From contig NZ_RYYV01000007.1 in the NCBI RefSeq assembly GCF_003977665.1, positions 1-64,000 on the forward strand: a stretch of DNA of 64,000 nucleotides, written 5' to 3'. The notes beneath the pieces were generated by a model. It had not been told where the DNA came from. It searched no databases and saw nothing but the letters and a program-made list of their open reading frames with translations. Below are positions 1 through 64,000 of the stretch, in pieces. Source of the DNA: Dyella choica (GTDB lineage Bacteria > Pseudomonadota > Gammaproteobacteria > Xanthomonadales > Rhodanobacteraceae). The number at the start of each line of letters is the position of its first letter. Within the stretch, counting starts at the first letter, position 1. A program made the position numbers and the translations under genes.

Positions 1-2
1 CG

Positions 3-39
3 GCATGGCGGCACCTCCGCTTGAGGGATGCCGCCATGC
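3..39. repeat. Inverted repeat, possible hairpin
   Basis: An 11-base arm at 3-13 (gcatggcggca) is exactly complementary to 29-39 (tgccgccatgc) with a 15-base loop. No T-run follows, so this is a structured intergenic repeat rather than a clear terminator. The gene it belongs to would lie outside the window. Confidence 0.5.
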
Positions 40-61
40 TCGCCCTACCTCTGCTCACCTA

Positions 62-290
62 CTGAGACTCGACGCTAATCAAGCTGCTTGCAGGGGAGGG
101 CTAGGGTGGGGTTGCACGAGCTTGCTGCAGTGCTTGAGCTCACCGCGAGGTTGCTTCACCCCACCCCGGCCCTCCCCTACTACACGTAGGGGAGGGAGCA
201 GATACACGCCAGCTGAGACACAGCGCTAATCAGCTGCAAGCAGGGAAGGGAGCTGCATGCCGCATAGCTGAGATTCGACGCTAATCAAGC
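62..290. repeat. REP-like intergenic repeat cluster
   Basis: Two structures are interleaved. An inverted repeat pairs gggagggctagggtgggg (about 95-112) with ccccaccccggccctccc (about 159-176), and the latter region also forms a short hairpin ccctcccctac/gtaggggaggg at 170-196. A second motif, roughly ctgagaNtcgacgctaatcaagc, occurs three times (62-85, 213-235, 264-287). The hairpin type recurs at 20290-20417. No open frame with family features is visible in 1-319. Confidence 0.6.
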
Positions 291-319
291 GAGCGCAGAG
301 CCCCTCCCCGACGATCCGA

Positions 320-1900
320 TCAGAGGCGACCGGAAGCGGCGCCGTGTTTGAATGCCAGGACGACCTGGCTGCGCAGGGTACGCAGCGAACCGAGTTGCTC
401 CGGGCTAAGTTTGATCGCACCCCGCTCCGAATCGGCATACAGCATGCCTATCGCTGTGCCCTTGATGGGAATCGGCAGCAGCAGGAAGCTCTTCGTGTTG
501 ACGCCCTGGCGAAACCACTCGGGAATCCGGCGAGCGATATGGTCAGCGTTGGCATCCTCGATCACGATGTCCACGCTCTTCTCCAGCGCGACGTGGAACA
601 CATCGGGCGCGAACGCCAAAGGGAACTCGCACAGCGGAATGAGGCGTTCCATTTCAGCGCCGAACCCAAAACGCGCGCGCATCGTGTTGAGCCGTGCGTC
701 GCGGATGTAGATCATCGTGCGGCTGAATCCAAATCCGCGGTGCATCGTCTCCAGCACCATCCGCAAGACATCGTTGAGGGCGAAATCCGACGTCAATGCC
801 TCGGTTACGTCGCGGATGCCGGCCGAGATGATGTGTTGCGCACCGGCGCTTGCCTCATTTGCATTCTCAAGCGCATCCAACGCCGCCACGTCCCGCATCA
901 GTGGGTCGGCGGCAACAGCCAGGTCCGTCTGCGCGGACGTTGCTTCGTCTACCGCGCCTCCGGTCCAGACGCGCACCGCGTGCAACGCTGAACTACCTGC
1001 TATGGGAAGGCTGACGGTTGTCGAACAATCAGCGACTTCCTTTAGCGCCTGATCTACCGCCGCGACGAGGTCTTTGGTGTCCAACTTGATCGCGGCGCCG
1101 TAGCGCTTACGCAACGCCTCCAACGCTGCCGCCTTATCCTCTTGCGAGCTGCGCAGCGCGGTCACGTACAAATCATTGGCCAGGTTGGCCGCCAACCTCA
1201 GGTTCTCGGCATCGCTGGTTGGCGCACTCATGCCGTCCGCAGTGATGCGCTGCATGCCTTCCACCAGTCGGTCCGGGAAATTCCAATGCCGCGCGACGCC
1301 GACGCCCAGGTTGCGGTAGGAGATCCCAAGCACCTGCTCCGCTGCCTGCTCCTCAAGCAGGCCTTGCTCCACCAGGGAGCGTACCTTGCGGCTCTCTTCG
1401 TACAGGAAGAACGTTACCAGAAGCTTGCCGAGGTTCTGGCACATGGTGCAGATGACCGCTTCCTCGGCATTGGGCATCCCCAGTTGTGCACAAAGTGCCT
1501 TGGACAATACCCCAGCGAAGAAAGCGCCGACGAGCTCATCCTGTACCGATCTCTCCTGCGGACGACCCTTGGAGAACTCGAGCATCATTAGCGTCATCGT
1601 GGCGTTACGCACCGCTTCGCAGCCGAGTATCAGCACCGCCCTGGAAATCGTCCGAATGCGGCCGTGGAATTGGCCATACACTGCGGAGTTGACCAGCTGC
1701 AGCAACTTGGTGGTGAGGGACACGTCACGCAGGATCACTTGCGTGATCTGCTGTGCGCTGGAATCGGAGGAAACGACGCGATTGACGTCGCTGATGGTGG
1801 TGGAAAGTGTCGGGAAACCCGAGGAATCGCTTAGCCGGCGAAGTACGGCCTCCAACGGCTTCAGGGTTTCTCTCTCTTTGACCGCCAAGGTGCTCGCCAT
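320..1900 (-). CDS. HDOD domain and GAF domain signalling protein
   Basis: A 526-residue cytoplasmic protein. The N-terminal ~200 residues carry an HDOD domain, the output domain related to HD phosphodiesterases but without their metal ligands; a typical stretch is VSLTTKLLQLVNSAVYG followed by TISRAVLILG. The C-terminal third (about residues 365-515) reads as a GAF sensor domain (FSRTMIYIRD, SFLLLPIPIKGTAIGMLYAD). HDOD-GAF proteins are usually regulators in motility, biofilm or c-di-GMP circuits. The ATG at 1900 is chosen over one five codons upstream because MASTLAVKERETLKPLEAVL gives a normal N-terminus. No operon partner is visible; upstream lies gene-poor DNA. Confidence 0.85.
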   Translation of the reverse strand: MASTLAVKERETLKPLEAVLRRLSDSSGFPTLSTTISDVNRVVSSDSSAQQITQVILRDVSLTTKLLQLVNSAVYGQFHGRIRTISRAVLILGCEAVRNATMTLMMLEFSKGRPQERSVQDELVGAFFAGVLSKALCAQLGMPNAEEAVICTMCQNLGKLLVTFFLYEESRKVRSLVEQGLLEEQAAEQVLGISYRNLGVGVARHWNFPDRLVEGMQRITADGMSAPTSDAENLRLAANLANDLYVTALRSSQEDKAAALEALRKRYGAAIKLDTKDLVAAVDQALKEVADCSTTVSLPIAGSSALHAVRVWTGGAVDEATSAQTDLAVAADPLMRDVAALDALENANEASAGAQHIISAGIRDVTEALTSDFALNDVLRMVLETMHRGFGFSRTMIYIRDARLNTMRARFGFGAEMERLIPLCEFPLAFAPDVFHVALEKSVDIVIEDANADHIARRIPEWFRQGVNTKSFLLLPIPIKGTAIGMLYADSERGAIKLSPEQLGSLRTLRSQVVLAFKHGAASGRL

Positions 1901-2062
1901 GTTGCCTTCAATCACGCATCTGCCGCATTCGAATGAGGGGCTGGCGCGCGCAGGACCACGACCGAGCCGACCCTAAGCGTTACATCGGCCAACGGCGGCC
2001 AATCTTTAGAATGAAGATCGTTGCCTGCCTGGAATCAGAGGGGGCCACGCCGAATAGCCGCG

Positions 2063-2338
2063 CTGGTCCTGGGGCCAACGGGACTCGCTTTTGACCGAAC
2101 CACGGACACGCTACATGTCGCGTCCACCGCCGACAATGAGATCTTTGCGATACCCAATGCGGGTGTGCGCAGCACGAAGGTAAATCGAGGCAATCCTGTT
2201 TTCGCAAATTCCCATCTGCGCCCTCCTTGCGCTGGTCTTTGCACCGAATGGGTAGTCGCTTAACGCCGGAGACGGCGCTCCATCGATCTTCAATCGCGCA
2301 CGCGAACTACGCGCGCGCGGCAAAATCGGCGGTAAGCA
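2063..2338 (+). pseudogene. Relic of an NHL-repeat (beta-propeller) protein
   Basis: The frame beginning at 2063 reads LVLGPTGLAFD then TDTLHVASTADNEIFAIPNAG, a hallmark NHL-repeat segment of secreted propeller proteins. Homology continues in the +1 frame from about 2223 (LALVFAPNG), where it meets a TAG stop and then runs on as SLNAGDGAPS. One frameshift and one stop in under 300 bases, with no start codon or ribosome site, indicate a decayed internal fragment. This rests on family pattern recognition only. Confidence 0.6.
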
Positions 2339-3093
2339 AAGGTATGCGCGGGAGCATGGCGAGATAACGATCGTAGGCGCGACCCGGATCGCATACCAGC
2401 GTCTCGTGACGGAGCCCAAGCTTTTTTGCAAGGCGGGCAGTTGATCTGAACGTTCAAGCGATCGGTGGTTCCGGCCGCCTGCGCCACGCTCGTTGCGCCA
2501 CCGGCGCTCTCGTTTGTGTGGGAATCTCTCATCGCTCGAAATCCACAGCCGTTTCCTGGTTGCATTGCCGGCATTCGGGGTTGCTGGTACTCCGATGTTC
2601 AGGGGTGCTTTGCATGAAGAGGCGATTGGGAGAAAACCCGTTATGCTGCCGTGCGCATACAGAGGTGTGTCATTTCGCGGTCCTGATTTGGCCGGGCCTC
2701 CTCTTCCCACTAAGCAGCGTAAAGAGGATGACCCAAAGGCCTCCGCGGGCTTCTTATTGCCGGTAGCCGTCTACAAAAGCTTTCCCGCATCACTCTACTT
2801 CGCCCGGGGCGTAATCAACGTTGAGCCTGTTCCTCTCCATCTGCCAAGCAGCCAATGGCCCTCGTTGATGTTCTCCAGACAGATACCCTGCCTCCGAGGC
2901 ACTCGCCAGGGATAGTCGGTTGCGCTAACGGGTAGATTTTCCGGACGATGGGTCGAATTCGTCTCCGGCCGCTCGTCGTGACAGGGAAGGCCCGGAACAA
3001 CCCGTTCATGCTGCTTTGAGTTCAGCGAACGCGAGTTGTCGGAGTCGGTTGATCCGGCCTGTCCTTGGGTCGGAACCGTGCGAGGAGAAGGCG
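2339..3093. other. Gene-poor spacer with one degenerate repeat
   Basis: No open frame here shows a recognisable family, a good ribosome site or consistent codon bias. The only structured piece is the degenerate repeat copy at 2688-2762. The stretch reads as decayed intergenic DNA following the NHL relic. Confidence 0.5.
2688..2762 (+). repeat. Degenerate direct repeat, copy A
   Basis: This stretch aligns over about 75 bases with 6588-6672. Shared blocks are ttggcNgggcctcc, aagcaNcgtaaag, ggatgaccc and cgggctt followed by ttattgcc. Copy B carries an intact hairpin terminator that is partly lost in this copy. The pair brackets 3.9 kb holding three genes and could be attachment-site remnants or a duplicated gene end. 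Confidence 0.6.
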
Positions 3094-3720
3094 ATGAGAG
3101 AGTTGATCCTGACCATGTCCATGTCGCTCGACGGCTTTGTCAGCGGCCCCGGCGGCGACGTCCAATGGATCTTCAGCGGTGACCAGGAGGCCATCGCCTG
3201 GAAGGTGGAGAACTTGTGGAGGGCCGGCCTGATCATCATGGGCAGCCGCTCCTTTCTGGAGATGGCCCCCTTTTGGCCAACTTCCACCCTGGTGTTCGCG
3301 CCGCCGATGAACCAGATTCCCAAGGCAGTCTTTTCAAAACAGGGGCCGGCGATCCTGCAGGCGACCATCAAGGGACTCAGGGACGCCCAGGCGCAGGCCG
3401 GCGACACGCCAACCGGGCGGCTTCAACCTGGCGCGGAAAGTTGGGCGGAGGCCTACGTGGCCAGCGGCGACCTGGCCGACGAAATCGCCAAGCTCAAGGC
3501 TGAGGACGGCAAGCCGATCATGGCCCTCGGCGGCGGCGCCTTCGCGCGTAGCCTCATCGCCCAGAACCTGGTCGATGAGTACGCCCTGATGGTCCATCCG
3601 ATCGCGTTGGGCAAAGGCCTGCCGATTTTCTCCGACCTGCCCGCACCGAGGCCGCTCAAGCTGGTCAGTTCGAAGGCCTTTCCGCTCGGATCGGTGTCGC
3701 AGATCTATCGGCCGGCCTGA
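3094..3720 (+). CDS. RibD C-terminal/dihydrofolate reductase-like oxidoreductase
   Basis: A 208-residue cytoplasmic protein of the RibD_C (bacterial bifunctional deaminase-reductase C-terminal) superfamily, whose members are NADPH-dependent reductases with a DHFR fold. The N-terminus ELILTMSMSLDGFVSGPGGD is the family signature, followed by the cofactor-binding pieces LIIMGSRSFLEMAPFW and IMALGGGAFARSLI, and the C-terminal VDEYALMVHPIALGKGLPIF. The ATG at 3094 follows a gaggagaag ribosome site at 3082-3090; upstream in-frame starts lack one. Stand-alone members are widespread and mostly of unknown substrate, so the reaction here is not known. The gene lies inside the region bracketed by the 2688/6588 direct repeats. 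Confidence 0.85.
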   Translation: MRELILTMSMSLDGFVSGPGGDVQWIFSGDQEAIAWKVENLWRAGLIIMGSRSFLEMAPFWPTSTLVFAPPMNQIPKAVFSKQGPAILQATIKGLRDAQAQAGDTPTGRLQPGAESWAEAYVASGDLADEIAKLKAEDGKPIMALGGGAFARSLIAQNLVDEYALMVHPIALGKGLPIFSDLPAPRPLKLVSSKAFPLGSVSQIYRPA

Positions 3721-3951
3721 CCGCGCGCGTGAAGGCGTACGCTCGGCCGCTGATGGGGGATGGCTGAATTCGAGGCGGTACAGGCACCTGGGACCAAGGA
3801 AATCCGCGACCGTCTCCGCGCAAAGCTCAGCGACGCCTTAGCCCGATCGAAAGGTACCGATTCGCGATGGATGCAGGAGGAGCTCTTGGCGAGCCCCTCT
3901 CTGGTTGGCATGTCGGCAATCGAGTGCGCTCAAGCGGTGCCGATGGCGAAA

Positions 3952-4824
3952 CTAAGCGGCCAATCTTGCGCGCAAGTGGCCCGCAAATCGTTCCGATGCG
4001 GCCGGCTGGGCTCCAAGGTGCAGCAAGGGCTCGATCATCTCCAGTTCCATCAGCAGGAAGTCACCCTGGGAGATCACGCCGTCTACCCGTGCGTAGGCAA
4101 TGTCTGTGTGGCCGATCGCCGCCGCGGCAGAAAGCGCCTTTTTCGCACGTGCGATAAGCGTTGCATCAGCATCGACCGCTTGGGCGGTACCACCAAACTC
4201 GCCCTGCACACGGTAGTCGCCCGCCGCCGGACGCTTGATCACGGCGTGACTGTATTCGCCTTCGAAAAACAGCAAGGACCATTCACCCTCGCTTACGACC
4301 TCGGTCAGGTAGGGCTGTACCAGGTATTCGAATTCCGGCGGCAGTTGCGCGATGGCCTGCTCAAATACCGCATCACCGATCACGCCGCGCACCGTATGCC
4401 AGGCTGTGCCGCTGATGGTCGGCTTGACCACGACCTCCTGCCCGGGCATCGCGGCCAGCGTTTGCCGTAGATCTTTCGCCGGCACGATTTTCGTGGGAAT
4501 GATTTCGACACCCTGCTCCGCCAGCTCGAGCAGATAGCGCTTGTCGCTATTCCAGCGCAGCAGTCCTTTAGGGTTGATCGTCGGAATGGGCAGCCCGTCC
4601 AGCCATTGGCGAAAGGCCGCGTAATGCTTGAAATAATCCCAGGTCGAACGCATCAGTACCGCGTCATATTGCGACCAATCCACCTCAGGGTCATTCCAGA
4701 CGCAGGCAGTGGTCTGGATACCGAGACCTCGAAGCGAGGCCGCCAGATGGACATCATCGGGATGGATGCCTGGAACAATCGTGGATGTAGCGACAGCGAG
4801 ACGATGCGTAATGGGAACGGACAT
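3952..4824 (-). CDS. ATP-grasp domain protein (glutathione synthetase/RimK-like)
   Basis: A 290-residue protein with an ATP-grasp fold. The N-terminal domain (LAVATSTIVPGIHPDD, then SQYDAVLMRSTWDYFKHY) is typical of the stand-alone RimK/glutathione-synthetase-like group. The ATP-binding central part includes NSDKRYLLELAEQGVEIIPT and VVVKPTISGTAWHT. The metal-binding end reads DFLLMELEMIEPLLHLG, with the expected E-x-N replaced by E-x-E. Such enzymes ligate a carboxylate to an amine through an acyl phosphate; the substrate is unknown. The start at 4824 (MSVPITHR) follows a ggagg site; the longer frame upstream lacks one. It is divergent from the membrane protein at 5137. Confidence 0.8.
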   Translation of the reverse strand: MSVPITHRLAVATSTIVPGIHPDDVHLAASLRGLGIQTTACVWNDPEVDWSQYDAVLMRSTWDYFKHYAAFRQWLDGLPIPTINPKGLLRWNSDKRYLLELAEQGVEIIPTKIVPAKDLRQTLAAMPGQEVVVKPTISGTAWHTVRGVIGDAVFEQAIAQLPPEFEYLVQPYLTEVVSEGEWSLLFFEGEYSHAVIKRPAAGDYRVQGEFGGTAQAVDADATLIARAKKALSAAAAIGHTDIAYARVDGVISQGDFLLMELEMIEPLLHLGAQPAASERFAGHLRARLAA

Positions 4825-5136
4825 GGCAAAACCTCCAGAGGTGGAGGGCGCCCTTGTCTGATAGATCGGAATCGAGCGTGGCGGATCGCATCCGTCGCAG
4901 CACCCCTCGGTTCCGACTGCGCGGCAAGCAGGTTGCGCGCAACGGGTAGGCATTGAATGGACAATGCACGACTAGTTTCACCGACTCAACGCCGCCCCGT
5001 CAATGTTCGGTTACCGCACAAGCAGACTGCTCCATCGGCATGATCCACCATGGCAGCGTCACTAGATCCTAAGTTGCCATGCGCTTTGTCGAAGACTCTC
5101 TTAGACTTCGATAAGGACCGATCGGGAGGCGATGTG
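4825..5136. other. Divergent intergenic region
   Basis: A 312-base spacer between the ATP-grasp gene (minus) and the membrane protein gene (plus). It must hold both promoters, but I see no clear -35/-10 pair, palindrome or repeat. Confidence 0.4.
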
Positions 5137-6465
5137 ATGCAACGTTCAGGGCTGCTGATTCTTCTTTGCACGGCTTTGACCCTTATGATCGCAAGCCACG
5201 TGGCGTCGGCCGAGCCTGCCCAGACCGCACGCATCACCCTTGGCCATTCAACCGTTCCCTTGAACGGACCATGGCGATTCCATGTGGGTGACGATGCTCG
5301 TTGGTCCTCAGCGGATTTCGACGATAGCTCGTGGGAAACCGTCGATCTCACTCCCGCGCCGGGTGCGCATGACGGCGATGTCGGATTGCCGGGCTATGTA
5401 TCGGGGTGGAGCCAACGTGGCCATGCGCGATATACCGGCTACGCGTGGTATCGCATCAAAGTCAGCGTCGATGGCGACAAGGACACTTCGCTTGCCTTGG
5501 CGGGACCGACCTTGGTCGACTCGACCTATCAGCTTTACGTCAACGGACAACTGCTGGGCGGCCCGGGTGTGTTCTCGGGTGCGGCGCCAACGGTGTTCGG
5601 TGTGCGGCCGAGCGTATTTCCACTGCCTCCGTCATCTTCGGCAGGCGTGCAAACCTACCTTATTGCGTTTCGCGTATGGATGGATCCCCTTGATGCGGCC
5701 GAGGACAGTGGCGGCATCCATGTCGCGCCAACCATCGGCGATGCAAACGGCATCGACCAGTTGCATCAGGTGCAATGGCTACAGGCATTCAAGGGTTACG
5801 TCGTGGATGCCATCGAGCCATTGGCCTTTGCCCTGCTTGCGCTGACAGTCTTTGCCTTGATCGCGTGGCGAACTGCCGATAGCTATCGCTGGCTGGTCAC
5901 AGCGCTGCTTCTGCTTGCGCTACTGCGCGTCAATCAGGTGCTGTTTTACTGGACGCATTGGCTAAATCTGCACTGCTATGACATCGCGACGGCCGTGATC
6001 CTCAAACCCCTCAACCTGGCGGCATGGACGTTGGCCTGGCGAGACTGGTTTCGCTTGAAGGGAAATCCGTGGCTTCGCTACGTGATCAGCATGCTTACCG
6101 TGGTTTACCTGGTGTTCGCGCTAATCGGCCGTCCGTGGTTCATGCCGGAAGCGAACCACGGGCTGAAGCTGGTCGCCGATTTCTTGGTCGAAGGCGCTCG
6201 TCTAGCCTTTGCCGCGCTCTATCTAGGGATCATTGGGCTAAGCGTGATCCGCTCGACGAAGCCGTCCGGCTACCTGGCCGCACTCTGCGCCATCCTGGTC
6301 GGTATTGGTCTGTTTGCAACGGAGCTCAGTGCCCTGGGCATTCCGGGAATCTGGTTTCCTTATGGCACGGGAGTGGCAAGAGGCCAGTATGCGTACGCCC
6401 TGTTCATCCCGCTTTTGTTCTTGCTGATAGGGATGCGGTCAGTGGGCTATGCGCGAAGAAAGTAG
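5137..6465 (+). CDS. Exported jelly-roll domain plus multi-TM membrane protein
   Basis: A 442-residue inner-membrane protein. After a signal-like segment (about residues 1-27, ending ASHVASA) a periplasmic galactose-binding-like domain follows, with the glycoside-hydrolase-2-like sequence LNGPWRFHVGDDARWSSADF, FDDSSWETVDLT and YAWYRIKVSV. From about residue 225 there are seven or so hydrophobic helices resembling the 7TM sensor module of 7TMR-DISM proteins. Related proteins usually end in a GGDEF or kinase domain; this one stops directly after the last helix. The ATG at 5137 follows a gggaggc site. Its ligand and any partner are unknown. Confidence 0.7.
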   Translation: MQRSGLLILLCTALTLMIASHVASAEPAQTARITLGHSTVPLNGPWRFHVGDDARWSSADFDDSSWETVDLTPAPGAHDGDVGLPGYVSGWSQRGHARYTGYAWYRIKVSVDGDKDTSLALAGPTLVDSTYQLYVNGQLLGGPGVFSGAAPTVFGVRPSVFPLPPSSSAGVQTYLIAFRVWMDPLDAAEDSGGIHVAPTIGDANGIDQLHQVQWLQAFKGYVVDAIEPLAFALLALTVFALIAWRTADSYRWLVTALLLLALLRVNQVLFYWTHWLNLHCYDIATAVILKPLNLAAWTLAWRDWFRLKGNPWLRYVISMLTVVYLVFALIGRPWFMPEANHGLKLVADFLVEGARLAFAALYLGIIGLSVIRSTKPSGYLAALCAILVGIGLFATELSALGIPGIWFPYGTGVARGQYAYALFIPLLFLLIGMRSVGYARRK

Positions 6466-6587
6466 GCTCGCATTGGGATGTCCAGCGGGTTCCTGGCCGG
6501 GGTCGCTGGTGCTCCGCCCCAAGTTACGTTTTATTAATATACCCGTTGGTATAGTTATCCCATGTCGAGAGACATCAGTCCCACCGC

Positions 6588-6672
6588 TTGGCAGGGCCTC
6601 CCCTCCCGCACCAAGCAACGTAAAGATGGATGACCCGAAGCCCGCAGGTTCCCCTTGCGGGCTTTTTATTGC
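6588..6672 (+). repeat. Direct repeat, copy B, with intact terminator
   Basis: This copy matches 2688-2762 over its length and is the better preserved one because its terminator hairpin is complete. A stretch cctcccgcacca within it resembles the 3' end of a tRNA, but no tRNA body lies upstream. It closes the 3.9-kb bracketed segment. Confidence 0.6.
6638..6670 (+). terminator. Intrinsic terminator
   Basis: A 9-bp stem aagcccgca/tgcgggctt with a short loop is followed by a T-run (tttttatt). It lies 170 bases past the membrane-protein gene and would stop its transcript ahead of the MFS gene. Confidence 0.75.
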
Positions 6673-6907
6673 CCCACCCTCAAAGAAGAGGTCAACGGCT
6701 GAAGGTTTCCCCATGTTCTTGGCCGCGAACCTGGCCAAAGCGCAGGGAAAACCCCAGACTTGCCCCCTTTATGGCCTCGAGACACCGCCATGATCTTTCG
6801 CCAGTCTCTACAGCAAGATCCGATCGGCAAGATCGGCAGCTACCCAACGTGCCGCCGCCCGATGCAGCCCCTTTGCGTAGCGTGAACGCGGGGCGGGCAG
6901 CCTGACC

Positions 6908-8167
6908 ATGGCCGGCACCCCCATCGTCGCGACTCCGGCCGAGCCCGCCGTTCGGCTCGGGCTGCGGGAAAACTGGCGGCAGTTTTCACTGCTCGTGCTC
7001 ATCAACGCGTTCGTCGGGGGCATGGTCGGCATCGAACGGACCGTGGTTCCGCTGATCGGCGCCGAAGCGTTTCACATCGCCTCCGCGGCGCTGGTGACCT
7101 CCTTCATCGTCAGCTTCGGCGTCGTCAAAGCCTGTGCGAATCTTGTGTCCGGCCACCTGGCGGATAGCTGGGGCCGCAAGCGCGTGCTGGTCATCGGCTG
7201 GCTGATCGGACTGCCGGTCCCCTTCATCATCATCGGGGCGCCGAGCTTTGCCTACATCGTTGCTGCCAACGCCCTGCTGGGGCTGAGCCAAGGCTTCGCA
7301 TGGTCGATGACGGTGATCATGAAGGTGGATCTCGCGGGGCCGAAGGGGCGGGGCCTTGCGGTGGGCCTGAATGAGTTCGCCGGGTATTTCGCCGTTGGCG
7401 CCACGGCGTTTCTCACCGGATACCTCGCCAGCAGGTACGGGTTGAGGCCTGTACCGATCTACCTCGGCGTGGGCTACGCCATCGCGGGAACGAGCTTGTC
7501 GATGCTGGTTATCCGCGACACGCGCACGCATGTCCGCACGGAAGTGGCGAACGTGGCGGCACCTGCGTCGCCCATGAATTTCAGGCAGGTCTTTGCACTC
7601 ACGACTTTTCGCAACCGCAGCCTGTTTGCCGCCTCGCAGGCGGGATTGGTGAACAACCTCAATGACGGCATGAGTTGGGGCATCTTTCCGTTGTTCTTCG
7701 CCTCGCTGGGCCTGGGCGTGCAACGCATCGGCGTGCTCAAGGCCGTCTATCCCGTGGTCTGGGGCATTCTGCAGGTCGTCACCGGCCCGTTGAGCGACCG
7801 CTGGGGGCGCAAGGGATTGATCGTGGCTGGCATGTGGGTGCAAGCACTGGGTCTACTCGTCACCGCGGCTTCAACGCACTTCATGGCATGGATGCTCGGC
7901 AGTGCGCTACTTGGCGTCGGCACGGCGATGGTTTATCCGAGCCTGATCGCTGCCGTGTCGGATGCATCCCATCCCAGCTGGCGTGCACGATCCCTCAGTG
8001 TGTATCGCTTCTGGCGTGACCTGGGCTATGCCATCGGCGCGCTGTCAGCCGGCCTCATCGCGGATCGCTTTGGCTATGCGGCGGCCATCCTGGCCATTGC
8101 CGCCTTGACCTTCCTTTCCGGAGTCGTCGTCGCGGTCGCGATGGCAGAACGTGTCCAAACACCATGA
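6908..8167 (+). CDS. MFS transporter
   Basis: A 419-residue inner-membrane transporter with about twelve hydrophobic helices and the two major-facilitator motif-A loops, GHLADSWGRKR between TM2 and TM3 and GPLSDRWGRKG between TM8 and TM9. The duplicated six-helix halves and the ~45-residue central loop fit the superfamily. Its last codons overlap the following cysteine desulfurase gene by four bases (ATGA at 8164-8167), so the two are translationally coupled. The substrate cannot be read from sequence; the coupling hints at a sulfur- or selenium-related compound. Confidence 0.85.
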   Translation: MAGTPIVATPAEPAVRLGLRENWRQFSLLVLINAFVGGMVGIERTVVPLIGAEAFHIASAALVTSFIVSFGVVKACANLVSGHLADSWGRKRVLVIGWLIGLPVPFIIIGAPSFAYIVAANALLGLSQGFAWSMTVIMKVDLAGPKGRGLAVGLNEFAGYFAVGATAFLTGYLASRYGLRPVPIYLGVGYAIAGTSLSMLVIRDTRTHVRTEVANVAAPASPMNFRQVFALTTFRNRSLFAASQAGLVNNLNDGMSWGIFPLFFASLGLGVQRIGVLKAVYPVVWGILQVVTGPLSDRWGRKGLIVAGMWVQALGLLVTAASTHFMAWMLGSALLGVGTAMVYPSLIAAVSDASHPSWRARSLSVYRFWRDLGYAIGALSAGLIADRFGYAAAILAIAALTFLSGVVVAVAMAERVQTP

Positions 8168-9306
8168 GCCCCAAGCCGATCTATCTGGACTACAACGCAA
8201 CAACGCCGCTGCTGCCGGAAGTCGTCGAGGCCATGCTGCCGTATCTGACGACGCATTTCGGCAATCCGTCGAGCGCGCACATCTATGGGCAGGAACCCAA
8301 AAGGGCCGTCGCCCACGCACGCGAGTGCGTTGCGGAACTGATCGGCTGCGACGCCGACGAAATCCTGTTCACCTCTGGCGGCACCGAGGCAAACAACCTG
8401 GCGATACATGGCGTGGCCGAGGCACGGGTGGACCGGCCTTGCATCGTGACCACGGTGATCGAGCACCCGGCAACCGCACAGCCATGCAACGCGCTTCAGG
8501 CGTGCGGCCGACGCATCGTGCTGATCGGTGTCGATGCCGATGGCCGCGCGGATGTCGAAAGCGCACGCCGAGAGATCGGTTCAGACGTCGCATTGGTTAC
8601 GCTCATGCACTCGAACAATGAAACGGGTGTATTGCAGCCGGTCAACGAATTTGCGCGTCTTGCGCGTGCGGCCGGCGCATTCATCCATACCGACGCGGCC
8701 CAATCGCTCGGCAAAGTGCCGGTACGAGTACACGAACTCGACGTCGATCTGTTGTCAATCGCAGGGCACAAGCTCTATGCCCCCAAAGGCATCGGCGCCC
8801 TGTATGTTCGGCGCGGCACGCCGCTGGCGCCATGGACAAGGGGAGCAAACCAGGAGCGCGGCCTCAGGCCCGGCACGGAAAACGTCGCTTCGATCGTCGC
8901 CTTGGGCGCTGCATGTGCAGCCGTAGCCCGTGACCTCGCCGAGGCCGCCGCGCGCATGCGCTCGTTGCGCGACAGGCTGGAACAACGGCTTGCTGCTTCG
9001 ATTCCAGGCCTGGCGCTCAACGGCCATCGCGAACTGCGGCTGCCGAACACCCTGAATGTACGGTTTCCGCACTGCACGGGAAGCGCCGTGCTGACCGCCG
9101 CTGACACGGTTGCTGCATCCACGGGATCGGCATGTCATTCCGGTGAGGTCACAGCACCAGCCGTCATCCTGGCCATGGGCGTACCGCAAGTCGAAGCGCT
9201 CGGGTCGGTACGCCTGTCACTGGGGCGTGGAACAACTCAGTCCGACATCGATGCTGCCGCCGATGCGCTCATCGCTGCCTGGCACTGCGCGTCTGGCGAA
9301 GCGTAG
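8164..9306 (+). CDS. Cysteine desulfurase (IscS/NifS-like, class V aminotransferase)
   Basis: A 380-residue pyridoxal-phosphate enzyme that would remove sulfur from cysteine to give alanine and an enzyme persulfide. Visible family landmarks are YLDYNATTP at the N-terminus, FTSGGTEANN, the cofactor histidine in VIEHPA (about H101), D177 in HTDAAQS, the Schiff-base lysine in GHKLYAPKG (about K203) and the catalytic cysteine in STGSACHSGE (about C324). It is shorter than housekeeping IscS and is not next to iscU or iscA. Instead it is fused in translation to an MFS transporter, so it probably serves a specialised pathway. Its TAG stop lies inside the repeat at 9302. Confidence 0.88.
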   Translation: MSPKPIYLDYNATTPLLPEVVEAMLPYLTTHFGNPSSAHIYGQEPKRAVAHARECVAELIGCDADEILFTSGGTEANNLAIHGVAEARVDRPCIVTTVIEHPATAQPCNALQACGRRIVLIGVDADGRADVESARREIGSDVALVTLMHSNNETGVLQPVNEFARLARAAGAFIHTDAAQSLGKVPVRVHELDVDLLSIAGHKLYAPKGIGALYVRRGTPLAPWTRGANQERGLRPGTENVASIVALGAACAAVARDLAEAAARMRSLRDRLEQRLAASIPGLALNGHRELRLPNTLNVRFPHCTGSAVLTAADTVAASTGSACHSGEVTAPAVILAMGVPQVEALGSVRLSLGRGTTQSDIDAAADALIAAWHCASGEA

Positions 9307-9371
9307 GCTGGGATGGCAATCCCAGTATCGGGATGCCGAATGCAAAGCTGGGATTGTCATCCCAGCCTACG
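9302..9371. repeat. GTAGGCTGGG inverted repeat (copy 1)
   Basis: A ~70-base element with arms cgtaggctgggatggca and tgtcatcccagcctacg, each arm also containing an internal mini-palindrome (ctgggat...atcccag). It lies between the convergent cysteine desulfurase and hydrolase genes, and its conserved TAG is the desulfurase stop codon. Seven copies occur in the window, always at gene ends. Confidence 0.9.
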
Positions 9372-9382
9372 CGATTTGGCGT

Positions 9383-10459
9383 TCATTTCAGGGAAAGCGC
9401 GCTTTCCCAACGGGCAGCTGACGCCACTTCGATTTCACGCCACCAGCGTTCGCCAGCATGCGGTGAAGCAAGATCGAGGCGCTCGCCCATCCGCGGTGTC
9501 GCCAGTGGAATGTCGTTTTCATGGGCCAGCGTGGCGATGCGTTCGAAAGGCTCCTCCCAGCGGTGCATCGCCAGGTCAAAGGTACCGTTGTGCACCGGCA
9601 TGAGCCAGCGCCCACGCAGATCCTTGTGCGCCTGCAGTGTCTGTTCCGGCTGCATGTGCACGTACGGCCATTGCTCATCGTAGGCACCGGTTTCCATCAG
9701 CGTGACATCGAAAGGTCCGAGCCGCTCGCCGATGGTTTTGAAACCTTCGAAGTAGCCAGTGTCTCCGCTGAAGAACACGCGTAGTTCGTCATCGAAGATT
9801 GCCCACGACGCCCATAGCGTGCTGTTGCCATCGAACGGCGTGCGTCCCGAGAAATGCTGGGCCGGCGCGGCAGTCATACGCAGGCCATCGATCTCGATAC
9901 TCTGCCACCAGTCGAGCTGATGCACCTTGGCGGGGTCGACGCCCCATTCGATCAGGCGGTCGCCGACACCAAGCGGAGTCAGGAAGACGTCGGTCGTGGC
10001 AGCCAGCTGTTCGATGCTCCAGCGGTCCAGATGATCGTAGTGATCGTGCGAGAGGATGACGCCACGCAGCGGGGGCAGGTCCTGCAGCGCGATTGGCGGC
10101 TGGTGAAAGCGCTTGGGCCCCATCCATGTGAAGGGCGAAGCACGCTTGGAAAACACCGGATCGGTGAGCCAGTAGGCGCCACGCAATTTGACCAGCATGG
10201 TGGAGTGGCCAAGCCGATAGAGGCTGCGATCAGGCGCCGCCTCAAGCTGTGCGCGGGTCAGGGCACGCAGCGGTATCGAACCGCCCGGATGAGTCCCCGC
10301 CGGCTTCTTGAACAGCATGTTCCAGGTGATGCGCAGCATCTTGGCCATCCCTTCGGATGGCTTCGGCACCGGGTTCTGGAAGCGGGTTCCACGACGCTGC
10401 GGCGAAGACCCGTAGGGGTCCGTCTTGGCTTGAAACAGGGCGGCAAGGCGCGAACGCAT
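9383..10459 (-). CDS. Metallo-beta-lactamase fold hydrolase (NAPE-PLD/UlaG-like)
   Basis: A 358-residue metal-dependent hydrolase. The zinc-ligand signature SHDHYDHLD (HxHxDH) sits near residue 136, with further ligands in FSGDTGYF and MPVHNGTFDLAMHRW. The sequence YRLGHSTMLVKLRGAYWLTD is typical of the NAPE-PLD-like branch, which contains phospholipase-D-like enzymes and many outer-membrane-associated proteins of unknown substrate. No signal peptide is obvious. The gene is divergent from a TetR gene, and a perfect palindrome lies in the shared promoter region, so it is the likely target of that regulator. Confidence 0.85.
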   Translation of the reverse strand: MRSRLAALFQAKTDPYGSSPQRRGTRFQNPVPKPSEGMAKMLRITWNMLFKKPAGTHPGGSIPLRALTRAQLEAAPDRSLYRLGHSTMLVKLRGAYWLTDPVFSKRASPFTWMGPKRFHQPPIALQDLPPLRGVILSHDHYDHLDRWSIEQLAATTDVFLTPLGVGDRLIEWGVDPAKVHQLDWWQSIEIDGLRMTAAPAQHFSGRTPFDGNSTLWASWAIFDDELRVFFSGDTGYFEGFKTIGERLGPFDVTLMETGAYDEQWPYVHMQPEQTLQAHKDLRGRWLMPVHNGTFDLAMHRWEEPFERIATLAHENDIPLATPRMGERLDLASPHAGERWWREIEVASAARWESALSLK

Positions 10460-10498
10460 GGCGGAATCCTGTAGATCGGGAGGGGGATGAGTAATTAC

Positions 10499-10513
10499 AC
10501 TACACAGTGTAGT
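10499..10513. promoter_or_regulatory. Perfect palindromic operator between hydrolase and TetR genes
   Basis: ACTACAC-A-GTGTAGT is a perfect 7-1-7 inverted repeat placed 40 bases upstream of the hydrolase start and 45 bases upstream of the TetR start. This size, symmetry and position fit a TetR-family operator controlling both directions. Confidence 0.7.
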
Positions 10514-10521
10514 TTATCCTC

Positions 10522-10550
10522 TGAACAAAGTAAACTCCCCGGTCTAAAAT
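10522..10550 (+). promoter_or_regulatory. Putative promoter of the TetR gene, possibly leaderless
   Basis: tgaaca (10522-10527) and taaaat (10545-10550) are separated by 17 bases. The expected transcription start falls at or next to the ATG at 10558, and no ribosome site precedes that ATG, so a leaderless transcript is likely. Confidence 0.45.
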
Positions 10551-10557
10551 ACCTCCT

Positions 10558-11178
10558 ATGGCCAGACACTCCCCCACCGCCCCTCGTCTTACCGACCGCA
10601 AACGCGGCGCCATCATCGAGGCCGCCATTGATGAATTTCGCGTGGCCGGTTACGAAACCACCAGCATGGACCGCATTGCCGCCCGGGCCGGAGTATCCAA
10701 GCGCACTGTCTACAATCATTTCCCCAGCAAGGAAGTCTTGTTCGCACAGATCCTGCGCCATTTGTGGGATGCGATTGCCGGAAGCGACACAGTCGTTTTT
10801 CACGCCGATCGCCCGCTGCGTGATCAGTTGCTGGAGCTGCTTGCGCAGAAATTCCGACTGCTCAACGACGAAGCGTTTGTATCGCTCGCACGCGTTGCGA
10901 TCGCCGCCGGCATCCATTCGCCCGAGCGTGCGCTGGACATGGTCGCGCGCATGAACGAGCGCGAAGAGGGGCTGACCGTCTGGATCCGTGCCGCTGCCGC
11001 GGCGGGCCGGTTGAAAACCGAAGATCCGCTTTTTGCTTCCCATCAATTGGAAGGTCTGATCAAGGGATTTGCGTTCTGGCCGCAGATCACCCTGGCTCAG
11101 GCACCGCTGGACGCCGCCACGCAGAAGAAAGTGGCCGAGTCGGCCGTGGACATGTTTCTGGCTTACTACGCCTGCTAG
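10558..11178 (+). CDS. TetR/AcrR family regulator (AefR-like C-terminus)
   Basis: A 206-residue DNA-binding repressor. The N-terminal helix-turn-helix is canonical (DRIAARAGVSKRTVYNHF then SKEVLFAQIL, residues ~40-70). The C-terminal ligand domain, including DPLFASHQLEGLIKGFAFWP, matches the AefR-like TetR C-terminal family. It is transcribed away from the metallo-beta-lactamase-fold hydrolase gene with a perfect palindrome between them, the usual layout of a local repressor and its target. The inducer is unknown. Confidence 0.88.
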   Translation: MARHSPTAPRLTDRKRGAIIEAAIDEFRVAGYETTSMDRIAARAGVSKRTVYNHFPSKEVLFAQILRHLWDAIAGSDTVVFHADRPLRDQLLELLAQKFRLLNDEAFVSLARVAIAAGIHSPERALDMVARMNEREEGLTVWIRAAAAAGRLKTEDPLFASHQLEGLIKGFAFWPQITLAQAPLDAATQKKVAESAVDMFLAYYAC

Positions 11179-11195
11179 CGCCATTGAGCCAATCG

Positions 11196-11265
11196 CGTAG
11201 GCTGGGATGACAATCCCAGCACCAGGATGCCGTGTGGAAAGCTGGGATTTTCATCCCAGCCTACG
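11196..11265. repeat. GTAGGCTGGG inverted repeat (copy 2)
   Basis: Arms cgtaggctgggatgaca and ttcatcccagcctacg frame a central spacer. It lies between the convergent ends of the TetR gene (stop 11178) and the CPBP protease gene (stop 11285). Confidence 0.9.
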
Positions 11266-11284
11266 CACTGACTTGGGTCCACGC

Positions 11285-11950
11285 TCAGCCCAACAGAAAC
11301 GCGGCCCCGTCGACGATGAAGTGCGCCAACATGCTCATCCAAAGGTTGCGCCGCCATAGGTAGAACACGGTAAGAATCGCTCCGGCGGACCCAGCCACCA
11401 GCAAGTGGTGCCAGCCCCAGTAGCCCACGTGATCCAGCGTGAACACCGCGCAAGTGAGCGTACCCGCAATCAGGCGGCTGCCGGTCAGCTCCTGCAGGCG
11501 TTCGGTAGCATAGCCACGGAACAGTAATTCCTCCGATACCGCAGCGCGGACCACGATCAGGCACTGCAGCCAGTAGGGGATGGTTGCCACCTGGGCGAGC
11601 TGCTGGTTTTCGCTCCAGTGCAAGGCCGGAAAGACGACGTAGTAGATCAGTGCAAGACAGGCGAGGATCAGCACCCCGACGAAGCATGCCAACGGCCACT
11701 CTTTCCAGTTCGGCCGCCTGAACCCGACCGACGCCAGCGGCCTTCGCTCCACCTTCACCACATACAGCAACAGCGCGGCGACCAGCCCCCAATACACCAG
11801 CTCATTGCCGATCAGATGACCGAGTCCGGCAAACTCGTGGTCCCAGACGCCGAAGGGCAGGCTGATCCCTCCCAGCGCGAGCAGCAGCCCGCCCAACGTC
11901 CGCCCTATGGATCGGCCGCGCGCTGGCGCGACGGCAATCGATACGCTCAT
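11285..11950 (-). CDS. CPBP family intramembrane glutamic endopeptidase
   Basis: A 221-residue integral membrane protein with about six hydrophobic segments. The three conserved CPBP (Abi/Rce1-like) motifs are present: SEELLFRGY (EExxxR), FTLDHVGYWGW (FxxxH) and AHFIVD (HxxxD in place of HxxxN). Members cleave proteins within the membrane and are linked to bacteriocin immunity, prenyl processing or membrane-protein control. The ATG at 11950 follows the TGA of the upstream TetR gene by one base (TGACATG), so the two are translationally coupled and presumably under that regulator. Confidence 0.85.
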   Translation of the reverse strand: MSVSIAVAPARGRSIGRTLGGLLLALGGISLPFGVWDHEFAGLGHLIGNELVYWGLVAALLLYVVKVERRPLASVGFRRPNWKEWPLACFVGVLILACLALIYYVVFPALHWSENQQLAQVATIPYWLQCLIVVRAAVSEELLFRGYATERLQELTGSRLIAGTLTCAVFTLDHVGYWGWHHLLVAGSAGAILTVFYLWRRNLWMSMLAHFIVDGAAFLLG

Positions 11951-11951
11951 G

Positions 11952-12557
11952 TCATGTTCCCTGTTTGCGTGTGGATGCGTGGCGCGGCTTGCTGGTGGTG
12001 TTCGCACGATGGAGGCGCGCCTGCTCCACCAATTCGATGTAACGGTCGAGCGCGGCGGTGGTGCGCTGGCAGTCGCCGGTCGCCACCATTTCCAGAAACA
12101 GGCCGTCGAACACGGCGATCGTCAGGCTGGCCATGGCCGTATCGCGGTCGTCGTCCGGCATGAAGCGCTTGGCCAGTTCAAGCCAGCCGAGCGAATTGCC
12201 CTGCAGAAACGTGCCATAGGTTTCCGGCTGGCGAACCGCCATCATCTGCAGTTCGTAGAACAGCTTCATGTAGGCAAAATTCTCCGCCGCGATGGCCCAG
12301 TCCCAAAACCAGCGCAAGGGCTTTGCTGCCGCCGCCATCTTCGCGTCCGCCAAGGCTTGCAGGGAGCTGCGCAGGTGCGCATGCATGGCATCCATGGCCG
12401 CGGCCAGCAGGCCTTCCTTGGAACCGAAGTGGTAGATCAGCAGGCGGGCGCTGGTCCCTAGCGCAGCGGCCAATGGGCGCAGCGACAGCTCCGGCAGGCC
12501 GTGTTCCAGCAGGTAGTCGATCAGCGCTGCGGTGAGTTCTTCTTTGCGGGTTTGCAT
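11952..12557 (-). CDS. TetR/AcrR family regulator, autoregulated
   Basis: A 201-residue repressor with the N-terminal helix-turn-helix LSLRPLAAALGTSARLLIYH and then FGSKEGLLAAAM (residues ~20-60). The C-terminal domain (WFWDWAIAAENFAYMKLFYE) is of a TetR type I cannot assign further. It is the first gene of a two-gene unit with the CPBP protease. A 32-bp perfect palindrome begins at the first base of its start codon, so binding there would block transcription initiation directly. The C-terminal tail is rich in basic residues (SKPRHASTRKQGT). Confidence 0.87.
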   Translation of the reverse strand: MQTRKEELTAALIDYLLEHGLPELSLRPLAAALGTSARLLIYHFGSKEGLLAAAMDAMHAHLRSSLQALADAKMAAAAKPLRWFWDWAIAAENFAYMKLFYELQMMAVRQPETYGTFLQGNSLGWLELAKRFMPDDDRDTAMASLTIAVFDGLFLEMVATGDCQRTTAALDRYIELVEQARLHRANTTSKPRHASTRKQGT

Positions 12558-12588
12558 GTAACGAACGTTACATGTAACGTTCGTTACA
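12557..12588. promoter_or_regulatory. 32-bp perfect palindrome over the TetR start codon
   Basis: The sequence reads tgtaacgaacgttaca and then its exact reverse complement tgtaacgttcgttaca, sharing no gap. Each half is itself a near-palindromic TAACGnnCGTTA core, so two repressor dimers could bind side by side. It starts at the first base of the ATG (12557), which makes it an autoregulatory operator for the TetR-CPBP unit. Confidence 0.85.
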
Positions 12589-12910
12589 CGTCAAGCGGCT
12601 TTCCGACCGTCGTTTCCCGGCCATTCCAAACTACCTTGCGCAAGCTCATTGCTGTCCCGGGGGAATCGAGCACTTGATTGCGCAGTCGCATAGAACCTCG
12701 CCGTCATTCCGGCGCAGGCCGGTACGCGGGGAAAGCACATGGACGTGCTTGGCTTTGAGGAGCGAGGAATCCAGTCAAACCTGCGAAGTGAATTTCACCT
12801 GTCCCTATCCTTGTTGCCGCGCCTACTCCGCTATAACCGTCTCTGTTGACATCGTATGAGTAACCAAACGTGACAGGGGTGCCTAGCGCTGAAAAGCCCC
12901 CTCGACATGC
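12589..12910. other. Intergenic spacer without recognisable gene
   Basis: This 322-base stretch contains a generic dispersed-repeat fragment (cgtcattccggcgcaggccgg with gaatccagtc) around 12700-12780 but no supportable open frame. It precedes the S53 relic. Confidence 0.4.
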
Positions 12911-13042
12911 TACGCCACGGATTTCCACGACATTACCAGCGGCAAGTCCGGCAGTTTTTCCACCGTGCTCGGTTATGACCTGGTAACTGGATGGGGCAGC
13001 CCGAAGGCGGGGTTGATTACTACGCTGTCGAATTTGCCGTAA
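12911..13042 (+). pseudogene. C-terminal relic of an S53 (sedolisin) serine protease
   Basis: The frame from 12911 to the TAA at 13040 reads YATDFHDITSGKSGSFSTVL, then GYDLVTGWGSPKAGLITTL. The D-I-T-S-G and G-Y-D-x-x-T-G-W-G-S-P pieces are the calcium-site end of S53 peptidases; the intact protease at 57436 has the equivalent DVTSG and GYDNTTGWGS. Only 43 codons remain, and upstream there is no matching sequence, so this is a truncated remnant. Confidence 0.8.
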
Positions 13043-13063
13043 CACAGAGTTGAGTATCGTAAT

Positions 13064-13133
13064 CGTAGGCTGGGATGATAATCCCAGCCTTGCACGCGGC
13101 ATCCCGATGCTGGGATTGCCATCCCAGCCTACG
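13064..13133. repeat. GTAGGCTGGG inverted repeat (copy 3)
   Basis: Arms cgtaggctgggatgata and tgccatcccagcctacg. On the minus strand its TAG (13131-13129) is the stop codon of the PAS-GGDEF gene. Confidence 0.9.
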
Positions 13134-14427
13134 CGTCCAACTCTCCGGTCGACATGCCGTAGACGGTGTTGCGGCCGGACAGCTTGGCCGTGTAGAGCGC
13201 GCGGTCAGCGGATTGCAAGAGCCTGTCGCGGATTTCTTCCATGCCTTGCGCATGCGGCACGCTGTCCAGGCTGGCCGCGCCGATGCTGAGTGTGAGTTTG
13301 CCGTAACGGCTTTGCGCGTGTGGCAGGTCTAGTGCTCTGATCGCATGCAGGATCGCGCCGGATATTTTCAACGCGCCTAGCGCATCCGTCCCAGGCAGGA
13401 TGGCAATGAATTCCTCGCCGCCATAGCGGCCGACTACGTCGCCGTAGCGTTGCAGGGTTTTGCTCAACTGAGCGGCAACGATGCGCAAGCAGTCATCGCC
13501 GCGCAGATGTCCGTAATGGTCGTTGTACTTCTTGAAGAAATCCACGTCGATCATCAGTACCGACAGCGGGTGTTCGCCACGCATCGTGTGAAGCACTTGG
13601 TCCGTCAGCGCTTCGTCCACGTGACGGCGATTGGGCAAGCCGGTAAGGTGATCGTTGTTGGCGTAGTACTCGAGCTTGCGATTGATCTGGGCGAGTTTCT
13701 GCTCGACCTGCCTGAGGTCGGTGATATCGGTGAACGCGGCGGTGATGCCGATCACCTGTCCCGTCAGGTTGCGCACGGGGTTGGCCAACATCTGATAGAA
13801 CCTTTCCTGGTGGACGATTTCCTGTGCCGGCACGTCCTGGCCCGCATCCAGCAGCTTGAGGCTTCGGCGAATGGCGATGCTTGCATTCGGCAGCAGTTCC
13901 GCCACCTTGCACCCGACCAGGGTCTCAGCGGCCACGCCGTGGATCGCGGCATAAGCGGCATTGGCCGCCAGGTAGCGGCCATCGCGGCCGATCAGGCACA
14001 ACGCGCTCGGGGCAGTGTTATAGATGGCCATCATGCGATACATGTTTTCGGCGTGCGCAAGATCCATCACGCCATGCGCAACACCGCGGTAGCCGGAGAA
14101 TTCGCCTTGTTCGTCCGCAAGCGCCAGCGCGTCGGATTCGAGCGCGACCATGTGACCATCCGCATGCAGGTGGCGGCTGATGGCGCAGGAAAAAGCCTTG
14201 GGCCGGGAAGTGAAGAAGCGCTCGGCGCGCGCCGCTTCGGATGGCGTCATGAAAGCGTTCACCGGCTCGCCGAGCACGGCTTCACGCTCGCGGCCCAGCA
14301 ATCCAAGCAGACCTTCGGCCACCTTGGTGAAACGGTGGCACTGATCGATTTCCCACTGCCATTGGGGATGCGAGTGGATCACCGTGTTGAGCCGCTCAAG
14401 CGCCGCTCCCTGCATGTCGATGAACAT
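13129..14427 (-). CDS. PAS-GGDEF diguanylate cyclase
   Basis: A 432-residue cytoplasmic protein predicted to make c-di-GMP from two GTP. An N-terminal PAS-like region (residues ~15-120) is followed by a clear PAS domain (YNTAPSALCLIGRDGRYLAA, then ITAAFTDITDLRQVEQK). The GGDEF domain starts at about residue 270 with DHLTGLPNRRHVDEAL and has the active-site loop GRYGGEEF, which is competent for catalysis. No RxxD inhibitory site is seen before the loop. The start at 14427 (MFIDMQG) follows gaggtg; an in-frame extension upstream has no ribosome site and unusual composition. Confidence 0.88.
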   Translation of the reverse strand: MFIDMQGAALERLNTVIHSHPQWQWEIDQCHRFTKVAEGLLGLLGREREAVLGEPVNAFMTPSEAARAERFFTSRPKAFSCAISRHLHADGHMVALESDALALADEQGEFSGYRGVAHGVMDLAHAENMYRMMAIYNTAPSALCLIGRDGRYLAANAAYAAIHGVAAETLVGCKVAELLPNASIAIRRSLKLLDAGQDVPAQEIVHQERFYQMLANPVRNLTGQVIGITAAFTDITDLRQVEQKLAQINRKLEYYANNDHLTGLPNRRHVDEALTDQVLHTMRGEHPLSVLMIDVDFFKKYNDHYGHLRGDDCLRIVAAQLSKTLQRYGDVVGRYGGEEFIAILPGTDALGALKISGAILHAIRALDLPHAQSRYGKLTLSIGAASLDSVPHAQGMEEIRDRLLQSADRALYTAKLSGRNTVYGMSTGELDA

Positions 14428-14673
14428 CGCAGACACCTCGCACCCCCTTCCTGGTGGAACAGAAGATCCCGGCAGGCATAACTCACAGGGGGTAAATGCA
14501 TGCCTGCCGCCGGCGTAGGCTCGCCGACACACGCCCGTCCATGGGTGCGCGGGAAATTTCGAACGCCATGACCATGGCGTTGCCTGATGGGCGCTAAGCA
14601 TGCGTTGCAGGGGTGGGGAGCTGTATCGGACGATTCCTAAAATGCCGCTCGCGGGCAATCCCGGTCGAGCGGT

Positions 14674-14742
14674 GTAGGCTGGGATGACAATCCCAGCATC
14701 AGGAACCCCAAGGAAAAGCTGGGATTGTCATCTCAGCCTACG
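14674..14742. repeat. GTAGGCTGGG inverted repeat (copy 4)
   Basis: Arms gtaggctgggatgaca and tgtcatctcagcctac, with one substitution in the right arm. It begins one base past the stop codon of the response regulator (14744). Confidence 0.9.
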
Positions 14743-14743
14743 G

Positions 14744-15409
14744 TCATAGCAGCCCGTAAGTCCGCGCGTACTCGAACAACTGCGTATTGCTGGTAATCCC
14801 CAGCTTGCGCATCGCGTCGTTCTTCTGCTGGCTGACCGTCTTCACGCTGCGGTGCAATTGCTCGGCGATCTGGGTCACCGACAGTCCCTGAGAGTACAGG
14901 CGCACTACTTCCGCCTCGCGCTGGGATAGCACGACCGGGTCGGCGGCCCCCTCTGGTCGCTCCTGCGCAGACCAGTCGATCACGTGCTCGCGCATGGACT
15001 CGCAGATATAGGTGCGCCCGTTCATGACCGCACCGATCGCCAGCTGCAGTTCCTTGGTCATCGCCACCTTGGCGACCAGGCCGTTCACTTCCGCCGCCAG
15101 CATGCCGCGGGTAAGGGCTGCGTTGTGCACCATGGTGAGCACGATGATCGGCAGCCGGGGATGCTCGCGGCGCACGCGCCTGAGCAGGGGCAGGCCGTCG
15201 CCGGAGCCATCTTCGTAAGGCATCGAAAAATCGGTGATCAGCAGGTCACAAGGCTCGCTCGCAAGCACGGCCAGCAGTTCACCGCCGTTGCTCGCCTCGC
15301 CCACCACCTGCATGCCGCTGCGTTCTTTCAGCAGGGCGCGGATGCCAAGCATGACGACGGGGTGGTCGTCGGCAATGACGATCCGGGTTGTCTCGCCATT
15401 CGTTGCCAT
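14744..15409 (-). CDS. RcsB-like NarL-family response regulator
   Basis: A 221-residue two-component regulator. The receiver domain has IADDHPVVMLGI, the phospho-acceptor D60 in LLITDFSMP and a lysine in VNGLVAKVAM. The C-terminal LuxR-type helix-turn-helix reads LSQREAEVVRLYSQGLSVTQ and SVKTVSQQKNDAMRKLGI. The DFSMPYEDGSGDGLPLL loop and the KTVSQQK-AMRKLG helix closely resemble RcsB, the capsule/envelope-stress regulator. It is divergent from a hybrid kinase ending in an HPt domain (15511), separated by 101 bases, so that kinase is its probable phosphodonor. Confidence 0.88.
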   Translation of the reverse strand: MATNGETTRIVIADDHPVVMLGIRALLKERSGMQVVGEASNGGELLAVLASEPCDLLITDFSMPYEDGSGDGLPLLRRVRREHPRLPIIVLTMVHNAALTRGMLAAEVNGLVAKVAMTKELQLAIGAVMNGRTYICESMREHVIDWSAQERPEGAADPVVLSQREAEVVRLYSQGLSVTQIAEQLHRSVKTVSQQKNDAMRKLGITSNTQLFEYARTYGLL

Positions 15410-15510
15410 AGCCAGGTGGCGCTCGGATTCCCAATCCGCGGCAGGTTCCGCCGCACTCCTTGGGATTCTACCGAAAGAATGCCTCGCCCCCTCGCCGAAA
15501 CTTGGGCATC

Positions 15511-18426
15511 ATGCGCCCACAGCCGCTCACAAGGCCGGCTACACAGGGAACCCACTTCTTTCAGCACACCGCCGTGACCCTAGCCTTCTTCCTCAGCGAC
15601 GCGGCCTCGGGCTGGTTCGATGCCGGCCCGGTTTCCATCGCAGTAGTGGTGCTGGCCGCCTTGCTCAGCCTTACCGCCCTACTCGCCCTGGCGGTACTTC
15701 GCATGTTGTTCCTGCAACGGGCGAAGCTTGCGGAAGCCGAACACGCGCTGCAACGGCAAAGCACGCTGATGCAGGCGCAACTGGATGCCGTGCCCTTTCC
15801 GGTGCTGGTCAAGGATGTCTCCGGCGCCTACCTGGCGCTCAACAGTGCCTGCGAGCGGCGGCTGGGGATCGAGTCCGCGCACCTGCTCGGGGCTAACAGC
15901 CTCGAACTGCCGGAACATCGCTGGCTGGCGCTGCCCGACGGCACCTCTGCAGCGCAACGCCTGCACCAGCTTGGCGCCGACGCAGTACGCGAGCACAAGG
16001 TGCAGCGCTGCGAACTGGATTACCTCAGTAGCGACGGACGGCAGCGCACCGGCCTGTTCCTGGAAGCACCCACGCAGGCGCCGGACGGCAGCGTGAACGG
16101 CTCGATCGGCATGCTGCTGGACATCACCGAGTACCGCCAGGTCGAACGGAATGCGCGCGCCACCGAACAGAGTCTGCACGACATCACGCAGCGAATTCCG
16201 GTGGTGGTGTTCGCCGTGCGCCGTGGCAATGACCGGCAACAGCGGCTGGCTTTCATCGCCGGCAACCTGCAAGCGTTGTTCGGCCTGGCGCCGGGCGACC
16301 TGCTGGAAAAGGACGATGTCCTGCGCGATTGGCCGTTCCATGACCGCATCCACCCGGAGGATGCTCCTGCCGTGCGCCGACTGCTACAGCGCGCGACACG
16401 CCATCGCGGCACTGTCACGCTGGATTTTCGCGCGTACGGCGCGGAAGGCCTGCGCTGGATCCACCTGGTGATGGGCACGCGCCGGCTGCCCGACCGCCAG
16501 GTGGAGTGGATCGGCTACTTCATCGATACCACCAGCATCAACGCCCACAACCAGACTCTGCTTGCTGCGCGTGACGCGGCCGAACGGGCGTCCAAGGCCA
16601 AGGCCGACTTCCTCGCCACGATGAGCCATGAGATCCGTACGCCGATGAACGGCGTGATCGGCATGCTCGAACTGCTGGGCCGCACGCCGCTGGACCAGGA
16701 ACAGCGCGAACTGGTGCACGCCGTGGAGGACTCTGCCGGCGTGTTGCTGCAAGTGCTCAACGATGTGCTGGATTTCTCCAAGCTGGAAGCCGGTAACGTG
16801 CGCCTGGACGATGCGCCGTTCGACCTGCGTACGCTGGTCGACAACGTGGTTGGTGTGATGACCGGCCCAGCGCACAACAAAGGGCTGCTCGTCGACGTGG
16901 GCGCGGATGCCACGCTCGCCGGCAAGCTGTTGGGCGACAGTGTGCGCATCCGGCAAATCCTGATGAACCTGCTGAACAACGCGGTGAAGTTCACCGAGCA
17001 CGGCAGCGTTGCGGTGAGTTTGCGCGTGGTCGGCGACGATGGCCACGCGCAACGTGTGCGCATCAGCGTGATCGATACCGGCATCGGCATCGCCGCGGAC
17101 AAGCAGGCCAATCTGTTCACGCCCTTCTCGCAGGCCGAATCTTGGACCACGCGCCGCTATGGCGGCACTGGGCTGGGCCTGGCAATCTGCCGCCATCTGG
17201 TGCAATTGATGGGCGGCAGCGTCGACCTCAGCAGCCGGCTCGGCGAAGGCACCAAGGTGACGCTGGAGCTGCGCCTGACGGTAGCCCAACGCAAGGTGGA
17301 GCATTCGCCGGAACTGGCCGGACGGCATGCGATCGTGCGGCTGGCATCGGTCGGTACCGCCAATGCCCTGGCAGCGCACCTTGGCTCGCTGGGTCTGACG
17401 GTGGAGCAGATACCTCCCGCACAGCCGATGCGTAGCGGCGTGGCGGCCAATCTATTGTTTATCGACGGCAACGATCAGGAAAGCGCTGCGCTGATCGCCG
17501 CCCGGCCGATCCTGGTCGACACCCGCGCAAACGGCATCAGCGGTGATCGCGACGAACGCTTGTGGCTCAACGCCAATCCGCTGAAATGGCAATCCGTGGC
17601 GCGCGTTTGTGCCCAAGCGCTGAAACCCCAGGCAGCCGCTCCACGCGGCGCCGCGGCGCCGCCCATTTCGGCGCCGGCCGCCACGAAGCATCGCGCCCGC
17701 CGCATCCTGGTTGCGGAAGATCATCCGATCAGCCAGTCGCTGATCCGGCGCCAGCTCGACCTGCTGGGCTGGCACTGCGACGTGGTCGGCGACGGTCGCT
17801 CGGCGCTGGCTGCCTTGCGCCAGGACCATTACGCGATGCTGCTCACCGACTGCCAGATGCCGCTGATGAACGGCTACGAGCTGGCGGCGGCGTGGCGTCA
17901 GCACGAATCGGCCACGCCACAGTCCACCCGCCTGCCCATCCTCGCCATGACCGCCAACGCGCTCGACGGCGAAATCGAGCGCTGCCACGAAGCAGGCATG
18001 GACGACTATCTGAGCAAGCCGGTGCAGTTGCGCCAGCTGGAGGAAAAGCTGCTCGCCTGGGCACCTGAGGCGATCGACACACCCGCTCCGGAAGTCCCGC
18101 TGTTCGAAGACATCTTCGCCGAGCCGGGCATGCAGGACCTGCGCGCTGAAATGGTGCGGGCCATGCTCAGGAGCAGCGGTCCGGATCTGCAGAAGCTGGA
18201 TCTGGCCATTGCGCAAGACGACAGTGCGCAGGCGCAGCTCACGCTGCACCGGATGCTGGGCGCACTGCAGCTTTTTACCAACGGCAGCCTCATGACGGAG
18301 GGACGCGAGCTGATGGCGGCACTGGGTGGAGCCGATGCGGATCAAGCCTTGCGGCAGCTGCCGGCTTATCTCGAAAACCTGCGCGGGCTGCTGTCCGGAC
18401 TGGCGCGACAAACGCAGCTCCACTAG
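15511..18426 (+). CDS. Hybrid sensor histidine kinase (PAS-PAS-HisKA-HATPase-REC-HPt)
   Basis: A 971-residue membrane-anchored phosphorelay kinase of the EvgS/BvgS output type. One transmembrane helix lies at about residues 41-68. Two PAS-like domains follow (about 90-205 and 220-345). The dimerisation domain has the phospho-histidine in ATMSHEIRTPMNGVIGMLEL (H373). The ATPase has ILMNLLNNAVKFTEHG, DTGIGI and GGTGLGL. The receiver carries its aspartate in LLTDCQMPLMNG (D780), and a C-terminal HPt domain carries LHRMLGALQLF (H913). There is no large periplasmic sensor, so the signal is probably cytoplasmic or membrane-borne. The start is uncertain; an in-frame codon 51 bases upstream is possible. 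Confidence 0.9.
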   Translation: MRPQPLTRPATQGTHFFQHTAVTLAFFLSDAASGWFDAGPVSIAVVVLAALLSLTALLALAVLRMLFLQRAKLAEAEHALQRQSTLMQAQLDAVPFPVLVKDVSGAYLALNSACERRLGIESAHLLGANSLELPEHRWLALPDGTSAAQRLHQLGADAVREHKVQRCELDYLSSDGRQRTGLFLEAPTQAPDGSVNGSIGMLLDITEYRQVERNARATEQSLHDITQRIPVVVFAVRRGNDRQQRLAFIAGNLQALFGLAPGDLLEKDDVLRDWPFHDRIHPEDAPAVRRLLQRATRHRGTVTLDFRAYGAEGLRWIHLVMGTRRLPDRQVEWIGYFIDTTSINAHNQTLLAARDAAERASKAKADFLATMSHEIRTPMNGVIGMLELLGRTPLDQEQRELVHAVEDSAGVLLQVLNDVLDFSKLEAGNVRLDDAPFDLRTLVDNVVGVMTGPAHNKGLLVDVGADATLAGKLLGDSVRIRQILMNLLNNAVKFTEHGSVAVSLRVVGDDGHAQRVRISVIDTGIGIAADKQANLFTPFSQAESWTTRRYGGTGLGLAICRHLVQLMGGSVDLSSRLGEGTKVTLELRLTVAQRKVEHSPELAGRHAIVRLASVGTANALAAHLGSLGLTVEQIPPAQPMRSGVAANLLFIDGNDQESAALIAARPILVDTRANGISGDRDERLWLNANPLKWQSVARVCAQALKPQAAAPRGAAAPPISAPAATKHRARRILVAEDHPISQSLIRRQLDLLGWHCDVVGDGRSALAALRQDHYAMLLTDCQMPLMNGYELAAAWRQHESATPQSTRLPILAMTANALDGEIERCHEAGMDDYLSKPVQLRQLEEKLLAWAPEAIDTPAPEVPLFEDIFAEPGMQDLRAEMVRAMLRSSGPDLQKLDLAIAQDDSAQAQLTLHRMLGALQLFTNGSLMTEGRELMAALGGADADQALRQLPAYLENLRGLLSGLARQTQLH

Positions 18427-18595
18427 CGCGCCCGTGCCGTCGCTCTTTCCGGCCGCCGGCAGTCTGGTGTCATGCCCCCGCATCCCGCACAATGCGCAAA
18501 CCATTCGGCAGCCTCGACAACCCCGGGACCCAAGGTTGTCCGCCGCTGCCGGCCTATGACGAAAGGGGGCGCTTTGATGGTTCTCAGGGGGAACG

Positions 18596-20242
18596 ATGCA
18601 TCCCACCCGTAATAGGTTGTTGCCACGGCTGGCTGCACTGCTGCTGCTTGTTTCACCCATGCTCTGCGCCACGGATTGGACCTATCGCGTCCGGCCGCAG
18701 GACAACATCTGGGATCTTTCCGGGCGCTATCTGAAGCCCGACGTACCCTGGCAGAAACTGCAGCAGTACAACAAGGTGGCCGATCCGTATCACCTTCCGC
18801 CGGGCATGACGCTGCGCATTCCCATCGCCTGGCTGCGCGTGCAGCCCGCGAACGCTACGGTGGTGGCGGTGATCGGCCACGCACATGTGCAGTGGCCCGG
18901 CCAGTCGCAGGCGGAAAACGTTACGCCAGGCATGACGCTTGGGTACGGCGCACATCTGAGCACCGATGCCGACACCAGCCTCACATTGCAGTTCGCCGAC
19001 AGCTCTCGCCTGCTGATGGAACAAAACAGCGCGCTGGACCTGGACCAGATGAGCGCCTACGGACGTACTGGCATGGTCGATACGCGCCTGCGCCTGCAGC
19101 GCGGCCGCGTTACCAACACAGTAACGCCGATGACCGGGGTGGGTGCGCATTTCAGCGTGGAAACACCCGGGACGATTTCCAGCGTGCGGGGCACGCACTT
19201 CCGCGTCACCGCCGACGCGGGCCAGTCGCGCACTGAAGTGCTGACCGGGCGAGTGGACGTGGGCGGCGATCACGCGCACGTGCTGGTGCCCAAGGAACAC
19301 GGCGTGGCCGTGAACGACGGCGCCAAACCTGTCCAGGCGCAAGCCTTGCTGCCCGCACCCACCTTGCATTGCCCCGCCCAGCCGGTAAACAAATTGCCGT
19401 TCGTGTTGGATTGGACGACGCTCGACGGCGCCACGCGCTATCGCGTGCAGCTTGCCTCCAGCGACCGATTCGAAGCCTTGCTGCTCGATCACGTCACCAG
19501 CTCTGCACAGCTCGACCTGCCCGATATACCGGATGGCGACTACGCCGTGCGCGTACGCGGCGTCGATGGGCAAAAGCTGGAGGGTGAAGATGCCGTGTGC
19601 ACGCTGCACATGAATGCCCACCCGCAACCGCCGCTGGTGATGGAACCGCTGCCCGGCAGCAAGGTGCGCGACATCCGCCCGCGCTTTCAATGGACGGAAA
19701 GCCTGGAGGCCAGTTCCTACGTATGGCAGCTCGCGGGCAACGAACAGTTTGCGCAGCCGTTGGCCAGCGAAACTCAGCTCACCGGCGATCATGCCCGCGC
19801 GCCCGGCGAGTTGCCGTACGGCCACTACTATTGGCGCATTGCCACCCGCGACAAGCACGGCAAGCTCGGCCCGTTCACCGACCCGATGCCGTTCGACCTG
19901 GTGCCGCAGCCGCCCGCGCCGGAAGTGGGCAAGCCCAAGTCCTCGAAGAACGAGGTGAGCTTCGGCTGGCAGGCGGGCACCTCAGGGCAGCGCTATCACA
20001 TCCAGCTCGACCGCCATCCCGACTTTGCACACCCGCAGATCGACCAGACGTTGGATCAGCCGCAGCTCAAGATCAAAAAGCCCGGCTCGGGCACCTGGTA
20101 TGTGCGCGTGCAGACAGTGGATACCGACGGTTATGCCGGGCCGTGGGGAGCGGTGCAGAAGATTCGGCTGGGCGGATGCCTGGCTTGTCGCTTGGGTGCC
20201 GTGGCCGCCGGTGGCGGGATAGTGCTGTGGTTGTTGCTGTAG
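18596..20242 (+). CDS. Secreted LysM and FecR domain protein
   Basis: A 548-residue exported protein. A signal peptide (to about residue 24, PMLCA) is followed by a LysM-like peptidoglycan-binding domain (WTYRVRPQDNIWDLSGRYL, then NPxYHLPPGMTLRIP-like). A periplasmic FecR domain spans about residues 85-230 (TLQFADSSRLLMEQNSALDL, RGTHFRVTADAG, VLTGRVDVGG). The remainder consists of fibronectin-like beta repeats with YRVQLASS and YHIQLDRHPDF motifs, and the extreme C-terminus is hydrophobic (AVAAGGGIVLWLLL). It is followed by a CHASE2 protein gene, a pairing common in Xanthomonadales. Role unknown; it may bind the cell wall and present a sensory surface. Confidence 0.82.
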   Translation: MHPTRNRLLPRLAALLLLVSPMLCATDWTYRVRPQDNIWDLSGRYLKPDVPWQKLQQYNKVADPYHLPPGMTLRIPIAWLRVQPANATVVAVIGHAHVQWPGQSQAENVTPGMTLGYGAHLSTDADTSLTLQFADSSRLLMEQNSALDLDQMSAYGRTGMVDTRLRLQRGRVTNTVTPMTGVGAHFSVETPGTISSVRGTHFRVTADAGQSRTEVLTGRVDVGGDHAHVLVPKEHGVAVNDGAKPVQAQALLPAPTLHCPAQPVNKLPFVLDWTTLDGATRYRVQLASSDRFEALLLDHVTSSAQLDLPDIPDGDYAVRVRGVDGQKLEGEDAVCTLHMNAHPQPPLVMEPLPGSKVRDIRPRFQWTESLEASSYVWQLAGNEQFAQPLASETQLTGDHARAPGELPYGHYYWRIATRDKHGKLGPFTDPMPFDLVPQPPAPEVGKPKSSKNEVSFGWQAGTSGQRYHIQLDRHPDFAHPQIDQTLDQPQLKIKKPGSGTWYVRVQTVDTDGYAGPWGAVQKIRLGGCLACRLGAVAAGGGIVLWLLL

Positions 20243-20289
20243 GAGCGATCTTGCGTCGAAGCGGCCGCCCCCATCCTGGTCATGAATTA

Positions 20290-20417
20290 CCCCCTCCCCT
20301 ACGTGCAGTAGAGGAGGGTTGGGGCGGGGTGAAGTCCCTAAGCTCGCGCCGAGTTCAAGCTCTACGGCAAGCTCATGCAACTCCGCTCCAGCCCTCCCCT
20401 GCGCGCAGGGGAGGGAG
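20290..20417. repeat. REP-like repeat (ccctcccct family)
   Basis: Two hairpins, ccctcccctac...gtagaggaggg at 20292-20318 and ccctcccctgcgcgcaggggaggg at about 20392-20415, frame a spacer with ggttggggcggggtgaag. The same family occurs at 94-196. It separates the LysM-FecR gene from the CHASE2 gene. Confidence 0.75.
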
Positions 20418-20440
20418 TGGCATTACGCGGAGGGCATGAA

Positions 20441-21589
20441 GTGCCTACGCATCCTACCACCACCCTCGCCTGGCTGGTCCGCGGCATGCTCTGGATGGCA
20501 GGCGTCGGCCTGCTGGCACTGCTGATCGTCAGCGGTATCACCGTGCCATGGGACAACGCGCTCTACGACCTGCACGCACGCTACTGGCGCTATACGCCGA
20601 ACGATCACGTCGTCATTATCGCGATCGACCCCAAGAGCCTGGATGAGATCGGCCGCTTCCCCTGGCCGCGCTCGGTGCATGCGCAGCTGATCGACCGCCT
20701 CACCGCCGATGGCGCGCGTGGCGTTGGCATGGACGTCACCATGTCTACGCCTTCCAATGATCCGGGCAACGACAAACAGGTCGCCGCCGCCATCCACCGC
20801 AACGGAAGAGTAGTGCTGCCGGTATTCGCCGAAGCCGTCGCGCTGGGCGGTCAACTGCAAGAAGCGCTGCCGGTAAGCGACATCGCGCAGAACGTTGCGG
20901 CTCTCGGCCAGGTGGACGTCGCCAAGGACAACGACGAGCGAGTGCGCGGCGCCTATCTGAAAGCCGGACTTGGCAGCCCATACTGGCCCTCGCTGGCGCT
21001 GGCGTTGCTGCAGCTCGGCCACCACGACGCATCCGACACCACCCTGCCCGGCCTGCACGATCCTGCCCACAACGATGCCTCACCGTATCTGTGGATGCGC
21101 GATGACTACGTGCTGCTGCGCTACGCCGGCCCTGATGGCACCTTCGGCCGTCTGTCGTACGTCGACGTGCTCAACGACCGCGTGCCGGTGAACCTGCTCA
21201 AGGATCGCTGGGTATTGGTCGGCGCCACCGCCGAAGGCCTGGGCGACATCCTGCAAACACCCGATTCGCCCATGCCGGGGGTGGAATACCAGGCGAATGT
21301 GTTGCAATCGCTGGAGCGCGGCATGCTCGTCACGCCGCTCGATTTTCTGCGCCAGTTCGGGCTTGCCGTCGCCTTGCTGGCCGTGCCGCTGTTGCTGTAC
21401 GGACTTCCCGGCATCGGCCGGAACTGGCTGTTGCTGGTGATCAGCATGGCGCTGGTGCTGACTGCGAGCCTGAGCCTGTTGCGCAGCTATTATCTATGGT
21501 GGCCACCGGCAAGCTGCCTGGCGGTTATCGTCATGGAGTTCGTCGCCTGGCAGTTGTTAATGCGCCATCGTAGTGCGGTGCGCGAGTGA
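20441..21589 (+). CDS. CHASE2 domain membrane protein lacking an output domain
   Basis: A 382-residue membrane protein. After an N-terminal helix (about residues 10-35) comes a periplasmic CHASE2 sensory domain (VVIIAIDPKSLDEIGRFPWP, GARGVGMDVTMSTPS, RWVLVGATAEGLGDILQTPD, MPGVEYQANVLQSLERG). Three further helices follow at the C-terminus, and the protein ends there. CHASE2 normally feeds a kinase, cyclase or GGDEF domain; none is present here. A GTG start at 20441 is preferred because cggaggg lies 7 bases upstream, whereas the ATG at 20375 is inside the repeat element. Its partner is probably the LysM-FecR protein upstream. Confidence 0.8.
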   Translation: MPTHPTTTLAWLVRGMLWMAGVGLLALLIVSGITVPWDNALYDLHARYWRYTPNDHVVIIAIDPKSLDEIGRFPWPRSVHAQLIDRLTADGARGVGMDVTMSTPSNDPGNDKQVAAAIHRNGRVVLPVFAEAVALGGQLQEALPVSDIAQNVAALGQVDVAKDNDERVRGAYLKAGLGSPYWPSLALALLQLGHHDASDTTLPGLHDPAHNDASPYLWMRDDYVLLRYAGPDGTFGRLSYVDVLNDRVPVNLLKDRWVLVGATAEGLGDILQTPDSPMPGVEYQANVLQSLERGMLVTPLDFLRQFGLAVALLAVPLLLYGLPGIGRNWLLLVISMALVLTASLSLLRSYYLWWPPASCLAVIVMEFVAWQLLMRHRSAVRE

Positions 21590-21621
21590 AGACGCCGCAC
21601 TGAGCTTGCTGAATAGACCTA

Positions 21622-21695
21622 CGTAGGCTGGGATGACAATCCCAGCATCGCGCGTGTCACGTGCATGGCAACGCTGGGTTTCGCAACGTAAGCCT
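21622..21695. repeat. GTAGGCTGGG inverted repeat (copy 5, degenerate right arm)
   Basis: The left arm cgtaggctgggatgaca is intact; the right arm (gctgggtttcgcaacgtaag) has drifted. It lies 33 bases past the CHASE2 stop codon. Confidence 0.8.
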
Positions 21696-21826
21696 GCAGA
21701 CTGAGGAAAGTTGCGCTCGTTAGCGGCGGGCTATATTTGTCTGACGATTTCTAAACACCTTTTGAACCCGTCCAAGTTCAGATTGACCAGCATAGGGGCT
21801 CAGCTCGATCATCAAGGCGGTACGTC

Positions 21827-22459
21827 ATGCGCGTTGCAAGGTTTTCCCGTTTCGTTCCCGTCTCGCTGATCTTGTTATGGATGACGATGGCAACGGGACT
21901 TGCGCAAGCCGCCGACACCCATCAGCCGTTGAACGCCAACGAACAAGCTTTTCTCACCCGCGCCATGAACGACAACGCCAGCCAGGTCGCGATGGCGAAA
22001 CTGGCGCTGGCCAAATCCATCAATCCGCGCGTGATCGAACTGGCCAGCAGCATCATCCAGCAGCGCAACGCACTCAGTGCCCGCATGGCACAGCTCCGGC
22101 CGGGCGTCGATCTACAAGCCGCACAGGTGGCAGGTGGCAACGCCATGTTGGAGCATATGCAGGCTCTCAACGGCGACGCGTTCGACCGGACTTTCACCAG
22201 CTCGGCGGTGCGCAACCATTGCCGCATGATCTCGGCCTACGAGGCCATGAAGGTCAGCTCCGCCAATCCGGCGCTACGGGATTTCACTCACGACGCCATT
22301 CCCGCGCTACGCGGCAACCTGACGGTGGCCATGTCGGTACTGCGCTCCTCCGGCTGGACCAAGCCGCAGCAGGAAGCCCTCGCCACCGTTGATACGCATA
22401 GTGGATCGAAGGCAGCCGTGTTCTGGGAGCCGATCTCGCTGGTGGCAGCGCCGTGGTAA
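21827..22459 (+). CDS. DUF4142 family exported protein
   Basis: A 210-residue protein with a signal peptide ending around LAQAAD (residue 28). The mature part is an all-alpha, ferritin-like bundle: NEQAFLTRAMNDNASQVAMA, LASSIIQQRNALSARM and GDAFDRTFTSSAVRNHCRMI, which matches DUF4142. Family members are periplasmic or secreted and of unknown function, and are often found in stress-related gene sets. It stands alone with its own terminator just downstream. Confidence 0.78.
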   Translation: MRVARFSRFVPVSLILLWMTMATGLAQAADTHQPLNANEQAFLTRAMNDNASQVAMAKLALAKSINPRVIELASSIIQQRNALSARMAQLRPGVDLQAAQVAGGNAMLEHMQALNGDAFDRTFTSSAVRNHCRMISAYEAMKVSSANPALRDFTHDAIPALRGNLTVAMSVLRSSGWTKPQQEALATVDTHSGSKAAVFWEPISLVAAPW

Positions 22460-22489
22460 GGCGCAGCTGACAGGGCTGAATGCAGACGG

Positions 22490-22523
22490 CCGCCGCGATC
22501 GAAAGGTCGCGGCGGTTTTTTTT
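22490..22523 (+). terminator. Intrinsic terminator after the DUF4142 gene
   Basis: The stem ccgccgcga/tcgcggcgg is followed by eight T residues. It starts 30 bases past the stop codon. Confidence 0.92.
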
Positions 22524-22781
22524 GTGGGCAATACGTGAAAACGCCGCGCCTGTTCGCAATGAATACGTATGCATCCCCTGGTTGCTGCACCGCGATGCTT
22601 CCTACCATCCGGCGCACCAGCTTTACGCATAGCCAGCCAACGCGTTAACCACACACGCAATCGATGGGGAGATCGATTCGGCGTGCGGCAAGCTGTGGCC
22701 ATGCAGATCGTTGTGCCTGCATGCACTTAAGGATGCTCAAGCGAAAGAACCTGTCATTCACGAAGCAGGAGGCACGCCCGT

Positions 22782-25133
22782 ATGAAGTGTTCGAAGCCAT
22801 TGGCCACCCTGCTGGCATGCGCCAGCCTCGCGATGTTACCCACCATGCCCGCTTACGCGGCGATCAATAGCATGAGCCTGGGCGCAAGTTATGACGCGCA
22901 GCAAACCCAGGTCACTTTTCGCGTCTACTCTTCGCAAGCCACGCGCATCGTGTTGTATCTCTACGCGAATGGGTATGGCGCACAGGAATCTGCCACCTAC
23001 CCGATGATCCATCAGGGCGGCGGCGTGTGGCAGGCGGTAGTACCTGTATCGGCCATTCAGGGCGCCGGCATTAGTGGCGCGGTGTATTACGGCTATCGCG
23101 CCTGGGGCCCGAACTGGCCTTACGACGCCAGCTGGACCAAGGGCTCTTCGGCCGGATTCATCGCGGACGTTGACGGCAGCGGTAACCGCTTCAACCCGAA
23201 CAAGCTGCTGCTGGACCCGTACGCTCAGGAAATCAGCCAGGACCCGCTCAATACCAGCAACCAGAACAGCCATGTCTTCGCCACCGGCGGCACGGTGGAT
23301 ACCTCCTTCGGTGTGGCCTATCGCCTCATCGACAGTGGCGTGTACGCTCCCAAAGGCATCGTGCTCGCGCCCAGCGCGCAAAGCACGGGCACCAAGCCGA
23401 CGCGCGCGCAGAAAGACGATGTGATCTACGAAGTGAACGTGCGCGGCTTTACCAAGCAGGATTCCAGCATTCCCTCCCCGTACCAGGGCACCTACCGCGG
23501 TGCGGGATTGAAGGCGGGTTACCTGGCCAGCCTGGGCGTGACCGCGGTGGAATTCCTGCCGATCCAGGAAACCCAAAACGACGCCAACGATGTGGTGCCC
23601 AATTCGGATGCCAACCAGAACTACTGGGGCTACATGACCGAAGACTACTTCGCGCCGGATCGCCACTACGCGTACAACCAATCAGCCGGCGGCCCCACGG
23701 CGGAGTTTCAGGCCATGGTGCAGGCCTTCCATGAGGCCGGCATCAAGGTGTACCTGGACGTGGTGTACAACCACACCTCTGAAGGCGGCGCGTGGAGCAG
23801 CACCGATCCCTCCACCGCCACCGAATATTCATGGCGCGGCCTGGACAACGCTACTTATTATGAATTGACCACCGACAATCAGTATTTCTACGACGCCACC
23901 GGAACCGGCAACACCTTCAATACTTACAGTCCGGTAGCGCAGCAGATGATCGTCGACTCGCTCGCTTACTGGAGCACGACGATGGGCGTCGACGGCTTCC
24001 GCTTCGACGAAGGACCGATTCTGGGCAACAACTGCCTCAATCAGTCCTACACGTCGGCGGCGCCCAACTGCCCTAACGGCGGCTTCCATTTCGATACCTC
24101 CGACCCCAACATCGCCCTCAATCGGATTCTCAGCAACCTCACCGTACGTCCGGCGAACGGCGGCAGCGGCCTGGACCTGTTCGCCGAACCATGGGCCGCC
24201 AACGGCAGCGACAATCAGGGCCAGTTCCCGCAGGGCTGGTCGGAATGGAACGGCCTGTTCCGCGACAGCCTGCGCCAGGCGCAAAACGAGCTTGGCAACA
24301 TGACGATCCGCATCACACAGGATGCGAACGACTTCGCCGGTTCGTCCAACTTGTTCCAGTCCGGCGGACGTTCGCCCTGGAATTCCACCAACTTCATCGA
24401 TGTCCACGACGGCCTGACGCTGAAGGACGTGTATTCCTGCAATGGTTCCAGCAACAGCCAGGCATGGCCTTATGGCCCATCCGACGGCGGCATCAGTAAC
24501 AATTTCAGTTGGGATCAAGGCATGTCCAATGGCACCGGCACGGCTGTCGATCAGCGTCGCGCTGCACGCACCGGCCTCGCTTTTGTCATGCTTTCCGCCG
24601 GCACCCCCTTGATGCAGGGCGGCGACGAATATCTGCGCACGCTCCAGTGCAACAACAACGCCTACAACCTCGACTCCACCGCCAACTGGCTCAACTACAG
24701 CTGGACGACGGATCAGTCCAACTTCTACAACTTCGCTCAACGCATCATCGCGTTCCGCAAGGCGCATCCCGCCCTACGGCCATCCACCTGGTATACGTCA
24801 AGCCAGGTCGTCTGGTACGAACCCAGTGGCGCAGTGGCCGACAGCAGCTACTGGAACAACACCAGCAACTACGCTATTGCACATACGGTCAACGGCTCCT
24901 CGTTCGGCGACGGCAACTCCATGTACATCGCCTACAACGGCTGGTCCGGCAGTGTCACCTTCACGCTCCCACCGCCGCCCACCGGCACCAAGTGGTATCG
25001 CGTGACCGATACTTGCAATTGGAACGACGGCGCCAATACCTTCGTCACACCCGGCAATGAAACGCTGATCGGTGGCAGCGGAGCCACCTATGGCCAGTGT
25101 GGACAATCGCTGCTGTTGCTGATTTCCAAATAG
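22782..25133 (+). CDS. iam: Secreted isoamylase (GH13 glycogen/starch debranching enzyme)
   Basis: A 783-residue secreted enzyme (EC 3.2.1.68) that hydrolyses alpha-1,6 branch points of glycogen and amylopectin. It closely resembles the Pseudomonas amyloderamosa isoamylase along its whole length, including signal peptide (cleavage near PAYA-AINSM), an N-terminal beta-sandwich, a GH13 barrel and a C-terminal domain ending YGQCGQSLLLLISK. Predicted catalytic residues are D409 in DGFRFD, E469 in LFAEPW and D543 in FIDVHDG. The two residues after the nucleophile are EG instead of the usual LA, an oddity close to the active site. A strong aggaggc site precedes the ATG. It stands alone. Confidence 0.93.
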   Translation: MKCSKPLATLLACASLAMLPTMPAYAAINSMSLGASYDAQQTQVTFRVYSSQATRIVLYLYANGYGAQESATYPMIHQGGGVWQAVVPVSAIQGAGISGAVYYGYRAWGPNWPYDASWTKGSSAGFIADVDGSGNRFNPNKLLLDPYAQEISQDPLNTSNQNSHVFATGGTVDTSFGVAYRLIDSGVYAPKGIVLAPSAQSTGTKPTRAQKDDVIYEVNVRGFTKQDSSIPSPYQGTYRGAGLKAGYLASLGVTAVEFLPIQETQNDANDVVPNSDANQNYWGYMTEDYFAPDRHYAYNQSAGGPTAEFQAMVQAFHEAGIKVYLDVVYNHTSEGGAWSSTDPSTATEYSWRGLDNATYYELTTDNQYFYDATGTGNTFNTYSPVAQQMIVDSLAYWSTTMGVDGFRFDEGPILGNNCLNQSYTSAAPNCPNGGFHFDTSDPNIALNRILSNLTVRPANGGSGLDLFAEPWAANGSDNQGQFPQGWSEWNGLFRDSLRQAQNELGNMTIRITQDANDFAGSSNLFQSGGRSPWNSTNFIDVHDGLTLKDVYSCNGSSNSQAWPYGPSDGGISNNFSWDQGMSNGTGTAVDQRRAARTGLAFVMLSAGTPLMQGGDEYLRTLQCNNNAYNLDSTANWLNYSWTTDQSNFYNFAQRIIAFRKAHPALRPSTWYTSSQVVWYEPSGAVADSSYWNNTSNYAIAHTVNGSSFGDGNSMYIAYNGWSGSVTFTLPPPPTGTKWYRVTDTCNWNDGANTFVTPGNETLIGGSGATYGQCGQSLLLLISK

Positions 25134-25149
25134 TCGTCCAGCAAAAAAG

Positions 25150-25176
25150 AGGGAGGGGCTGCATCCCCTCCCTTTC
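25150..25176 (+). terminator. Intrinsic terminator after isoamylase
   Basis: The stem gggaggggctgcatcccctccc is followed by tttct, 17 bases past the stop codon. Confidence 0.8.
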
Positions 25177-25445
25177 TGCTTCCTGCAGAAATACATCAAC
25201 TATTGACTGAGCGAACAGGGATCTGCCGCGCTGTGCGGCGGCCGAACCCATTGAGGCTTGACGCTCGCCCTTTAGGCGGACCCCGCTTTTGTAGGCGACT
25301 GCCGTGACGCTATTGTGAACACTTGGCGTCGATCAACATTTCGATCGCGTGACTCCATTCGCGCGGCCTTCGAGTTCGGACAGCGACACGACTTTCCTTG
25401 CGCGAGCCATCCCGTTCACCCGGCGCGGCTGCGATGACGAAACGG

Positions 25446-25792
25446 TGACAAATCGCGCCAAGCCTTGTTTTCAAGGGTCATACGCGCTTCATAGCCCAAG
25501 CGCATGCTTGAACGGTACCGGGCGGCGACAGGACGAAGCTCGCCGGCGCCGGTGCGTAAAAAGCGATCACAGCACTACAAGTGGGACGGGTCGAGCGCCG
25601 GCATGCGCGCTGATGGGATGGTCCGCGCTTCCATCATTTTCCCCGGAACGCGCGGCAGGGTGGCAACAGCCATCCCACCGTCCGCTCCTCGGAACTGCAA
25701 AGCACGCTCCAGCAGCTCGAATGCCGACGCAACGAGGTGATTTCAGGACGGGCGCAGCACGGCGCCCATGGTCTTCTTACGAGAGGTCTTCC
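25446..25792 (+). repeat. Duplicated long leader, copy 1 (upstream of first YVTN gene)
   Basis: This 347-base non-coding region is a diverged copy of 26906-27247. Best-kept parts are gacaaatcgcgcca at the start, the block gcgcttcatagccc leading into the hairpin caagcgcatgcttg (25497-25510), tacaagtgggac, gagcgccggca, and the end cgcccatggtcttctta with its ribosome site. Conservation outside a coding frame suggests a promoter plus a structured 5' leader kept under selection. Confidence 0.75.
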
Positions 25793-26797
25793 ATGTCGAC
25801 GAAACAATCCAAGAGCTTCGCGGGTCTCGCCCGCCGCACGCTTCCCTTGCTGATGGCGTTGGTGCTGCTGCCTGCCGCGGCCCATGCAAGTACTGCCAGC
25901 ATGACCAACTCAAACGCCTACGTGGCGAATGAAAATGACAATACGGTCTCCGTGATCAACACCGCCACCAACACCGTAACCGCCACGGTGCCGGTAGGGA
26001 CCAGCCCCGCGGGCATCGCGGTCAGCCCCAATGGCGCGATGGTCTATGTGGCCAACCTCAGTTCCAACAACGTCTCCGTGATCAACGCGGCCACCAACGC
26101 TGTTGCGGCCACGGTTCCCGTGGGGAGCAGCCCCACGGCCGCCGTGGTCAGCCCCAATGGCGCGGATGTGTATGTGGCCAATGTCAACGCGAACAACGTC
26201 TCCGTGATCGACACGGCCAGCAACGCTGTGATCGCGACTGTGCCGGTGGGGAATGGCCCCAGTGGCGTGGCGGTCAGCCCCGACGGTGCTCATGTGTATG
26301 TGGCCAATGCCAATGCGAACAGCATTTCGGTGATCAGCACGGCCACCCATGCCGTAACCGCCACAGTGACGGTTGGAGCCAATCCGACCAGCGTAGCCGC
26401 CGATCCCTTTTGCAACCTCGTTTATGTGGCCAACACCGGTGACAACACCGTCTCCGTGATCAACACCGCGACCAATAGCGTGGTCCAGACGACGACGGTG
26501 GGGAAAGGCCCCGCTGCCGTAGCGATCAGCCCGATAGGCGCACCTGGCTATGCGGCCAATTCCGTCGACAATACGGTGTCCGTGATCAACCCGTTCAACG
26601 GAAGCGTGATCGATGCGGTGCCGGTGGGAGCTGCTCCTGATGCAGTCGCGATCAGCGGCAGCACCCTGGGGGTGTATGTGGCTAACGCGAATGACAACAC
26701 CGTTTCCGTGATCAATCCCTTCACCGACAAAGTGATCGCCACGGTGACCGTGGGCTCGGTTCCCGCTGCGGTGGCAACCCAGCCGGTTCAGTTCTAA
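25793..26797 (+). CDS. Secreted seven-bladed YVTN beta-propeller protein 1
   Basis: A 334-residue exported protein. The signal peptide ends near AAAHA (residue 32). From about residue 42 there are seven 42-residue repeats of the form VYVANxxDNTVSVIxxATxxVxATVPVG, matching the seven blades of a YVTN propeller. The last blade ends the protein, so the propeller is the whole mature domain. Propellers of this type are found in cell-surface and secreted proteins and may bind ligands or act as adhesins; no catalytic residues are visible. The ATG at 25793 follows gagaggtc. It is a tandem paralogue of the gene at 27248, with a duplicated leader. Confidence 0.88.
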   Translation: MSTKQSKSFAGLARRTLPLLMALVLLPAAAHASTASMTNSNAYVANENDNTVSVINTATNTVTATVPVGTSPAGIAVSPNGAMVYVANLSSNNVSVINAATNAVAATVPVGSSPTAAVVSPNGADVYVANVNANNVSVIDTASNAVIATVPVGNGPSGVAVSPDGAHVYVANANANSISVISTATHAVTATVTVGANPTSVAADPFCNLVYVANTGDNTVSVINTATNSVVQTTTVGKGPAAVAISPIGAPGYAANSVDNTVSVINPFNGSVIDAVPVGAAPDAVAISGSTLGVYVANANDNTVSVINPFTDKVIATVTVGSVPAAVATQPVQF

Positions 26798-26843
26798 TGC
26801 TGGATCTCGGCGCAGCAGTGCTCGCCTGAGGAAATCAAAGCAG

Positions 26844-26876
26844 ACGGCCATCTCTCGCGGGGTGGCCGTTTGTTTG
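26844..26876 (+). terminator. Terminator after the first YVTN gene
   Basis: A 7-bp stem acggcca/tggccgt is followed by a T-rich tail (ttgtttgtg). It lies 47 bases past the stop codon and just before the second leader copy. Confidence 0.65.
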
Positions 26877-26905
26877 TGCGTCCAATACCGCTCATGAAGA
26901 AAACA

Positions 26906-27247
26906 TGACAAATCGCGCCAGGCGCGGTTTTTTTGGGTCACAAGCGCTTCATGGCTCAAGCGCATGCTTGCGCGGTGCCGTGTTGCGCCAGGACGTAGTG
27001 CGCGGGCGCGGCACTTTGAGCAGCTACAGCATTACAAGTGGGACATTTGAGCGCCGGCACGCACGCTGAAGAGATGTATCGCGCTCTCGTCATCGGCTCG
27101 GGCAACACAGGCGGGTGGCACGAGGCCTCCCATCGCTCGATCCAGGGACCGCCAAGCATCTCCAGGGGGTTCGCATACCGGCGCAACGGGATGGTTTCAT
27201 GCCGGGCGTAGCGTGACGCCCATGATCTTCTTACCTGAGGTAATTCC
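26906..27247 (+). repeat. Duplicated long leader, copy 2 (upstream of second YVTN gene)
   Basis: This copy aligns with 25446-25792 from tgacaaatcgcgcca to the start codon. The hairpin caagcgcatgcttg is preserved exactly at 26957-26970, as are gcgcttcat and ttacaagtgggac. It ends cgcccatgatcttctta followed by the site ctgaggtaattcc. Confidence 0.75.
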
Positions 27248-28273
27248 ATGTCGACTCAACAGTTCGAGACGCGCCCGATGGGGCGCCGGCGGCTTGCGGA
27301 TGCGGCCCGCTGCATGCTTGCTTTGCTGATCGCAGGCGCGGCACTGCCTGCCTCGGCTCATCACATCCACCATAACAACCATGTCTATGTGGCCAATCTG
27401 AACGACAACACCGTGTCCGTGATCGATCAGGCCACCCAGGCCGTGACCGCTACGGTACCGGTGGGGACCAGTCCGTCGGGCCTGGCGGTAAGCCCCAATG
27501 GCGCTACCGTGTATGTAGCCAATTCCAGTTCCAACAGCGTCTCCGTGATCGATGCGGCCAGCAACACGGTGACCGCCACGGTGCCGGTGGGAAGCAGTCC
27601 CGTGTCCGCCGTGGTTTCTCCCAATGGCGCCGACGTGTACGTGGCCAATGCGAATGCCAACAGCGTCTCCGTGATCGACACGACCAGCAACACCGTCATC
27701 GCCACCGTGCCGGTAGGGAACAGCCCCAATGGCGTAGCGGTCACCCCCGATGGCAAGCTGGTGTATGTGGCCGACACCAATGACAACTCCATCGCCGTGA
27801 TCGACACCTCCACCCACACCGTGACCGCCACCGTGCTGGTCGGAACCGGTCCGGTAAGCGTAGCGGTAGGTCACCTCGGCTCGCGTGTCTATGTGGCCAA
27901 TGTAGGATCCAATTCCGTTTCGGTGATCGACAGGGCTACCCATAGCGTGATCGACACGGTAACGGCAGGGAGCGGTGCCAGTGCCGTAGCGGTCAGCCCG
28001 TTCGGCGCGCATTTGTACGTAGCCAATTTCGGCGACAACTCCGTCTCCGTGATCCGCGCGTTCAAGCCTGTCGTAACCGGCACTGTAGCAACGGGCGCTG
28101 CTCCTGATGCGCTAGCGCTCGACCGCGATGGCGATCGTCTGTTCGTGGCCAATGCCGACGCCAACACCGTTTCCGTGATCAATCCCGAGACCCGCAAAGT
28201 GGTTGCCACGGTGAACGTGGGCAACGTTCCCGCGGCAGTGGCAACTCAGCCCACCGAACTGTCCGGATGGTGA
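27248..28273 (+). CDS. Secreted seven-bladed YVTN beta-propeller protein 2
   Basis: A 341-residue exported protein, paralogous to the one at 25793. The signal peptide ends near PASA (residue 37) and is followed by a short histidine-rich stretch (HHIHHNNH) that could bind metal. Seven 42-residue YVTN blades run from about residue 46 to the end. Blades 1-3 are nearly the same as those of the neighbour, whereas blades 5-7 have diverged (GSNSVSVIDRATHSV, LYVANFGDNSVSVIRAF). The gene ends at a bidirectional terminator shared with the PstS-like gene. Confidence 0.88.
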   Translation: MSTQQFETRPMGRRRLADAARCMLALLIAGAALPASAHHIHHNNHVYVANLNDNTVSVIDQATQAVTATVPVGTSPSGLAVSPNGATVYVANSSSNSVSVIDAASNTVTATVPVGSSPVSAVVSPNGADVYVANANANSVSVIDTTSNTVIATVPVGNSPNGVAVTPDGKLVYVADTNDNSIAVIDTSTHTVTATVLVGTGPVSVAVGHLGSRVYVANVGSNSVSVIDRATHSVIDTVTAGSGASAVAVSPFGAHLYVANFGDNSVSVIRAFKPVVTGTVATGAAPDALALDRDGDRLFVANADANTVSVINPETRKVVATVNVGNVPAAVATQPTELSGW

Positions 28274-28315
28274 TCAGCGGATGACCTTGGCGGCGCTTGC
28301 CGCCGCGCAAACAAA

Positions 28316-28346
28316 AGGGGATGCGCGCGCGCATCCCCTCTTTTTT
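28316..28346. terminator. Bidirectional terminator
   Basis: A long perfect stem aggggatgcgc/gcgcatcccct with a run of A on its left and six T on its right. It serves both the YVTN gene (plus) and the PstS-like gene (minus), which converge here. Confidence 0.92.
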
Positions 28347-28376
28347 CAGCTTCTTGCAGCGTGGAACGTAGAACTA

Positions 28377-29792
28377 TTACAGCCCGTAGCAGCCGCTGAC
28401 CTGGCTGGAGGTGAACGAATTGGAGCCGAGGCCAATGAACTGCAGGCCGCCAACGGCCGTCACATGGCTGGTAATGGCCGAGTTGTACGGAGAGGTCACC
28501 AGACCTTGCGTGGTGGCCTGGTCCGAGCCGTTGCCCGTGCTGTTACCGAGGAAGTACGAGACGGCCACGATCGGATAGCTGCCCACCGGCACGATGCTGC
28601 CCAGGGTGGAGCTGGGAGCGGCGTACTTGTTCGGCCTCACGATAGCGATGCACTGCGTGGTGGGCGCAGGCGAGATGGCCGTGAGCGCTGGCGTACCGTT
28701 CGTGTTGTTGGTGCTGCTGATCACCTGGTTGAAGGCGATGGAGGAACCGGTGATGGACGAAACGCTGAAGTTGCTGACCGGGCTCTTACCGTTTACAGAG
28801 CCGAACTGCAGGCCGGGGTTGGTGGCCTGGGCGTTGGCCAGTTCCACATAGCCGATGCTGCTGGCCGTAGAACCAATGGCAGCGGCTACGCCCGCGTTAC
28901 CGCTGGAGCCGGTCCAGCCGGAGGGAGCCGTGGTGAAGAAGTTGGAGGTTACTGCCGGGGAAGCGCCGACGAAAGCCTGGTTGGCTTCAAACGGACCACC
29001 GCTCAAACCGGCGGCAGCGCAGACAGCCGACAAGTGGTTACTGAAGCTGAAGCTCGTGCCGCTGCCATCCTTGCGGTACTGCACGTTGATCGCCGAGGAA
29101 GGAATCGTGACGCCGGCGGTGAGGGTGAACGCGTTGGCTAGCCGGGAATCACTCCAGTTGGTGATCTGGCCGGAGAAGATCTGGCAAACCTGCAGGTCGC
29201 TGAAGTTCACTTCCGAAGAAGTCACCTGGGCGCCGGTGCTGTCCGTCAGGTTGAAGGCGATCGCCACCGCACCCACCACCACCGGGAACTGCACGGGGAG
29301 GCTACCGCCATGATTGCCGGTGTAGTTGCTGAAATCCGCTTGGCTCAGCGGTGCATCCGCAGCGGCGAAGTTCGGCTGGGTCAGGTCGGTGCGGCTGACA
29401 ACCGGCGCGCCAAAGCCATGCAGCACAGGGCTGGTGCCGCTGGTCGGGCAGACATCCTGCACGCTGTTGTTGGTAATCCCGGCAAGTATGTTCTTACCCG
29501 AGCCGCTGCCGGTCAGGCAGTAGGAGGAAGTGGTGCCGTTGGTCGAATCATACACACCGAGCAGCGAACCCGAAGCGATGGCGCCGACATAGGAGGGCGG
29601 GTTGGTTACCGAAGCGTCGGTCAGTTGCGGGGTCGACGGGTTAGCGGCAGCGCTGCCGACATAGAGGAGCGACGGCAGCGTCGCACCACCACCCACTTGC
29701 GTGCCGGCATGCGACACGCCAGCCATCACCAATGCCAGAGCACCAGCGATCAGCTTGGTGCGGGTGTTTAACCGATTCAGTCCATTACTCAT
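28377..29792 (-). CDS. PstS-like phosphate-binding periplasmic protein
   Basis: A 471-residue exported protein of the PstS-type periplasmic-binding superfamily. After the signal peptide (ending near GVSHA) comes VGGGATLPSLLYVG, the usual GAGATFP-like N-terminus. Ligand-loop pieces follow: VVVGAVAIAFNLTD, QIFSGQITNWSD, YRKDGSGTSFSFSNHLSAV and IGYVELANAQATNPGL. It is longer than canonical PstS (about 320) and no pstCAB follows, so it more likely senses or captures phosphate on its own. It lies at the distal end of the two-partner-secretion locus. The ATG at 29792 follows ggggaacacc; the ATG at 29804 is an alternative. Confidence 0.8.
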   Translation of the reverse strand: MSNGLNRLNTRTKLIAGALALVMAGVSHAGTQVGGGATLPSLLYVGSAAANPSTPQLTDASVTNPPSYVGAIASGSLLGVYDSTNGTTSSYCLTGSGSGKNILAGITNNSVQDVCPTSGTSPVLHGFGAPVVSRTDLTQPNFAAADAPLSQADFSNYTGNHGGSLPVQFPVVVGAVAIAFNLTDSTGAQVTSSEVNFSDLQVCQIFSGQITNWSDSRLANAFTLTAGVTIPSSAINVQYRKDGSGTSFSFSNHLSAVCAAAGLSGGPFEANQAFVGASPAVTSNFFTTAPSGWTGSSGNAGVAAAIGSTASSIGYVELANAQATNPGLQFGSVNGKSPVSNFSVSSITGSSIAFNQVISSTNNTNGTPALTAISPAPTTQCIAIVRPNKYAAPSSTLGSIVPVGSYPIVAVSYFLGNSTGNGSDQATTQGLVTSPYNSAITSHVTAVGGLQFIGLGSNSFTSSQVSGCYGL

Positions 29793-29804
29793 GGTGTTCC
29801 CCAT

Positions 29805-30195
29805 AGCGCTTAGACCCCCGGAATTGGAGGCCATGGCTTTTTACGCTTGCGCAATGACGGGGCCATTAAGCAATGGTGTCGATGAATATGCCAACAAAAT
29901 TACAATATGGACGTATGGCATTAATATTTAATGTCATATTTTTCAAGCCGAAATCGGCTGTGAAGCAACGCACATTCCATGCAATCCAAGATTTTTTCAT
30001 CACCATTTTTCACGTTTTATGGTCATGTGGATTTCTATACTCACTCGGGGATTATGTACTCGCCACCATCGGCATGCACGTCGCTGGCAAATGCCATGAA
30101 TAAGCCGGCATCGTTCCTTGGAGCGCCAAAAGCTAAGGGGCAAAAGCGCCGCGGTCAGCTACGTTTTTGTCCCCTGGCATGAAATCGAATGATAT
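29805..30195. other. AT-rich intergenic region upstream of the PstS-like gene
   Basis: About 390 bases without a supportable gene. The part from 29870 to 30110 is markedly richer in A and T than the rest of the window. It contains the imperfect palindrome and promoter-like boxes at 29915-29946 and a small hairpin agccga-aa-tcggct at 29947-29960. Confidence 0.5.
29915..29946 (-). promoter_or_regulatory. Putative promoter and operator of the PstS-like gene
   Basis: Read on the minus strand, TTGAAA (29946-29941) and TAATGC (29923-29918) are 17 bases apart. An imperfect palindrome atggcattaa-tat-ttaatgtcat (29915-29937) overlaps the -10 box, suggesting repressor control. The predicted leader is about 120 bases. 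Confidence 0.4.
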
Positions 30196-30603
30196 TCACC
30201 GGCACGTACAAGGCGATAACTCATAAGGCAGACCGTATTCGTGCAACAAGGAATACACTTCCTTGTCCAGGTCCGACATGCGTGCAAGTGCAGCGATTTC
30301 TTCCGAAGACAGTTCCATCAATGCGCAGCGGATCGCGCTGCGATGCCCTTCCATGCACCAGGCGTTCAGAATCTTCATCAGCTCGGCAAGCATGACGCCT
30401 TTCACTTTGTCCGTGGCATCACCGATACGCTTGAGCTGCTTTTCCAGCGAATAGGTAAGCCGCTGGCTGAAAGCGCGCTCCGCCACTTCCAGCAATGCTT
30501 GCAATTGCGCGCGCGTGCAGGCCCTCAACAAGGATTCGGCCATGCCGTATTGACGCAAATTGGAAAGCTGGATCAGTGTTTCGACTAGCGCACCCTGATT
30601 CAC
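30196..30603 (-). CDS. Small helical protein of unknown function at the TPS locus
   Basis: A 135-residue, soluble, largely helical protein. I do not recognise a family. It has no signal peptide and ends with a cysteine pair (LSPCTCR). Visible features are a leucine-rich N-terminus (ALVETLIQLSNLRQYGMAES) and a helical C-terminal half (LMELSSEEIAALARMSDLDK). The GTG at 30603 is chosen because gagg lies ten bases upstream and because the exoprotein terminator at 30641-30669 lies just before it; an ATG farther up would translate that terminator. It sits between the giant TpsA gene and the PstS-like gene and is co-oriented with both. Confidence 0.6.
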   Translation of the reverse strand: MNQGALVETLIQLSNLRQYGMAESLLRACTRAQLQALLEVAERAFSQRLTYSLEKQLKRIGDATDKVKGVMLAELMKILNAWCMEGHRSAIRCALMELSSEEIAALARMSDLDKEVYSLLHEYGLPYELSPCTCR

Positions 30604-30640
30604 TGTGATTCGCCTCAATCCCTTGTCATGGATTCCGTTG

Positions 30641-30669
30641 AAAAAAAACCCGCCCCGTCCCTGGGACGG
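30641..30669 (-). terminator. Terminator of the giant exoprotein gene
   Basis: On the minus strand the stem CCGTCC/GGACGG is followed by GGCGGG and eight T. It lies about 105 bases past the stop codon at 30775. A second hairpin (gccggcg/cgccggc, 30712-30732) stands between. Confidence 0.7.
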
Positions 30670-30774
30670 ATTCCGCAAGGAGGATGTCCGATTCATGTTG
30701 TGGGCCTTGAGGCCGGCGCTGGACCCGCCGGCTTTGCTGTTTGTCCCAGCTCCGTGCTGGTTATCGGTATGTCG

Positions 30775-33700
30775 TCATTCGCTCAGTTGCCTGCGTTCGG
30801 CGTCAGTCAATGATTTTTTGCGCGCATCGCTGAGCGGCCCGGCGCCCAGCACTTGCACAGGGCTGTTCGGATCGTAACCACTGCCGCCACCCTGAATACT
30901 GGTGCTGCCGTCGCCGAATCCGAGCACCTGGACCGAGATGATCGACGGTTGTTTGCCGAGCGCATCGTTCTGCTGTTGCTTGGCCATATCCTGCGCCACC
31001 TTGCTGACCGCGCCCGCTGCAGCACCCGCCGCGGTGAGTGCGCCGACGTTCACCGTTTGCGCCACCGGCACGCCGATCTTCTGGCCCTGCACCTGGATGT
31101 TGTCGGCGTTCAAGACTTGCGCTGCGGCCACCACTAGGTTGCCGGAGACGCGAATGCCGGCGTCGCCCGCATCCACTGTGCCGCGCGGCGCAATCAGGTA
31201 AACGTTGCCTCTTGGCGCACCAGGTATCGTCTGCAAGGTGGCGATCCCGGCACCAGTGACCTCGCCCTTGGCATCGAGCAAGCAGAAGGCGTTCAGATCG
31301 CACAAATAGCTGGGCGGAGGGATCGCCGCCACGGTTTTCGCGCCCTGGCCCGCGTTGATGTCGCCGTTGGAACTGAAGATCACCATATTGCCGCCCTGCT
31401 CGGTGAAGATGCGGCTTTGCGCCAGCAGCAGGCTGCGGTCGGTGAAGATATCCACGTCACCCTGTTCCAGGGTGAGTACGCCTTGGCTGTTGGGACCGGC
31501 GACGACCTGACCGAGGTTGTTGGTGATCACGGGCGGCGCTTCCACGCTGCCGATCAGGGCCTGGCCGCCCGGACCCAGGATGCTGACATTGCCACCCTGC
31601 TGGGTCTGGATGGTGGAACTGCGGATATCCAGGTCGCCCGTATCGATGGTTCGGGCCTGGCCATTGATGCCGCCGGCACCGCTGCCGTTGTTGGTGTACC
31701 CCAGCGATGCAGGGAACAGGCTTTCGATCGCGGCGTAGCCACGTGCGTATTGGTTGTAGTACGGGCTGGATGGATTGTTGTAATCCGCACCCACCTGCCC
31801 TAGCAGCTTGAACAACTCCTGCTGCGCAAACAGTTGCTGCTTGTAGGCGGGCAATTGCTGGAAGGCGGCTTGCGCCTGCTGCGGTGTCAGCACCACGTTG
31901 AGCTGATCCTGCGCGAAGCCGGAATCGACCACCTGGCCATCCGCCTGCCGCTCCATGAAAGTGAGCAGATCCGGCAGCAGGCTGCCGAACCCGTCCACGC
32001 CATGGGGGCTGCTGAGATATCGGGCAAGGAAGCCGCTGGTGTTGATGCCCGGCCCTATACCGAACAGCACGCTGACGCTTGCGCCATCGTGCGGCAGATA
32101 GGGATTGAGCGTGTTGCCGATGGTTTCGATACCGGTCTGTTGATCGGCGGTGATAGCACTTGCGTTGAGGAGATCAGCCTGGCTGGTGAGCGGCCCAATG
32201 TTGCGGCCAGCCTCCACATCCAGCGTGCCAGCCCCGCCCAGCTCGATTACGGGTATGGGCTGGTAATACAAGTGGGAATCCAACACTACGGGATTGAACT
32301 GCGTATCGTAGATATCGTGGCCCGCGACGATGCGGGTGACATCCGACGCGTGCGTTTGCTGGCCGATAAAGGAGAGATTGACGATATCCCGCCCCGCCTG
32401 GATCAGCGCCGGCTTGTCCGGCTGGATCAGCATGGCATTCGCATAAATGCCGCCTGACTGCAGTGCCGTGCCATCGCTGATGCTGCCATTGAGCGCATAA
32501 ATGCGCACCGGAGTAACGTCGGAGTCATGCAGTCCGACCTGGTGTAACAATGGTTCGACATCTCCAAATGCGTTATTGGGAGAAGACGCACCGTCCAGGT
32601 AATGAAGCTGAGCTAGATTTGAGTAATCGACACTATTGGAACCTTGCGGCAGCAAGGGCGAGGGCAAAAGGGAGGGGTTCGCATCGATCAGGCCAAAGCC
32701 TTTTCCGGCAAGGCCAAGATCGTTGTTCTGCTGAGCGAATTGAACGGAATCAGCGGCAAGCAGGTTCAGATTGCCTGTAGCGGAGGGATACAGCCCGCCC
32801 GAAGTAAGGATATTGATCGTGCCGTTCAAGGCGCTGAAATCCAGCGTCGAAGGCAATACTCCAAGGTCGTAGCTGCTGCCAACGTCACCCACACCAAGCA
32901 CCTGGGTTTCCCCCGACAGGCTGCCCAGCGTCACATCGCCCGAGGCGGTCTTGGCATTGACCGCGGAGCGGACGCTGTAGCTTTGCGCGTCCGCCACGCC
33001 AAGCCAGCCAGGGAAGGCATAGGACGGGTCAAGAATGTCCGCGATATCCACGCCCTCGTGGGCTTGCACACTCCATTGCGCATCCTGCAAAGCCAGCAAG
33101 GTAGAGACTGGCGTGGTTTGAGGGCCGTTGCTGCCGCCAGGTAGCACGTAGGTGAAATCGGAACCGATCTGGCCGCCGGCCGATAAGCTGCCTGTACCCT
33201 TGGCGACGAAATAGCTGCCGCTGAGAATGTCGCCGCCCGCGCGCACCACAAGATTGCCGCTGCCCACGGTGGTGATGGCGGTGACTGCGGCATTGGCATA
33301 CCAGGTGGTGGGCAAGGAGACCGAGAGATCGCTGATGTTGCCGCCCGCCGTGACGGTGACATTACCGCCCGCGCTCATCACGCCTTGGTCGAAATTCGCA
33401 AAATTGATCGAGCTGCGAGTGGTGAACCCGACGCCTGAGCTGGGATTGGCGTTGACGACGTTGCCGGTTTCCAGCCACGGCCACCAGAACTGGCTGATCA
33501 ATGCGCCCGGCGTGCCGGTGAGGCTGCCGGTGCTGTCGTAAACCTGTTCGATGCTGTTGATGTTGCCGCCGGCGCTGAGCAGGAGATTGCCTGCGTTGAC
33601 GGGATTGACCGGATCGGTGACCAGCAAATCGGGGGTGGGACCCGCGATAGGCTGAGTGGGTATGACCACCTTCACCCCGGTGCCCGCCGTAGTGCCCGCG

Positions 33701-36700
33701 GCCGGCTCGCCCGCGGTATAGACCGTGGTGGGCGCGGTGGAGTCCTGCCAGTCGATGTCGCCTGCCGCCACGATCTCGATGGAACCGGTACCGGTGCGCA
33801 CCACGGTGGGGAAGACCAGCGTTTTGCCGTCGCCGCTGCTGGCGGTGTACTGCACCGCGAAATGCCCGTTGAGATTGACGTTGCCCGCGCTGGTGTCCGC
33901 TACAGCGGCAAGCGGGTTGGCACCGGCGAAACCGGCACCGGCCACGAGCTGGTAGCTGCTGCTCGATCCGCCCAGCAAGGTGGCCGAAGCCAGCGACGCC
34001 GGATTGCCCAGGCTTGGCATATTGGAGGGCGAGTTGTTCGCAGTCTGGGGTATGGTCGGTACTACACCTACGGGCGGGGCGGGCGCAAAGAAGAACTGCG
34101 AACCGCTGCCTTGTCCGGTAAGAATCGCATTGGCATTGCCCAGATTGTTGGCGACGTAGTTGTAGTAGTCGTTGAATCCCGTGGCAGCGGCACTTCCCGT
34201 GGCAGGAGTGCCGATATACGTGGCGTAATCCGCCGAATACTGCTGGTAATTGCCGGCCGCCTCCGACTGCAGGGGCGCCAACAAGGGCGATGGCGTCTGG
34301 ATCTGTGAAAGCGCAAGGTTGAAGTTGACGTCGGCCGTATTGGGGTTGAACGTGGAGGCGTCGTGCAAATAGTTGAAATAGGCGCTTACATAAGCGGCAT
34401 AGGTTGAGGAATCGCCGACCTGTGGCGCGGACAGGTTCAAGTTGTAGGGAAGAAAACCGGAGGCATTGCCTGCATCGAAGCACGAAGACCAGCTTGCACA
34501 GGGCGACGAGCCTGAGGATGTCGGGCCGGCCACCACGGTATTGATGTACAACGCGTAATCTTGGTAATACGCATGGGGTTGATTCTGCTGCGGCACAACT
34601 ATCGGCTGATAGAAAGCGAAACTTCCGATGTTCGTGGTATTTCCATTACCACCCGCCAAGGGTGATTGCGCATTGCCGTTCAGGTCCCAGAAATAGGCCG
34701 CGCCTCCGTTCCACAGATTGAACGAAGAGGGGCCTCCATTGTTGACTATCAGGTTGCCGCTTTGCAGAAACGCAATCGTGTTCTGGTACGCGGCCAGATC
34801 CTGACCATACATCGGATCCGTGGTGGCTCCTCCTGATGGCTGGATAACGGGCGGCACAAGCGTTGCCCCCGTGTTCTGCTGATAGAACCCATCGGTAAGG
34901 CTGGCCTGCACATTCACATTGTGCAGGGCAAGCACGCTCAGCACAGGCGCGGTGCCCGAAGCGGAGACCGTGGGATCGGCGCCATAGCGATACGCCAACT
35001 GGATCGTGCCATCGGTCGCCGTGACGCCGGCGCCCAGGTTCCAGTTGCTAAGCACCGAAATATCCCCGCCATTGACGCCGGCATCTGGATTGATCAGCTC
35101 GATGCCCGGACGCATCTGCAGGTGGGCGATGCCTGCGTAGCGATTACCAAAGCTGTAGCCGGGCTGTTCCACATAGCCCATCAAGGTCCCTGCGGTGCCA
35201 ACGTTGCCGCCGGCATAGCCGTAGAAATCCTGATGCGCTGCATTGACCGTCGTGGGTATGAAGTAGTCGTTGCCGAGATAGCTTTGCAACATCGCGGCCG
35301 TGGCGGGCGCAGCCAGTGTATTGCCTGCCTGGTCGTACCAGGTGCCCGGCATCAGTTGCGGTGTGCCGCCCGCGCCCGCGGTGTACCAGCCGGCGGGGTC
35401 GATCAGGCCATCGAAATGCTGTGACAGGTTGGTGATGTGGTCATCCGTGCTCCACACCGCATAGGGCACGAGCGTGACGCTTCTCGCACCGGTGATCGCG
35501 GCAGGATTGGCAAACGTAATCGGCACATCACCATTGGCCAGCAGAGGCGCGCGCAGGCTCACCGTGCCGCCCGCATCGGCGCTACCGCCGGAAACATTGA
35601 TCACGGCATTCGGCCCGAACACGATGCGGCCGGCGCTGCCGGGCTGCACGTTCTCGTAGCCGTAGCCGGTATTGAGCGAACCATCCGGCGTGCCGGTGGT
35701 GCCGATCTCAACGATGCCACCGAATTGCTCCGGCACGCTGCTGGTGGCCAGCAGGCTGCCGTTGACCGTGACGCCGTTGCGTCCGTAAAGCTGGATGGCG
35801 CCGGCAGCGGTGCCGGAGATGTTGACCGTGCCTTCGATATCCACCACGCCTGCGTTGGTGTTGACCGCGCCATTGCCTCCATTGGCGGTGAGGTACACAT
35901 CCTGCGCCATCAGGCTTTGCCCGGCGGAGAGCGACAGGTTGCCGGCACCGCTGGTGATGGAGATGCCGCCGGTGGCGCCTGCGCTGCGGGTCAACTGTGC
36001 CAACTGATCCAGATCCAGCGCGCCGCCGCTGCTTACACTGAAGTAGCCGCCCTGGTAACCGCTGGCAGCAGCGCCCTCAAAACTGCCGTTCAAGCTGGCC
36101 AGGTTGTTTGCGTTGATGGTGAGGCTGCCCGCCGTACCACCCAGCGGCGCACCAGCGAAGTTCACCACCGCGCCGCTGTCCACGCTCACCGAACCTTGTT
36201 TCGAGGTCAGCACGAGATTGCCACCGGGCGCATAGCTGGTGACGTCGTAGAAGGTTTTATTGACACCGGCGACATCGGCATTAGCGCCGCTGGCCAGGGT
36301 GAGATCACCACCGGTGGCGGTGAGCCGGAGCTGCCCGGCCAGCGCATCCACTTGGGTGCCCACACTGAGTGTGCTGCCGCTAAGTGCCAGCGAGCCGCCA
36401 AGATTGCTATCGCTCAGCGCAGTGCCGTTGGCGTGGTTGAGGGCGAAGCTGCCGGTGGTGGTAAGCGTGGTGTTCGCGCCACTGGTAGCCAGCAGGATCG
36501 GCGTGTTGAAGCTGACATTGGCCGCGCCGAAATCCATACCGCCGTTGCCGTGGCCGGTAATGCCCTGGTTTGCGTTGGCGGTGACGCTGGCGAAGCCCTG
36601 GATGACGCTGCTGCCCGCGGTGAAATCCAGTTCGTTCGCGTTGAGTATCCACTGGCCCGTGCCAGCCGAGGCCGTGGCAGTGCTGGTGCCGACAGCATTG

Positions 36701-39700
36701 CCCAGGCCCAGCGTGTTCGCCTTGATGCTGACCGTGCCGCCATCGCTGACATAGGCATTGGCGTTGAGGTCCAGCGTCTGCGGCAGATCGATGCCGACAT
36801 GGCCCAGGAAGTCGATCGCGCCGCGGCTGCTCAATGTGATCTGGCTGGCGTTGTTGAACAAGCTCAAGGTGGCGGGGCCGATCACCAGGCCGCCGGTGCT
36901 GGCGCCGCCCTGCGCGCCACTGCCTACGAAACTGATCTGGTTGGCGGTGGCCCGGATGTTCTGCGCGGCAAAGACCGCATTCGGATCGACGCTGGTGGCG
37001 CCGGTGGTGTCCATGGTCAGCGAACCACCTCCCTGCACGGTGGCGCCAGCATCGACAGTGAGATTGCCCAGCGTATCGCCTGACACATCGTAGCGAGTGA
37101 CTGGGGCAAGGCCATTCTGGGAGACGCTCAGCAGTGCGCCATTGCCGCTGACTGCGGCAGCACCAGCACTGACCGCATTGCTTCCAAATAGCAGCGGCGT
37201 GGTATTGGGCGTGCTGGCGCCGGTGGCGGCGAGATAGCTGCCCGGCTGCAGCACGATGCCTTGCGCACCCGTGTTGCCGTTGCCGTTGGCGACCAGCAGA
37301 ATTTCCGGGCCTTGCAGCGGATCGGCACTGTCGTTGGACAGCACCACGCTGTCGGCGATGCTGGTGACCTGGTAACCCTTGCTGGTGAGCTGACGGGTTC
37401 CGCCCAACAGCAGGCTGCCTGCGCTCAACGCCGTCAACTGGTCGGCCGATACCTGCAGATAGCCGGTCAGCGGCGTGGAATCGGCCCCCACGACCTGGAT
37501 GGCTTGCGCCGCTATATCCACCAGGCCCGGGCGTCCGCCATGGGCGGGCGTGTTATCCAGCGTGGCGCCCAACTGCAATTGCTGGGCAGCACTCAAGATC
37601 AGATGGCCGCCATCGGCGGGCAGCGAGGGCGCGAGCGTGCCGTTGCTGACGGCCTGGGCGGTGAAATAGGCGTCTGCATCGGTGAAGCGGTATTGCGAAT
37701 ACTGCTGCCACACCGGTGCCGACTGCACCAGGAAAGTGGTGTTGGTGGATGCGTGCGCGCCGTCCAGCGCATTGGCGAAATAGCCTGTGACGCTGAGCGT
37801 GCCATCCGGCAGGACCGCGTTCTGGCCCAGCACGGTGTTCTGCGCAACGGGGTTGGTGTTCTGCACCACCCGGTAAGCGCCGGGCAAAGTGGCGTAGCCG
37901 GCGGGCAGCAAGGTGTAGTAGCCGGCGGGCAGGCCGGCGATGCCGGACAGGTACACCGATTGGCCCATGGCCGGACCTGCGCCAGCGTTGGCGGCGCTGC
38001 TCATCGCCGCATCCTGCGGGCTCACCGGCGACGTATAGCCGGGCAGGATGGCGTAGATGGGACGCCCATCGGCGTATTGCGGTACCTGCACGCCGGCGGT
38101 GCTGTTGGCATAGCTGGTCTGGTATTGGGTAAGCACGTTGACGGTGCCGCCCGTACCCGGCACCCATTCCGAGGCCTGCAAGCTGCCGCCCCCGCGGATA
38201 TCGATGGTGGCTCCGCTGTCGAGCGAGACGTTGTTGCCGGCGATGGTGATCGACTTGGCCGGCGGCGCGCTCAAGGGCGAAATGGCGACATTGGCGGCGC
38301 CGGCATAGTTCCATTCCAGGCCGTCGGTGGTGTTGCCATAGGGGATCGTTTCCCCATTCAGCGACACCGAACTGAGGCTGCCGGCACCGAGCGTGACGTT
38401 TTGCGTGGCAACCAGCTTCTCGTAACCGTTGGTGATGCCCAAAGCGGTTGCCGTGGCAGTGGGGTCCGTTACGCCAACGACTAGATTGCCTGCAGGTACC
38501 CACACGGTGCCGTCCTGCACGATGCTGTCGGCATCCAGCAGCAGACTGCCACCCGCCGACAGCGGCGTACTGGCGGCGCCATCGCCAAGGATGGTGAGCG
38601 TGGTGCTGAGGGGCTGGCCTTGCGCGTTGCTCAGTCCCGAAGGATTGGCATCGATCACGAACGGGTAATTGGTGACCGGGTAAAGCTCGGCCGCCCGCAG
38701 GGTAATGTTGCCGGTGCTGAACAACATGCCTGGAACGATATTGCCGTTGTTATTGTATGCACTGCCTGTGGCTATAGGTTCGTAGAAGCGGATTGCGTCA
38801 CTGGCGGTGAGGCTGGTATTGGCCCAGCCTTGCAAGTTGATCGTGCCGCCAAGGTCCATGAAATCGGCATGGATGGCCAAGCTGCCGCTGCCTGCCACGG
38901 GAAGGGTGTTGAAGCCAAAACCGGTCAACTCCACGTAAGGAGCGCTGATCCGCACCGTGCCATCACCGGAGTTGTAGGCGGTGTAGTTGACGCCGGATAG
39001 ATCCTTGCTGCCCGCCGGCAAAGCGGTGAAGGTGGTGGCATACGCCGCGAAGCTTTTGCCTAACGAAAGATCGATATTGCCGGCGAAGCCGATCGGCAGA
39101 AGAGTCTGGTGGTTGTTGACGTTGGTGCCGTTGCTGACCGAAGTATCTGGACCCAGGATCAGACTGGTGACGCCCGAACCGTCCAGGCGATCCAGCGCGA
39201 AATGCAGCACGCCCGCGGCAGCGCTTGGCGCCACTACACCGCCTTGCTGCAGTCCGGAGCCGGGTAGCAGCTCTCCGGTTGGCTGCAATACGATTGCCGT
39301 GGACTTCGGGCCGAAGAAATCGCTCTTCCTCATGCCTACTATTTGCAAGCGGCCGCCTTCCGCCTGGGAACCGCCTGACTGCGCCAGCAGGCGGCCGTCC
39401 GCGTACAGACCCGCCGAGGCGCCCAACTCGATGGAGCCGGCATTGCTCCATACAGGAGTCGGCACGAAACCAGTTTCGGTGCCGCCGGGAGTGCCACCCG
39501 CCGTGGGCAGGTCATACACATCAGCGCTACCCGATACATCGATCAGGCTGCCCTGCTCGGTAAGCACATAACCTTCGGGAGAAGTGAGGCTGACACTGCC
39601 GCCATCCAGCACCACGCCGGTACGTGGGATGGAGCGTGTCGCCACGCCCAGCCCCACGCCATTGCCAGGCTCAGCCGCTGCCAAGGGGTTGATCAGCGAA

Positions 39701-42700
39701 ACGCCGGAGGCATTCAATACCGCCTGCGGCCCCAGCCATAGCTGCGACGTATTCGTGTAAAACGTAGTCAGGCCGCGCACCGGCTGGCTGATTTGGATGA
39801 TGCCGCCGGGCGCATCAATGGTGCCGTCCACGATAACGGACTGGGTCGCGGCCAGATTGACGCTGGCGCCCGCGTCGGCGGAAATCGTCGCTCCCTCGCC
39901 CATCGTCAACGAACCCGTCACTCCGGGATAGATCACCGGTACAAAAAAATTATTTTTGTTGATGATCAGCCAGCTCTGGTACTGGCCCGCGCTCAATGAA
40001 AAGCCGGGACCGTTCGTGCCACGGGACATGTAACGGAGGTACGGCGCCAACTGCCCCACGCTGGCATAAGCGCTATCCGTCAGCGGGCTCTGGCCATAAA
40101 TATCCGTGCCCGTAGGCGCCGCTTGCAAGGCAGTGACATTGGGCAACAAATTGTTGCGGCTGACCTGCACCATCGCGCCGGGCGCGATGGCGGCGTCGGT
40201 CATCGAGGTGAGTGCGTAATTGTCGAAACCCTGGCCCGCGAAGAACGAGGGAGACAGGTACAGGCCGTTGCTCAGCGCCAGATCGCTGGCACTGCCGCCG
40301 ATCTGGATGTCGGCCGCCTGCAAACTGAGCGTGCCGCCGCCGCTAAATCCGTAGGCGCGCAAGCTGCCGTCCAGCACCAGCTTGCCGCCCGGCCCCAATG
40401 AGGAGGGTGGACCCATTCCCGCTGGCGCAGGTTGGGTAAACGACTGCGCACCCTGGTTTGCATAGGTGATCAGGCTGATATTGCCGCCACTGCCTACCGG
40501 CACTCCATTGGCCAGTTGCAATTGGCCGCTGCTGTTGACGTAGCCGCCGCTGGACACGTCCAGCAGACTGCCCGAATTCAGCAGGATGGAGCCGGTTTCA
40601 TCAATGACTTTGCCGTTGTTGTCGCGAGCGGCGAACTGGTCGGTGACAAGACTGATGGCGCCGCCGTTGATGTACCGATCACCGATGTATTGGCCTGCGG
40701 CACTGCCTGCATCGTTGACCCACAACCCGCGGGTGCTCAGCACCGCGCCGTTGTCGATGGCGATGCCAGAAATCGCCGCGCCCGCCGGGCTGGCGGGATC
40801 AGAAGCGCTGCTGCCGAGCGACGTCAGGGTGATCGCGCCAGCAGGCGCACTGAGTTCGCCCAGAATATGCACGACAAATGCCGTCAATCCGATCGAACCG
40901 CCAGGTTGCACGCTGAACACGGTGCCGGGCTGCTCGAGGATTTCGCTCGACAGAGTGGTCGTCAGGTTCACCGCACTGAACCCGCCTTGTTGCACCAAAT
41001 TGGCAGAGACCGGCATCCAGCGCGCCAGGTCATACGGGTTGGTGCCAGCGGGATCGTTCTTGCCAAGCACGGTCGACCAGGGCGTATCGGCCTGGAAACC
41101 GGAATCCACCTGCTCGATTGGCTGGATCGCCTGCTGCAGCAGAAGGGAAGGCAATGGGCCTGCGACGCCAATTCCATTTAACGAGGCTGCGTTGCTTAGC
41201 GTGATGCCCAACGTGCCGCCATGGGGCTGATTGCCTTGCACCACCTGATTGCGGCCAGCGAAGGCCTGCGCGCTGATCTGGCCATCCAGCACCAGCGCGT
41301 CGAGCGTGTTGATGTTGAGCGCGCCGGCATTGCCGCCCTGGGCAAAGCCGTTGTCCCAATAGGTGCTGCTGGCCAGCAGCGGATTGCTGTAGGAGGTGCT
41401 CACGCCCCAGCGGTTGTCGATCACGTCGTACTCGCCGGCAAAGCCGACATAGCCGAGATTGGGATCGGCATTGGCGAGGTTGTAGACGCGACCGTTGGAG
41501 GCCAGCAGGTTGGGCGTGGTGACCCAGCCGCCCTGGTAGGCGATATAGCCGCCGCCCAGGTTGACCTGTGCGCCACTGCGCACGATGACCTGGGTACCTG
41601 TAAGGTTGACGGTGCCGCCGTTCGTCATCAACTGATCGACGGTACGCGGCACGCCGTCGACATAGCCGGCAAGATTGAGGACGGGACTGCCCACCCAGGC
41701 CAGGCCGCTGGCCGTGGTGCCGCTTTGGGTGCTGTCCACCACCAGGTTCTTCTGCCGGTACAGGAAGCTGTTGCGCAGCAGCGGCGAATTCGCCAGCTCG
41801 TTCTGGCCGATGCGCGGAATCGTCACCAGCAGGTCCGAGACGGGCAGTTCCACGTCCGCCAGGCCCGAGACATCCACGACCGCGCCGTTGTCGACATAGA
41901 CGCGGCCGTCCAGCGGATTGGAATTGCCGCTGTACTGGTAAGCGTTGATGTTGAGAGTGGCGCTGGGCGCTTCCAGCAGCGAGCCGGATTGCAGGGTGAC
42001 CGTTCGGCCGCTCAGGGTGAGGCTGCTGTCGTTGTTGTCGAAGGCCGTGCCGGCCGCGGCGGTGGACGTGGTGCTGGCACCGTCCTTTTCCGGCAGCACG
42101 GCGGTAACGGCGTTGGGGCCGAGCACCAGGGCTCCGCCGCGCTGATAGCTGCCCGCGACGTATTCGTCCTGGGCGCTCAGGACGATGCTGCCCTGGTAGT
42201 TGACGCTGGTGGAAGCCAGCGCCACGCCATCCTGGCTGACGTTGTAGCCGTCCATTTCCACATGGCCCCGGCGCGATTGCAGCAGGCCGGTATTGGTCGC
42301 CGTGCCGCCGGGATAGTTCGCCGGGGCATTGGCTGGCTGTGCGACGACTATGGCCAGCGGCTTGATGGCCGAACCCTCGTAGTTGAATTGCGCGCCGGCG
42401 CCCAGGATCACCTGTCCCTGGTCGTCCACGATGCTGCCGGCATTGGAAACATTGGGTGCGGCCAGCAAAACGAAGCCCTGTGTGCCGCCGGTGATGGAGG
42501 CCCCGTTCTGCACCATCACATCATGATTCTTGCCGTCGGCAAATTGGCCGTTGACCAGCATCGGCGTACCGGGATTGATGCTGGCAATGCCGCTGTTGAG
42601 AAAGCTGCTGTTGCCGGTGGCGAGGTCGCCGCTGAGCAGGTCCAGCGAACTGGCGATCAGCGACTGCGTATTCACCTGGCTGCCGGCGCCGAACAGGATG

Positions 42701-43407
42701 CCGTTGTGGTTGAGCAGATACACCGTGCCCTCGGCCTTGATCTGGCCGAAGATCTGGCTGGGCACGCCGCTGGGGTCGGTCACGCGGTTCAGTGCGATCC
42801 AGTTGTTGTTGCTGCCGTTGGTCTGGTTGCCGCCGCTTTGATTGAAGTACAGCGTGGTGCTGCGGCCGACGTTGAAGCTGTTCCAGCTGAGGATGGCTTT
42901 TTGCGCGGTCTGTTTCACCTGGACGGTGGTTTGGCCGTTCGATGCCGTCTGCGTAGGCAGGCTGGCGTTTTGCCACAGCGATGGATTGCTCGAAATGCCG
43001 GATGCAACCACCAGGCCGCCAGGCGCAAGACCATTGGGTACCGGCGACGCCTGCTGCTGCGCGGCTTGCTGCGCCGATTGCTGTGCAGCGACTTGGGCGG
43101 CCACGGTCTGGGCTGCGCGCGCCAGATTGGCAAGCGATTGCTGTACCTGCTGCTGTTGCAACAGTTGTTGCGGTGTTTGGGCGGCGATACCCGAAAGGGC
43201 CGACGAACCTCCATTGCCGCCTGATGCGGCAGGCCGGTTCGCCGCTTGTTGCGCCAGCCATGCCGAACTCAATGCCTGCGGGCCGCCTGCGTGCGCCGGC
43301 ATGGCCAGCACGGCCAGCACGGAGGCAATGGCATAAGCGAGGGGATGTCTGGCCGTTACGCTGCGCGTGGAACGGAACCCTTTGCCTGAACCGACCGGTG
43401 TGATCAC
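30775..43407 (-). CDS. Giant filamentous-haemagglutinin-type TpsA exoprotein
   Basis: A 4210-residue secreted protein, the cargo (TpsA) of a two-partner secretion system and by far the largest gene here. An extended signal peptide ends at PAHA-GG (about residue 41). A Gln/Ala-rich segment (about 70-122) precedes the TPS domain, which includes VKQTAQKAILSWNSFNVGRS and NHNGILFGAGSQVNTQSLIA, the region recognised by the TpsB transporter. The rest is thousands of residues of beta-helix-forming repeats, and the C-terminal ~110 residues match the DUF3739-type end of FHA-family proteins. The start is GTG at 43407, after AGGGGAAGAG. The TPS motif here reads NHNGI rather than the common NPNGI. Likely an adhesin or surface fibre. 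Confidence 0.92.
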   Translation of the reverse strand: MITPVGSGKGFRSTRSVTARHPLAYAIASVLAVLAMPAHAGGPQALSSAWLAQQAANRPAASGGNGGSSALSGIAAQTPQQLLQQQQVQQSLANLARAAQTVAAQVAAQQSAQQAAQQQASPVPNGLAPGGLVVASGISSNPSLWQNASLPTQTASNGQTTVQVKQTAQKAILSWNSFNVGRSTTLYFNQSGGNQTNGSNNNWIALNRVTDPSGVPSQIFGQIKAEGTVYLLNHNGILFGAGSQVNTQSLIASSLDLLSGDLATGNSSFLNSGIASINPGTPMLVNGQFADGKNHDVMVQNGASITGGTQGFVLLAAPNVSNAGSIVDDQGQVILGAGAQFNYEGSAIKPLAIVVAQPANAPANYPGGTATNTGLLQSRRGHVEMDGYNVSQDGVALASTSVNYQGSIVLSAQDEYVAGSYQRGGALVLGPNAVTAVLPEKDGASTTSTAAAGTAFDNNDSSLTLSGRTVTLQSGSLLEAPSATLNINAYQYSGNSNPLDGRVYVDNGAVVDVSGLADVELPVSDLLVTIPRIGQNELANSPLLRNSFLYRQKNLVVDSTQSGTTASGLAWVGSPVLNLAGYVDGVPRTVDQLMTNGGTVNLTGTQVIVRSGAQVNLGGGYIAYQGGWVTTPNLLASNGRVYNLANADPNLGYVGFAGEYDVIDNRWGVSTSYSNPLLASSTYWDNGFAQGGNAGALNINTLDALVLDGQISAQAFAGRNQVVQGNQPHGGTLGITLSNAASLNGIGVAGPLPSLLLQQAIQPIEQVDSGFQADTPWSTVLGKNDPAGTNPYDLARWMPVSANLVQQGGFSAVNLTTTLSSEILEQPGTVFSVQPGGSIGLTAFVVHILGELSAPAGAITLTSLGSSASDPASPAGAAISGIAIDNGAVLSTRGLWVNDAGSAAGQYIGDRYINGGAISLVTDQFAARDNNGKVIDETGSILLNSGSLLDVSSGGYVNSSGQLQLANGVPVGSGGNISLITYANQGAQSFTQPAPAGMGPPSSLGPGGKLVLDGSLRAYGFSGGGTLSLQAADIQIGGSASDLALSNGLYLSPSFFAGQGFDNYALTSMTDAAIAPGAMVQVSRNNLLPNVTALQAAPTGTDIYGQSPLTDSAYASVGQLAPYLRYMSRGTNGPGFSLSAGQYQSWLIINKNNFFVPVIYPGVTGSLTMGEGATISADAGASVNLAATQSVIVDGTIDAPGGIIQISQPVRGLTTFYTNTSQLWLGPQAVLNASGVSLINPLAAAEPGNGVGLGVATRSIPRTGVVLDGGSVSLTSPEGYVLTEQGSLIDVSGSADVYDLPTAGGTPGGTETGFVPTPVWSNAGSIELGASAGLYADGRLLAQSGGSQAEGGRLQIVGMRKSDFFGPKSTAIVLQPTGELLPGSGLQQGGVVAPSAAAGVLHFALDRLDGSGVTSLILGPDTSVSNGTNVNNHQTLLPIGFAGNIDLSLGKSFAAYATTFTALPAGSKDLSGVNYTAYNSGDGTVRISAPYVELTGFGFNTLPVAGSGSLAIHADFMDLGGTINLQGWANTSLTASDAIRFYEPIATGSAYNNNGNIVPGMLFSTGNITLRAAELYPVTNYPFVIDANPSGLSNAQGQPLSTTLTILGDGAASTPLSAGGSLLLDADSIVQDGTVWVPAGNLVVGVTDPTATATALGITNGYEKLVATQNVTLGAGSLSSVSLNGETIPYGNTTDGLEWNYAGAANVAISPLSAPPAKSITIAGNNVSLDSGATIDIRGGGSLQASEWVPGTGGTVNVLTQYQTSYANSTAGVQVPQYADGRPIYAILPGYTSPVSPQDAAMSSAANAGAGPAMGQSVYLSGIAGLPAGYYTLLPAGYATLPGAYRVVQNTNPVAQNTVLGQNAVLPDGTLSVTGYFANALDGAHASTNTTFLVQSAPVWQQYSQYRFTDADAYFTAQAVSNGTLAPSLPADGGHLILSAAQQLQLGATLDNTPAHGGRPGLVDIAAQAIQVVGADSTPLTGYLQVSADQLTALSAGSLLLGGTRQLTSKGYQVTSIADSVVLSNDSADPLQGPEILLVANGNGNTGAQGIVLQPGSYLAATGASTPNTTPLLFGSNAVSAGAAAVSGNGALLSVSQNGLAPVTRYDVSGDTLGNLTVDAGATVQGGGSLTMDTTGATSVDPNAVFAAQNIRATANQISFVGSGAQGGASTGGLVIGPATLSLFNNASQITLSSRGAIDFLGHVGIDLPQTLDLNANAYVSDGGTVSIKANTLGLGNAVGTSTATASAGTGQWILNANELDFTAGSSVIQGFASVTANANQGITGHGNGGMDFGAANVSFNTPILLATSGANTTLTTTGSFALNHANGTALSDSNLGGSLALSGSTLSVGTQVDALAGQLRLTATGGDLTLASGANADVAGVNKTFYDVTSYAPGGNLVLTSKQGSVSVDSGAVVNFAGAPLGGTAGSLTINANNLASLNGSFEGAAASGYQGGYFSVSSGGALDLDQLAQLTRSAGATGGISITSGAGNLSLSAGQSLMAQDVYLTANGGNGAVNTNAGVVDIEGTVNISGTAAGAIQLYGRNGVTVNGSLLATSSVPEQFGGIVEIGTTGTPDGSLNTGYGYENVQPGSAGRIVFGPNAVINVSGGSADAGGTVSLRAPLLANGDVPITFANPAAITGARSVTLVPYAVWSTDDHITNLSQHFDGLIDPAGWYTAGAGGTPQLMPGTWYDQAGNTLAAPATAAMLQSYLGNDYFIPTTVNAAHQDFYGYAGGNVGTAGTLMGYVEQPGYSFGNRYAGIAHLQMRPGIELINPDAGVNGGDISVLSNWNLGAGVTATDGTIQLAYRYGADPTVSASGTAPVLSVLALHNVNVQASLTDGFYQQNTGATLVPPVIQPSGGATTDPMYGQDLAAYQNTIAFLQSGNLIVNNGGPSSFNLWNGGAAYFWDLNGNAQSPLAGGNGNTTNIGSFAFYQPIVVPQQNQPHAYYQDYALYINTVVAGPTSSGSSPCASWSSCFDAGNASGFLPYNLNLSAPQVGDSSTYAAYVSAYFNYLHDASTFNPNTADVNFNLALSQIQTPSPLLAPLQSEAAGNYQQYSADYATYIGTPATGSAAATGFNDYYNYVANNLGNANAILTGQGSGSQFFFAPAPPVGVVPTIPQTANNSPSNMPSLGNPASLASATLLGGSSSSYQLVAGAGFAGANPLAAVADTSAGNVNLNGHFAVQYTASSGDGKTLVFPTVVRTGTGSIEIVAAGDIDWQDSTAPTTVYTAGEPAAGTTAGTGVKVVIPTQPIAGPTPDLLVTDPVNPVNAGNLLLSAGGNINSIEQVYDSTGSLTGTPGALISQFWWPWLETGNVVNANPSSGVGFTTRSSINFANFDQGVMSAGGNVTVTAGGNISDLSVSLPTTWYANAAVTAITTVGSGNLVVRAGGDILSGSYFVAKGTGSLSAGGQIGSDFTYVLPGGSNGPQTTPVSTLLALQDAQWSVQAHEGVDIADILDPSYAFPGWLGVADAQSYSVRSAVNAKTASGDVTLGSLSGETQVLGVGDVGSSYDLGVLPSTLDFSALNGTINILTSGGLYPSATGNLNLLAADSVQFAQQNNDLGLAGKGFGLIDANPSLLPSPLLPQGSNSVDYSNLAQLHYLDGASSPNNAFGDVEPLLHQVGLHDSDVTPVRIYALNGSISDGTALQSGGIYANAMLIQPDKPALIQAGRDIVNLSFIGQQTHASDVTRIVAGHDIYDTQFNPVVLDSHLYYQPIPVIELGGAGTLDVEAGRNIGPLTSQADLLNASAITADQQTGIETIGNTLNPYLPHDGASVSVLFGIGPGINTSGFLARYLSSPHGVDGFGSLLPDLLTFMERQADGQVVDSGFAQDQLNVVLTPQQAQAAFQQLPAYKQQLFAQQELFKLLGQVGADYNNPSSPYYNQYARGYAAIESLFPASLGYTNNGSGAGGINGQARTIDTGDLDIRSSTIQTQQGGNVSILGPGGQALIGSVEAPPVITNNLGQVVAGPNSQGVLTLEQGDVDIFTDRSLLLAQSRIFTEQGGNMVIFSSNGDINAGQGAKTVAAIPPPSYLCDLNAFCLLDAKGEVTGAGIATLQTIPGAPRGNVYLIAPRGTVDAGDAGIRVSGNLVVAAAQVLNADNIQVQGQKIGVPVAQTVNVGALTAAGAAAGAVSKVAQDMAKQQQNDALGKQPSIISVQVLGFGDGSTSIQGGGSGYDPNSPVQVLGAGPLSDARKKSLTDAERRQLSE

Positions 43408-43464
43408 GAAACTCTTCCCCTGGGCGTCTCTGTGGCACTTCGCTATGCAAAGCTGTCGCCTAAG

Positions 43465-43514
43465 TAGACCGCCGGGTGGATGACCGACTGAACCGTGTCA
43501 TCAAAATTTCATGG
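43465..43514 (-). promoter_or_regulatory. Putative promoter element of tpsA (paired with 52047-52096)
   Basis: On the minus strand, block 1 (43514-43486) contains CCATGAAATTTTGA followed by TGACACGGTTCAGTC. After 14 bases comes block 2, CGGTCTA (43471-43465). Block 1 is 26/29 identical to the element before the tpsB operon and the spacing is the same. Block 2 resembles an ECF -10 (GTCTA). Reading the other strand, gtgtcat-caaa-atttcat resembles a PhoB box (direct CTGTCAT repeats spaced by four). Expression near 43457 would leave a ~50-base leader. Confidence 0.6.
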
Positions 43515-43574
43515 GGGTTGTCGCGGGGATTTCACGCGTTGATTACGTCGCGGGTTTTCGCGCGACGGGTGATT

Positions 43575-43946
43575 TCAATGCGTACCGATTGGCACGCCCA
43601 GTATCGGCGGCGCAGCCAGCGGCGGTGGGCGCTGCGGCGTTACGGATTTACCGAGATGGCTGCCCATTTGATGGCTGAACGCGGAGTAGTTGAATTGCCC
43701 GACCTGCTGATTGCCGGGCATTTGCGCAACGGCATCGAGCTGCACTTGCGGTTGAGACGCCGGGTGGGTGGACGAGGCCAAGCGCTGGTTGAGGCAGGCA
43801 TAGGACAAGGCCGGCCGGTTGTTGACGCTGACGTCCACACACGAAGAAGACGCCGAAGCTTGCGCGGGTGCAACCGTCTGCGCCGTCGCAGACACGGCTG
43901 CGAGACACATCATGCTTAATCCTAGGACGGGTTGCACCACGCGCAT
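43575..43946 (-). CDS. Small exported protein of the TPS operon
   Basis: A 123-residue protein with a signal peptide ending near VSATA (residue 22). The mature part has one cysteine pair (SSCVDV and SYACLNQ), a Gln/Pro-rich middle and a proline-rich tail (PQRPPPLAAPPILGVP). I cannot assign a family. It follows the Skp-like gene by 15 bases and precedes the exoprotein gene by 167 bases, so it is a probable periplasmic accessory of exoprotein secretion. Confidence 0.7.
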   Translation of the reverse strand: MRVVQPVLGLSMMCLAAVSATAQTVAPAQASASSSCVDVSVNNRPALSYACLNQRLASSTHPASQPQVQLDAVAQMPGNQQVGQFNYSAFSHQMGSHLGKSVTPQRPPPLAAPPILGVPIGTH

Positions 43947-43961
43947 GCTTTCATCACCGGC

Positions 43962-44582
43962 TTATGGTTGAGCGCCGCCCGAGGCACCGCCGTTGGCGGG
44001 AAGTTGCTCCAGGTTGAATGAAAGGGTCGTGACTTTGGCATCCAGGCCTTGCACAACCAGTGGCGTCAGATCGTTGGCCATGTTGCCACCGATCACCGTG
44101 TTGCGATCCAGCAGCAAACCGCAACCCTTGCTGCGATAGGAATCGGTGATCACCGACTGCTCATACTGCGCGATCTGGCCCAGGGCCTTGATGCGCGTGG
44201 CTTCGATTTCCCGTGCGCGCAGGTTCTGGTCGGCCTGCACCTTTTGCATGCGTTGCGCCAGCGCCTGCTCGCGCGACTGGCGCTGATCGGCGGACAGCGA
44301 TGCCGCTTGCGAACGATAGGCCTGCACGTCGGCATCGACCGGCTTGCGCTCCGCGTCAATTTCGCCCTGGGCCTGGTCGGCCAGCTGCTTCAGCCGTGCG
44401 GAGGCGGCCTTGCCGACCTTGGCATTGGCAAGGATCGCTTCGCGCGACAGCAAGCAGACGCCGGAGACGGCGGGGCCACCCAGCGGGGGACCATTGTCGC
44501 TCGATTGGGCGTAGGCGCCGGCGGCCGGAAGGCTGGCGAGGAAGATGGCGGCCATGGCGGAGAGCGTTCGGTCAATGCGCAT
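43962..44582 (-). CDS. Skp/OmpH-like periplasmic chaperone
   Basis: A 206-residue exported protein. The signal peptide ends near GAYA (residue 23). After it, VCLLSREAILANAKVGKAAS is the OmpH/Skp N-terminal strand and helix, followed by a long coiled coil (QLADQAQGEIDAERKPVDAD and onward) and a returning strand near VITDSYRSKGCGLLLDRNTV. Skp trimers hold unfolded outer-membrane proteins in the periplasm. A dedicated copy in a TPS operon suggests it escorts the giant exoprotein or the porin. The ATG at 44582 follows AAGGA; the upstream frame extension crosses a repeat. Confidence 0.82.
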   Translation of the reverse strand: MRIDRTLSAMAAIFLASLPAAGAYAQSSDNGPPLGGPAVSGVCLLSREAILANAKVGKAASARLKQLADQAQGEIDAERKPVDADVQAYRSQAASLSADQRQSREQALAQRMQKVQADQNLRAREIEATRIKALGQIAQYEQSVITDSYRSKGCGLLLDRNTVIGGNMANDLTPLVVQGLDAKVTTLSFNLEQLPANGGASGGAQP

Positions 44583-44659
44583 GCGGGGTCCTTGAAGGTT
44601 GACGAAAACGGTTGCGAGCCTCCCAACGTACGCCAGTTGGCCTTCAATTGCAGCAACTC

Positions 44660-44734
44660 CGTAGGCTGGGTTGTGAAACCCAGCATTGCCATGTGGCGAC
44701 TCGCGCGATGCTGGGATTGGCATCCCAGCCTACG
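44660..44734. repeat. GTAGGCTGGG inverted repeat (copy 6)
   Basis: Arms cgtaggctgggttgtga and tggcatcccagcctacg with altered internal bases. It separates two genes of the TPS operon, and its TAG (44732-44730 on the minus strand) is the stop codon of the coiled-coil gene. Confidence 0.88.
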
Positions 44735-45353
44735 GTTTCCTGGCGGGAGTGGCCCGTGGGTCGTAACGCTGCTCGTACAGCTTGTCCCCATACGCCTGCG
44801 CCGCGTTTTCCAGCTTCACTCGCTCTGAGGCGGCGAACGGTTCGCGGCTCGCGATGACTTTGCCAAGCGTCATATGGCTGTACTCGTCCAGGATTTCATT
44901 GCCGATCTTGTACAGCTGCTGGTTCCTGGCCGCGCAGGTAGTGACTTGCTGCTGCGCTACGTTCAATTGCCCGGCAAGTTCGGTGCCTTGCTGTTCCTGC
45001 GCATGCTCCCTGGCGTTGGCATCCGCCGCCGTTTTTTGCAGGTCCTGCAACTGCGCTTCCGCCTGCTGGCGGGCGACACGCTCGGACGCCAGCACGGTGG
45101 CGTCTTGCGTAGAGGTGGAGTGGCTCTTGCCCAGCTCAGCCTTCGCGGCATCGGCCTCCTTGCGCGCCGCATCGCGTGCCTGCTCAAGCCTGGCCTTCTC
45201 CGCCTGCCATTGCGCTTGCTGGCCTTGCAGATCCTGCAATTGATTGCGGGCATCGGCGAGCTGGGTGCGCAATTGCTGTTCCAGCGTTTGCGCGTGCAAA
45301 CCACCGGCAAACATGGCGCTTAGCAGGATGGCGAGAGTTGCTGCATGTTTCAT
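44730..45353 (-). CDS. Periplasmic coiled-coil protein of the TPS operon
   Basis: A 207-residue exported protein. The signal peptide ends near LHAQ (residue 21). Residues ~24-145 form one long coiled coil (LRTQLADARNQLQDLQGQQA and ERVARQQAEAQLQDLQKTAA). A cysteine (TTCAARNQQLY) and a compact C-terminal segment follow (IGNEILDEYSHMTLGKVIAS). It lies between porin and Skp-like genes with a 10-base gap to the former. It may span or brace the periplasm for secretion. Function unassigned. Confidence 0.75.
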   Translation of the reverse strand: MKHAATLAILLSAMFAGGLHAQTLEQQLRTQLADARNQLQDLQGQQAQWQAEKARLEQARDAARKEADAAKAELGKSHSTSTQDATVLASERVARQQAEAQLQDLQKTAADANAREHAQEQQGTELAGQLNVAQQQVTTCAARNQQLYKIGNEILDEYSHMTLGKVIASREPFAASERVKLENAAQAYGDKLYEQRYDPRATPARKP

Positions 45354-45363
45354 CGCTCAGCCC

Positions 45364-47115
45364 TCAGAATTTCGTGCTGATTTCGAACTGCACCACGTCC
45401 AGGGTGAACGGCGGGCCGTACACCTGCTTGGCGCCGAAGTAACGTGCCGACAGCCACGTACGCTGCGCAATGCCGTAGTCGGCCGTGAGGATGAAGCCTT
45501 TGGCATTGGTCCCGCCGAGGTGGAAGTTCTGGTCGGTCAGGCCATCGAGCGTGGCATCGGGCTGCAGATACTTGTAGCCCAGCGCGATGTTCCATTCGTT
45601 GAGCGCCATAGGCTGCGGCGTGCCGATGATGCCGCGCAACAGCCAGCCGACCGGGCCGCTCTTGTAGGGGCCGTTGCCGCCTGGCGTGCTGCTGCCCAGG
45701 TAATTGTTCACCGGCACGCCCAGGCCATTGGGATAGCGGTCGAATGCGGCACGCATGTGGTAAGCCATGTTGCGCTCGTATTCGGCCTGCAGCTCGATCG
45801 GCGTTTCGCCCACCTTGAAGTCGACCTTGTTGACCAGGTCGGCGACATGATAGTTGTACGACAGGCCCACGAATTGCGGCTGCGCGTAGTTGGTCGGCGA
45901 GGACGTGCTGGGGACGATGTCGCGCAGCAGGAACACCGTATTACCCCACTGCATGTAGTCGGGCACGGTGTTGTCCGTACTGCAATAGTTGATGCCGGTG
46001 TACAGCGCGCATGGCGCAGAGAGCTGGCCTTGCATGCGATTGAAGAAGTAATAGGCCAGCGCCGCCCGCCACTGCGCATCCTCGGCGAACTTCCAGGTGA
46101 AGCCCAGCTGGGTAGCCCACATCCATTTGTCCCCGGCGCCATACTTCTGGTTGCCGAAGGCCTGGGTAGGTGCGTTGTTGCTGGTGTACTGGATCGGAAT
46201 TGCGCCCGCGGTGACGAAGCCCTTCAGATCGTCGGTGACGGGAAATTCACCATGGCCGATCACACCATCGAAATTGAGTTCGGGCGAAAAGATGAGATCG
46301 GTCTGCAGGAACGGCGTAGGCATGCGGCCGGCGGTGACCGAGTAATACTGGCTCGGCTGCCAGCGCACCCAGGCCTGGTCCAGCCACAGGTTCTTCTTGA
46401 CCAGGCCGCCGCCCAGCGTCTGGGTGGTGGATACCGGATTGTTGTCGTTGCCCGAACCAATGCGCACACCGGCGGTGACGGTATCGCCCAGCTTCACCTT
46501 GATGCCGATATGCGCTTGCATGCGCAGCATGTTCAAACGGTTCTGGGTGGAATTGAGGATCGGCGGCGCCACCCCCTGGGTGATGCTGTTGATGTCGTAC
46601 GGGCCGTTCTGGTTGAGCGCGGCGTAATTGATGAAATCCGGCGAGTTCTTGCGGCTGTAGTACCAGGACTCGTCGCGCACCCGCACGTCGCCGTACCAGC
46701 TGATTCGGTCCAGCCATTCCGGCAAGGCGTCGGGTGCGGCCCAGTGCTCGGACTTGGCTTGCGCGATCACTTCCTGCTTCACCTGCTCGCGAATTTCATT
46801 GCGCACGTTCTGCGGCACGTAGACGGCGCGCACGTCGCCTGGCTGTGCGCCATCCGCAGGGCCGGCAGTGGCGGCGGCTTTTTGCGCCTGCAAGGCTTCG
46901 TCGTCGGCCTGCTTGATCAGGCCATCGGCTTCGCCTTGGGTGATCAGCCCCTTCTTCACCATCAGGCGAATCAGGTTGACGGTAGCGTTGGTTGAGGGTG
47001 CAGCATCCTGCGCGAGCGCCGCAGCAGCTTGCCCGGCCAGCAGCAAACCGATGGCGATGCACAACACGCTCCTGCGAGGGCGCCATACATGATGGTTGGC
47101 GGTTCGAAACTTCAT
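45364..47115 (-). CDS. Putative outer-membrane porin
   Basis: A 583-residue exported protein of the 'putative porin' family. The signal peptide ends near AALAQ; a periplasmic helical segment follows (LIRLMVKKGLITQGEADGLI, and NVRNEIREQVKQEVIAQAKS). The rest is a beta-barrel (SWYGDVRVRDESWYYSRKNS, NMLRMQAHIGIKVKLGDTVT, ending in FEISTKF with terminal phenylalanine). It lies in the TPS operon, 54 bases after tonB, and may give its operon's product a route or anchor. The ATG at 47115 follows GGAGAACG. No plug domain is present. Confidence 0.82.
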   Translation of the reverse strand: MKFRTANHHVWRPRRSVLCIAIGLLLAGQAAAALAQDAAPSTNATVNLIRLMVKKGLITQGEADGLIKQADDEALQAQKAAATAGPADGAQPGDVRAVYVPQNVRNEIREQVKQEVIAQAKSEHWAAPDALPEWLDRISWYGDVRVRDESWYYSRKNSPDFINYAALNQNGPYDINSITQGVAPPILNSTQNRLNMLRMQAHIGIKVKLGDTVTAGVRIGSGNDNNPVSTTQTLGGGLVKKNLWLDQAWVRWQPSQYYSVTAGRMPTPFLQTDLIFSPELNFDGVIGHGEFPVTDDLKGFVTAGAIPIQYTSNNAPTQAFGNQKYGAGDKWMWATQLGFTWKFAEDAQWRAALAYYFFNRMQGQLSAPCALYTGINYCSTDNTVPDYMQWGNTVFLLRDIVPSTSSPTNYAQPQFVGLSYNYHVADLVNKVDFKVGETPIELQAEYERNMAYHMRAAFDRYPNGLGVPVNNYLGSSTPGGNGPYKSGPVGWLLRGIIGTPQPMALNEWNIALGYKYLQPDATLDGLTDQNFHLGGTNAKGFILTADYGIAQRTWLSARYFGAKQVYGPPFTLDVVQFEISTKF

Positions 47116-47169
47116 CACGTTCTCCAAATACGGTGGCATTGCTTATCTGGCGATACAAAAGTCGGTCGA

Positions 47170-47844
47170 TCAGCCGGGCCGGTAACCACGCATGGCCACG
47201 CGCACCGGCATGCTCAGGCTGGGCGGCGGCGGCGTATCGATGCGCACGCCGCGCAGCACCTCGAGCAGGGCGCCGTCGGTCTTCTCGACGCCACTGGGCT
47301 TGATCAGTTGCACACGCGTCACGCCGCCATCGGGCGATAGCCACAGGTTCACGCGCACCTCGAACACCAGACGGCGCGTGCGGTCGTCGCGCTGGACGGC
47401 TTGCTGCAGGGCATAACTGAGGTATTGCTCGTAGGAGGAGCCACCCACGCCGCTGCCGCCGCCGCTGCCCACCATGCCGCCACCTTCTCCGGCGCCGATG
47501 TTGAAGGCGTCGTTACCGGCCTGGGCCGGGCCGTTGATGGTGATCTGCTTGGCGACGTCGGGTGCCTTGGGCGCCTGCACCGGCTTCAAGGGTTCAGCCG
47601 GCTTGGGCAGCTCCTGATTGGTTTCCTCCACCTTCTTCGGTTCCGGCGGCTTTTCCTTGGGCGGTGGCGGCGGTGGCGGCAATGGTGTGATGGTGGCGAT
47701 GCGCGGCGCCGAGCGGCGCACGCCCACTTCGTGGCCCGCGAGCATCCACACCAGCCATGCCGCGGCAAGCAGCAGCACGATGGCGATGATGCGTGCGCGC
47801 CATCGCTGCCATCCTGTCCGCTGTGAGTAACCGGGCTCGAACAT
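47170..47844 (-). CDS. TonB-like energy transducer
   Basis: A 224-residue inner-membrane protein with one N-terminal helix (ARIIAIVLLLAAAWLVWML), a proline-rich periplasmic spacer (LPPPPPPPKEKPPEPKK), a Gly-rich linker and a TonB C-terminal domain (YEQYLSYALQQAVQRDDRTR, VRVNLWLSPDGGVTRVQLIK, VRIDTPPPPSLSMPV). It forms a unit with exbD and the exbB fusion, each spaced by 10 bases, so the TPS locus carries its own proton-driven energising complex. Its client may be the STN protein at 52340 or a receptor elsewhere. Confidence 0.87.
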   Translation of the reverse strand: MFEPGYSQRTGWQRWRARIIAIVLLLAAAWLVWMLAGHEVGVRRSAPRIATITPLPPPPPPPKEKPPEPKKVEETNQELPKPAEPLKPVQAPKAPDVAKQITINGPAQAGNDAFNIGAGEGGGMVGSGGGSGVGGSSYEQYLSYALQQAVQRDDRTRRLVFEVRVNLWLSPDGGVTRVQLIKPSGVEKTDGALLEVLRGVRIDTPPPPSLSMPVRVAMRGYRPG

Positions 47845-47854
47845 CGCTAAGCTC

Positions 47855-48259
47855 TCAGGTGGATTGCCTGCCGGTCACCAGACCGACCTGGGAAAGTTCG
47901 AGACGGCGCAGCAGGTCGAGCACATCGACCACTTTCTGGTACGGCACGTTGGAATCGCCCTTGACGATCACCGGGAATTCCGGCGTGAGCGCTTTCTGTT
48001 CGCGCAAACGCTGCTCCAGCTCGCCCATGCTCACCGGAAACGCATCCAGAAAGACTTGCCCGCTGTCCGAAACCGTGATCGCCTTGGTTTGCGGCCTGGC
48101 CAGGCTCACCGAGGCGCTGGCCTTGGGCAGGTTCACCTTGATCCCCTGCACGGCTGCGGTAGTCATGATGATGAAGATCACCAGCAGCACATACGCCAGG
48201 TCCAACATCGGCGTGATGTTGATGTCGTCGTAGGGCTTGTCTTCGTCTTGGACTTGCAT
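47855..48259 (-). CDS. exbD: ExbD/TolR biopolymer transport protein
   Basis: A 134-residue inner-membrane protein with a single N-terminal helix and a periplasmic domain. The family motif INITPMLDLAYVLLVIFIIM holds the proton-relay aspartate (D20 in PMLDLAYV). The periplasmic part includes VIVKGDSNVPYQKVVDVLDL. It forms the motor complex with the ExbB fusion and TonB on either side. Confidence 0.93.
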   Translation of the reverse strand: MQVQDEDKPYDDINITPMLDLAYVLLVIFIIMTTAAVQGIKVNLPKASASVSLARPQTKAITVSDSGQVFLDAFPVSMGELEQRLREQKALTPEFPVIVKGDSNVPYQKVVDVLDLLRRLELSQVGLVTGRQST

Positions 48260-48269
48260 GACCGCCTCC

Positions 48270-50084
48270 TCAGCCTTCCACTGTGGAGAGGTCGACGGCG
48301 CGATGCAGCTCGGCCAGGCGGGTCACGAATTCGTCGACGAACACCTGCATGTTCGCGGTGACCGCCTTGTTGCGTGTCAACAAGTAGTTGTAGCCGAACA
48401 GGGCGGGAATCGCGACGGCCAATCCAGCCACCGTCGCGAGCAGGGCCGCGGAGATACCCGGCGCAATCGCATTGATGTTCACGTCGCCCGCGGCGGCGAT
48501 CGCTGCGAAAGTGATCATCACGCCGACTACCGTGCCGAGCAGGCCAAGGAACGGACCGCCCGAAATCGCAATGGTCAGCATCACCATCGAGCGCGACAGC
48601 GCCTGGTTCTCGCGCACCAGAGTGGAGTCCATCACCGCGCGGATCGCCTCGATGGATTCGGAGGCGATCACCAGTCGGCCATCTTCATCGCGGCGGCGCC
48701 ATACTTCTTTCGCTCCAATTTCGTAGAGGCGATACAACGACGAGCCAGCCAGCTCGCCCTTCACCGCCGGCGAGACATGGTTGCCGGCAAGGCCCAGCAG
48801 GTTGCCGCCAAGTTCGCGGTAGCGGTGCAGAAAACGTTCATTCGCGTTCGTCACCCGCGACACGTAGTTGCCGCGCTGCCACATCACCAGCCAGGAGATG
48901 ATCGCCATGATCAACAACACCGCGATCACCACCCAAGCATCCACCGTCACCGACCTGACGATGATGCCGAAGTAGCCGAAGCCGAAGCCCGACTTCTTCT
49001 CGTCCTCGCCGTAGCCGATCAGCTTGGATTGAGCACCTTGGGTAAGCACATCGGCCGCAATCATCGCTGCCGGCCGTGCGATGCGGGACAGGCGCAACTC
49101 GTCCATCTGCCCTACGAAGGCGGCAAATGGCACCGGTGCATTGGCCGTACCCGCAACGTCGCCACCCACCGCTGCACTGCCGCTCAGGGCGGGAAGGGCG
49201 GCGGCGAGGTTGGCGGATGGCTGCCCATTCACGTACAACGTGATCTGGCCATTGCCGGCGGCGATCGCCAGATGCGTCCACTGGCCCGCTTTCAACGCTG
49301 CCGAGCCGTTGGCGCGTTGCGGGGCGTTGCCGCCATCCACTTCGACGAAGGGGGCGCCGTTGTCGATACCTATCAGCAGCGCCTTGTTGTCCTGGCGATG
49401 AGCGTAGATCAGCGTCGCCGTCGTGGGCAGGACATCCAGCTTGATCCAGGTGCTGAGAGTGAAGCTACCGCCATCCTTGATTTCGAGCGAGGAACTGGTC
49501 GGCAGCGTCACCACCGTCGTGCCGTCGAAGCGCGCCGCGTTGCCTGCGATGCCTCCATCCGCTGTGCGCAACGCACCGCTCGCCGCATTGTTGCCGTAAG
49601 CGGTGGCATCCTTCGGCGGCTGCCCCGTCGACTCGTCGAAGTGATACACCAAGGTGTAGTCCGCATCGAACGTGGCGGCGCCGTTGCTGAACACTGGAGC
49701 TTTGCTGTCGCCGTAATACATCCAGATGGTCTGCTGGCCGTTGGCCGGCAGATCCGTGGCGTCGAGCCAGATCTGCGCCACGCCCATCACCGGATCGAAG
49801 TTTTCGATCTGGTAGTTCAGCGGCGTCTTGCCGTCTGCACCGACGAAGCGCAGATCGGAGCCGTTCTTGGCCACGCCGTCGAACTGGAAGTTGCCCGGAT
49901 GCAGGCGGATCAGCAGCGGCATGCGCCCGACCGGCTGCGTGATGTTGCCGCCGCTGGGGCTGGTGTCCAGCGTGATGGGTTTACGGTACGACCAATCGTC
50001 GTTCCACCAGGAAGCCTCGCCGGCCAGGCCCGGTTTCGGGGCCAGCAGCAGGCACAGCGTGCACAGAAGGATGAAATACCGCAT
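48270..50084 (-). CDS. DUF2341-LamG-ExbB fusion (MotA/TolQ/ExbB proton channel)
   Basis: A 604-residue membrane protein combining exported and channel domains. A signal peptide (ending near GLAGE) is followed by a DUF2341 domain (SWWNDDWSYRKPITLDTSPS), then a concanavalin-like LamG domain (LEIKDGGSFTLSTWIKLDVL, GQWTHLAIAAGNGQITLYVN). A transmembrane helix near residue 385 leads into an ExbB/TolQ/MotA channel (LTIAISGGPFLGLLGTVVGV, GISAALLATVAGLAVAIPAL). Ordinary ExbB proteins have no such ectodomain. The LamG part could bind glycans or the exoprotein, coupling energy to TPS. Fusions of this type are known at FHA-like loci, but their function is untested as far as I know. Confidence 0.88.
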   Translation of the reverse strand: MRYFILLCTLCLLLAPKPGLAGEASWWNDDWSYRKPITLDTSPSGGNITQPVGRMPLLIRLHPGNFQFDGVAKNGSDLRFVGADGKTPLNYQIENFDPVMGVAQIWLDATDLPANGQQTIWMYYGDSKAPVFSNGAATFDADYTLVYHFDESTGQPPKDATAYGNNAASGALRTADGGIAGNAARFDGTTVVTLPTSSSLEIKDGGSFTLSTWIKLDVLPTTATLIYAHRQDNKALLIGIDNGAPFVEVDGGNAPQRANGSAALKAGQWTHLAIAAGNGQITLYVNGQPSANLAAALPALSGSAAVGGDVAGTANAPVPFAAFVGQMDELRLSRIARPAAMIAADVLTQGAQSKLIGYGEDEKKSGFGFGYFGIIVRSVTVDAWVVIAVLLIMAIISWLVMWQRGNYVSRVTNANERFLHRYRELGGNLLGLAGNHVSPAVKGELAGSSLYRLYEIGAKEVWRRRDEDGRLVIASESIEAIRAVMDSTLVRENQALSRSMVMLTIAISGGPFLGLLGTVVGVMITFAAIAAAGDVNINAIAPGISAALLATVAGLAVAIPALFGYNYLLTRNKAVTANMQVFVDEFVTRLAELHRAVDLSTVEG

Positions 50085-50110
50085 GGTCGTTTAGCCTCTA
50101 TCCAAAGTGA

Positions 50111-51730
50111 TTACAGTCCCGCCTTCACGCTGAAAAGCAGATGCCCGTCGTGCGCCCTGGTCTGCACGCCGCCACGCAGCGGATAGGCGTATTCGAGATC
50201 GCCGTTCACGGCATGAAAAAGAGTGAATGAAGTGCCTACGCCGGTACTGAGCAGGGTGAATCGCCCGCGCTGATCAGGCAGCGGATCGATCAGCATCAGG
50301 CGTGCGCTATCAACGAAGACATGGAAGCGCCAGTCGTCCGCGAACGATCCCAGCCATGCATGGATCGATGGCGTGCGCAGCTCCACCGAAGCGATCGCGC
50401 CGTTGTCAGCGGTTTCTTCCGCCGACAGGTAGCCGCGCACGCTGCTCATGCCGCCGGCCGCGAACTGCTCGCTGGAAATCAGCGGCTGATTGCTGGCCTG
50501 CGCACTGGCGCGCGTGGCAAGGGCGAAGTCGCCGGCAAAGCTGCGCGCGTAATTGAGGTCCAGGTGCAGGTCGGCGAAATTGTCGCGCGCGTTGTAGCGC
50601 TGGTTGTCGAACGCCTGGTTGCTGCTGCCAACGCCGCGCCAACCGAAGTTACCAGTGAGCGTAAAGCCGAGGGTGGATTTCTCTTCGGTGCGCTGGCCGG
50701 TGTAGGACGCCGAAAGGGGGTAATACGTGAGGGGCGCCTGCAGCGTCTGCCCACCCAGCCGAATGTTCTGCTCGAAGTGCTTGCGGCTGATGCCGAACGA
50801 GACTAGCTGCGTGTAATCGCCGCCCAACAGGGGCAACTGCTTGGTTGCCTGAAGGCTTACCGCGTTGCCCTTGCCCAGCACGGTGGTGCCGCCCAGCGTG
50901 TTGGCATTGCTGTTGGACTTGTACGCCGAACCGAGCAGGCTCCATTCCGTGTTCAGGGGTGCCAGGTACGACAGCGCATAAACTTCGGTGGCGTGCCGGT
51001 CCTGCGGTGCAACGATATAGGTGGCCGAAACGGTATGCCCCAACTGCCACAGGTTATCGTAGCGGACGGAGGCGATGGTACGCAGATCCGGCGTATAGGC
51101 ACTGTGGTCGTTGTTGACCTCCACACTGCCGTGCAGCGGATAGGTATCGTCCACCTTGAGCGTGACATCCATGGTTTGCGGCATGCTGCCGGGGCTCAAT
51201 AACGGCACGATTTGCCTTCCCGGCTGTCGGTTGAGATCGGTCAGTTCCTTCTGCACCTGATTGAAATTGGGTACGGAGCCTTGCGCCAGCGAGGGCACGG
51301 CATCGCGGATCTGCTGCGGCGAGTGATACTTGGCGCCTTCCACACGCAGACGGCCGATGCTGTTTTCCATCACCTGCAGCAGGATCACGCCGTGCTTCAC
51401 CTGCTGCGGCGGAATCTCCACCACCACCGACTGGTAGCCCTTGGACTGATACAGCTTCTGCAGCGCATCGCGCGCAGCATGCACGTCGTTCATGCCGCGT
51501 CCGGGCCCCAGATAGGGCTCCATCGAGTTTTCGACATCGGCGGCTTGCAGCAGGGTGTTGCCGCGTACCAGATACTCATTGATCTGGAAGCTGGCCGGCG
51601 CGGACAATGCGGACGGCGCCGTTTGGTCTTGCGTTTGCGCCGCAAGCGGAAACGCTAGTACCGCACTGATCAGCGCCGCCAGCGGACGCGCAAGACGCAC
51701 CGATGGGCTCGCTCCATGCCGCATGCTCAT
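50111..51730 (-). CDS. TpsB outer-membrane transporter (ShlB/FhaC/HecB family)
   Basis: A 539-residue outer-membrane protein that would translocate the TpsA exoprotein. The signal peptide ends near PLAAQ; two POTRA domains follow (FQINEYLVRGNTLLQAADVE, SIGRLRVEGAKYHSPQQI) with the linker NFNQVQKELTDLNRQPGRQI. The C-terminal 16-stranded barrel has the conserved GGMSSVRGY loop (VRGY motif) that lines the pore. It opens the operon tpsB-exbB-exbD-tonB-porin, 26 bases ahead of the exbB fusion. The nearest tpsA is the giant gene at 30775. Confidence 0.93.
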   Translation of the reverse strand: MSMRHGASPSVRLARPLAALISAVLAFPLAAQTQDQTAPSALSAPASFQINEYLVRGNTLLQAADVENSMEPYLGPGRGMNDVHAARDALQKLYQSKGYQSVVVEIPPQQVKHGVILLQVMENSIGRLRVEGAKYHSPQQIRDAVPSLAQGSVPNFNQVQKELTDLNRQPGRQIVPLLSPGSMPQTMDVTLKVDDTYPLHGSVEVNNDHSAYTPDLRTIASVRYDNLWQLGHTVSATYIVAPQDRHATEVYALSYLAPLNTEWSLLGSAYKSNSNANTLGGTTVLGKGNAVSLQATKQLPLLGGDYTQLVSFGISRKHFEQNIRLGGQTLQAPLTYYPLSASYTGQRTEEKSTLGFTLTGNFGWRGVGSSNQAFDNQRYNARDNFADLHLDLNYARSFAGDFALATRASAQASNQPLISSEQFAAGGMSSVRGYLSAEETADNGAIASVELRTPSIHAWLGSFADDWRFHVFVDSARLMLIDPLPDQRGRFTLLSTGVGTSFTLFHAVNGDLEYAYPLRGGVQTRAHDGHLLFSVKAGL

Positions 51731-52046
51731 TCGCCGCCTCGTGCTTGCGCCGGCCGATCGGCGCCCATCCGTCGATGGCGCGAAGCTACTGCACCGCCGA
51801 TAACCGAATCACGACAGCCGCGTGTCGACTCTACAACACGGCCCCCTGCTCCCCAACCACATCCCTGTGGCGCTTGCAATCCCTGCAACCGATGTCTGTT
51901 GTTCCTGCTCACGCAATGCGCATCCCGATCGCGACGGCGTTTGGCCGTCCATTTGCAAGAGTCGAAAAGCCCCGCACGCGAACGCCGAGCGCTGCGCGTG
52001 ACCCAAAGACGGCGTCCTTAGCTTGTCCACGACATCCCTGCTCGGA

Positions 52047-52096
52047 TAGACCGGCTGCTCGGTTCCGGACTGAACCGTGTCACGAAAAATTCATGG
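52047..52096 (-). promoter_or_regulatory. Putative promoter element of the tpsB operon (paired with 43465-43514)
   Basis: On the minus strand, block 1 (52096-52068) has CCATGAATTTTTCG and then TGACACGGTTCAGTC; block 2, CGGTCTA, is 14 bases farther (52053-52047). It matches the tpsA element at 26 of 29 bases in block 1 and at all seven of block 2. It lies 317 bases before the tpsB start. The shared form suggests one sigma/activator pair controls both transcripts. Confidence 0.6.
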
Positions 52097-52134
52097 ATCG
52101 GGCGTAGACAGGGGTTTTCGACATGCAGGTGTCA

Positions 52135-52148
52135 TGTGTCCGGACACA
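52135..52148. promoter_or_regulatory. Perfect 14-bp palindrome
   Basis: TGTGTCCGGACACA is fully self-complementary and lies in the divergent region between the tpsB operon and the STN-sigma-FecR genes. It could be an operator for either transcript. Confidence 0.5.
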
Positions 52149-52192
52149 CGACATCGCGCGATTCACTGTCACATTGCGGGCATAGCCTTTAA

Positions 52193-52333
52193 CAGGCTGT
52201 TGAGAAACAGTCTGATGGAGCAGGCCACGGATGGTCTGCCGCGAATCAAGCACGGCAAGTGCTTGATTCGCGGCAGCAAGTTCGGACATGCGCCGAACTT
52301 GCTGCGTTGAGAAAGTGCAGGAAGCACTTTCTC
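52193..52333 (+). repeat. Array of consecutive perfect hairpins
   Basis: Hairpins follow each other with almost no gap. One is caggctgtt/aacagtctg (52193-52213). A 16-bp perfect stem joins tgccgcgaatcaagca (52237-52252) to its complement at 52260-52275. An 11-bp stem agcaagttcgg/ccgaacttgct spans 52275-52303, and a 10-bp stem gagaaagtgc/gcactttctc spans 52309-52333. They end at the proposed start of the STN protein and may form a structured 5' leader or a MITE-like element. Confidence 0.8.
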
Positions 52334-52339
52334 GACATC

Positions 52340-53158
52340 GTGTTGGAACTTGTCCAAGGAGGCCATACAACGTGTGTCGCTTTCGTATCAAAGGGTCTTG
52401 AGTACTTCGTCGTTCGACGGTTTGCCGATGTGGTTTTGTGTTTGACGCTGTGTTTGGCATCTCCTGCGGAAGCGGTTTCCACCCTGTATCAAGCGAATAT
52501 CCAGACGAATTCGCTTGGGGAGCCACGGACCGGCGCCCCCCAGGCCGACGACATCATCGCGTTCGACATGCCACCGCAGTCGCTGCTGACGGCGTTGCGA
52601 ACCTATAGCGAACTCACTGGGCAGGCAGTGCTCGTGGATAACGCGTTGGCGGCGGGACGGCACTCTCCCGGCATTCACGGGAGCTACGGCAAGACCGAGG
52701 CATTACAAAAGCTGCTTGCGGGGACCGGGCTGGTCGCGAGTTTCTCCAGCGACCAGGCGTTCACGTTGAAGCTTTCGGAGGTGGACGTAGCCGTTGACGG
52801 AACGGCGCGCAAAGGAGCTCAGAGCCTTGGAATGGAGGAAAACCAAGCCGTGATCGAACACTACGCCGGAAAAATCCAACGACCGATCGAGGTGGCGCTA
52901 TGCCAATCCGAAGAGACGCGACCTGGTACGTATCGGCTCGCCTTGCAGATATGGATCGCGGCATCGGGCCGGATCGAGAAAGCCAGGCTGCTAAGCCCCG
53001 TCGGCAGCCAGCGTGATGACGAAGTGCGGAAAGCTTTGAACGCTCTTGAGCTAGAACCGCCGCCGTCCGGTATGCCACAGCCGATCACGCTGCTGTTGCT
53101 GCCTGGTCGAGCTGACCGGGCTTGGGCCTGTGCCCCAGCCCTGCCCTACGTGCATTGA
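52340..53158 (+). CDS. VreA-like signalling protein: STN domain plus TonB-C domain, no barrel
   Basis: A ~272-residue exported protein. After a signal-like segment (FADVVLCLTLCLASPAEA) comes an STN domain (about residues 70-142: IIAFDMPPQSLLTALRTYSE, ALQKLLAGTGLVASFSSDQA), the part of FecA-type receptors that touches the FecR anti-sigma factor. In place of a beta-barrel, the C-terminus is a TonB-like domain (YRLALQIWIAASGRIEKARL, VRKALNALELEPPP). This unusual layout matches P. aeruginosa VreA. It heads a tight operon: the sigma gene starts 10 bases after it. The start is uncertain; GTG at 52340 is given, GTG at 52430 is an alternative, and neither has a strong ribosome site. Confidence 0.78.
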   Translation: MLELVQGGHTTCVAFVSKGLEYFVVRRFADVVLCLTLCLASPAEAVSTLYQANIQTNSLGEPRTGAPQADDIIAFDMPPQSLLTALRTYSELTGQAVLVDNALAAGRHSPGIHGSYGKTEALQKLLAGTGLVASFSSDQAFTLKLSEVDVAVDGTARKGAQSLGMEENQAVIEHYAGKIQRPIEVALCQSEETRPGTYRLALQIWIAASGRIEKARLLSPVGSQRDDEVRKALNALELEPPPSGMPQPITLLLLPGRADRAWACAPALPYVH

Positions 53159-53168
53159 GATGTAAGCG

Positions 53169-53714
53169 ATGGAAACCACGCCATTGCCGTTGCTGCGCCT
53201 GTTCATGGAACGCCGTCAGGAGTTGCGGCGGCGCCTGAAACATCGCCTGGGTTCGGACGAGCTGGCCAACGACGCCTTGCAGGAAACCTACCTGCGCATC
53301 GAGCGTATGGGCGACAGCTCGTGCATATCGAGCAATCCGGCCGGTTACCTGTTCCGCATGGCGATCAACGCCGCATCGGACCAGCGTCATGCCGAGGCGC
53401 GCTACCTCACCGGCAGCGAGGTCGAAGATCTGCTGAACGTCGGGACGGATACGCTGGACCCGGCCCGGGTGGTGCATGCCGAGCAGGAGGTGCAAGCGCT
53501 GGGCCAGGCCTTGGCCGAACTGAGCGGACGGCAGCGCGCCATCCTGATCGCGGCCCGGGTCGAGGACGTGGCCCAGGAGGAGATCGCCCGCCGGTTCGGG
53601 ATTTCCGTACGCATGGTGGGCAAGGAACTGAAGAAGGCGCTTGAACATTGCGGCAGGCGTCTCGATCGCAAGGTCGTGCAGCGGTTCGGTCCGGGCGCCG
53701 GAAAAGAGTCTTAG
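53169..53714 (+). CDS. FecI-type ECF sigma factor 1 (VreI-like position)
   Basis: A 181-residue sigma-70 family factor. Region 2 spans about residues 15-80 (RLGSDELANDALQETYLRIE, PAGYLFRMAINAASDQR) and region 4 about 110-165 (ELSGRQRAILIAARVEDVAQ, IARRFGISVRMVGKELKKAL). It lies between the STN protein and a FecR anti-sigma gene (4-base gap), so it should be released when the STN protein senses its signal. The minus-strand TPS promoter pair is its most likely target. Confidence 0.92.
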   Translation: METTPLPLLRLFMERRQELRRRLKHRLGSDELANDALQETYLRIERMGDSSCISSNPAGYLFRMAINAASDQRHAEARYLTGSEVEDLLNVGTDTLDPARVVHAEQEVQALGQALAELSGRQRAILIAARVEDVAQEEIARRFGISVRMVGKELKKALEHCGRRLDRKVVQRFGPGAGKES

Positions 53715-53718
53715 GGGT

Positions 53719-54711
53719 ATGCCGAGAATCGACCCAATGGCCCATCATCGCGCCGTGCTGCAGAAGGAAGCGCAACGCTGGCTGCTGCGCCTGACCTCGG
53801 GCACGGCTACCACGCAGGATGCGCGCGCCTTCGAACACTGGTGCGGGCAAAGCGCTGCGCACGTGCAGGCATTCGCCGAAACCCGCCGTTTATGGGAGAA
53901 CCTGGGGCCGGCTGCGCAGGCGTGGCTGGCCGGCGAGCGAGTACGCGCTGCGGCTGCATCCCAGCGTGCCGCCGACGTACCGCGCATCAGTCGCCGGGCT
54001 TTTCTCGGCGCGGCCGTCGCCGCATCCGCTGCGCTGGTTGTGATCCATCCGCCACTGCGGCTTTGGCCGTCACTGTCGGAGATGGCAGCAGACTACCGCA
54101 CGGCCATCGGCGAACAGCGCGAGGTGGACCTCGGCCAGGGCATCGTGGTGCAAATGAACACACAGACCACGATGAGCCTGCACAAGTCGCAAGGCCAGCT
54201 CGCCGGTATCGAGCTACTGGGCGGCGAGATCCAGGTGAAGGCCACCACCGCAGCCTCCGGCCCGGTAAACGTGCTTGCCGGGGGCGGTCGCATCGACGTC
54301 GCGGCGTTGGGCAAGTGCAACGTGCGCTGCTACGACGGCGATGTGCAGGTCACTGGCCTGGATGGGGCCACCACTTTGCGCTATCGGGGACAGACCGCAG
54401 TGCTCCGGACAGCGCAAAGCGCTGAATACGGCAACGGCAGGGTGGGCCAGGTCAGGCCCGCGGATCTTGAAGTCACCATGGCGTGGCGGCGGCGCGTACT
54501 GATTTTTGATGGCCAGCCGCTGGCCGAGGTGGTGCGCGAGATCAATCGCTATCGTCCGGGCAGGATCATTCTGGCCAACGACGTCCTGGCTGCACGCAAG
54601 GTACAGGCGCGTTTTTCGCTCAATCAGCTCACCGACGTGGCGGCACTGATCCAGGATGCCTATGGGGCAAAGGTCACTGCGCTGCCGGGCGGGATCGTCA
54701 TACTCAGTTGA
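53719..54711 (+). CDS. FecR-type anti-sigma factor 1 (VreR-like position)
   Basis: A 330-residue inner-membrane protein. The cytoplasmic N-terminus carries the sigma-binding DUF4880/FecR N-domain (EAQRWLLRLTSGTATTQDAR, then AFAETRRLWENLG). A single helix (AFLGAAVAASAALVVIHPP) precedes the periplasmic FecR domain (VDLGQGIVVQMNTQTTMSLH, VNVLAGGGRIDVAALGK) and a C-terminal STN-like domain (FDGQPLAEVVREINRYRPG). The ATG at 53719 overlaps no ribosome site of the sigma gene but sits after aggggt. It would hold the sigma factor of 53169 inactive until the STN protein signals. Confidence 0.9.
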   Translation: MPRIDPMAHHRAVLQKEAQRWLLRLTSGTATTQDARAFEHWCGQSAAHVQAFAETRRLWENLGPAAQAWLAGERVRAAAASQRAADVPRISRRAFLGAAVAASAALVVIHPPLRLWPSLSEMAADYRTAIGEQREVDLGQGIVVQMNTQTTMSLHKSQGQLAGIELLGGEIQVKATTAASGPVNVLAGGGRIDVAALGKCNVRCYDGDVQVTGLDGATTLRYRGQTAVLRTAQSAEYGNGRVGQVRPADLEVTMAWRRRVLIFDGQPLAEVVREINRYRPGRIILANDVLAARKVQARFSLNQLTDVAALIQDAYGAKVTALPGGIVILS

Positions 54712-54714
54712 GTC

Positions 54715-54790
54715 CGTAGGCTGGGTTGCAAAACCCAGCATTGCCATGCATGTAACAAACGCGACGCTGGGATTGTCATCCCAGCCTACA
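54715..54790. repeat. GTAGGCTGGG inverted repeat (copy 7)
   Basis: Arms cgtaggctgggttgcaa and tgtcatcccagcctaca. It starts three bases past the FecR stop codon and supplies the TAG stop (54788-54786) of the small minus-strand gene. Confidence 0.88.
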
Positions 54791-54989
54791 TGTCGCTGGA
54801 ACGGATAAAGGACAGGCCTTTGGGCGTCAGCTGCAGCGTCACGCCGTGCCCTTGTGCATTCAACGGCTGGACCAGGCCCATGGCGAGCAGACGCGAGGCG
54901 ATGGATTCCGGCACCGCCGATGCGCGTCCTTCGGCAACGCATTCCAGGCCGGATACTTCATGCTTTTCGAGCTGGATCGCCACGTTCAC
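54786..54989 (-). CDS. Small protein, possible winged-helix
   Basis: A 67-residue protein. The C-terminal half (SIASRLLAMGLVQPLNAQGH, LTPKGLSFI) resembles the wing end of winged-helix DNA-binding proteins, but the length is below that of usual members. The GTG at 54989 follows GAGGCAAAGC; a long upstream extension of the frame has no ribosome site. Its stop codon is inside repeat copy 7. It is convergent with fecR 1. Role unknown. Confidence 0.5.
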   Translation of the reverse strand: MNVAIQLEKHEVSGLECVAEGRASAVPESIASRLLAMGLVQPLNAQGHGVTLQLTPKGLSFIRSSDM

Positions 54990-55285
54990 GGATGCTTTGC
55001 CTCGAAGGTTGGATGGATCAAGCTTGCATCGGATGTATGACAAAATTCCACCCGATGCGTGAATCCAGAGTATGGCCAGGACGCTGGCAAAGAAAGCGCC
55101 ATGGCGCAGCGGGACGCCGTCTTTTGGATCGATCTGGGTGCTGAGCGTTGCCGCCTGGACGCGTACGCACCGGTCATGGCACTGGGGGCAGGCCCTTCCT
55201 CCGCGCGAATTGCTCGATTTGCATGCCACCCTGTTTTGCGCCACAGTCGACCCACTCTGGATGGGGAGTAGGTGCGAAAGCGGGG

Positions 55286-55864
55286 ATGAAGAACAAGCAG
55301 GAGAGTGCGCCGATAGGGGGGCCGGGCATGCCGGTTCTTGGCGCACGCGACAATGCGCATCATTTCGAGACGTTTCTGCGTGGCCAGTTCCGTGGCCTGG
55401 TGCAGTTCCTGCGCGCGCGCACGGCCAACGAGCAGGATGCGGAAGATGCGGCGCAGGAGAGCATGACCAAGCTGCTGCGATATCGCGAGTCGGAGCCACC
55501 GTCAGCCTGGAAACAGCTGCTGTACAGGATCGCGGTAAACGTGGCGCATGACCAGTACCGGGTCGCACTCAGTCACCATAACAAGGATCACGTCGGGCTG
55601 GATGGCCTGGAAATTGCCACCGGCGAGCACACGCCCGAACAGCGAGCTCTGTACGACCAGCAGGTGGCGCGGTTGTCCAAGGCCATCCTGGAACTGCCGC
55701 CCAAATGCCAGCGCGTGTACCTGCTCAAGCGCGCGCAAGGCATGAGCCATGCTGACATCGCAAAGCGCTGCGACATCTCGGTAAAGATGGTCGAAAAGCA
55801 TCTGGCCACCGCCCTGGCGCAGTTGCGGCGCAAGGTAGGTGATTCGTCGTCGGAAACGTTTTGA
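55286..55864 (+). CDS. FecI-type ECF sigma factor 2
   Basis: A 192-residue sigma factor. Region 2 reads TANEQDAEDAAQESMTKLLR and WKQLLYRIAVNVAHDQYR; region 4 reads ELPPKCQRVYLLKRAQGMSH and IAKRCDISVKMVEKHLATAL. Its stop overlaps the FecR 2 start (TGATG), so the pair is coupled. The start is less sure: ATG at 55286, or ATG at 55328 after a g-rich site. The probable signal receptor is the STN-containing TonB receptor at 60166. Confidence 0.9.
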   Translation: MKNKQESAPIGGPGMPVLGARDNAHHFETFLRGQFRGLVQFLRARTANEQDAEDAAQESMTKLLRYRESEPPSAWKQLLYRIAVNVAHDQYRVALSHHNKDHVGLDGLEIATGEHTPEQRALYDQQVARLSKAILELPPKCQRVYLLKRAQGMSHADIAKRCDISVKMVEKHLATALAQLRRKVGDSSSETF

Positions 55865-56871
55865 TGAACATGGACAGGGAAAATGCCAACCGTGGTGTGC
55901 AGGCCGGCTCGCAGGACGAGGCCGAGCAATGGTTTGCCCGTCTGCTCGACCGGAACTGTCCGCCACAACAGCGTGCCGCGTTCGAGCGCTGGCGCGACGC
56001 CGATCCGGCGCATGCGCAGGCATACCGCGAACTGGAATTGCTGTGGAAACGCAGCGAAGAGGCCATCAAGGACCCTGCGGTGATGGAAGCCGCTCGTCGC
56101 GCCTTGGGCCACGAGCCGGCTGCTCGTACGCCGCGGCGCTGGGCCCTTCCTGCCCTGGCAGCCGGCCTGGCCATGCTGGCTGCCCTGTTTGCCCTGCCCC
56201 GTTGGCTGTCGCTCCCTGCCGATCCGGCCGGCACCGCCTACAGCACGGCCGCAGGTCAGCAGCGCACGGTGCAGCTTGCCGATGGTTCGTCGATCCTGCT
56301 CGACACGGACAGCCAGATCTCAGTGCGCTACAGCTCGCGTACGCGGCGTGTGGATCTGCTGCAAGGGCAGGCGCAGTTCACCGTGCAGGGCAATCATGCC
56401 TGGCCGTTCGTGGTGCATGCGGGCAGCGGAACGGTAACCGCGGTCGGCACACAGTTCCAGGTACGCGTCAACGGAACTTCCACTGACGTGGCGCTGTTGA
56501 AAGGCAAGTTGGCGATTGCCACGCAGGTAGCCGATGGCACAGCACAAAACGCCGCGCTGATCGGTGGAGAAAGCCTGGGCTTCGACCAGGGCGGACACAT
56601 CACGCCGGCGCATCCCCTCGATCTGCAGAGAGCGCAAGGCTGGACCCAGGGCAAGTTGTTCGTGCACGACTGGCGGCTGCCGCAATTGCTGCTGGAGATG
56701 AATCGCTACAGCAGCACGAAGCTTGCCATTGGCGATCCGTCGCTGCAGGACATCCATGTCAGCGGCATTTTCCGCACCAACGATCAGCAGACGTTCTTGC
56801 TGCTGCTTCAGCAGGGTTGGGACATTCACGCCAGGCGCGTCGGGCATACGCAGATCGTATTGTCGCGGTGA
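55864..56871 (+). CDS. FecR-type anti-sigma factor 2
   Basis: A 335-residue inner-membrane protein. The cytoplasmic N-domain reads EAEQWFARLLDRNCPPQQRA and RWRDADPAHAQAYRELELLW. A helix (ALPALAAGLAMLAALFALP) leads to the periplasmic FecR domain (QRTVQLADGSSILLDTDSQI, VDLLQGQAQFTVQG, AVGTQFQVRV) and a terminal STN-like part (LPQLLLEMNRYSSTKLAIGD, VSGIFRTNDQQTFLLLLQQG). A canonical partner for sigma factor 2, with coupled translation. Confidence 0.92.
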   Translation: MNMDRENANRGVQAGSQDEAEQWFARLLDRNCPPQQRAAFERWRDADPAHAQAYRELELLWKRSEEAIKDPAVMEAARRALGHEPAARTPRRWALPALAAGLAMLAALFALPRWLSLPADPAGTAYSTAAGQQRTVQLADGSSILLDTDSQISVRYSSRTRRVDLLQGQAQFTVQGNHAWPFVVHAGSGTVTAVGTQFQVRVNGTSTDVALLKGKLAIATQVADGTAQNAALIGGESLGFDQGGHITPAHPLDLQRAQGWTQGKLFVHDWRLPQLLLEMNRYSSTKLAIGDPSLQDIHVSGIFRTNDQQTFLLLLQQGWDIHARRVGHTQIVLSR

Positions 56872-56879
56872 AGCTAGGT

Positions 56880-57170
56880 TGGGGGTTGAGCCCCCAACAG
56901 CCCCCGTTGATTACGCGCAGTTGCTGCATGTCGTAGCTTGCTACATTGCCTGCGGCGCTTTCTGGTCGCAAGCGACCGAGTTACTTTCTCTTGCGTGACC
57001 AAAGAAGAATAACCAAGAGGGATTTCGCACTGTTGCTGCATCTTGCAGATCGGTGCATTGCCTGCGGCGCTTTCGGTCGCAAGCGACCGAAAGCGCCGCA
57101 GGCAATGCACCGGTCTACGACATGCAGCAACTGTGCGTGATCAACGGGGGATATTGGGGTTCACCCCCCA
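56880..57170. repeat. MITE-like element with a 30-bp perfect hairpin
   Basis: About 290 bases built from three related blocks. A left block (about 56905-56977: cccccgttgattacgcgcag, ttgctgcatgtcgtag, cattgcctgcggcgcttt) is inverted at the right end (tacgacatgcagcaac, tgatcaacggggg). The centre (57051-57112) is a hairpin with 30-bp arms (cggtgcattgcctgcggcg and onward) and a two-base loop. Between them lies gagttactttctcttgcgtg, a common proteobacterial repeat motif. No transposase is present. Confidence 0.8.
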
Positions 57171-57435
57171 ATTCACGTGCGCGTGTACGCAATTCACGCG
57201 CAAGCTTTCTTCTCCCAGGTAGGGTTGTATTCACCGTCTCCGTCTTAAAGTTTGGCGACGCTTCAATACGGCTTGCGTAGAGGGATCAAGGGGACGCAGC
57301 CGTCGATAGGAGTTCTTTTCAGCGGCGCCGGGCATCGCTGCGAATCAACGTGCCGCACTTGCGGCAAAAACTATTGCATGGGGCTTTCGAGCCGCATCGG
57401 CTTCGTTTGCCCTAAAGAAATCGGGGAGTTCATAC

Positions 57436-59916
57436 ATGTCAAAACGTTTCGCACTCTTGGGGATTCGTCCATTGCTGTTGCCGGCGGCGTTGTCGCTGGC
57501 GTTGCTGTCCACGGCGCACGCCGCCGAAACGCGGGTGGGAACCCGCACGCATGCAGGCATTCAACACGTCGACAACAAAGTTTCCAAATTGGTGATGACC
57601 GGGCATCCTTCCATCGATGCCACGCAGATCGTCGCGCTCGAAGCCAGCAAACCGCTGCATGTGGAAATAAGCCTCAATCTGCGCCACGTCGACGAACTGC
57701 AGGCTTTTCTCGCCACGGTCAATCAACCCGGCAGCGCGAACTACCGGCAATTCCTGACGCCCGCGCAATTCAAGGCACACTACGCGCCGACCAATGCGCA
57801 GGTGCAGGCCGTGGTCAAGCATCTGGAGGCTTACGGTTTCACCAACATCAAAGTCGCACCGAACCATTTGCTGGTCTCTGCGGACGGCTCAGCCGCGAAT
57901 GCCAATGCGGCCTTCAACGCGAACATGAAGACGTTCAACTTCAAGGGCGAGCGCCACTTTGCCAACGCCAACGACGTAACCGTGCCGCAATCGCTCGGCG
58001 GCATCGTGGATGCCGTGCTCGGTCTGCAGGACTACGTCAAGCCGCACGTGATGTCGCATCGAATCAGCAGCGATGTCGCTCATGCCCAGGCCGCGGCTGG
58101 TGTGGCTGGGCACAACCCGACCGATTTCCCGCAGATCTACGACGCCGGCAACACGCCGACTGGTTCCAATACGGTGGTTGGCATCATCACCTGGGGCGAC
58201 ATGACCCAGACGATCAACGACCTCAATACCTTCACCCAGAACGCCGGCATAGCGACGGTGAACACGAAGACCGTAGCTGCCGGCACCGGCACCCTGGCCA
58301 ATGATGGCAACCCGGGCGAATGGGATCTGGACAGCCAGGATATCGTTGCCATGTCCGGCGGCGTGAAGCAGCTGATTTTCTATGCCGCGGTCAACGGCGA
58401 CGCCAACGACAGCGGGCTGACGGATGCCGGCATCACCGCGGCCTACAACAAGGCTGTTACCGACAACGTCGCCAAGATCATCAACGTATCGTTGGGCGAA
58501 GACGAAACGGCGGCCAACAGTTCCGGTACGCAGGCCGCGGACGACAAGGTGTTCGCGCAGGCCGTGGCACAGGGTCAGATCTTCTCGGTGTCCTCGGGTG
58601 ATTCGGGCGTCTATCAATGGTCCAGCGACCCGACCGAGCATGCGCCCGGCTATGTCGCCGATGCGAACGGCACGGTGCAGATCGATCTAAGCCACTACAG
58701 CGTGAGCGAACCGGCTTCCTCGCCCAATGTCGTGGCGGTGGGCGGCACCACGCTGAGCACCAATGGCAACACCACCTGGGCCGGCGAAACGGTGTGGAAC
58801 GAAGGCCTTGCCGCCGTCGATCCGAACAACAACGACAACAACCAGCGTTTGTGGGCCACCGGCGGCGGCGTGAGCCTGTTCGAAAATGCACCGGCGTGGC
58901 AGACCACCGCACTCGGTTCTTCGGTGACCAAGCGCCAGCTGCCCGACGTGGCCTTTGACGCCGCCTCCGGCTCGGGCGCGCTGATCGTGATCAACGGCCA
59001 GGCCAATCAGCAGGTGGGCGGCACCAGCCTTGCCTCCCCGCTGTTCGTGGGCCTGTGGGCGCGTATCGAGTCGGCCAACAATAACTCGCTGGGCCTGCCG
59101 ACCCAGAACATGTACAGCTATTTCCCGAAGGACGGCTCGCCGCTGCATGACGTGACCTCGGGCAACAACGGTTACAACGGCTACGGCTACAACGCGGCCG
59201 CGGGTTATGACAACACCACCGGCTGGGGCAGTCTCGATATCTCCCTGTTCAACGCCTATGTCACCAAGTACTGGGGTGGTACGAGCGGCGGTGGCACCAC
59301 TCCAGGCAAACCGGCGGCGAACTTCACCGATGCGGTGAACGGGCTCACGGTGAATTTCACCAACAGCTCCACCGACACCGGCGGCACGATCAGTTCGTAT
59401 GCCTGGAATTTCGGCGATAACAGCACGTCCACTGCGGCCAGCCCCAGCCACACTTACGCAGCGGCCGGTACCTATACCGTCACGCTGACTGTGACAGACA
59501 ACACCGGCGCCACCAGCAGCAAGTCCGGGTCGGTGACGGTAAGCAGCAGCAGCAGCGGCGGCACCGGCGGCGTGTTCAGCAACAACAAGCCGGTGGTGAT
59601 CAACGACAATGCCACCGTCACCAGCAGCATCGCGGTAAGCGGCTTGTCCGGCAACGCCTCGGCCACGCTGAAGGTACATGCCAACATCACGCACAACTGG
59701 TCGGGCGATCTGACCATCGAGCTGGTCGCACCCAACGGTGCCTACGCCGTACTGCAAAACCCCGACTATGGCGATGACGGCAACATCAACACCACCTGGA
59801 CGGTGAACGCCTCGTCGGTGCCGGCCAACGGCACGTGGAAGCTGAAGGTGATCGACAACGATCCGCAGTACTACGGCGACTACGGCACGCTCAGCAGTTG
59901 GAGCCTGGGCTTCTGA
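57436..59916 (+). CDS. Secreted S53 (sedolisin/xanthomonapepsin-like) protease with PKD and P domains
   Basis: An 826-residue secreted serine-carboxyl protease active at acidic pH in characterised relatives. A signal peptide (ending near AHAAE) and a pro-kumamolisin domain (about 60-200; LRHVDELQAFLATVNQPGSA) precede the catalytic domain. The catalytic set is E295 and D299 in GEWDLD, D389 in SSGDSG and S531 in GGTSLASP. The calcium site is at DVTSGNNG and GYDNTTGWGS. A PKD domain (about 625-705) and a C-terminal proprotein-convertase P-like domain (about 715-826) follow, as in other secreted Xanthomonadales proteases. The relic at 12911 is the end of a related gene. Confidence 0.92.
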   Translation: MSKRFALLGIRPLLLPAALSLALLSTAHAAETRVGTRTHAGIQHVDNKVSKLVMTGHPSIDATQIVALEASKPLHVEISLNLRHVDELQAFLATVNQPGSANYRQFLTPAQFKAHYAPTNAQVQAVVKHLEAYGFTNIKVAPNHLLVSADGSAANANAAFNANMKTFNFKGERHFANANDVTVPQSLGGIVDAVLGLQDYVKPHVMSHRISSDVAHAQAAAGVAGHNPTDFPQIYDAGNTPTGSNTVVGIITWGDMTQTINDLNTFTQNAGIATVNTKTVAAGTGTLANDGNPGEWDLDSQDIVAMSGGVKQLIFYAAVNGDANDSGLTDAGITAAYNKAVTDNVAKIINVSLGEDETAANSSGTQAADDKVFAQAVAQGQIFSVSSGDSGVYQWSSDPTEHAPGYVADANGTVQIDLSHYSVSEPASSPNVVAVGGTTLSTNGNTTWAGETVWNEGLAAVDPNNNDNNQRLWATGGGVSLFENAPAWQTTALGSSVTKRQLPDVAFDAASGSGALIVINGQANQQVGGTSLASPLFVGLWARIESANNNSLGLPTQNMYSYFPKDGSPLHDVTSGNNGYNGYGYNAAAGYDNTTGWGSLDISLFNAYVTKYWGGTSGGGTTPGKPAANFTDAVNGLTVNFTNSSTDTGGTISSYAWNFGDNSTSTAASPSHTYAAAGTYTVTLTVTDNTGATSSKSGSVTVSSSSSGGTGGVFSNNKPVVINDNATVTSSIAVSGLSGNASATLKVHANITHNWSGDLTIELVAPNGAYAVLQNPDYGDDGNINTTWTVNASSVPANGTWKLKVIDNDPQYYGDYGTLSSWSLGF

Positions 59917-59984
59917 CCTCAAGTTTTGGGTGCGCAAGGACGCGTACCGTTTTGCGAGTACCGGCCCCTGCCAGCCGGACCTGG

Positions 59985-60016
59985 AGCCCGTCCGCGTGCG
60001 CGCGGACGGGCTCTTG
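59985..60016 (+). terminator. Terminator after the S53 protease
   Basis: A 12-bp stem agcccgtccgcg/cgcggacgggct with a tgcg loop is followed by cttgggtt. The T-run is weak, but it lies between two co-oriented genes 70 bases past the stop. Confidence 0.6.
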
Positions 60017-60165
60017 GGTTATGCGGTTATGCAGTTTGGGCCGCACGGGCGTCCCGCCTTGCCCTATCATCGAACTGCCCGGAACATACGGGTGGGTACA
60101 TGTCCCTTGGCGGGGATGGGACGGGGAGGCCGAAGACCGGAATGCGCTGGAGCTGTGGGGGATGG

Positions 60166-63100
60166 ATGCCGCGGTTTCGTTGGCCGCGCATCATCGGTGA
60201 TGTTGGAGCGCCTGCCTCCCTGCTTCGTCACGCCATGCCGTGCCTGCCCTCGCTGCTACTGGGCGGCGTCACCGTCCTGTCCGCACCGCCCCTGGCGCTT
60301 GCTGCCCCATCCATGGCCAGGGAGCAAACCTATGCCGTCGCGGCCGGCGCCCTGCGCAATGCACTGGATACATTTGCCGCGCAAGGCGACATCCAGCTCG
60401 TCTATGACCCTGCCCTGGTGGCCGGAAAGAGCACGCGGGGGGTGTCCGGACGCCTTGCGCCGGCTGAAGCACTGCAACAATTGCTGGCCGGCACGGGCCT
60501 GAGCTGGAAAGTCATCAACGCCACCACTTTCGTGCTGGAACCGGCGGCCGTCATGCATCAACAGCCAGACCAGACGGCTGCCGTTGCCACCATCGGGAAA
60601 CCCACCACGCTCAACGCCGTCACCGTCAGCGGCTCCTTGATCAGCAACGCGAACATCCAGACCGCCACGCCCACCTACACCATCGCCGCGACGGACATCC
60701 GTGCGCGCGGCTACAACAACCTGCCCGACGTACTGCAGAACCTGGTGTTGGCGACGGGTTCGGTGCAAGGGCCGCAAGCCGCACGTTCGTTCACGCAGGG
60801 CGCCCAGCCGGTGAGCCTGTTCGGACTGGGGCCGCAGTTCACCTTGGTGCTGCTGGACGGCAAGCCGGTGGCGAATTTCGGGCGGCTGTACAACGCCTCC
60901 ATCAATTTCACCAGCGTGGCCAATTTTCCGGTGAGCCTGATCGACCATATCGACGTGATGCCGGGCGGCGCTTCGTCGATCTACGGCTCTCAGGCGATCG
61001 GCGGCGTGATCAACATCATCACCAGGTCACAACAGGACGGCGGCGAAATATCGGTGCGGACAGGCCGCTATTCGGATGGCGGGGGCGCCAATCAGCGCAT
61101 CAGCGGCGCTTACGGCCGGGACAGTGGCCGTTGGCGCGTACTTGCCGCGTTTGAATTCGACAACGACTCGCCGATATGGGGTTATCAACGTTCCCTGACT
61201 GCCAATGACATGCCGCAGCCCGTCGTGCAATCCGACATCCTCGATTACGGTGCCCTGAGTACCTACAACGGCGCTCCCCAAGGCCACCACAATCCGCCCA
61301 ATGGCTGCGCGAGCCAGCTTTTCGGCGGCAGCACGATGCCAGTTGCCAACCCGCTCCTGCCAGGGGTTTATTGCGGGTCGAGCAAGGTGGATGGCTATAC
61401 GACCTACAGCAATCAGCTGCGCAACATCGATGGCATGCTGAAGCTCTCCTACCGATTTTCCGATCACGTGAGGCTGTACGGCGACGCGCTGGTCAATCAA
61501 CAGCAGCAGCGTTGGTACCCTGGTGTCTCGGATTGGCATCGATGGATCGAGGACTCTGCGACCGGCCACTATCTCTATCTGGAAAAAGTCTTTGCGCCGG
61601 AAGAAATGCCAGGTGGCGTAGCAGGCCAGATGGATCGCCAGAACGATCTGCTCTACCAGGCCGATATCGGCGCCAACGGGCGATGGGGCGACTCAGGGTG
61701 GAACTGGGATATCTACTATCTGCGCAGCGGCGATCGCACGCATGTGGTGGAGCCCGTCTGGATCAAGGCCGACATCAATGCGTACTTCACCGGCCTGCTG
61801 GGTCCGGTCGTCGGAGTGGATCCGCAATACGGCGTCAACATGATCTATAACCGGAATTACGCCGCGTTCTTCCGCGCGAGCACACCCGCGCAATATGCAA
61901 GCTTCGCTCGCGGCATCGATGAGTTCAGCAACAGCTGGATCAACGATACCCGCGCCACGCTCAGCAACGCCTCGCTGTTCGCCCTGCCCGGCGGCGATGC
62001 GGGGTTCGCCATCCTGGCCGAAGGCGGCAGCGAAGCCTGGTACGAGCCCATCATTCCCTTGTTCACGCAGAATGCGGTCTACGAACACGCAACTACCGGT
62101 GGCGGCGGGCGGCGATCGCATGCGGCGACAGCGCTTGAATGGAATCTGCCGCTGTTGAAGGCGTTGACGCTAGACCTGTCTGCCCGTTACGACTACTACG
62201 CGCTCGATCAAGGCAGCAACAATCACAAATTCACGTACAAGGCCGGCGTGGAGTACCGACCGGTGGATACGCTGCTGTTGCGGGGCAATTACACCACCTC
62301 GTTCAAGGCACCGGATCTTTCCTCCATTTTCCTGGGTCCCGCCAATTTCTTTGTCCCAGGCAACGATTATTACCTCTGCGCGCTGGCCCACAGCACGGCT
62401 TGCGGCACGAATTTCCAGCTCTCCTCCATCCCCGGCGTAACGCTCGCCAATTCAACGCTGCAGCCGACCTCGGCGCAAAGCTGGAGCATGGGTGTGGTGT
62501 GGTCGCCCATGGACCATTTCGATCTCAGCCTGGATTACCTGCACATCGCGATCCGCAACGAAGTGGTGCAACAGGACACGGACTTGCTGCTGCACACCGA
62601 AGCCAATTGCAGGCTTGGCCAGCTTGCCGGCGATTCATCCGAATGCCGTGCGGCGCTCGCCCAGGTGCAGCGCGCGGGCAGCCAGGGCCCCATTACCGGC
62701 ATCACCACCTATTACGAGAATCTCGCCAATGAAGTGACCAAGTCCGTCATCGGCAGTGCGCGTTATCGCTTCGCGATTTTTCATTTGGGCACGCTCGACC
62801 TGCACCTCGACTACAACGACATGCTGCATCACAGCTACCAGAACGCCCCTGGCCAGGCGCCGGTCAATCAGTTTGCCGATGCGCAATCCAGTACCGAATT
62901 CAAGAGCATAGCCAGCGGCAGCATAACTTGGACCAGCCCGGGCGCACGTTGGAGCAGCACGCTATATGGCCATCGCTACGGCCCGTCACCCAACTACCTC
63001 GCCAACAACAACGGCATCGGCTATCCCGGTGCCGCTCACGTATCGCCATGGGTCACCTTCAATGCCAGCGCCACCTATCGGCCCACCCGCAACCTCGCGC

Positions 63101-63252
63101 TGTCGCTGCTGGTCAACAACATTATGAACAAAATGCCGCCCAGCGACGGCGGCTACGCGGAATATCCCTATTTCAACAATGAGAACTACAACATTTACGG
63201 GCGGGAGATCATGCTGCAGATGGATTTGCGTTTGGGTGGCAGCGGACGGTAA
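60166..63252 (+). CDS. TonB-dependent outer-membrane receptor with STN signalling domain
   Basis: A 1028-residue receptor. A signal peptide (ending near PLALA) is followed by an STN domain at about residues 56-127 (NALDTFAAQGDIQLVYDPAL, ALQQLLAGTGLSWKVINATT), then a TonB-box-like TLNAVTVSG, a plug domain (YNNLPDVLQNLVLATG, SIYGSQAIGGVINIITR) and a C-terminal barrel ending MLQMDLRLGGSGR. The STN domain means it can signal to a FecR protein, probably FecR 2 at 55864. The ATG at 60166 (MPRFRWPR) is preferred since it gives a normal signal peptide. The ligand is unknown. Confidence 0.9.
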   Translation: MPRFRWPRIIGDVGAPASLLRHAMPCLPSLLLGGVTVLSAPPLALAAPSMAREQTYAVAAGALRNALDTFAAQGDIQLVYDPALVAGKSTRGVSGRLAPAEALQQLLAGTGLSWKVINATTFVLEPAAVMHQQPDQTAAVATIGKPTTLNAVTVSGSLISNANIQTATPTYTIAATDIRARGYNNLPDVLQNLVLATGSVQGPQAARSFTQGAQPVSLFGLGPQFTLVLLDGKPVANFGRLYNASINFTSVANFPVSLIDHIDVMPGGASSIYGSQAIGGVINIITRSQQDGGEISVRTGRYSDGGGANQRISGAYGRDSGRWRVLAAFEFDNDSPIWGYQRSLTANDMPQPVVQSDILDYGALSTYNGAPQGHHNPPNGCASQLFGGSTMPVANPLLPGVYCGSSKVDGYTTYSNQLRNIDGMLKLSYRFSDHVRLYGDALVNQQQQRWYPGVSDWHRWIEDSATGHYLYLEKVFAPEEMPGGVAGQMDRQNDLLYQADIGANGRWGDSGWNWDIYYLRSGDRTHVVEPVWIKADINAYFTGLLGPVVGVDPQYGVNMIYNRNYAAFFRASTPAQYASFARGIDEFSNSWINDTRATLSNASLFALPGGDAGFAILAEGGSEAWYEPIIPLFTQNAVYEHATTGGGGRRSHAATALEWNLPLLKALTLDLSARYDYYALDQGSNNHKFTYKAGVEYRPVDTLLLRGNYTTSFKAPDLSSIFLGPANFFVPGNDYYLCALAHSTACGTNFQLSSIPGVTLANSTLQPTSAQSWSMGVVWSPMDHFDLSLDYLHIAIRNEVVQQDTDLLLHTEANCRLGQLAGDSSECRAALAQVQRAGSQGPITGITTYYENLANEVTKSVIGSARYRFAIFHLGTLDLHLDYNDMLHHSYQNAPGQAPVNQFADAQSSTEFKSIASGSITWTSPGARWSSTLYGHRYGPSPNYLANNNGIGYPGAAHVSPWVTFNASATYRPTRNLALSLLVNNIMNKMPPSDGGYAEYPYFNNENYNIYGREIMLQMDLRLGGSGR

Positions 63253-63567
63253 GGGAAAAGCCGCTCATTCACTTATGTGATGGTGCCAGGCTGTCCCGAA
63301 TCAGTGGAAACGACGTAGCCAGGTGCCGCTGCGAGTAAGAGAACAGCCGCATAGGGTCAGCTCAAGCATGGCGGTTCTTCCCGACCGGCGGCTGAGACCT
63401 TCGAAATGACGCGGCAACGTTTGGCATGCCATATGCTTGATCTTTGCTGCCAACGCCGTATCAAGATTCGAAGATCTGGGGGAGCAGTACGGTCCGTTGG
63501 CAGGTCTTCCGCGCCAGCCTGATCCTATGGCGCAACCCCTTAAAGCATCCTCGACAAGTGAGCCACC
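63253..63567. other. Intergenic region before the deacetylase-like gene
   Basis: This 315-base stretch shows no recognisable gene, repeat or terminator. A long minus-strand frame across 63301-63951 has no family features and opposes the real gene. Confidence 0.4.
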
Positions 63568-64000
63568 ATGCTGTGGTATGCCTACCGCCGCTATGTTGCC
63601 CTGTGCGGCATCTCGCTGACCTTTCTCCTCTACGCCCTGCTTTTGACGGGGCGTGGTATCGAAGCGCCGCATTTTGTATTGGCCCCGGGCAGCGACAGCG
63701 TCAGGCACGCCAACACACAGGTCTGGCGAAGGGTCAGCGACTTCCTGGCCGGCCGCAAGTACGCCGTGCTGGCGTTTGATGGCGGTCCGTACGGCTACGG
63801 CGTGGACGAAGCGATCATGACAACGCTGCGCAAGCACCACGCGCACGCCGTGTTCTTCCTGGTGCGCCGTCAAATCAACGCTGCGAACCATGGCGTGCCC
63901 GCCAAGCTCCAAAGCGAGGGTCACCTGATCGATAATCAATGCTACGACCACCTCCGGCTGGACCCGCTTGCCGAGTCGGCAATGGCGCGTCAGATCGATG
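63568..64000 (+). CDS. Polysaccharide-deacetylase-like protein (partial, cut by window end)
   Basis: The first 144 residues of an exported or membrane-anchored protein. An N-terminal helix (VALCGISLTFLLYALLL) is followed by a NodB-type domain start, YAVLAFDGGPYGYGVDEAIM. The usual TFDDGP motif reads AFDGGP, losing the second aspartate, which in family members is a metal ligand. The later H(S/T)xxHP motif reads DNQCYDHLRLDP, with the first histidine replaced by Gln. The protein may thus be a non-catalytic or altered homologue. The start follows only a weak ribosome site (agtgag). Confidence 0.72.
   Translation, partial: MLWYAYRRYVALCGISLTFLLYALLLTGRGIEAPHFVLAPGSDSVRHANTQVWRRVSDFLAGRKYAVLAFDGGPYGYGVDEAIMTTLRKHHAHAVFFLVRRQINAANHGVPAKLQSEGHLIDNQCYDHLRLDPLAESAMARQID

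Follow-up and report, generated by a model that had tools for sequence, protein, structure and literature searches.

A window of 64,000 nucleotides from Dyella choica (Rhodanobacteraceae, Xanthomonadales; contig NZ_RYYV01000007.1), the whole stretch of DNA analysed here, carries a giant exoprotein gene beside genes for an ExbB-ExbD-TonB motor and a signalling unit. This raises the question of whether these genes form a system of the kind known in Pseudomonas aeruginosa as PUMA3 (VreA-VreI-VreR) and Pdt (PA0674-0676 and PA0690-0699, as described in PMC2729926, PMC4971064, and PMC7035377) and, if so, what the motor serves. On the reverse strand lie the genes for a PstS-like periplasmic binding protein of the PBP_like_2 family (28377..29834; 485 aa; its match to TIGR00975, E 1.7e-26, is below that model's cut-off), ORF166 (30196..30696; 166 aa, with no Pfam or NCBIfam match), and tpsA (30775..43407), which encodes an FHA-type exoprotein of 4210 aa with a TPS domain at about 42130-42987 and DUF3739 at 31063-31395. 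Before tpsA come a small secreted-looking ORF of 123 aa (43575..43946) and genes for an OmpH/Skp-like periplasmic protein assigned by domain match (43962..44723), a periplasmic coiled-coil protein recognized by domain scan and in relatives (44730..45353), a Porin_5 outer-membrane channel (45364..47139; E 3e-157), a TonB4-like TonB (47170..47844), ExbD (47855..48259), an ExbB2-like ExbB (48270..50084; domain match), and TpsB with POTRA_2 and ShlB barrel domains (50111..51730); TonB, ExbD, and TpsB were assigned by domain match together with comparison to P. aeruginosa PA7. On the forward strand follow a vreA-like gene (52372..53158, putative start), a vreI-like gene for an ECF sigma factor (53169..53714), and a vreR-like gene for a FecR/DUF4880 anti-sigma factor (53719..54711, putative start). 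Every component named in a preliminary description of this DNA (giant TpsA, TpsB, motor, porin, periplasmic helpers, PstS-like protein, and STN/sigma/FecR unit) was found where that description had placed it. The ExbB protein additionally has DUF2341 and LamG domains at its N terminus, which had gone unmentioned, and a second unit of the STN/ECF/FecR type lies further along, at 55148-63252.

We compared 14 proteins of the locus with the vre-pdt region of PA7 and found counterparts for 12, the OmpH-like protein and ORF166 having no match there. The sigma factor (52% identity) scored 178.9 bits against PA7 VreI and 51.4 bits against its next match in the PA7 genome; the reverse search in the genome of the window gave 179 and 44.7 bits, making the two proteins reciprocal best hits. 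The VreA-like protein was 41% identical to its counterpart and the VreR-like protein 44% identical over 326 aligned positions (E 1.5e-78, in a comparison within the PA7 locus). TpsA matched at 29-38% over two stretches, TpsB at 47%, the Porin_5 protein at 44%, and the coiled-coil protein at 38%. The PstS-like protein was 27% identical to a counterpart adjoining pdtA (E 2e-11), and the 123-aa ORF gave a 36% match to an ORF adjoining vreA in PA7. The ExbB-ExbD-TonB genes and a PA0696-type porin gene stand behind tpsB, as do exbB2-exbD2-tonB4-PA0696, and their PA7 counterparts were found. The VreA-like protein combines an STN domain (3.2e-7) with a TonB_2 match (0.0044; 17.6 bits, under the cut-off of 22) and has no barrel; a barrel-less, bilobal VreA with an STN lobe and a TolA/TonB C terminus is presented as the hallmark of PUMA3 in PMC2729926. 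The resemblance to PUMA3/Pdt seen earlier in the architecture, including the barrel-less VreA, is thus borne out by these comparisons: the products of the genes listed at 52340, 53169, and 53719 match VreA, VreI, and VreR, with reciprocity provided by the sigma factor, by a wide margin over its paralogues. Judged by its sequence, the region from 28377 to 54711 is a PUMA3/Pdt-type locus, a relative of vreAIR-Pdt. STN, ECF, and FecR domains are common and the window has a second such unit, as might be expected if a two-partner system of generic type and a cell-surface signalling unit unrelated to it had gathered here by chance; we regard this as extremely improbable in view of the gene-by-gene orthology, the conservation of the island in relatives, and the promoters held in common.

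By tblastn, the full 14-gene set was present in 8 of 10 relative loci. In G013 the contig stops inside tpsA, which explains the lack of ORF166 and of the PstS-like gene; the G034 locus gave no OmpH match. The PstS-like gene and ORF166 each lay downstream of tpsA in nine relative loci, the tenth being cut by a contig end. Since the set recurs across relative loci, its arrangement is not due to chance. The order vreA-vreI-vreR on one strand was kept in the window and all 10 relatives, and the orientation of this unit varied: it was divergent in 4 of the 11 loci and co-directional in 7. The divergence noted in the preliminary description is therefore real in the window but is not a fixed trait. 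Within the genus the island is patchy, with 9 of 16 genomes carrying it, and it also sits on plasmids, including a Klebsiella plasmid.

As far as the published accounts go, the locus shares with PUMA3/Pdt an orthologous sigma factor with matching receptor and anti-sigma factor, the set of TpsA, TpsB, LamG-ExbB, ExbD, TonB, porin, coiled coil, and PstS-like protein adjoining tpsA, and composite promoters of the same design. Unlike in P. aeruginosa, the vre and tps units of the window adjoin and diverge, no Hxc secretion genes or LapA were found among the window ORFs scanned (a part of all ORFs), and no PpiC protein was found among the island proteins scanned. We did not treat Hxc and LapA as defining because the published account, where it lists PUMA3 clusters, omits them for some. 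The OmpH-like protein and ORF166, together with a candidate recoded vreA start, further set the window apart from PA7. PMC2729926 describes PUMA3-TPS clusters in P. fluorescens, P. entomophila, B. vietnamiensis, R. palustris, and Janthinobacterium that likewise have PUMA3 next to TPS, ExbBD, and a homologue of PA0696; unlike the window, these lie outside the Xanthomonadales.

In P. aeruginosa this surface-protein locus is controlled by phosphate starvation; for the window, the preliminary description had inferred control by phosphate, and we examined the promoters with a composite model (Pho box plus ECF sigma elements) trained on the tpsA promoters of nine relatives. Only two sites in the 64 kb rose above background. 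The site before tpsA (43459..43514, reverse strand), where the Pho box and the -35 and -10 elements for the sigma factor are all present, scored 77.1, and six random 64-kb sequences reached 5.0 at most. The site facing tpsB and the motor genes (52041..52096, reverse strand) scored 43.5, the next-ranked site in the window scoring 1.5. In the PA7 region, the top two model sites fell upstream of pdtA and of the ORF that stands in the place of phdA; pho boxes and VreI promoters are published for pdtA and phdA (PMC4971064). The second site thus precedes tpsB in the window, in contrast to the ORF in the place of phdA in PA7. Our reading of a GTCT element as the -10 fits the published box positions in a hand base count on the PA7 site. 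On the Klebsiella plasmid island, the two best sites stood before tpsB and a tpsA. The relatives' model did not find the composite promoter in Burkholderia, Methylosinus, or Cupriavidus loci; this may mean that control is different in those loci or that the model is too narrow. In the window, the vreA promoter had only weak Pho-box matches (background probability 0.04-0.07), with conserved blocks in four genomes, and a simple Pho-box score likewise gave no strong box upstream of PA7 vreA. Scanning the window with a simple consensus was uninformative (7 matches versus 4.5 expected), and upstream regions scored with a Pho-box consensus were weak for vreA and tpsB, so the composite model alone was decisive. 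Phosphate control thus gains support at the sequence level from this promoter model, and the conserved composite promoters carry the sequence signature of PhoB/VreI control into another bacterial order.

These observations suggest the following mechanism. When phosphate is scarce, the two composite promoters would be acted on jointly by PhoB and the VreI-type sigma factor, one promoter driving tpsA and the other driving tpsB and probably also the exbB-exbD-tonB-porin genes behind it as an operon. The anti-sigma factor VreR would hold VreI until a signal is relayed by VreA, a predicted periplasmic protein that joins an STN signalling lobe to a TonB-like lobe, and TpsB would export the 4210-residue TpsA to the surface. 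Taken as a whole, this account of an orthologue of PUMA3-Pdt, with the motor and the Porin_5 channel belonging to the same working unit as TpsA and not being generic neighbours, seems to us highly probable.

How vreA is translated is less straightforward. Its start had been placed at 52340, which did not withstand inspection: this GTG, upstream of which no ribosome-binding site was found, lies within a hairpin-rich insertion, delimited by alignment and folding (about 52192..52348, forward strand; fold z -10.5) and missing from three close relatives. Further on, at 52372..52401 (forward strand), is a 9-codon ORF running from GTG to TGA and provided with a ribosome-binding site. Of the nine genomes of the genus that carry the island, eight have such a short ORF before vreA and one, G007, has none. 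In all eight the start is out of frame and conserved, the ORF has 9 codons with a TGA or TAA stop at a fixed place, the +1 frame is open, and the +1 product, as read directly from its sequence, is first basic and then hydrophobic. From these features, vreA seems to be entered by a +1 frameshift from the 9-codon ORF. Alternatively, vreA could have an unusual start codon (ACG), or ribosomes could re-initiate once past the short ORF; an in-frame GTG or TTG lies five bases before the short ORF in three of the eight genomes (G001, G013, and G010), and later in-frame GTG or TTG codons occur in some. However, five of the eight have no in-frame start with a ribosome-binding site, and neither the constant length of the short ORF nor the basic-then-hydrophobic +1 product in all eight favors a start of this kind, which we regard as possible but doubtful.

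We then asked with what the motor is associated. A DUF3739 TpsA and a DUF2341-LamG-ExbB motor occurred together in 40 genomes, and the 4 discordant genomes were all cases located at contig ends. In a sample of 369 genomes of the class, 21 had both, 1 the motor only, and 2 DUF3739 only; in a sample of 299 genomes of the phylum, DUF3739 and LamG-ExbB were found in the same 9 genomes. The samples overlap, and scoring in each genome covered the top 3 or 4 candidates in the motor searches and at most 15 in the family searches. The pairing spans many families and extends outside the class, with varying gene order and distance. Second LamG-ExbB copies were seen in G195, G178, and G209 of the class sample and in G563, which counts against strict pairing; around the two second copies whose surroundings were read (L080 and L088), no TpsA, TpsB, or porin match was found.

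Since VreA has an STN lobe and its gene adjoins those of the motor in the window, the motor could serve VreA signalling, as TonB does for ordinary TonB-dependent transducers. However, VreI or VreR was found in none of 20 distant motor loci (searched up to 20 kb), although the same search easily found the Methylosinus orthologues, and the motor accompanies the DUF3739 TpsA with or without nearby vreAIR. We therefore rejected this role, which we consider very improbable; the lack of VreI and VreR in these loci indicates that the motor partners the exoprotein and not the regulator. Among the recurrent neighbours of the 20 loci, for which 78 of 124 unassigned ORFs were run against Pfam, TPR proteins came first, and no phosphate family was present among the 25 of 86 neighbour families listed, where rarer ones may be hidden. 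Because VreI and VreR are missing from these loci and no phosphate family is among those 25, phosphate does not look like a trait of the whole TpsA-motor module.

The TpsA proteins themselves offer a candidate contact. The motif ISVQVLGF occurs once in the TpsA of the window (residues 4157-4164; 30916..30939, reverse strand), and motifs of this type lie near the C terminus in 21 of 23 DUF3739 TpsA proteins. Of 346 mechanical background ORFs, 2 contained it, and it was found in none of four complete non-DUF3739 TpsA proteins of the same genome, a fifth (contig C40) being left out as it had no complete ORF of at least 1500 aa; these two controls are the only independent ones, because the 23 sequences themselves had served to write the pattern. 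For the tail alignment, 29 loci were given and 22 yielded a C terminus. The DUF3739 TpsA proteins thus end in a conserved strand that resembles a TonB box. The filamentous haemagglutinin of Bordetella (FhaB-FhaC) is likewise a filamentous TpsA that is exported and whose C-terminal region is distinct. It is not known to have a private motor, and DUF3739 and the tail motif mark the TpsA of the window, by description, as another subclass than FhaB. That TpsA and motor merely travel as a gene block would suit the plasmid-borne islands and their patchy distribution within the genus, but the spread of the pairing across families and beyond the class in varied order and distance, and a tail motif common to the TpsA proteins of distant loci, make this improbable.

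Alternatively, the motor might drive Porin_5 rather than TpsA, with TpsA capturing a phosphorus-rich or other ligand and the porin importing it. Porin_5 is found in 17 of 20 distant loci, and at its N terminus 27 sequences share a conserved, extended segment of the VRVPYVPE type. A precedent is HxuABC, the haemopexin system of H. influenzae, where a TpsA likewise works with an outer-membrane partner that depends on TonB, HxuC for haem (PMC5422565); as described there, HxuC is a TonB-dependent transporter, whereas the window has a Porin_5 channel and an island-encoded motor. No plug domain was found in Porin_5, which is not a TonB-dependent receptor, no porin lies near the motor in 3 of the 20 loci (two being second motor copies), and the 25 listed neighbour families hold no phosphate gene. 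On balance, a motor acting on the porin appears unlikely.

We tentatively propose that the DUF3739 TpsA proteins are a separate, energy-coupled class of two-partner systems. Once TpsA has been exported by TpsB, its C-terminal tail would stay periplasmic and offer the TonB-box-like strand, which the LamG-ExbB/ExbD/TonB proton motor would grip to anchor, move, release, or re-orient the fibre. In one branch of the class, PhoB and VreI would have taken over control, and the sensor VreA of this genus would be made by +1 ribosomal frameshift. The kind of locus is already known from PUMA3/Pdt; a TonB-driven two-partner system would be a novel reading of it. Two-partner secretion is described as needing no external energy in PMC5422565 and PMC9355242, and the ExbB2-ExbD2-TonB4 motor of P. 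aeruginosa is called still uncharacterized in PMC7035377. The near one-to-one pairing with one TpsA subclass and the common tail motif give this motor a specific, testable partner. A link to type II secretion was also seen, in Cupriavidus and at one further locus (L070), where the ten proteins scanned included T2SSE and T2SSF proteins.

Searches for open reading frames (ORFs) and domains recovered all of the ORFs and domains claimed for the island (28377-54711) in the preliminary description. On the minus strand, read from right to left, lie tpsB (50111-51730), exbB, exbD, tonB and genes for a Porin_5 channel, a coiled-coil protein and an OmpH-like protein, followed leftward by a small ORF, tpsA (30775-43407), a 166-amino-acid ORF (ORF166) and a gene for a PstS-like protein. 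Encoded on the plus strand are an STN/TonB_2 protein, an ECF sigma factor (53169-53714) and a FecR protein. The 4,210-amino-acid tpsA product contains a two-partner secretion (TPS) domain and DUF3739, and ExbB bears an N-terminal DUF2341 and LamG region that had been overlooked. The function of DUF2341 on ion-channel subunits is called unknown in PMC12505986.

The P. aeruginosa PA7 vre-pdt region was reached through a primer printed in PMC5606073, and its ORFs were compared with 14 window proteins by blastp. Since only the OmpH-like protein and ORF166 had no match among these ORFs at E 1e-3, 12 of the 14 have a PA7 counterpart. Identities were 41% for VreA, 52% for VreI, 44% for VreR, 47% for TpsB, 50% for LamG-ExbB, 67% for ExbD, 41% for TonB, 44% for Porin_5, 38% for the coiled-coil protein and 36% for the small ORF; TpsA matched over two stretches (29% and 38%), and the PstS-like protein matched at 27% (E 2e-11) a protein whose gene adjoins pdtA. 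VreI was a reciprocal best hit, with paralogues far behind. These data confirm the architecture first observed and support its interpretation as a PUMA3/Pdt island. The published VreA has two lobes, one STN and one TolA/TonB-like, and no barrel, and PUMA3-TPS-ExbBD clusters have been recorded in several genera (PMC2729926); the island is therefore of a known kind. Beyond that kind lie a motor-exoprotein partnership, a TpsA tail motif and a candidate frameshift, each directly testable.

The regions upstream of tpsA in the window and its relatives share a block of two 7-bp direct repeats, GGTTCAGTC, and then a spaced CGGTCTA; the repeats are Pho-box-like, on the opposite strand. A weight matrix was built from nine relatives, with the window and PA7 excluded from training. 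In the window it found composite sites before tpsA (43459-43514, score 77.1) and tpsB (52041-52096, score 43.5), against 1.5 for the third-best site in the 64 kb and a maximum of 5.0 in six random 64-kb sequences. The same two sites ranked top in 10/10 relatives (third sites ≤7.0), the tpsA score being circular for the nine training genomes and the tpsB score not. The two best sites in the PA7 region (18.0 and 10.5; next, -5.0) lie just upstream of pdtA and about 200 bases ahead of a 201-amino-acid ORF between pdtA and pdtB, assigned by position to the place of phdA. Both pdtA and phdA have starts established by 5' RACE and associated pho, -35 and -10 elements, which for pdtA are also backed by mutagenesis (PMC4971064); the PA7 repeats fall at the positions given there when bases are counted by hand and GTCT is treated as the -10 element. 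The best sites in the Klebsiella plasmid (22.9 and 11.7; next, -3.9) lie upstream of tpsB and one of two tpsA genes, and the matrix found no site in the Burkholderia, Methylosinus and Cupriavidus loci. Phosphate control, previously inferred, is now a sequence-supported prediction. A further conserved element, TGTCGTGATTCGGTTA (about 51800-51817), lies 70 to 90 nt upstream of the tpsB start, with slight variation, in 9/9 aligned genomes.

Full-length LamG-ExbB was found in 16 of 61 genomes (the window's genome and 60 relatives) and, within the genus, in 9 of 16; a looser tally of 49 at E 1e-20 counts in ordinary TolQ/ExbB. Ten relative loci with full-length LamG-ExbB were fetched. The PstS-like gene is downstream of tpsA in nine, and the tenth stops at a contig end. 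The vreA-vreI-vreR genes are divergent in four loci (the window, G014, G003 and G004) and codirectional in the other seven. In annotated plasmid records the island recurs in Klebsiella quasipneumoniae and in Methylosinus, where a substrate-binding protein likewise adjoins tpsA, and a Cupriavidus plasmid has the tpsB-to-porin part; an unannotated Burkholderia arboris replicon gave tblastn matches to most parts. The Klebsiella plasmid is IncFIB and typed conjugative, with two tpsA genes and vreA-vreI-vreR.

By co-occurrence, the LamG-ExbB/ExbD/TonB motor belongs with the exoprotein. The genome searches scored a handful of top candidates in each genome. Among 369 genomes spread over the class, LamG-ExbB (E ≤1e-40) occurred in 22, DUF3739 (above its cutoff) in 23 and both in 21 (Fisher P = 6e-31, kinship of genomes ignored). 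TPS domains of any kind occurred in 122, and the motor in 1 of the 101 TPS genomes without DUF3739 (G163). In the window's genome, DUF3739 is limited to the island TpsA; five further TPS-domain proteins, on contigs C40, C29 (two), C6 and C34, do not carry it. In a phylum sample of 299 genomes, both were found in the same nine, three outside the class and three (G539, G674 and G689) with the two on separate contigs; the 61-genome sample had 16 with LamG-ExbB versus 15 with DUF3739. Pooling of the three overlapping samples gave 40 genomes with both and 4 discordant. In each of the four discordant genomes the hit sits at a contig end, on the flank that would hold the partner if the genes kept their usual order: tpsA is cut by the contig end in G013, the motor lies 492 bases from the contig start in G163, and DUF3739 lies 46 and 556 bases from it in G160 and G258, respectively. 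Of the 21 class-sample pairs, 20 share a contig within 25 kb and 14 within 3 kb. Of 20 distant loci, read over at most 20 kb each and drawn from 18 genomes, Porin_5 was present in 17, TpsA in 15 and VreI or VreR in none. However, two of these loci (L080 and L088) are second LamG-ExbB/ExbD copies with no TPS or porin match nearby, which argues against strict exclusivity; here the pair may have another use. Type II secretion genes adjoin the motor genes in Cupriavidus (gsp) and in distant locus L070 (T2SSE/T2SSF); P. aeruginosa similarly has hxc in the neighborhood of pdt. PMC7035377 terms exbB2-exbD2-tonB4 still uncharacterized, and the titles and abstract openings of the open-literature matches listed deal neither with DUF3739 nor with a TPS class coupled to a motor, nor with a TonB box on TpsA.

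C-termini were aligned from 23 DUF3739 TpsA proteins (the window, five relatives, PA7, Klebsiella, Burkholderia, Methylosinus and 13 distant), 22 of them obtained from 29 loci. DUF3739 is followed by a variable linker and a conserved strand (for example, SIISVQVLGFG or FLTVEVIGFGD), which in several cases forms the final residues. A pattern derived from these 23 lies near the C-terminal end in 21. It matches the full-length window TpsA at a single place, 0/13 other island proteins, 0/4 complete non-DUF3739 TpsA proteins of the window's genome and 2/346 mechanical background ORFs. The strand resembles a TonB box (T-hydrophobic-x-V-x-small). With a private TonB encoded alongside, the simplest new interpretation would have TonB gripping a TpsA tail that stays in the periplasm. 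Alternatively, the motor may drive the Porin_5 channel rather than TpsA, with TpsA and the porin working together as HxuA and the TonB-dependent HxuC do. This rival stands because Porin_5 too has a conserved N-terminal extended segment (VRVPYVPE..V..IR; 46780-46833 in the window), conserved in 27 sequences, which is possibly a TonB contact or a family trait.

The vreA start first proposed, GTG at 52340, lies inside a hairpin-rich insertion missing in three close relatives (G014, G003 and G004). This insertion spans 52192-52348, occurs once in the window, folds as RNA with a z-score of -10.5 and separates the vreA promoter region from the ribosome-binding site. That site precedes a nine-codon ORF (52372-52401) ending TCT TGA, after which vreA goes on in the +1 frame with a basic and then a hydrophobic stretch, signal-peptide-like by inspection. 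Eight of the nine island-bearing genus genomes (all but G007) have this layout: a ribosome-binding site, GTG or ATG, exactly eight further codons, and TGA or TAA. An in-frame vreA start with a ribosome-binding site is absent in five of the eight. Judged from sequence, vreA looks to be entered by a candidate programmed +1 frameshift from the short ORF; the rival readings are that translation starts at an ACG or by re-initiation. Frameshifting of VreA is untreated in the titles and abstract openings of the best 15 of 322 literature matches. Adjoining the island, at 55148-63252, is a second, ordinary-looking signaling unit comprising an ECF sigma factor, FecR, a pro-kumamolisin/PKD/P-domain protein and an STN TonB-dependent receptor.
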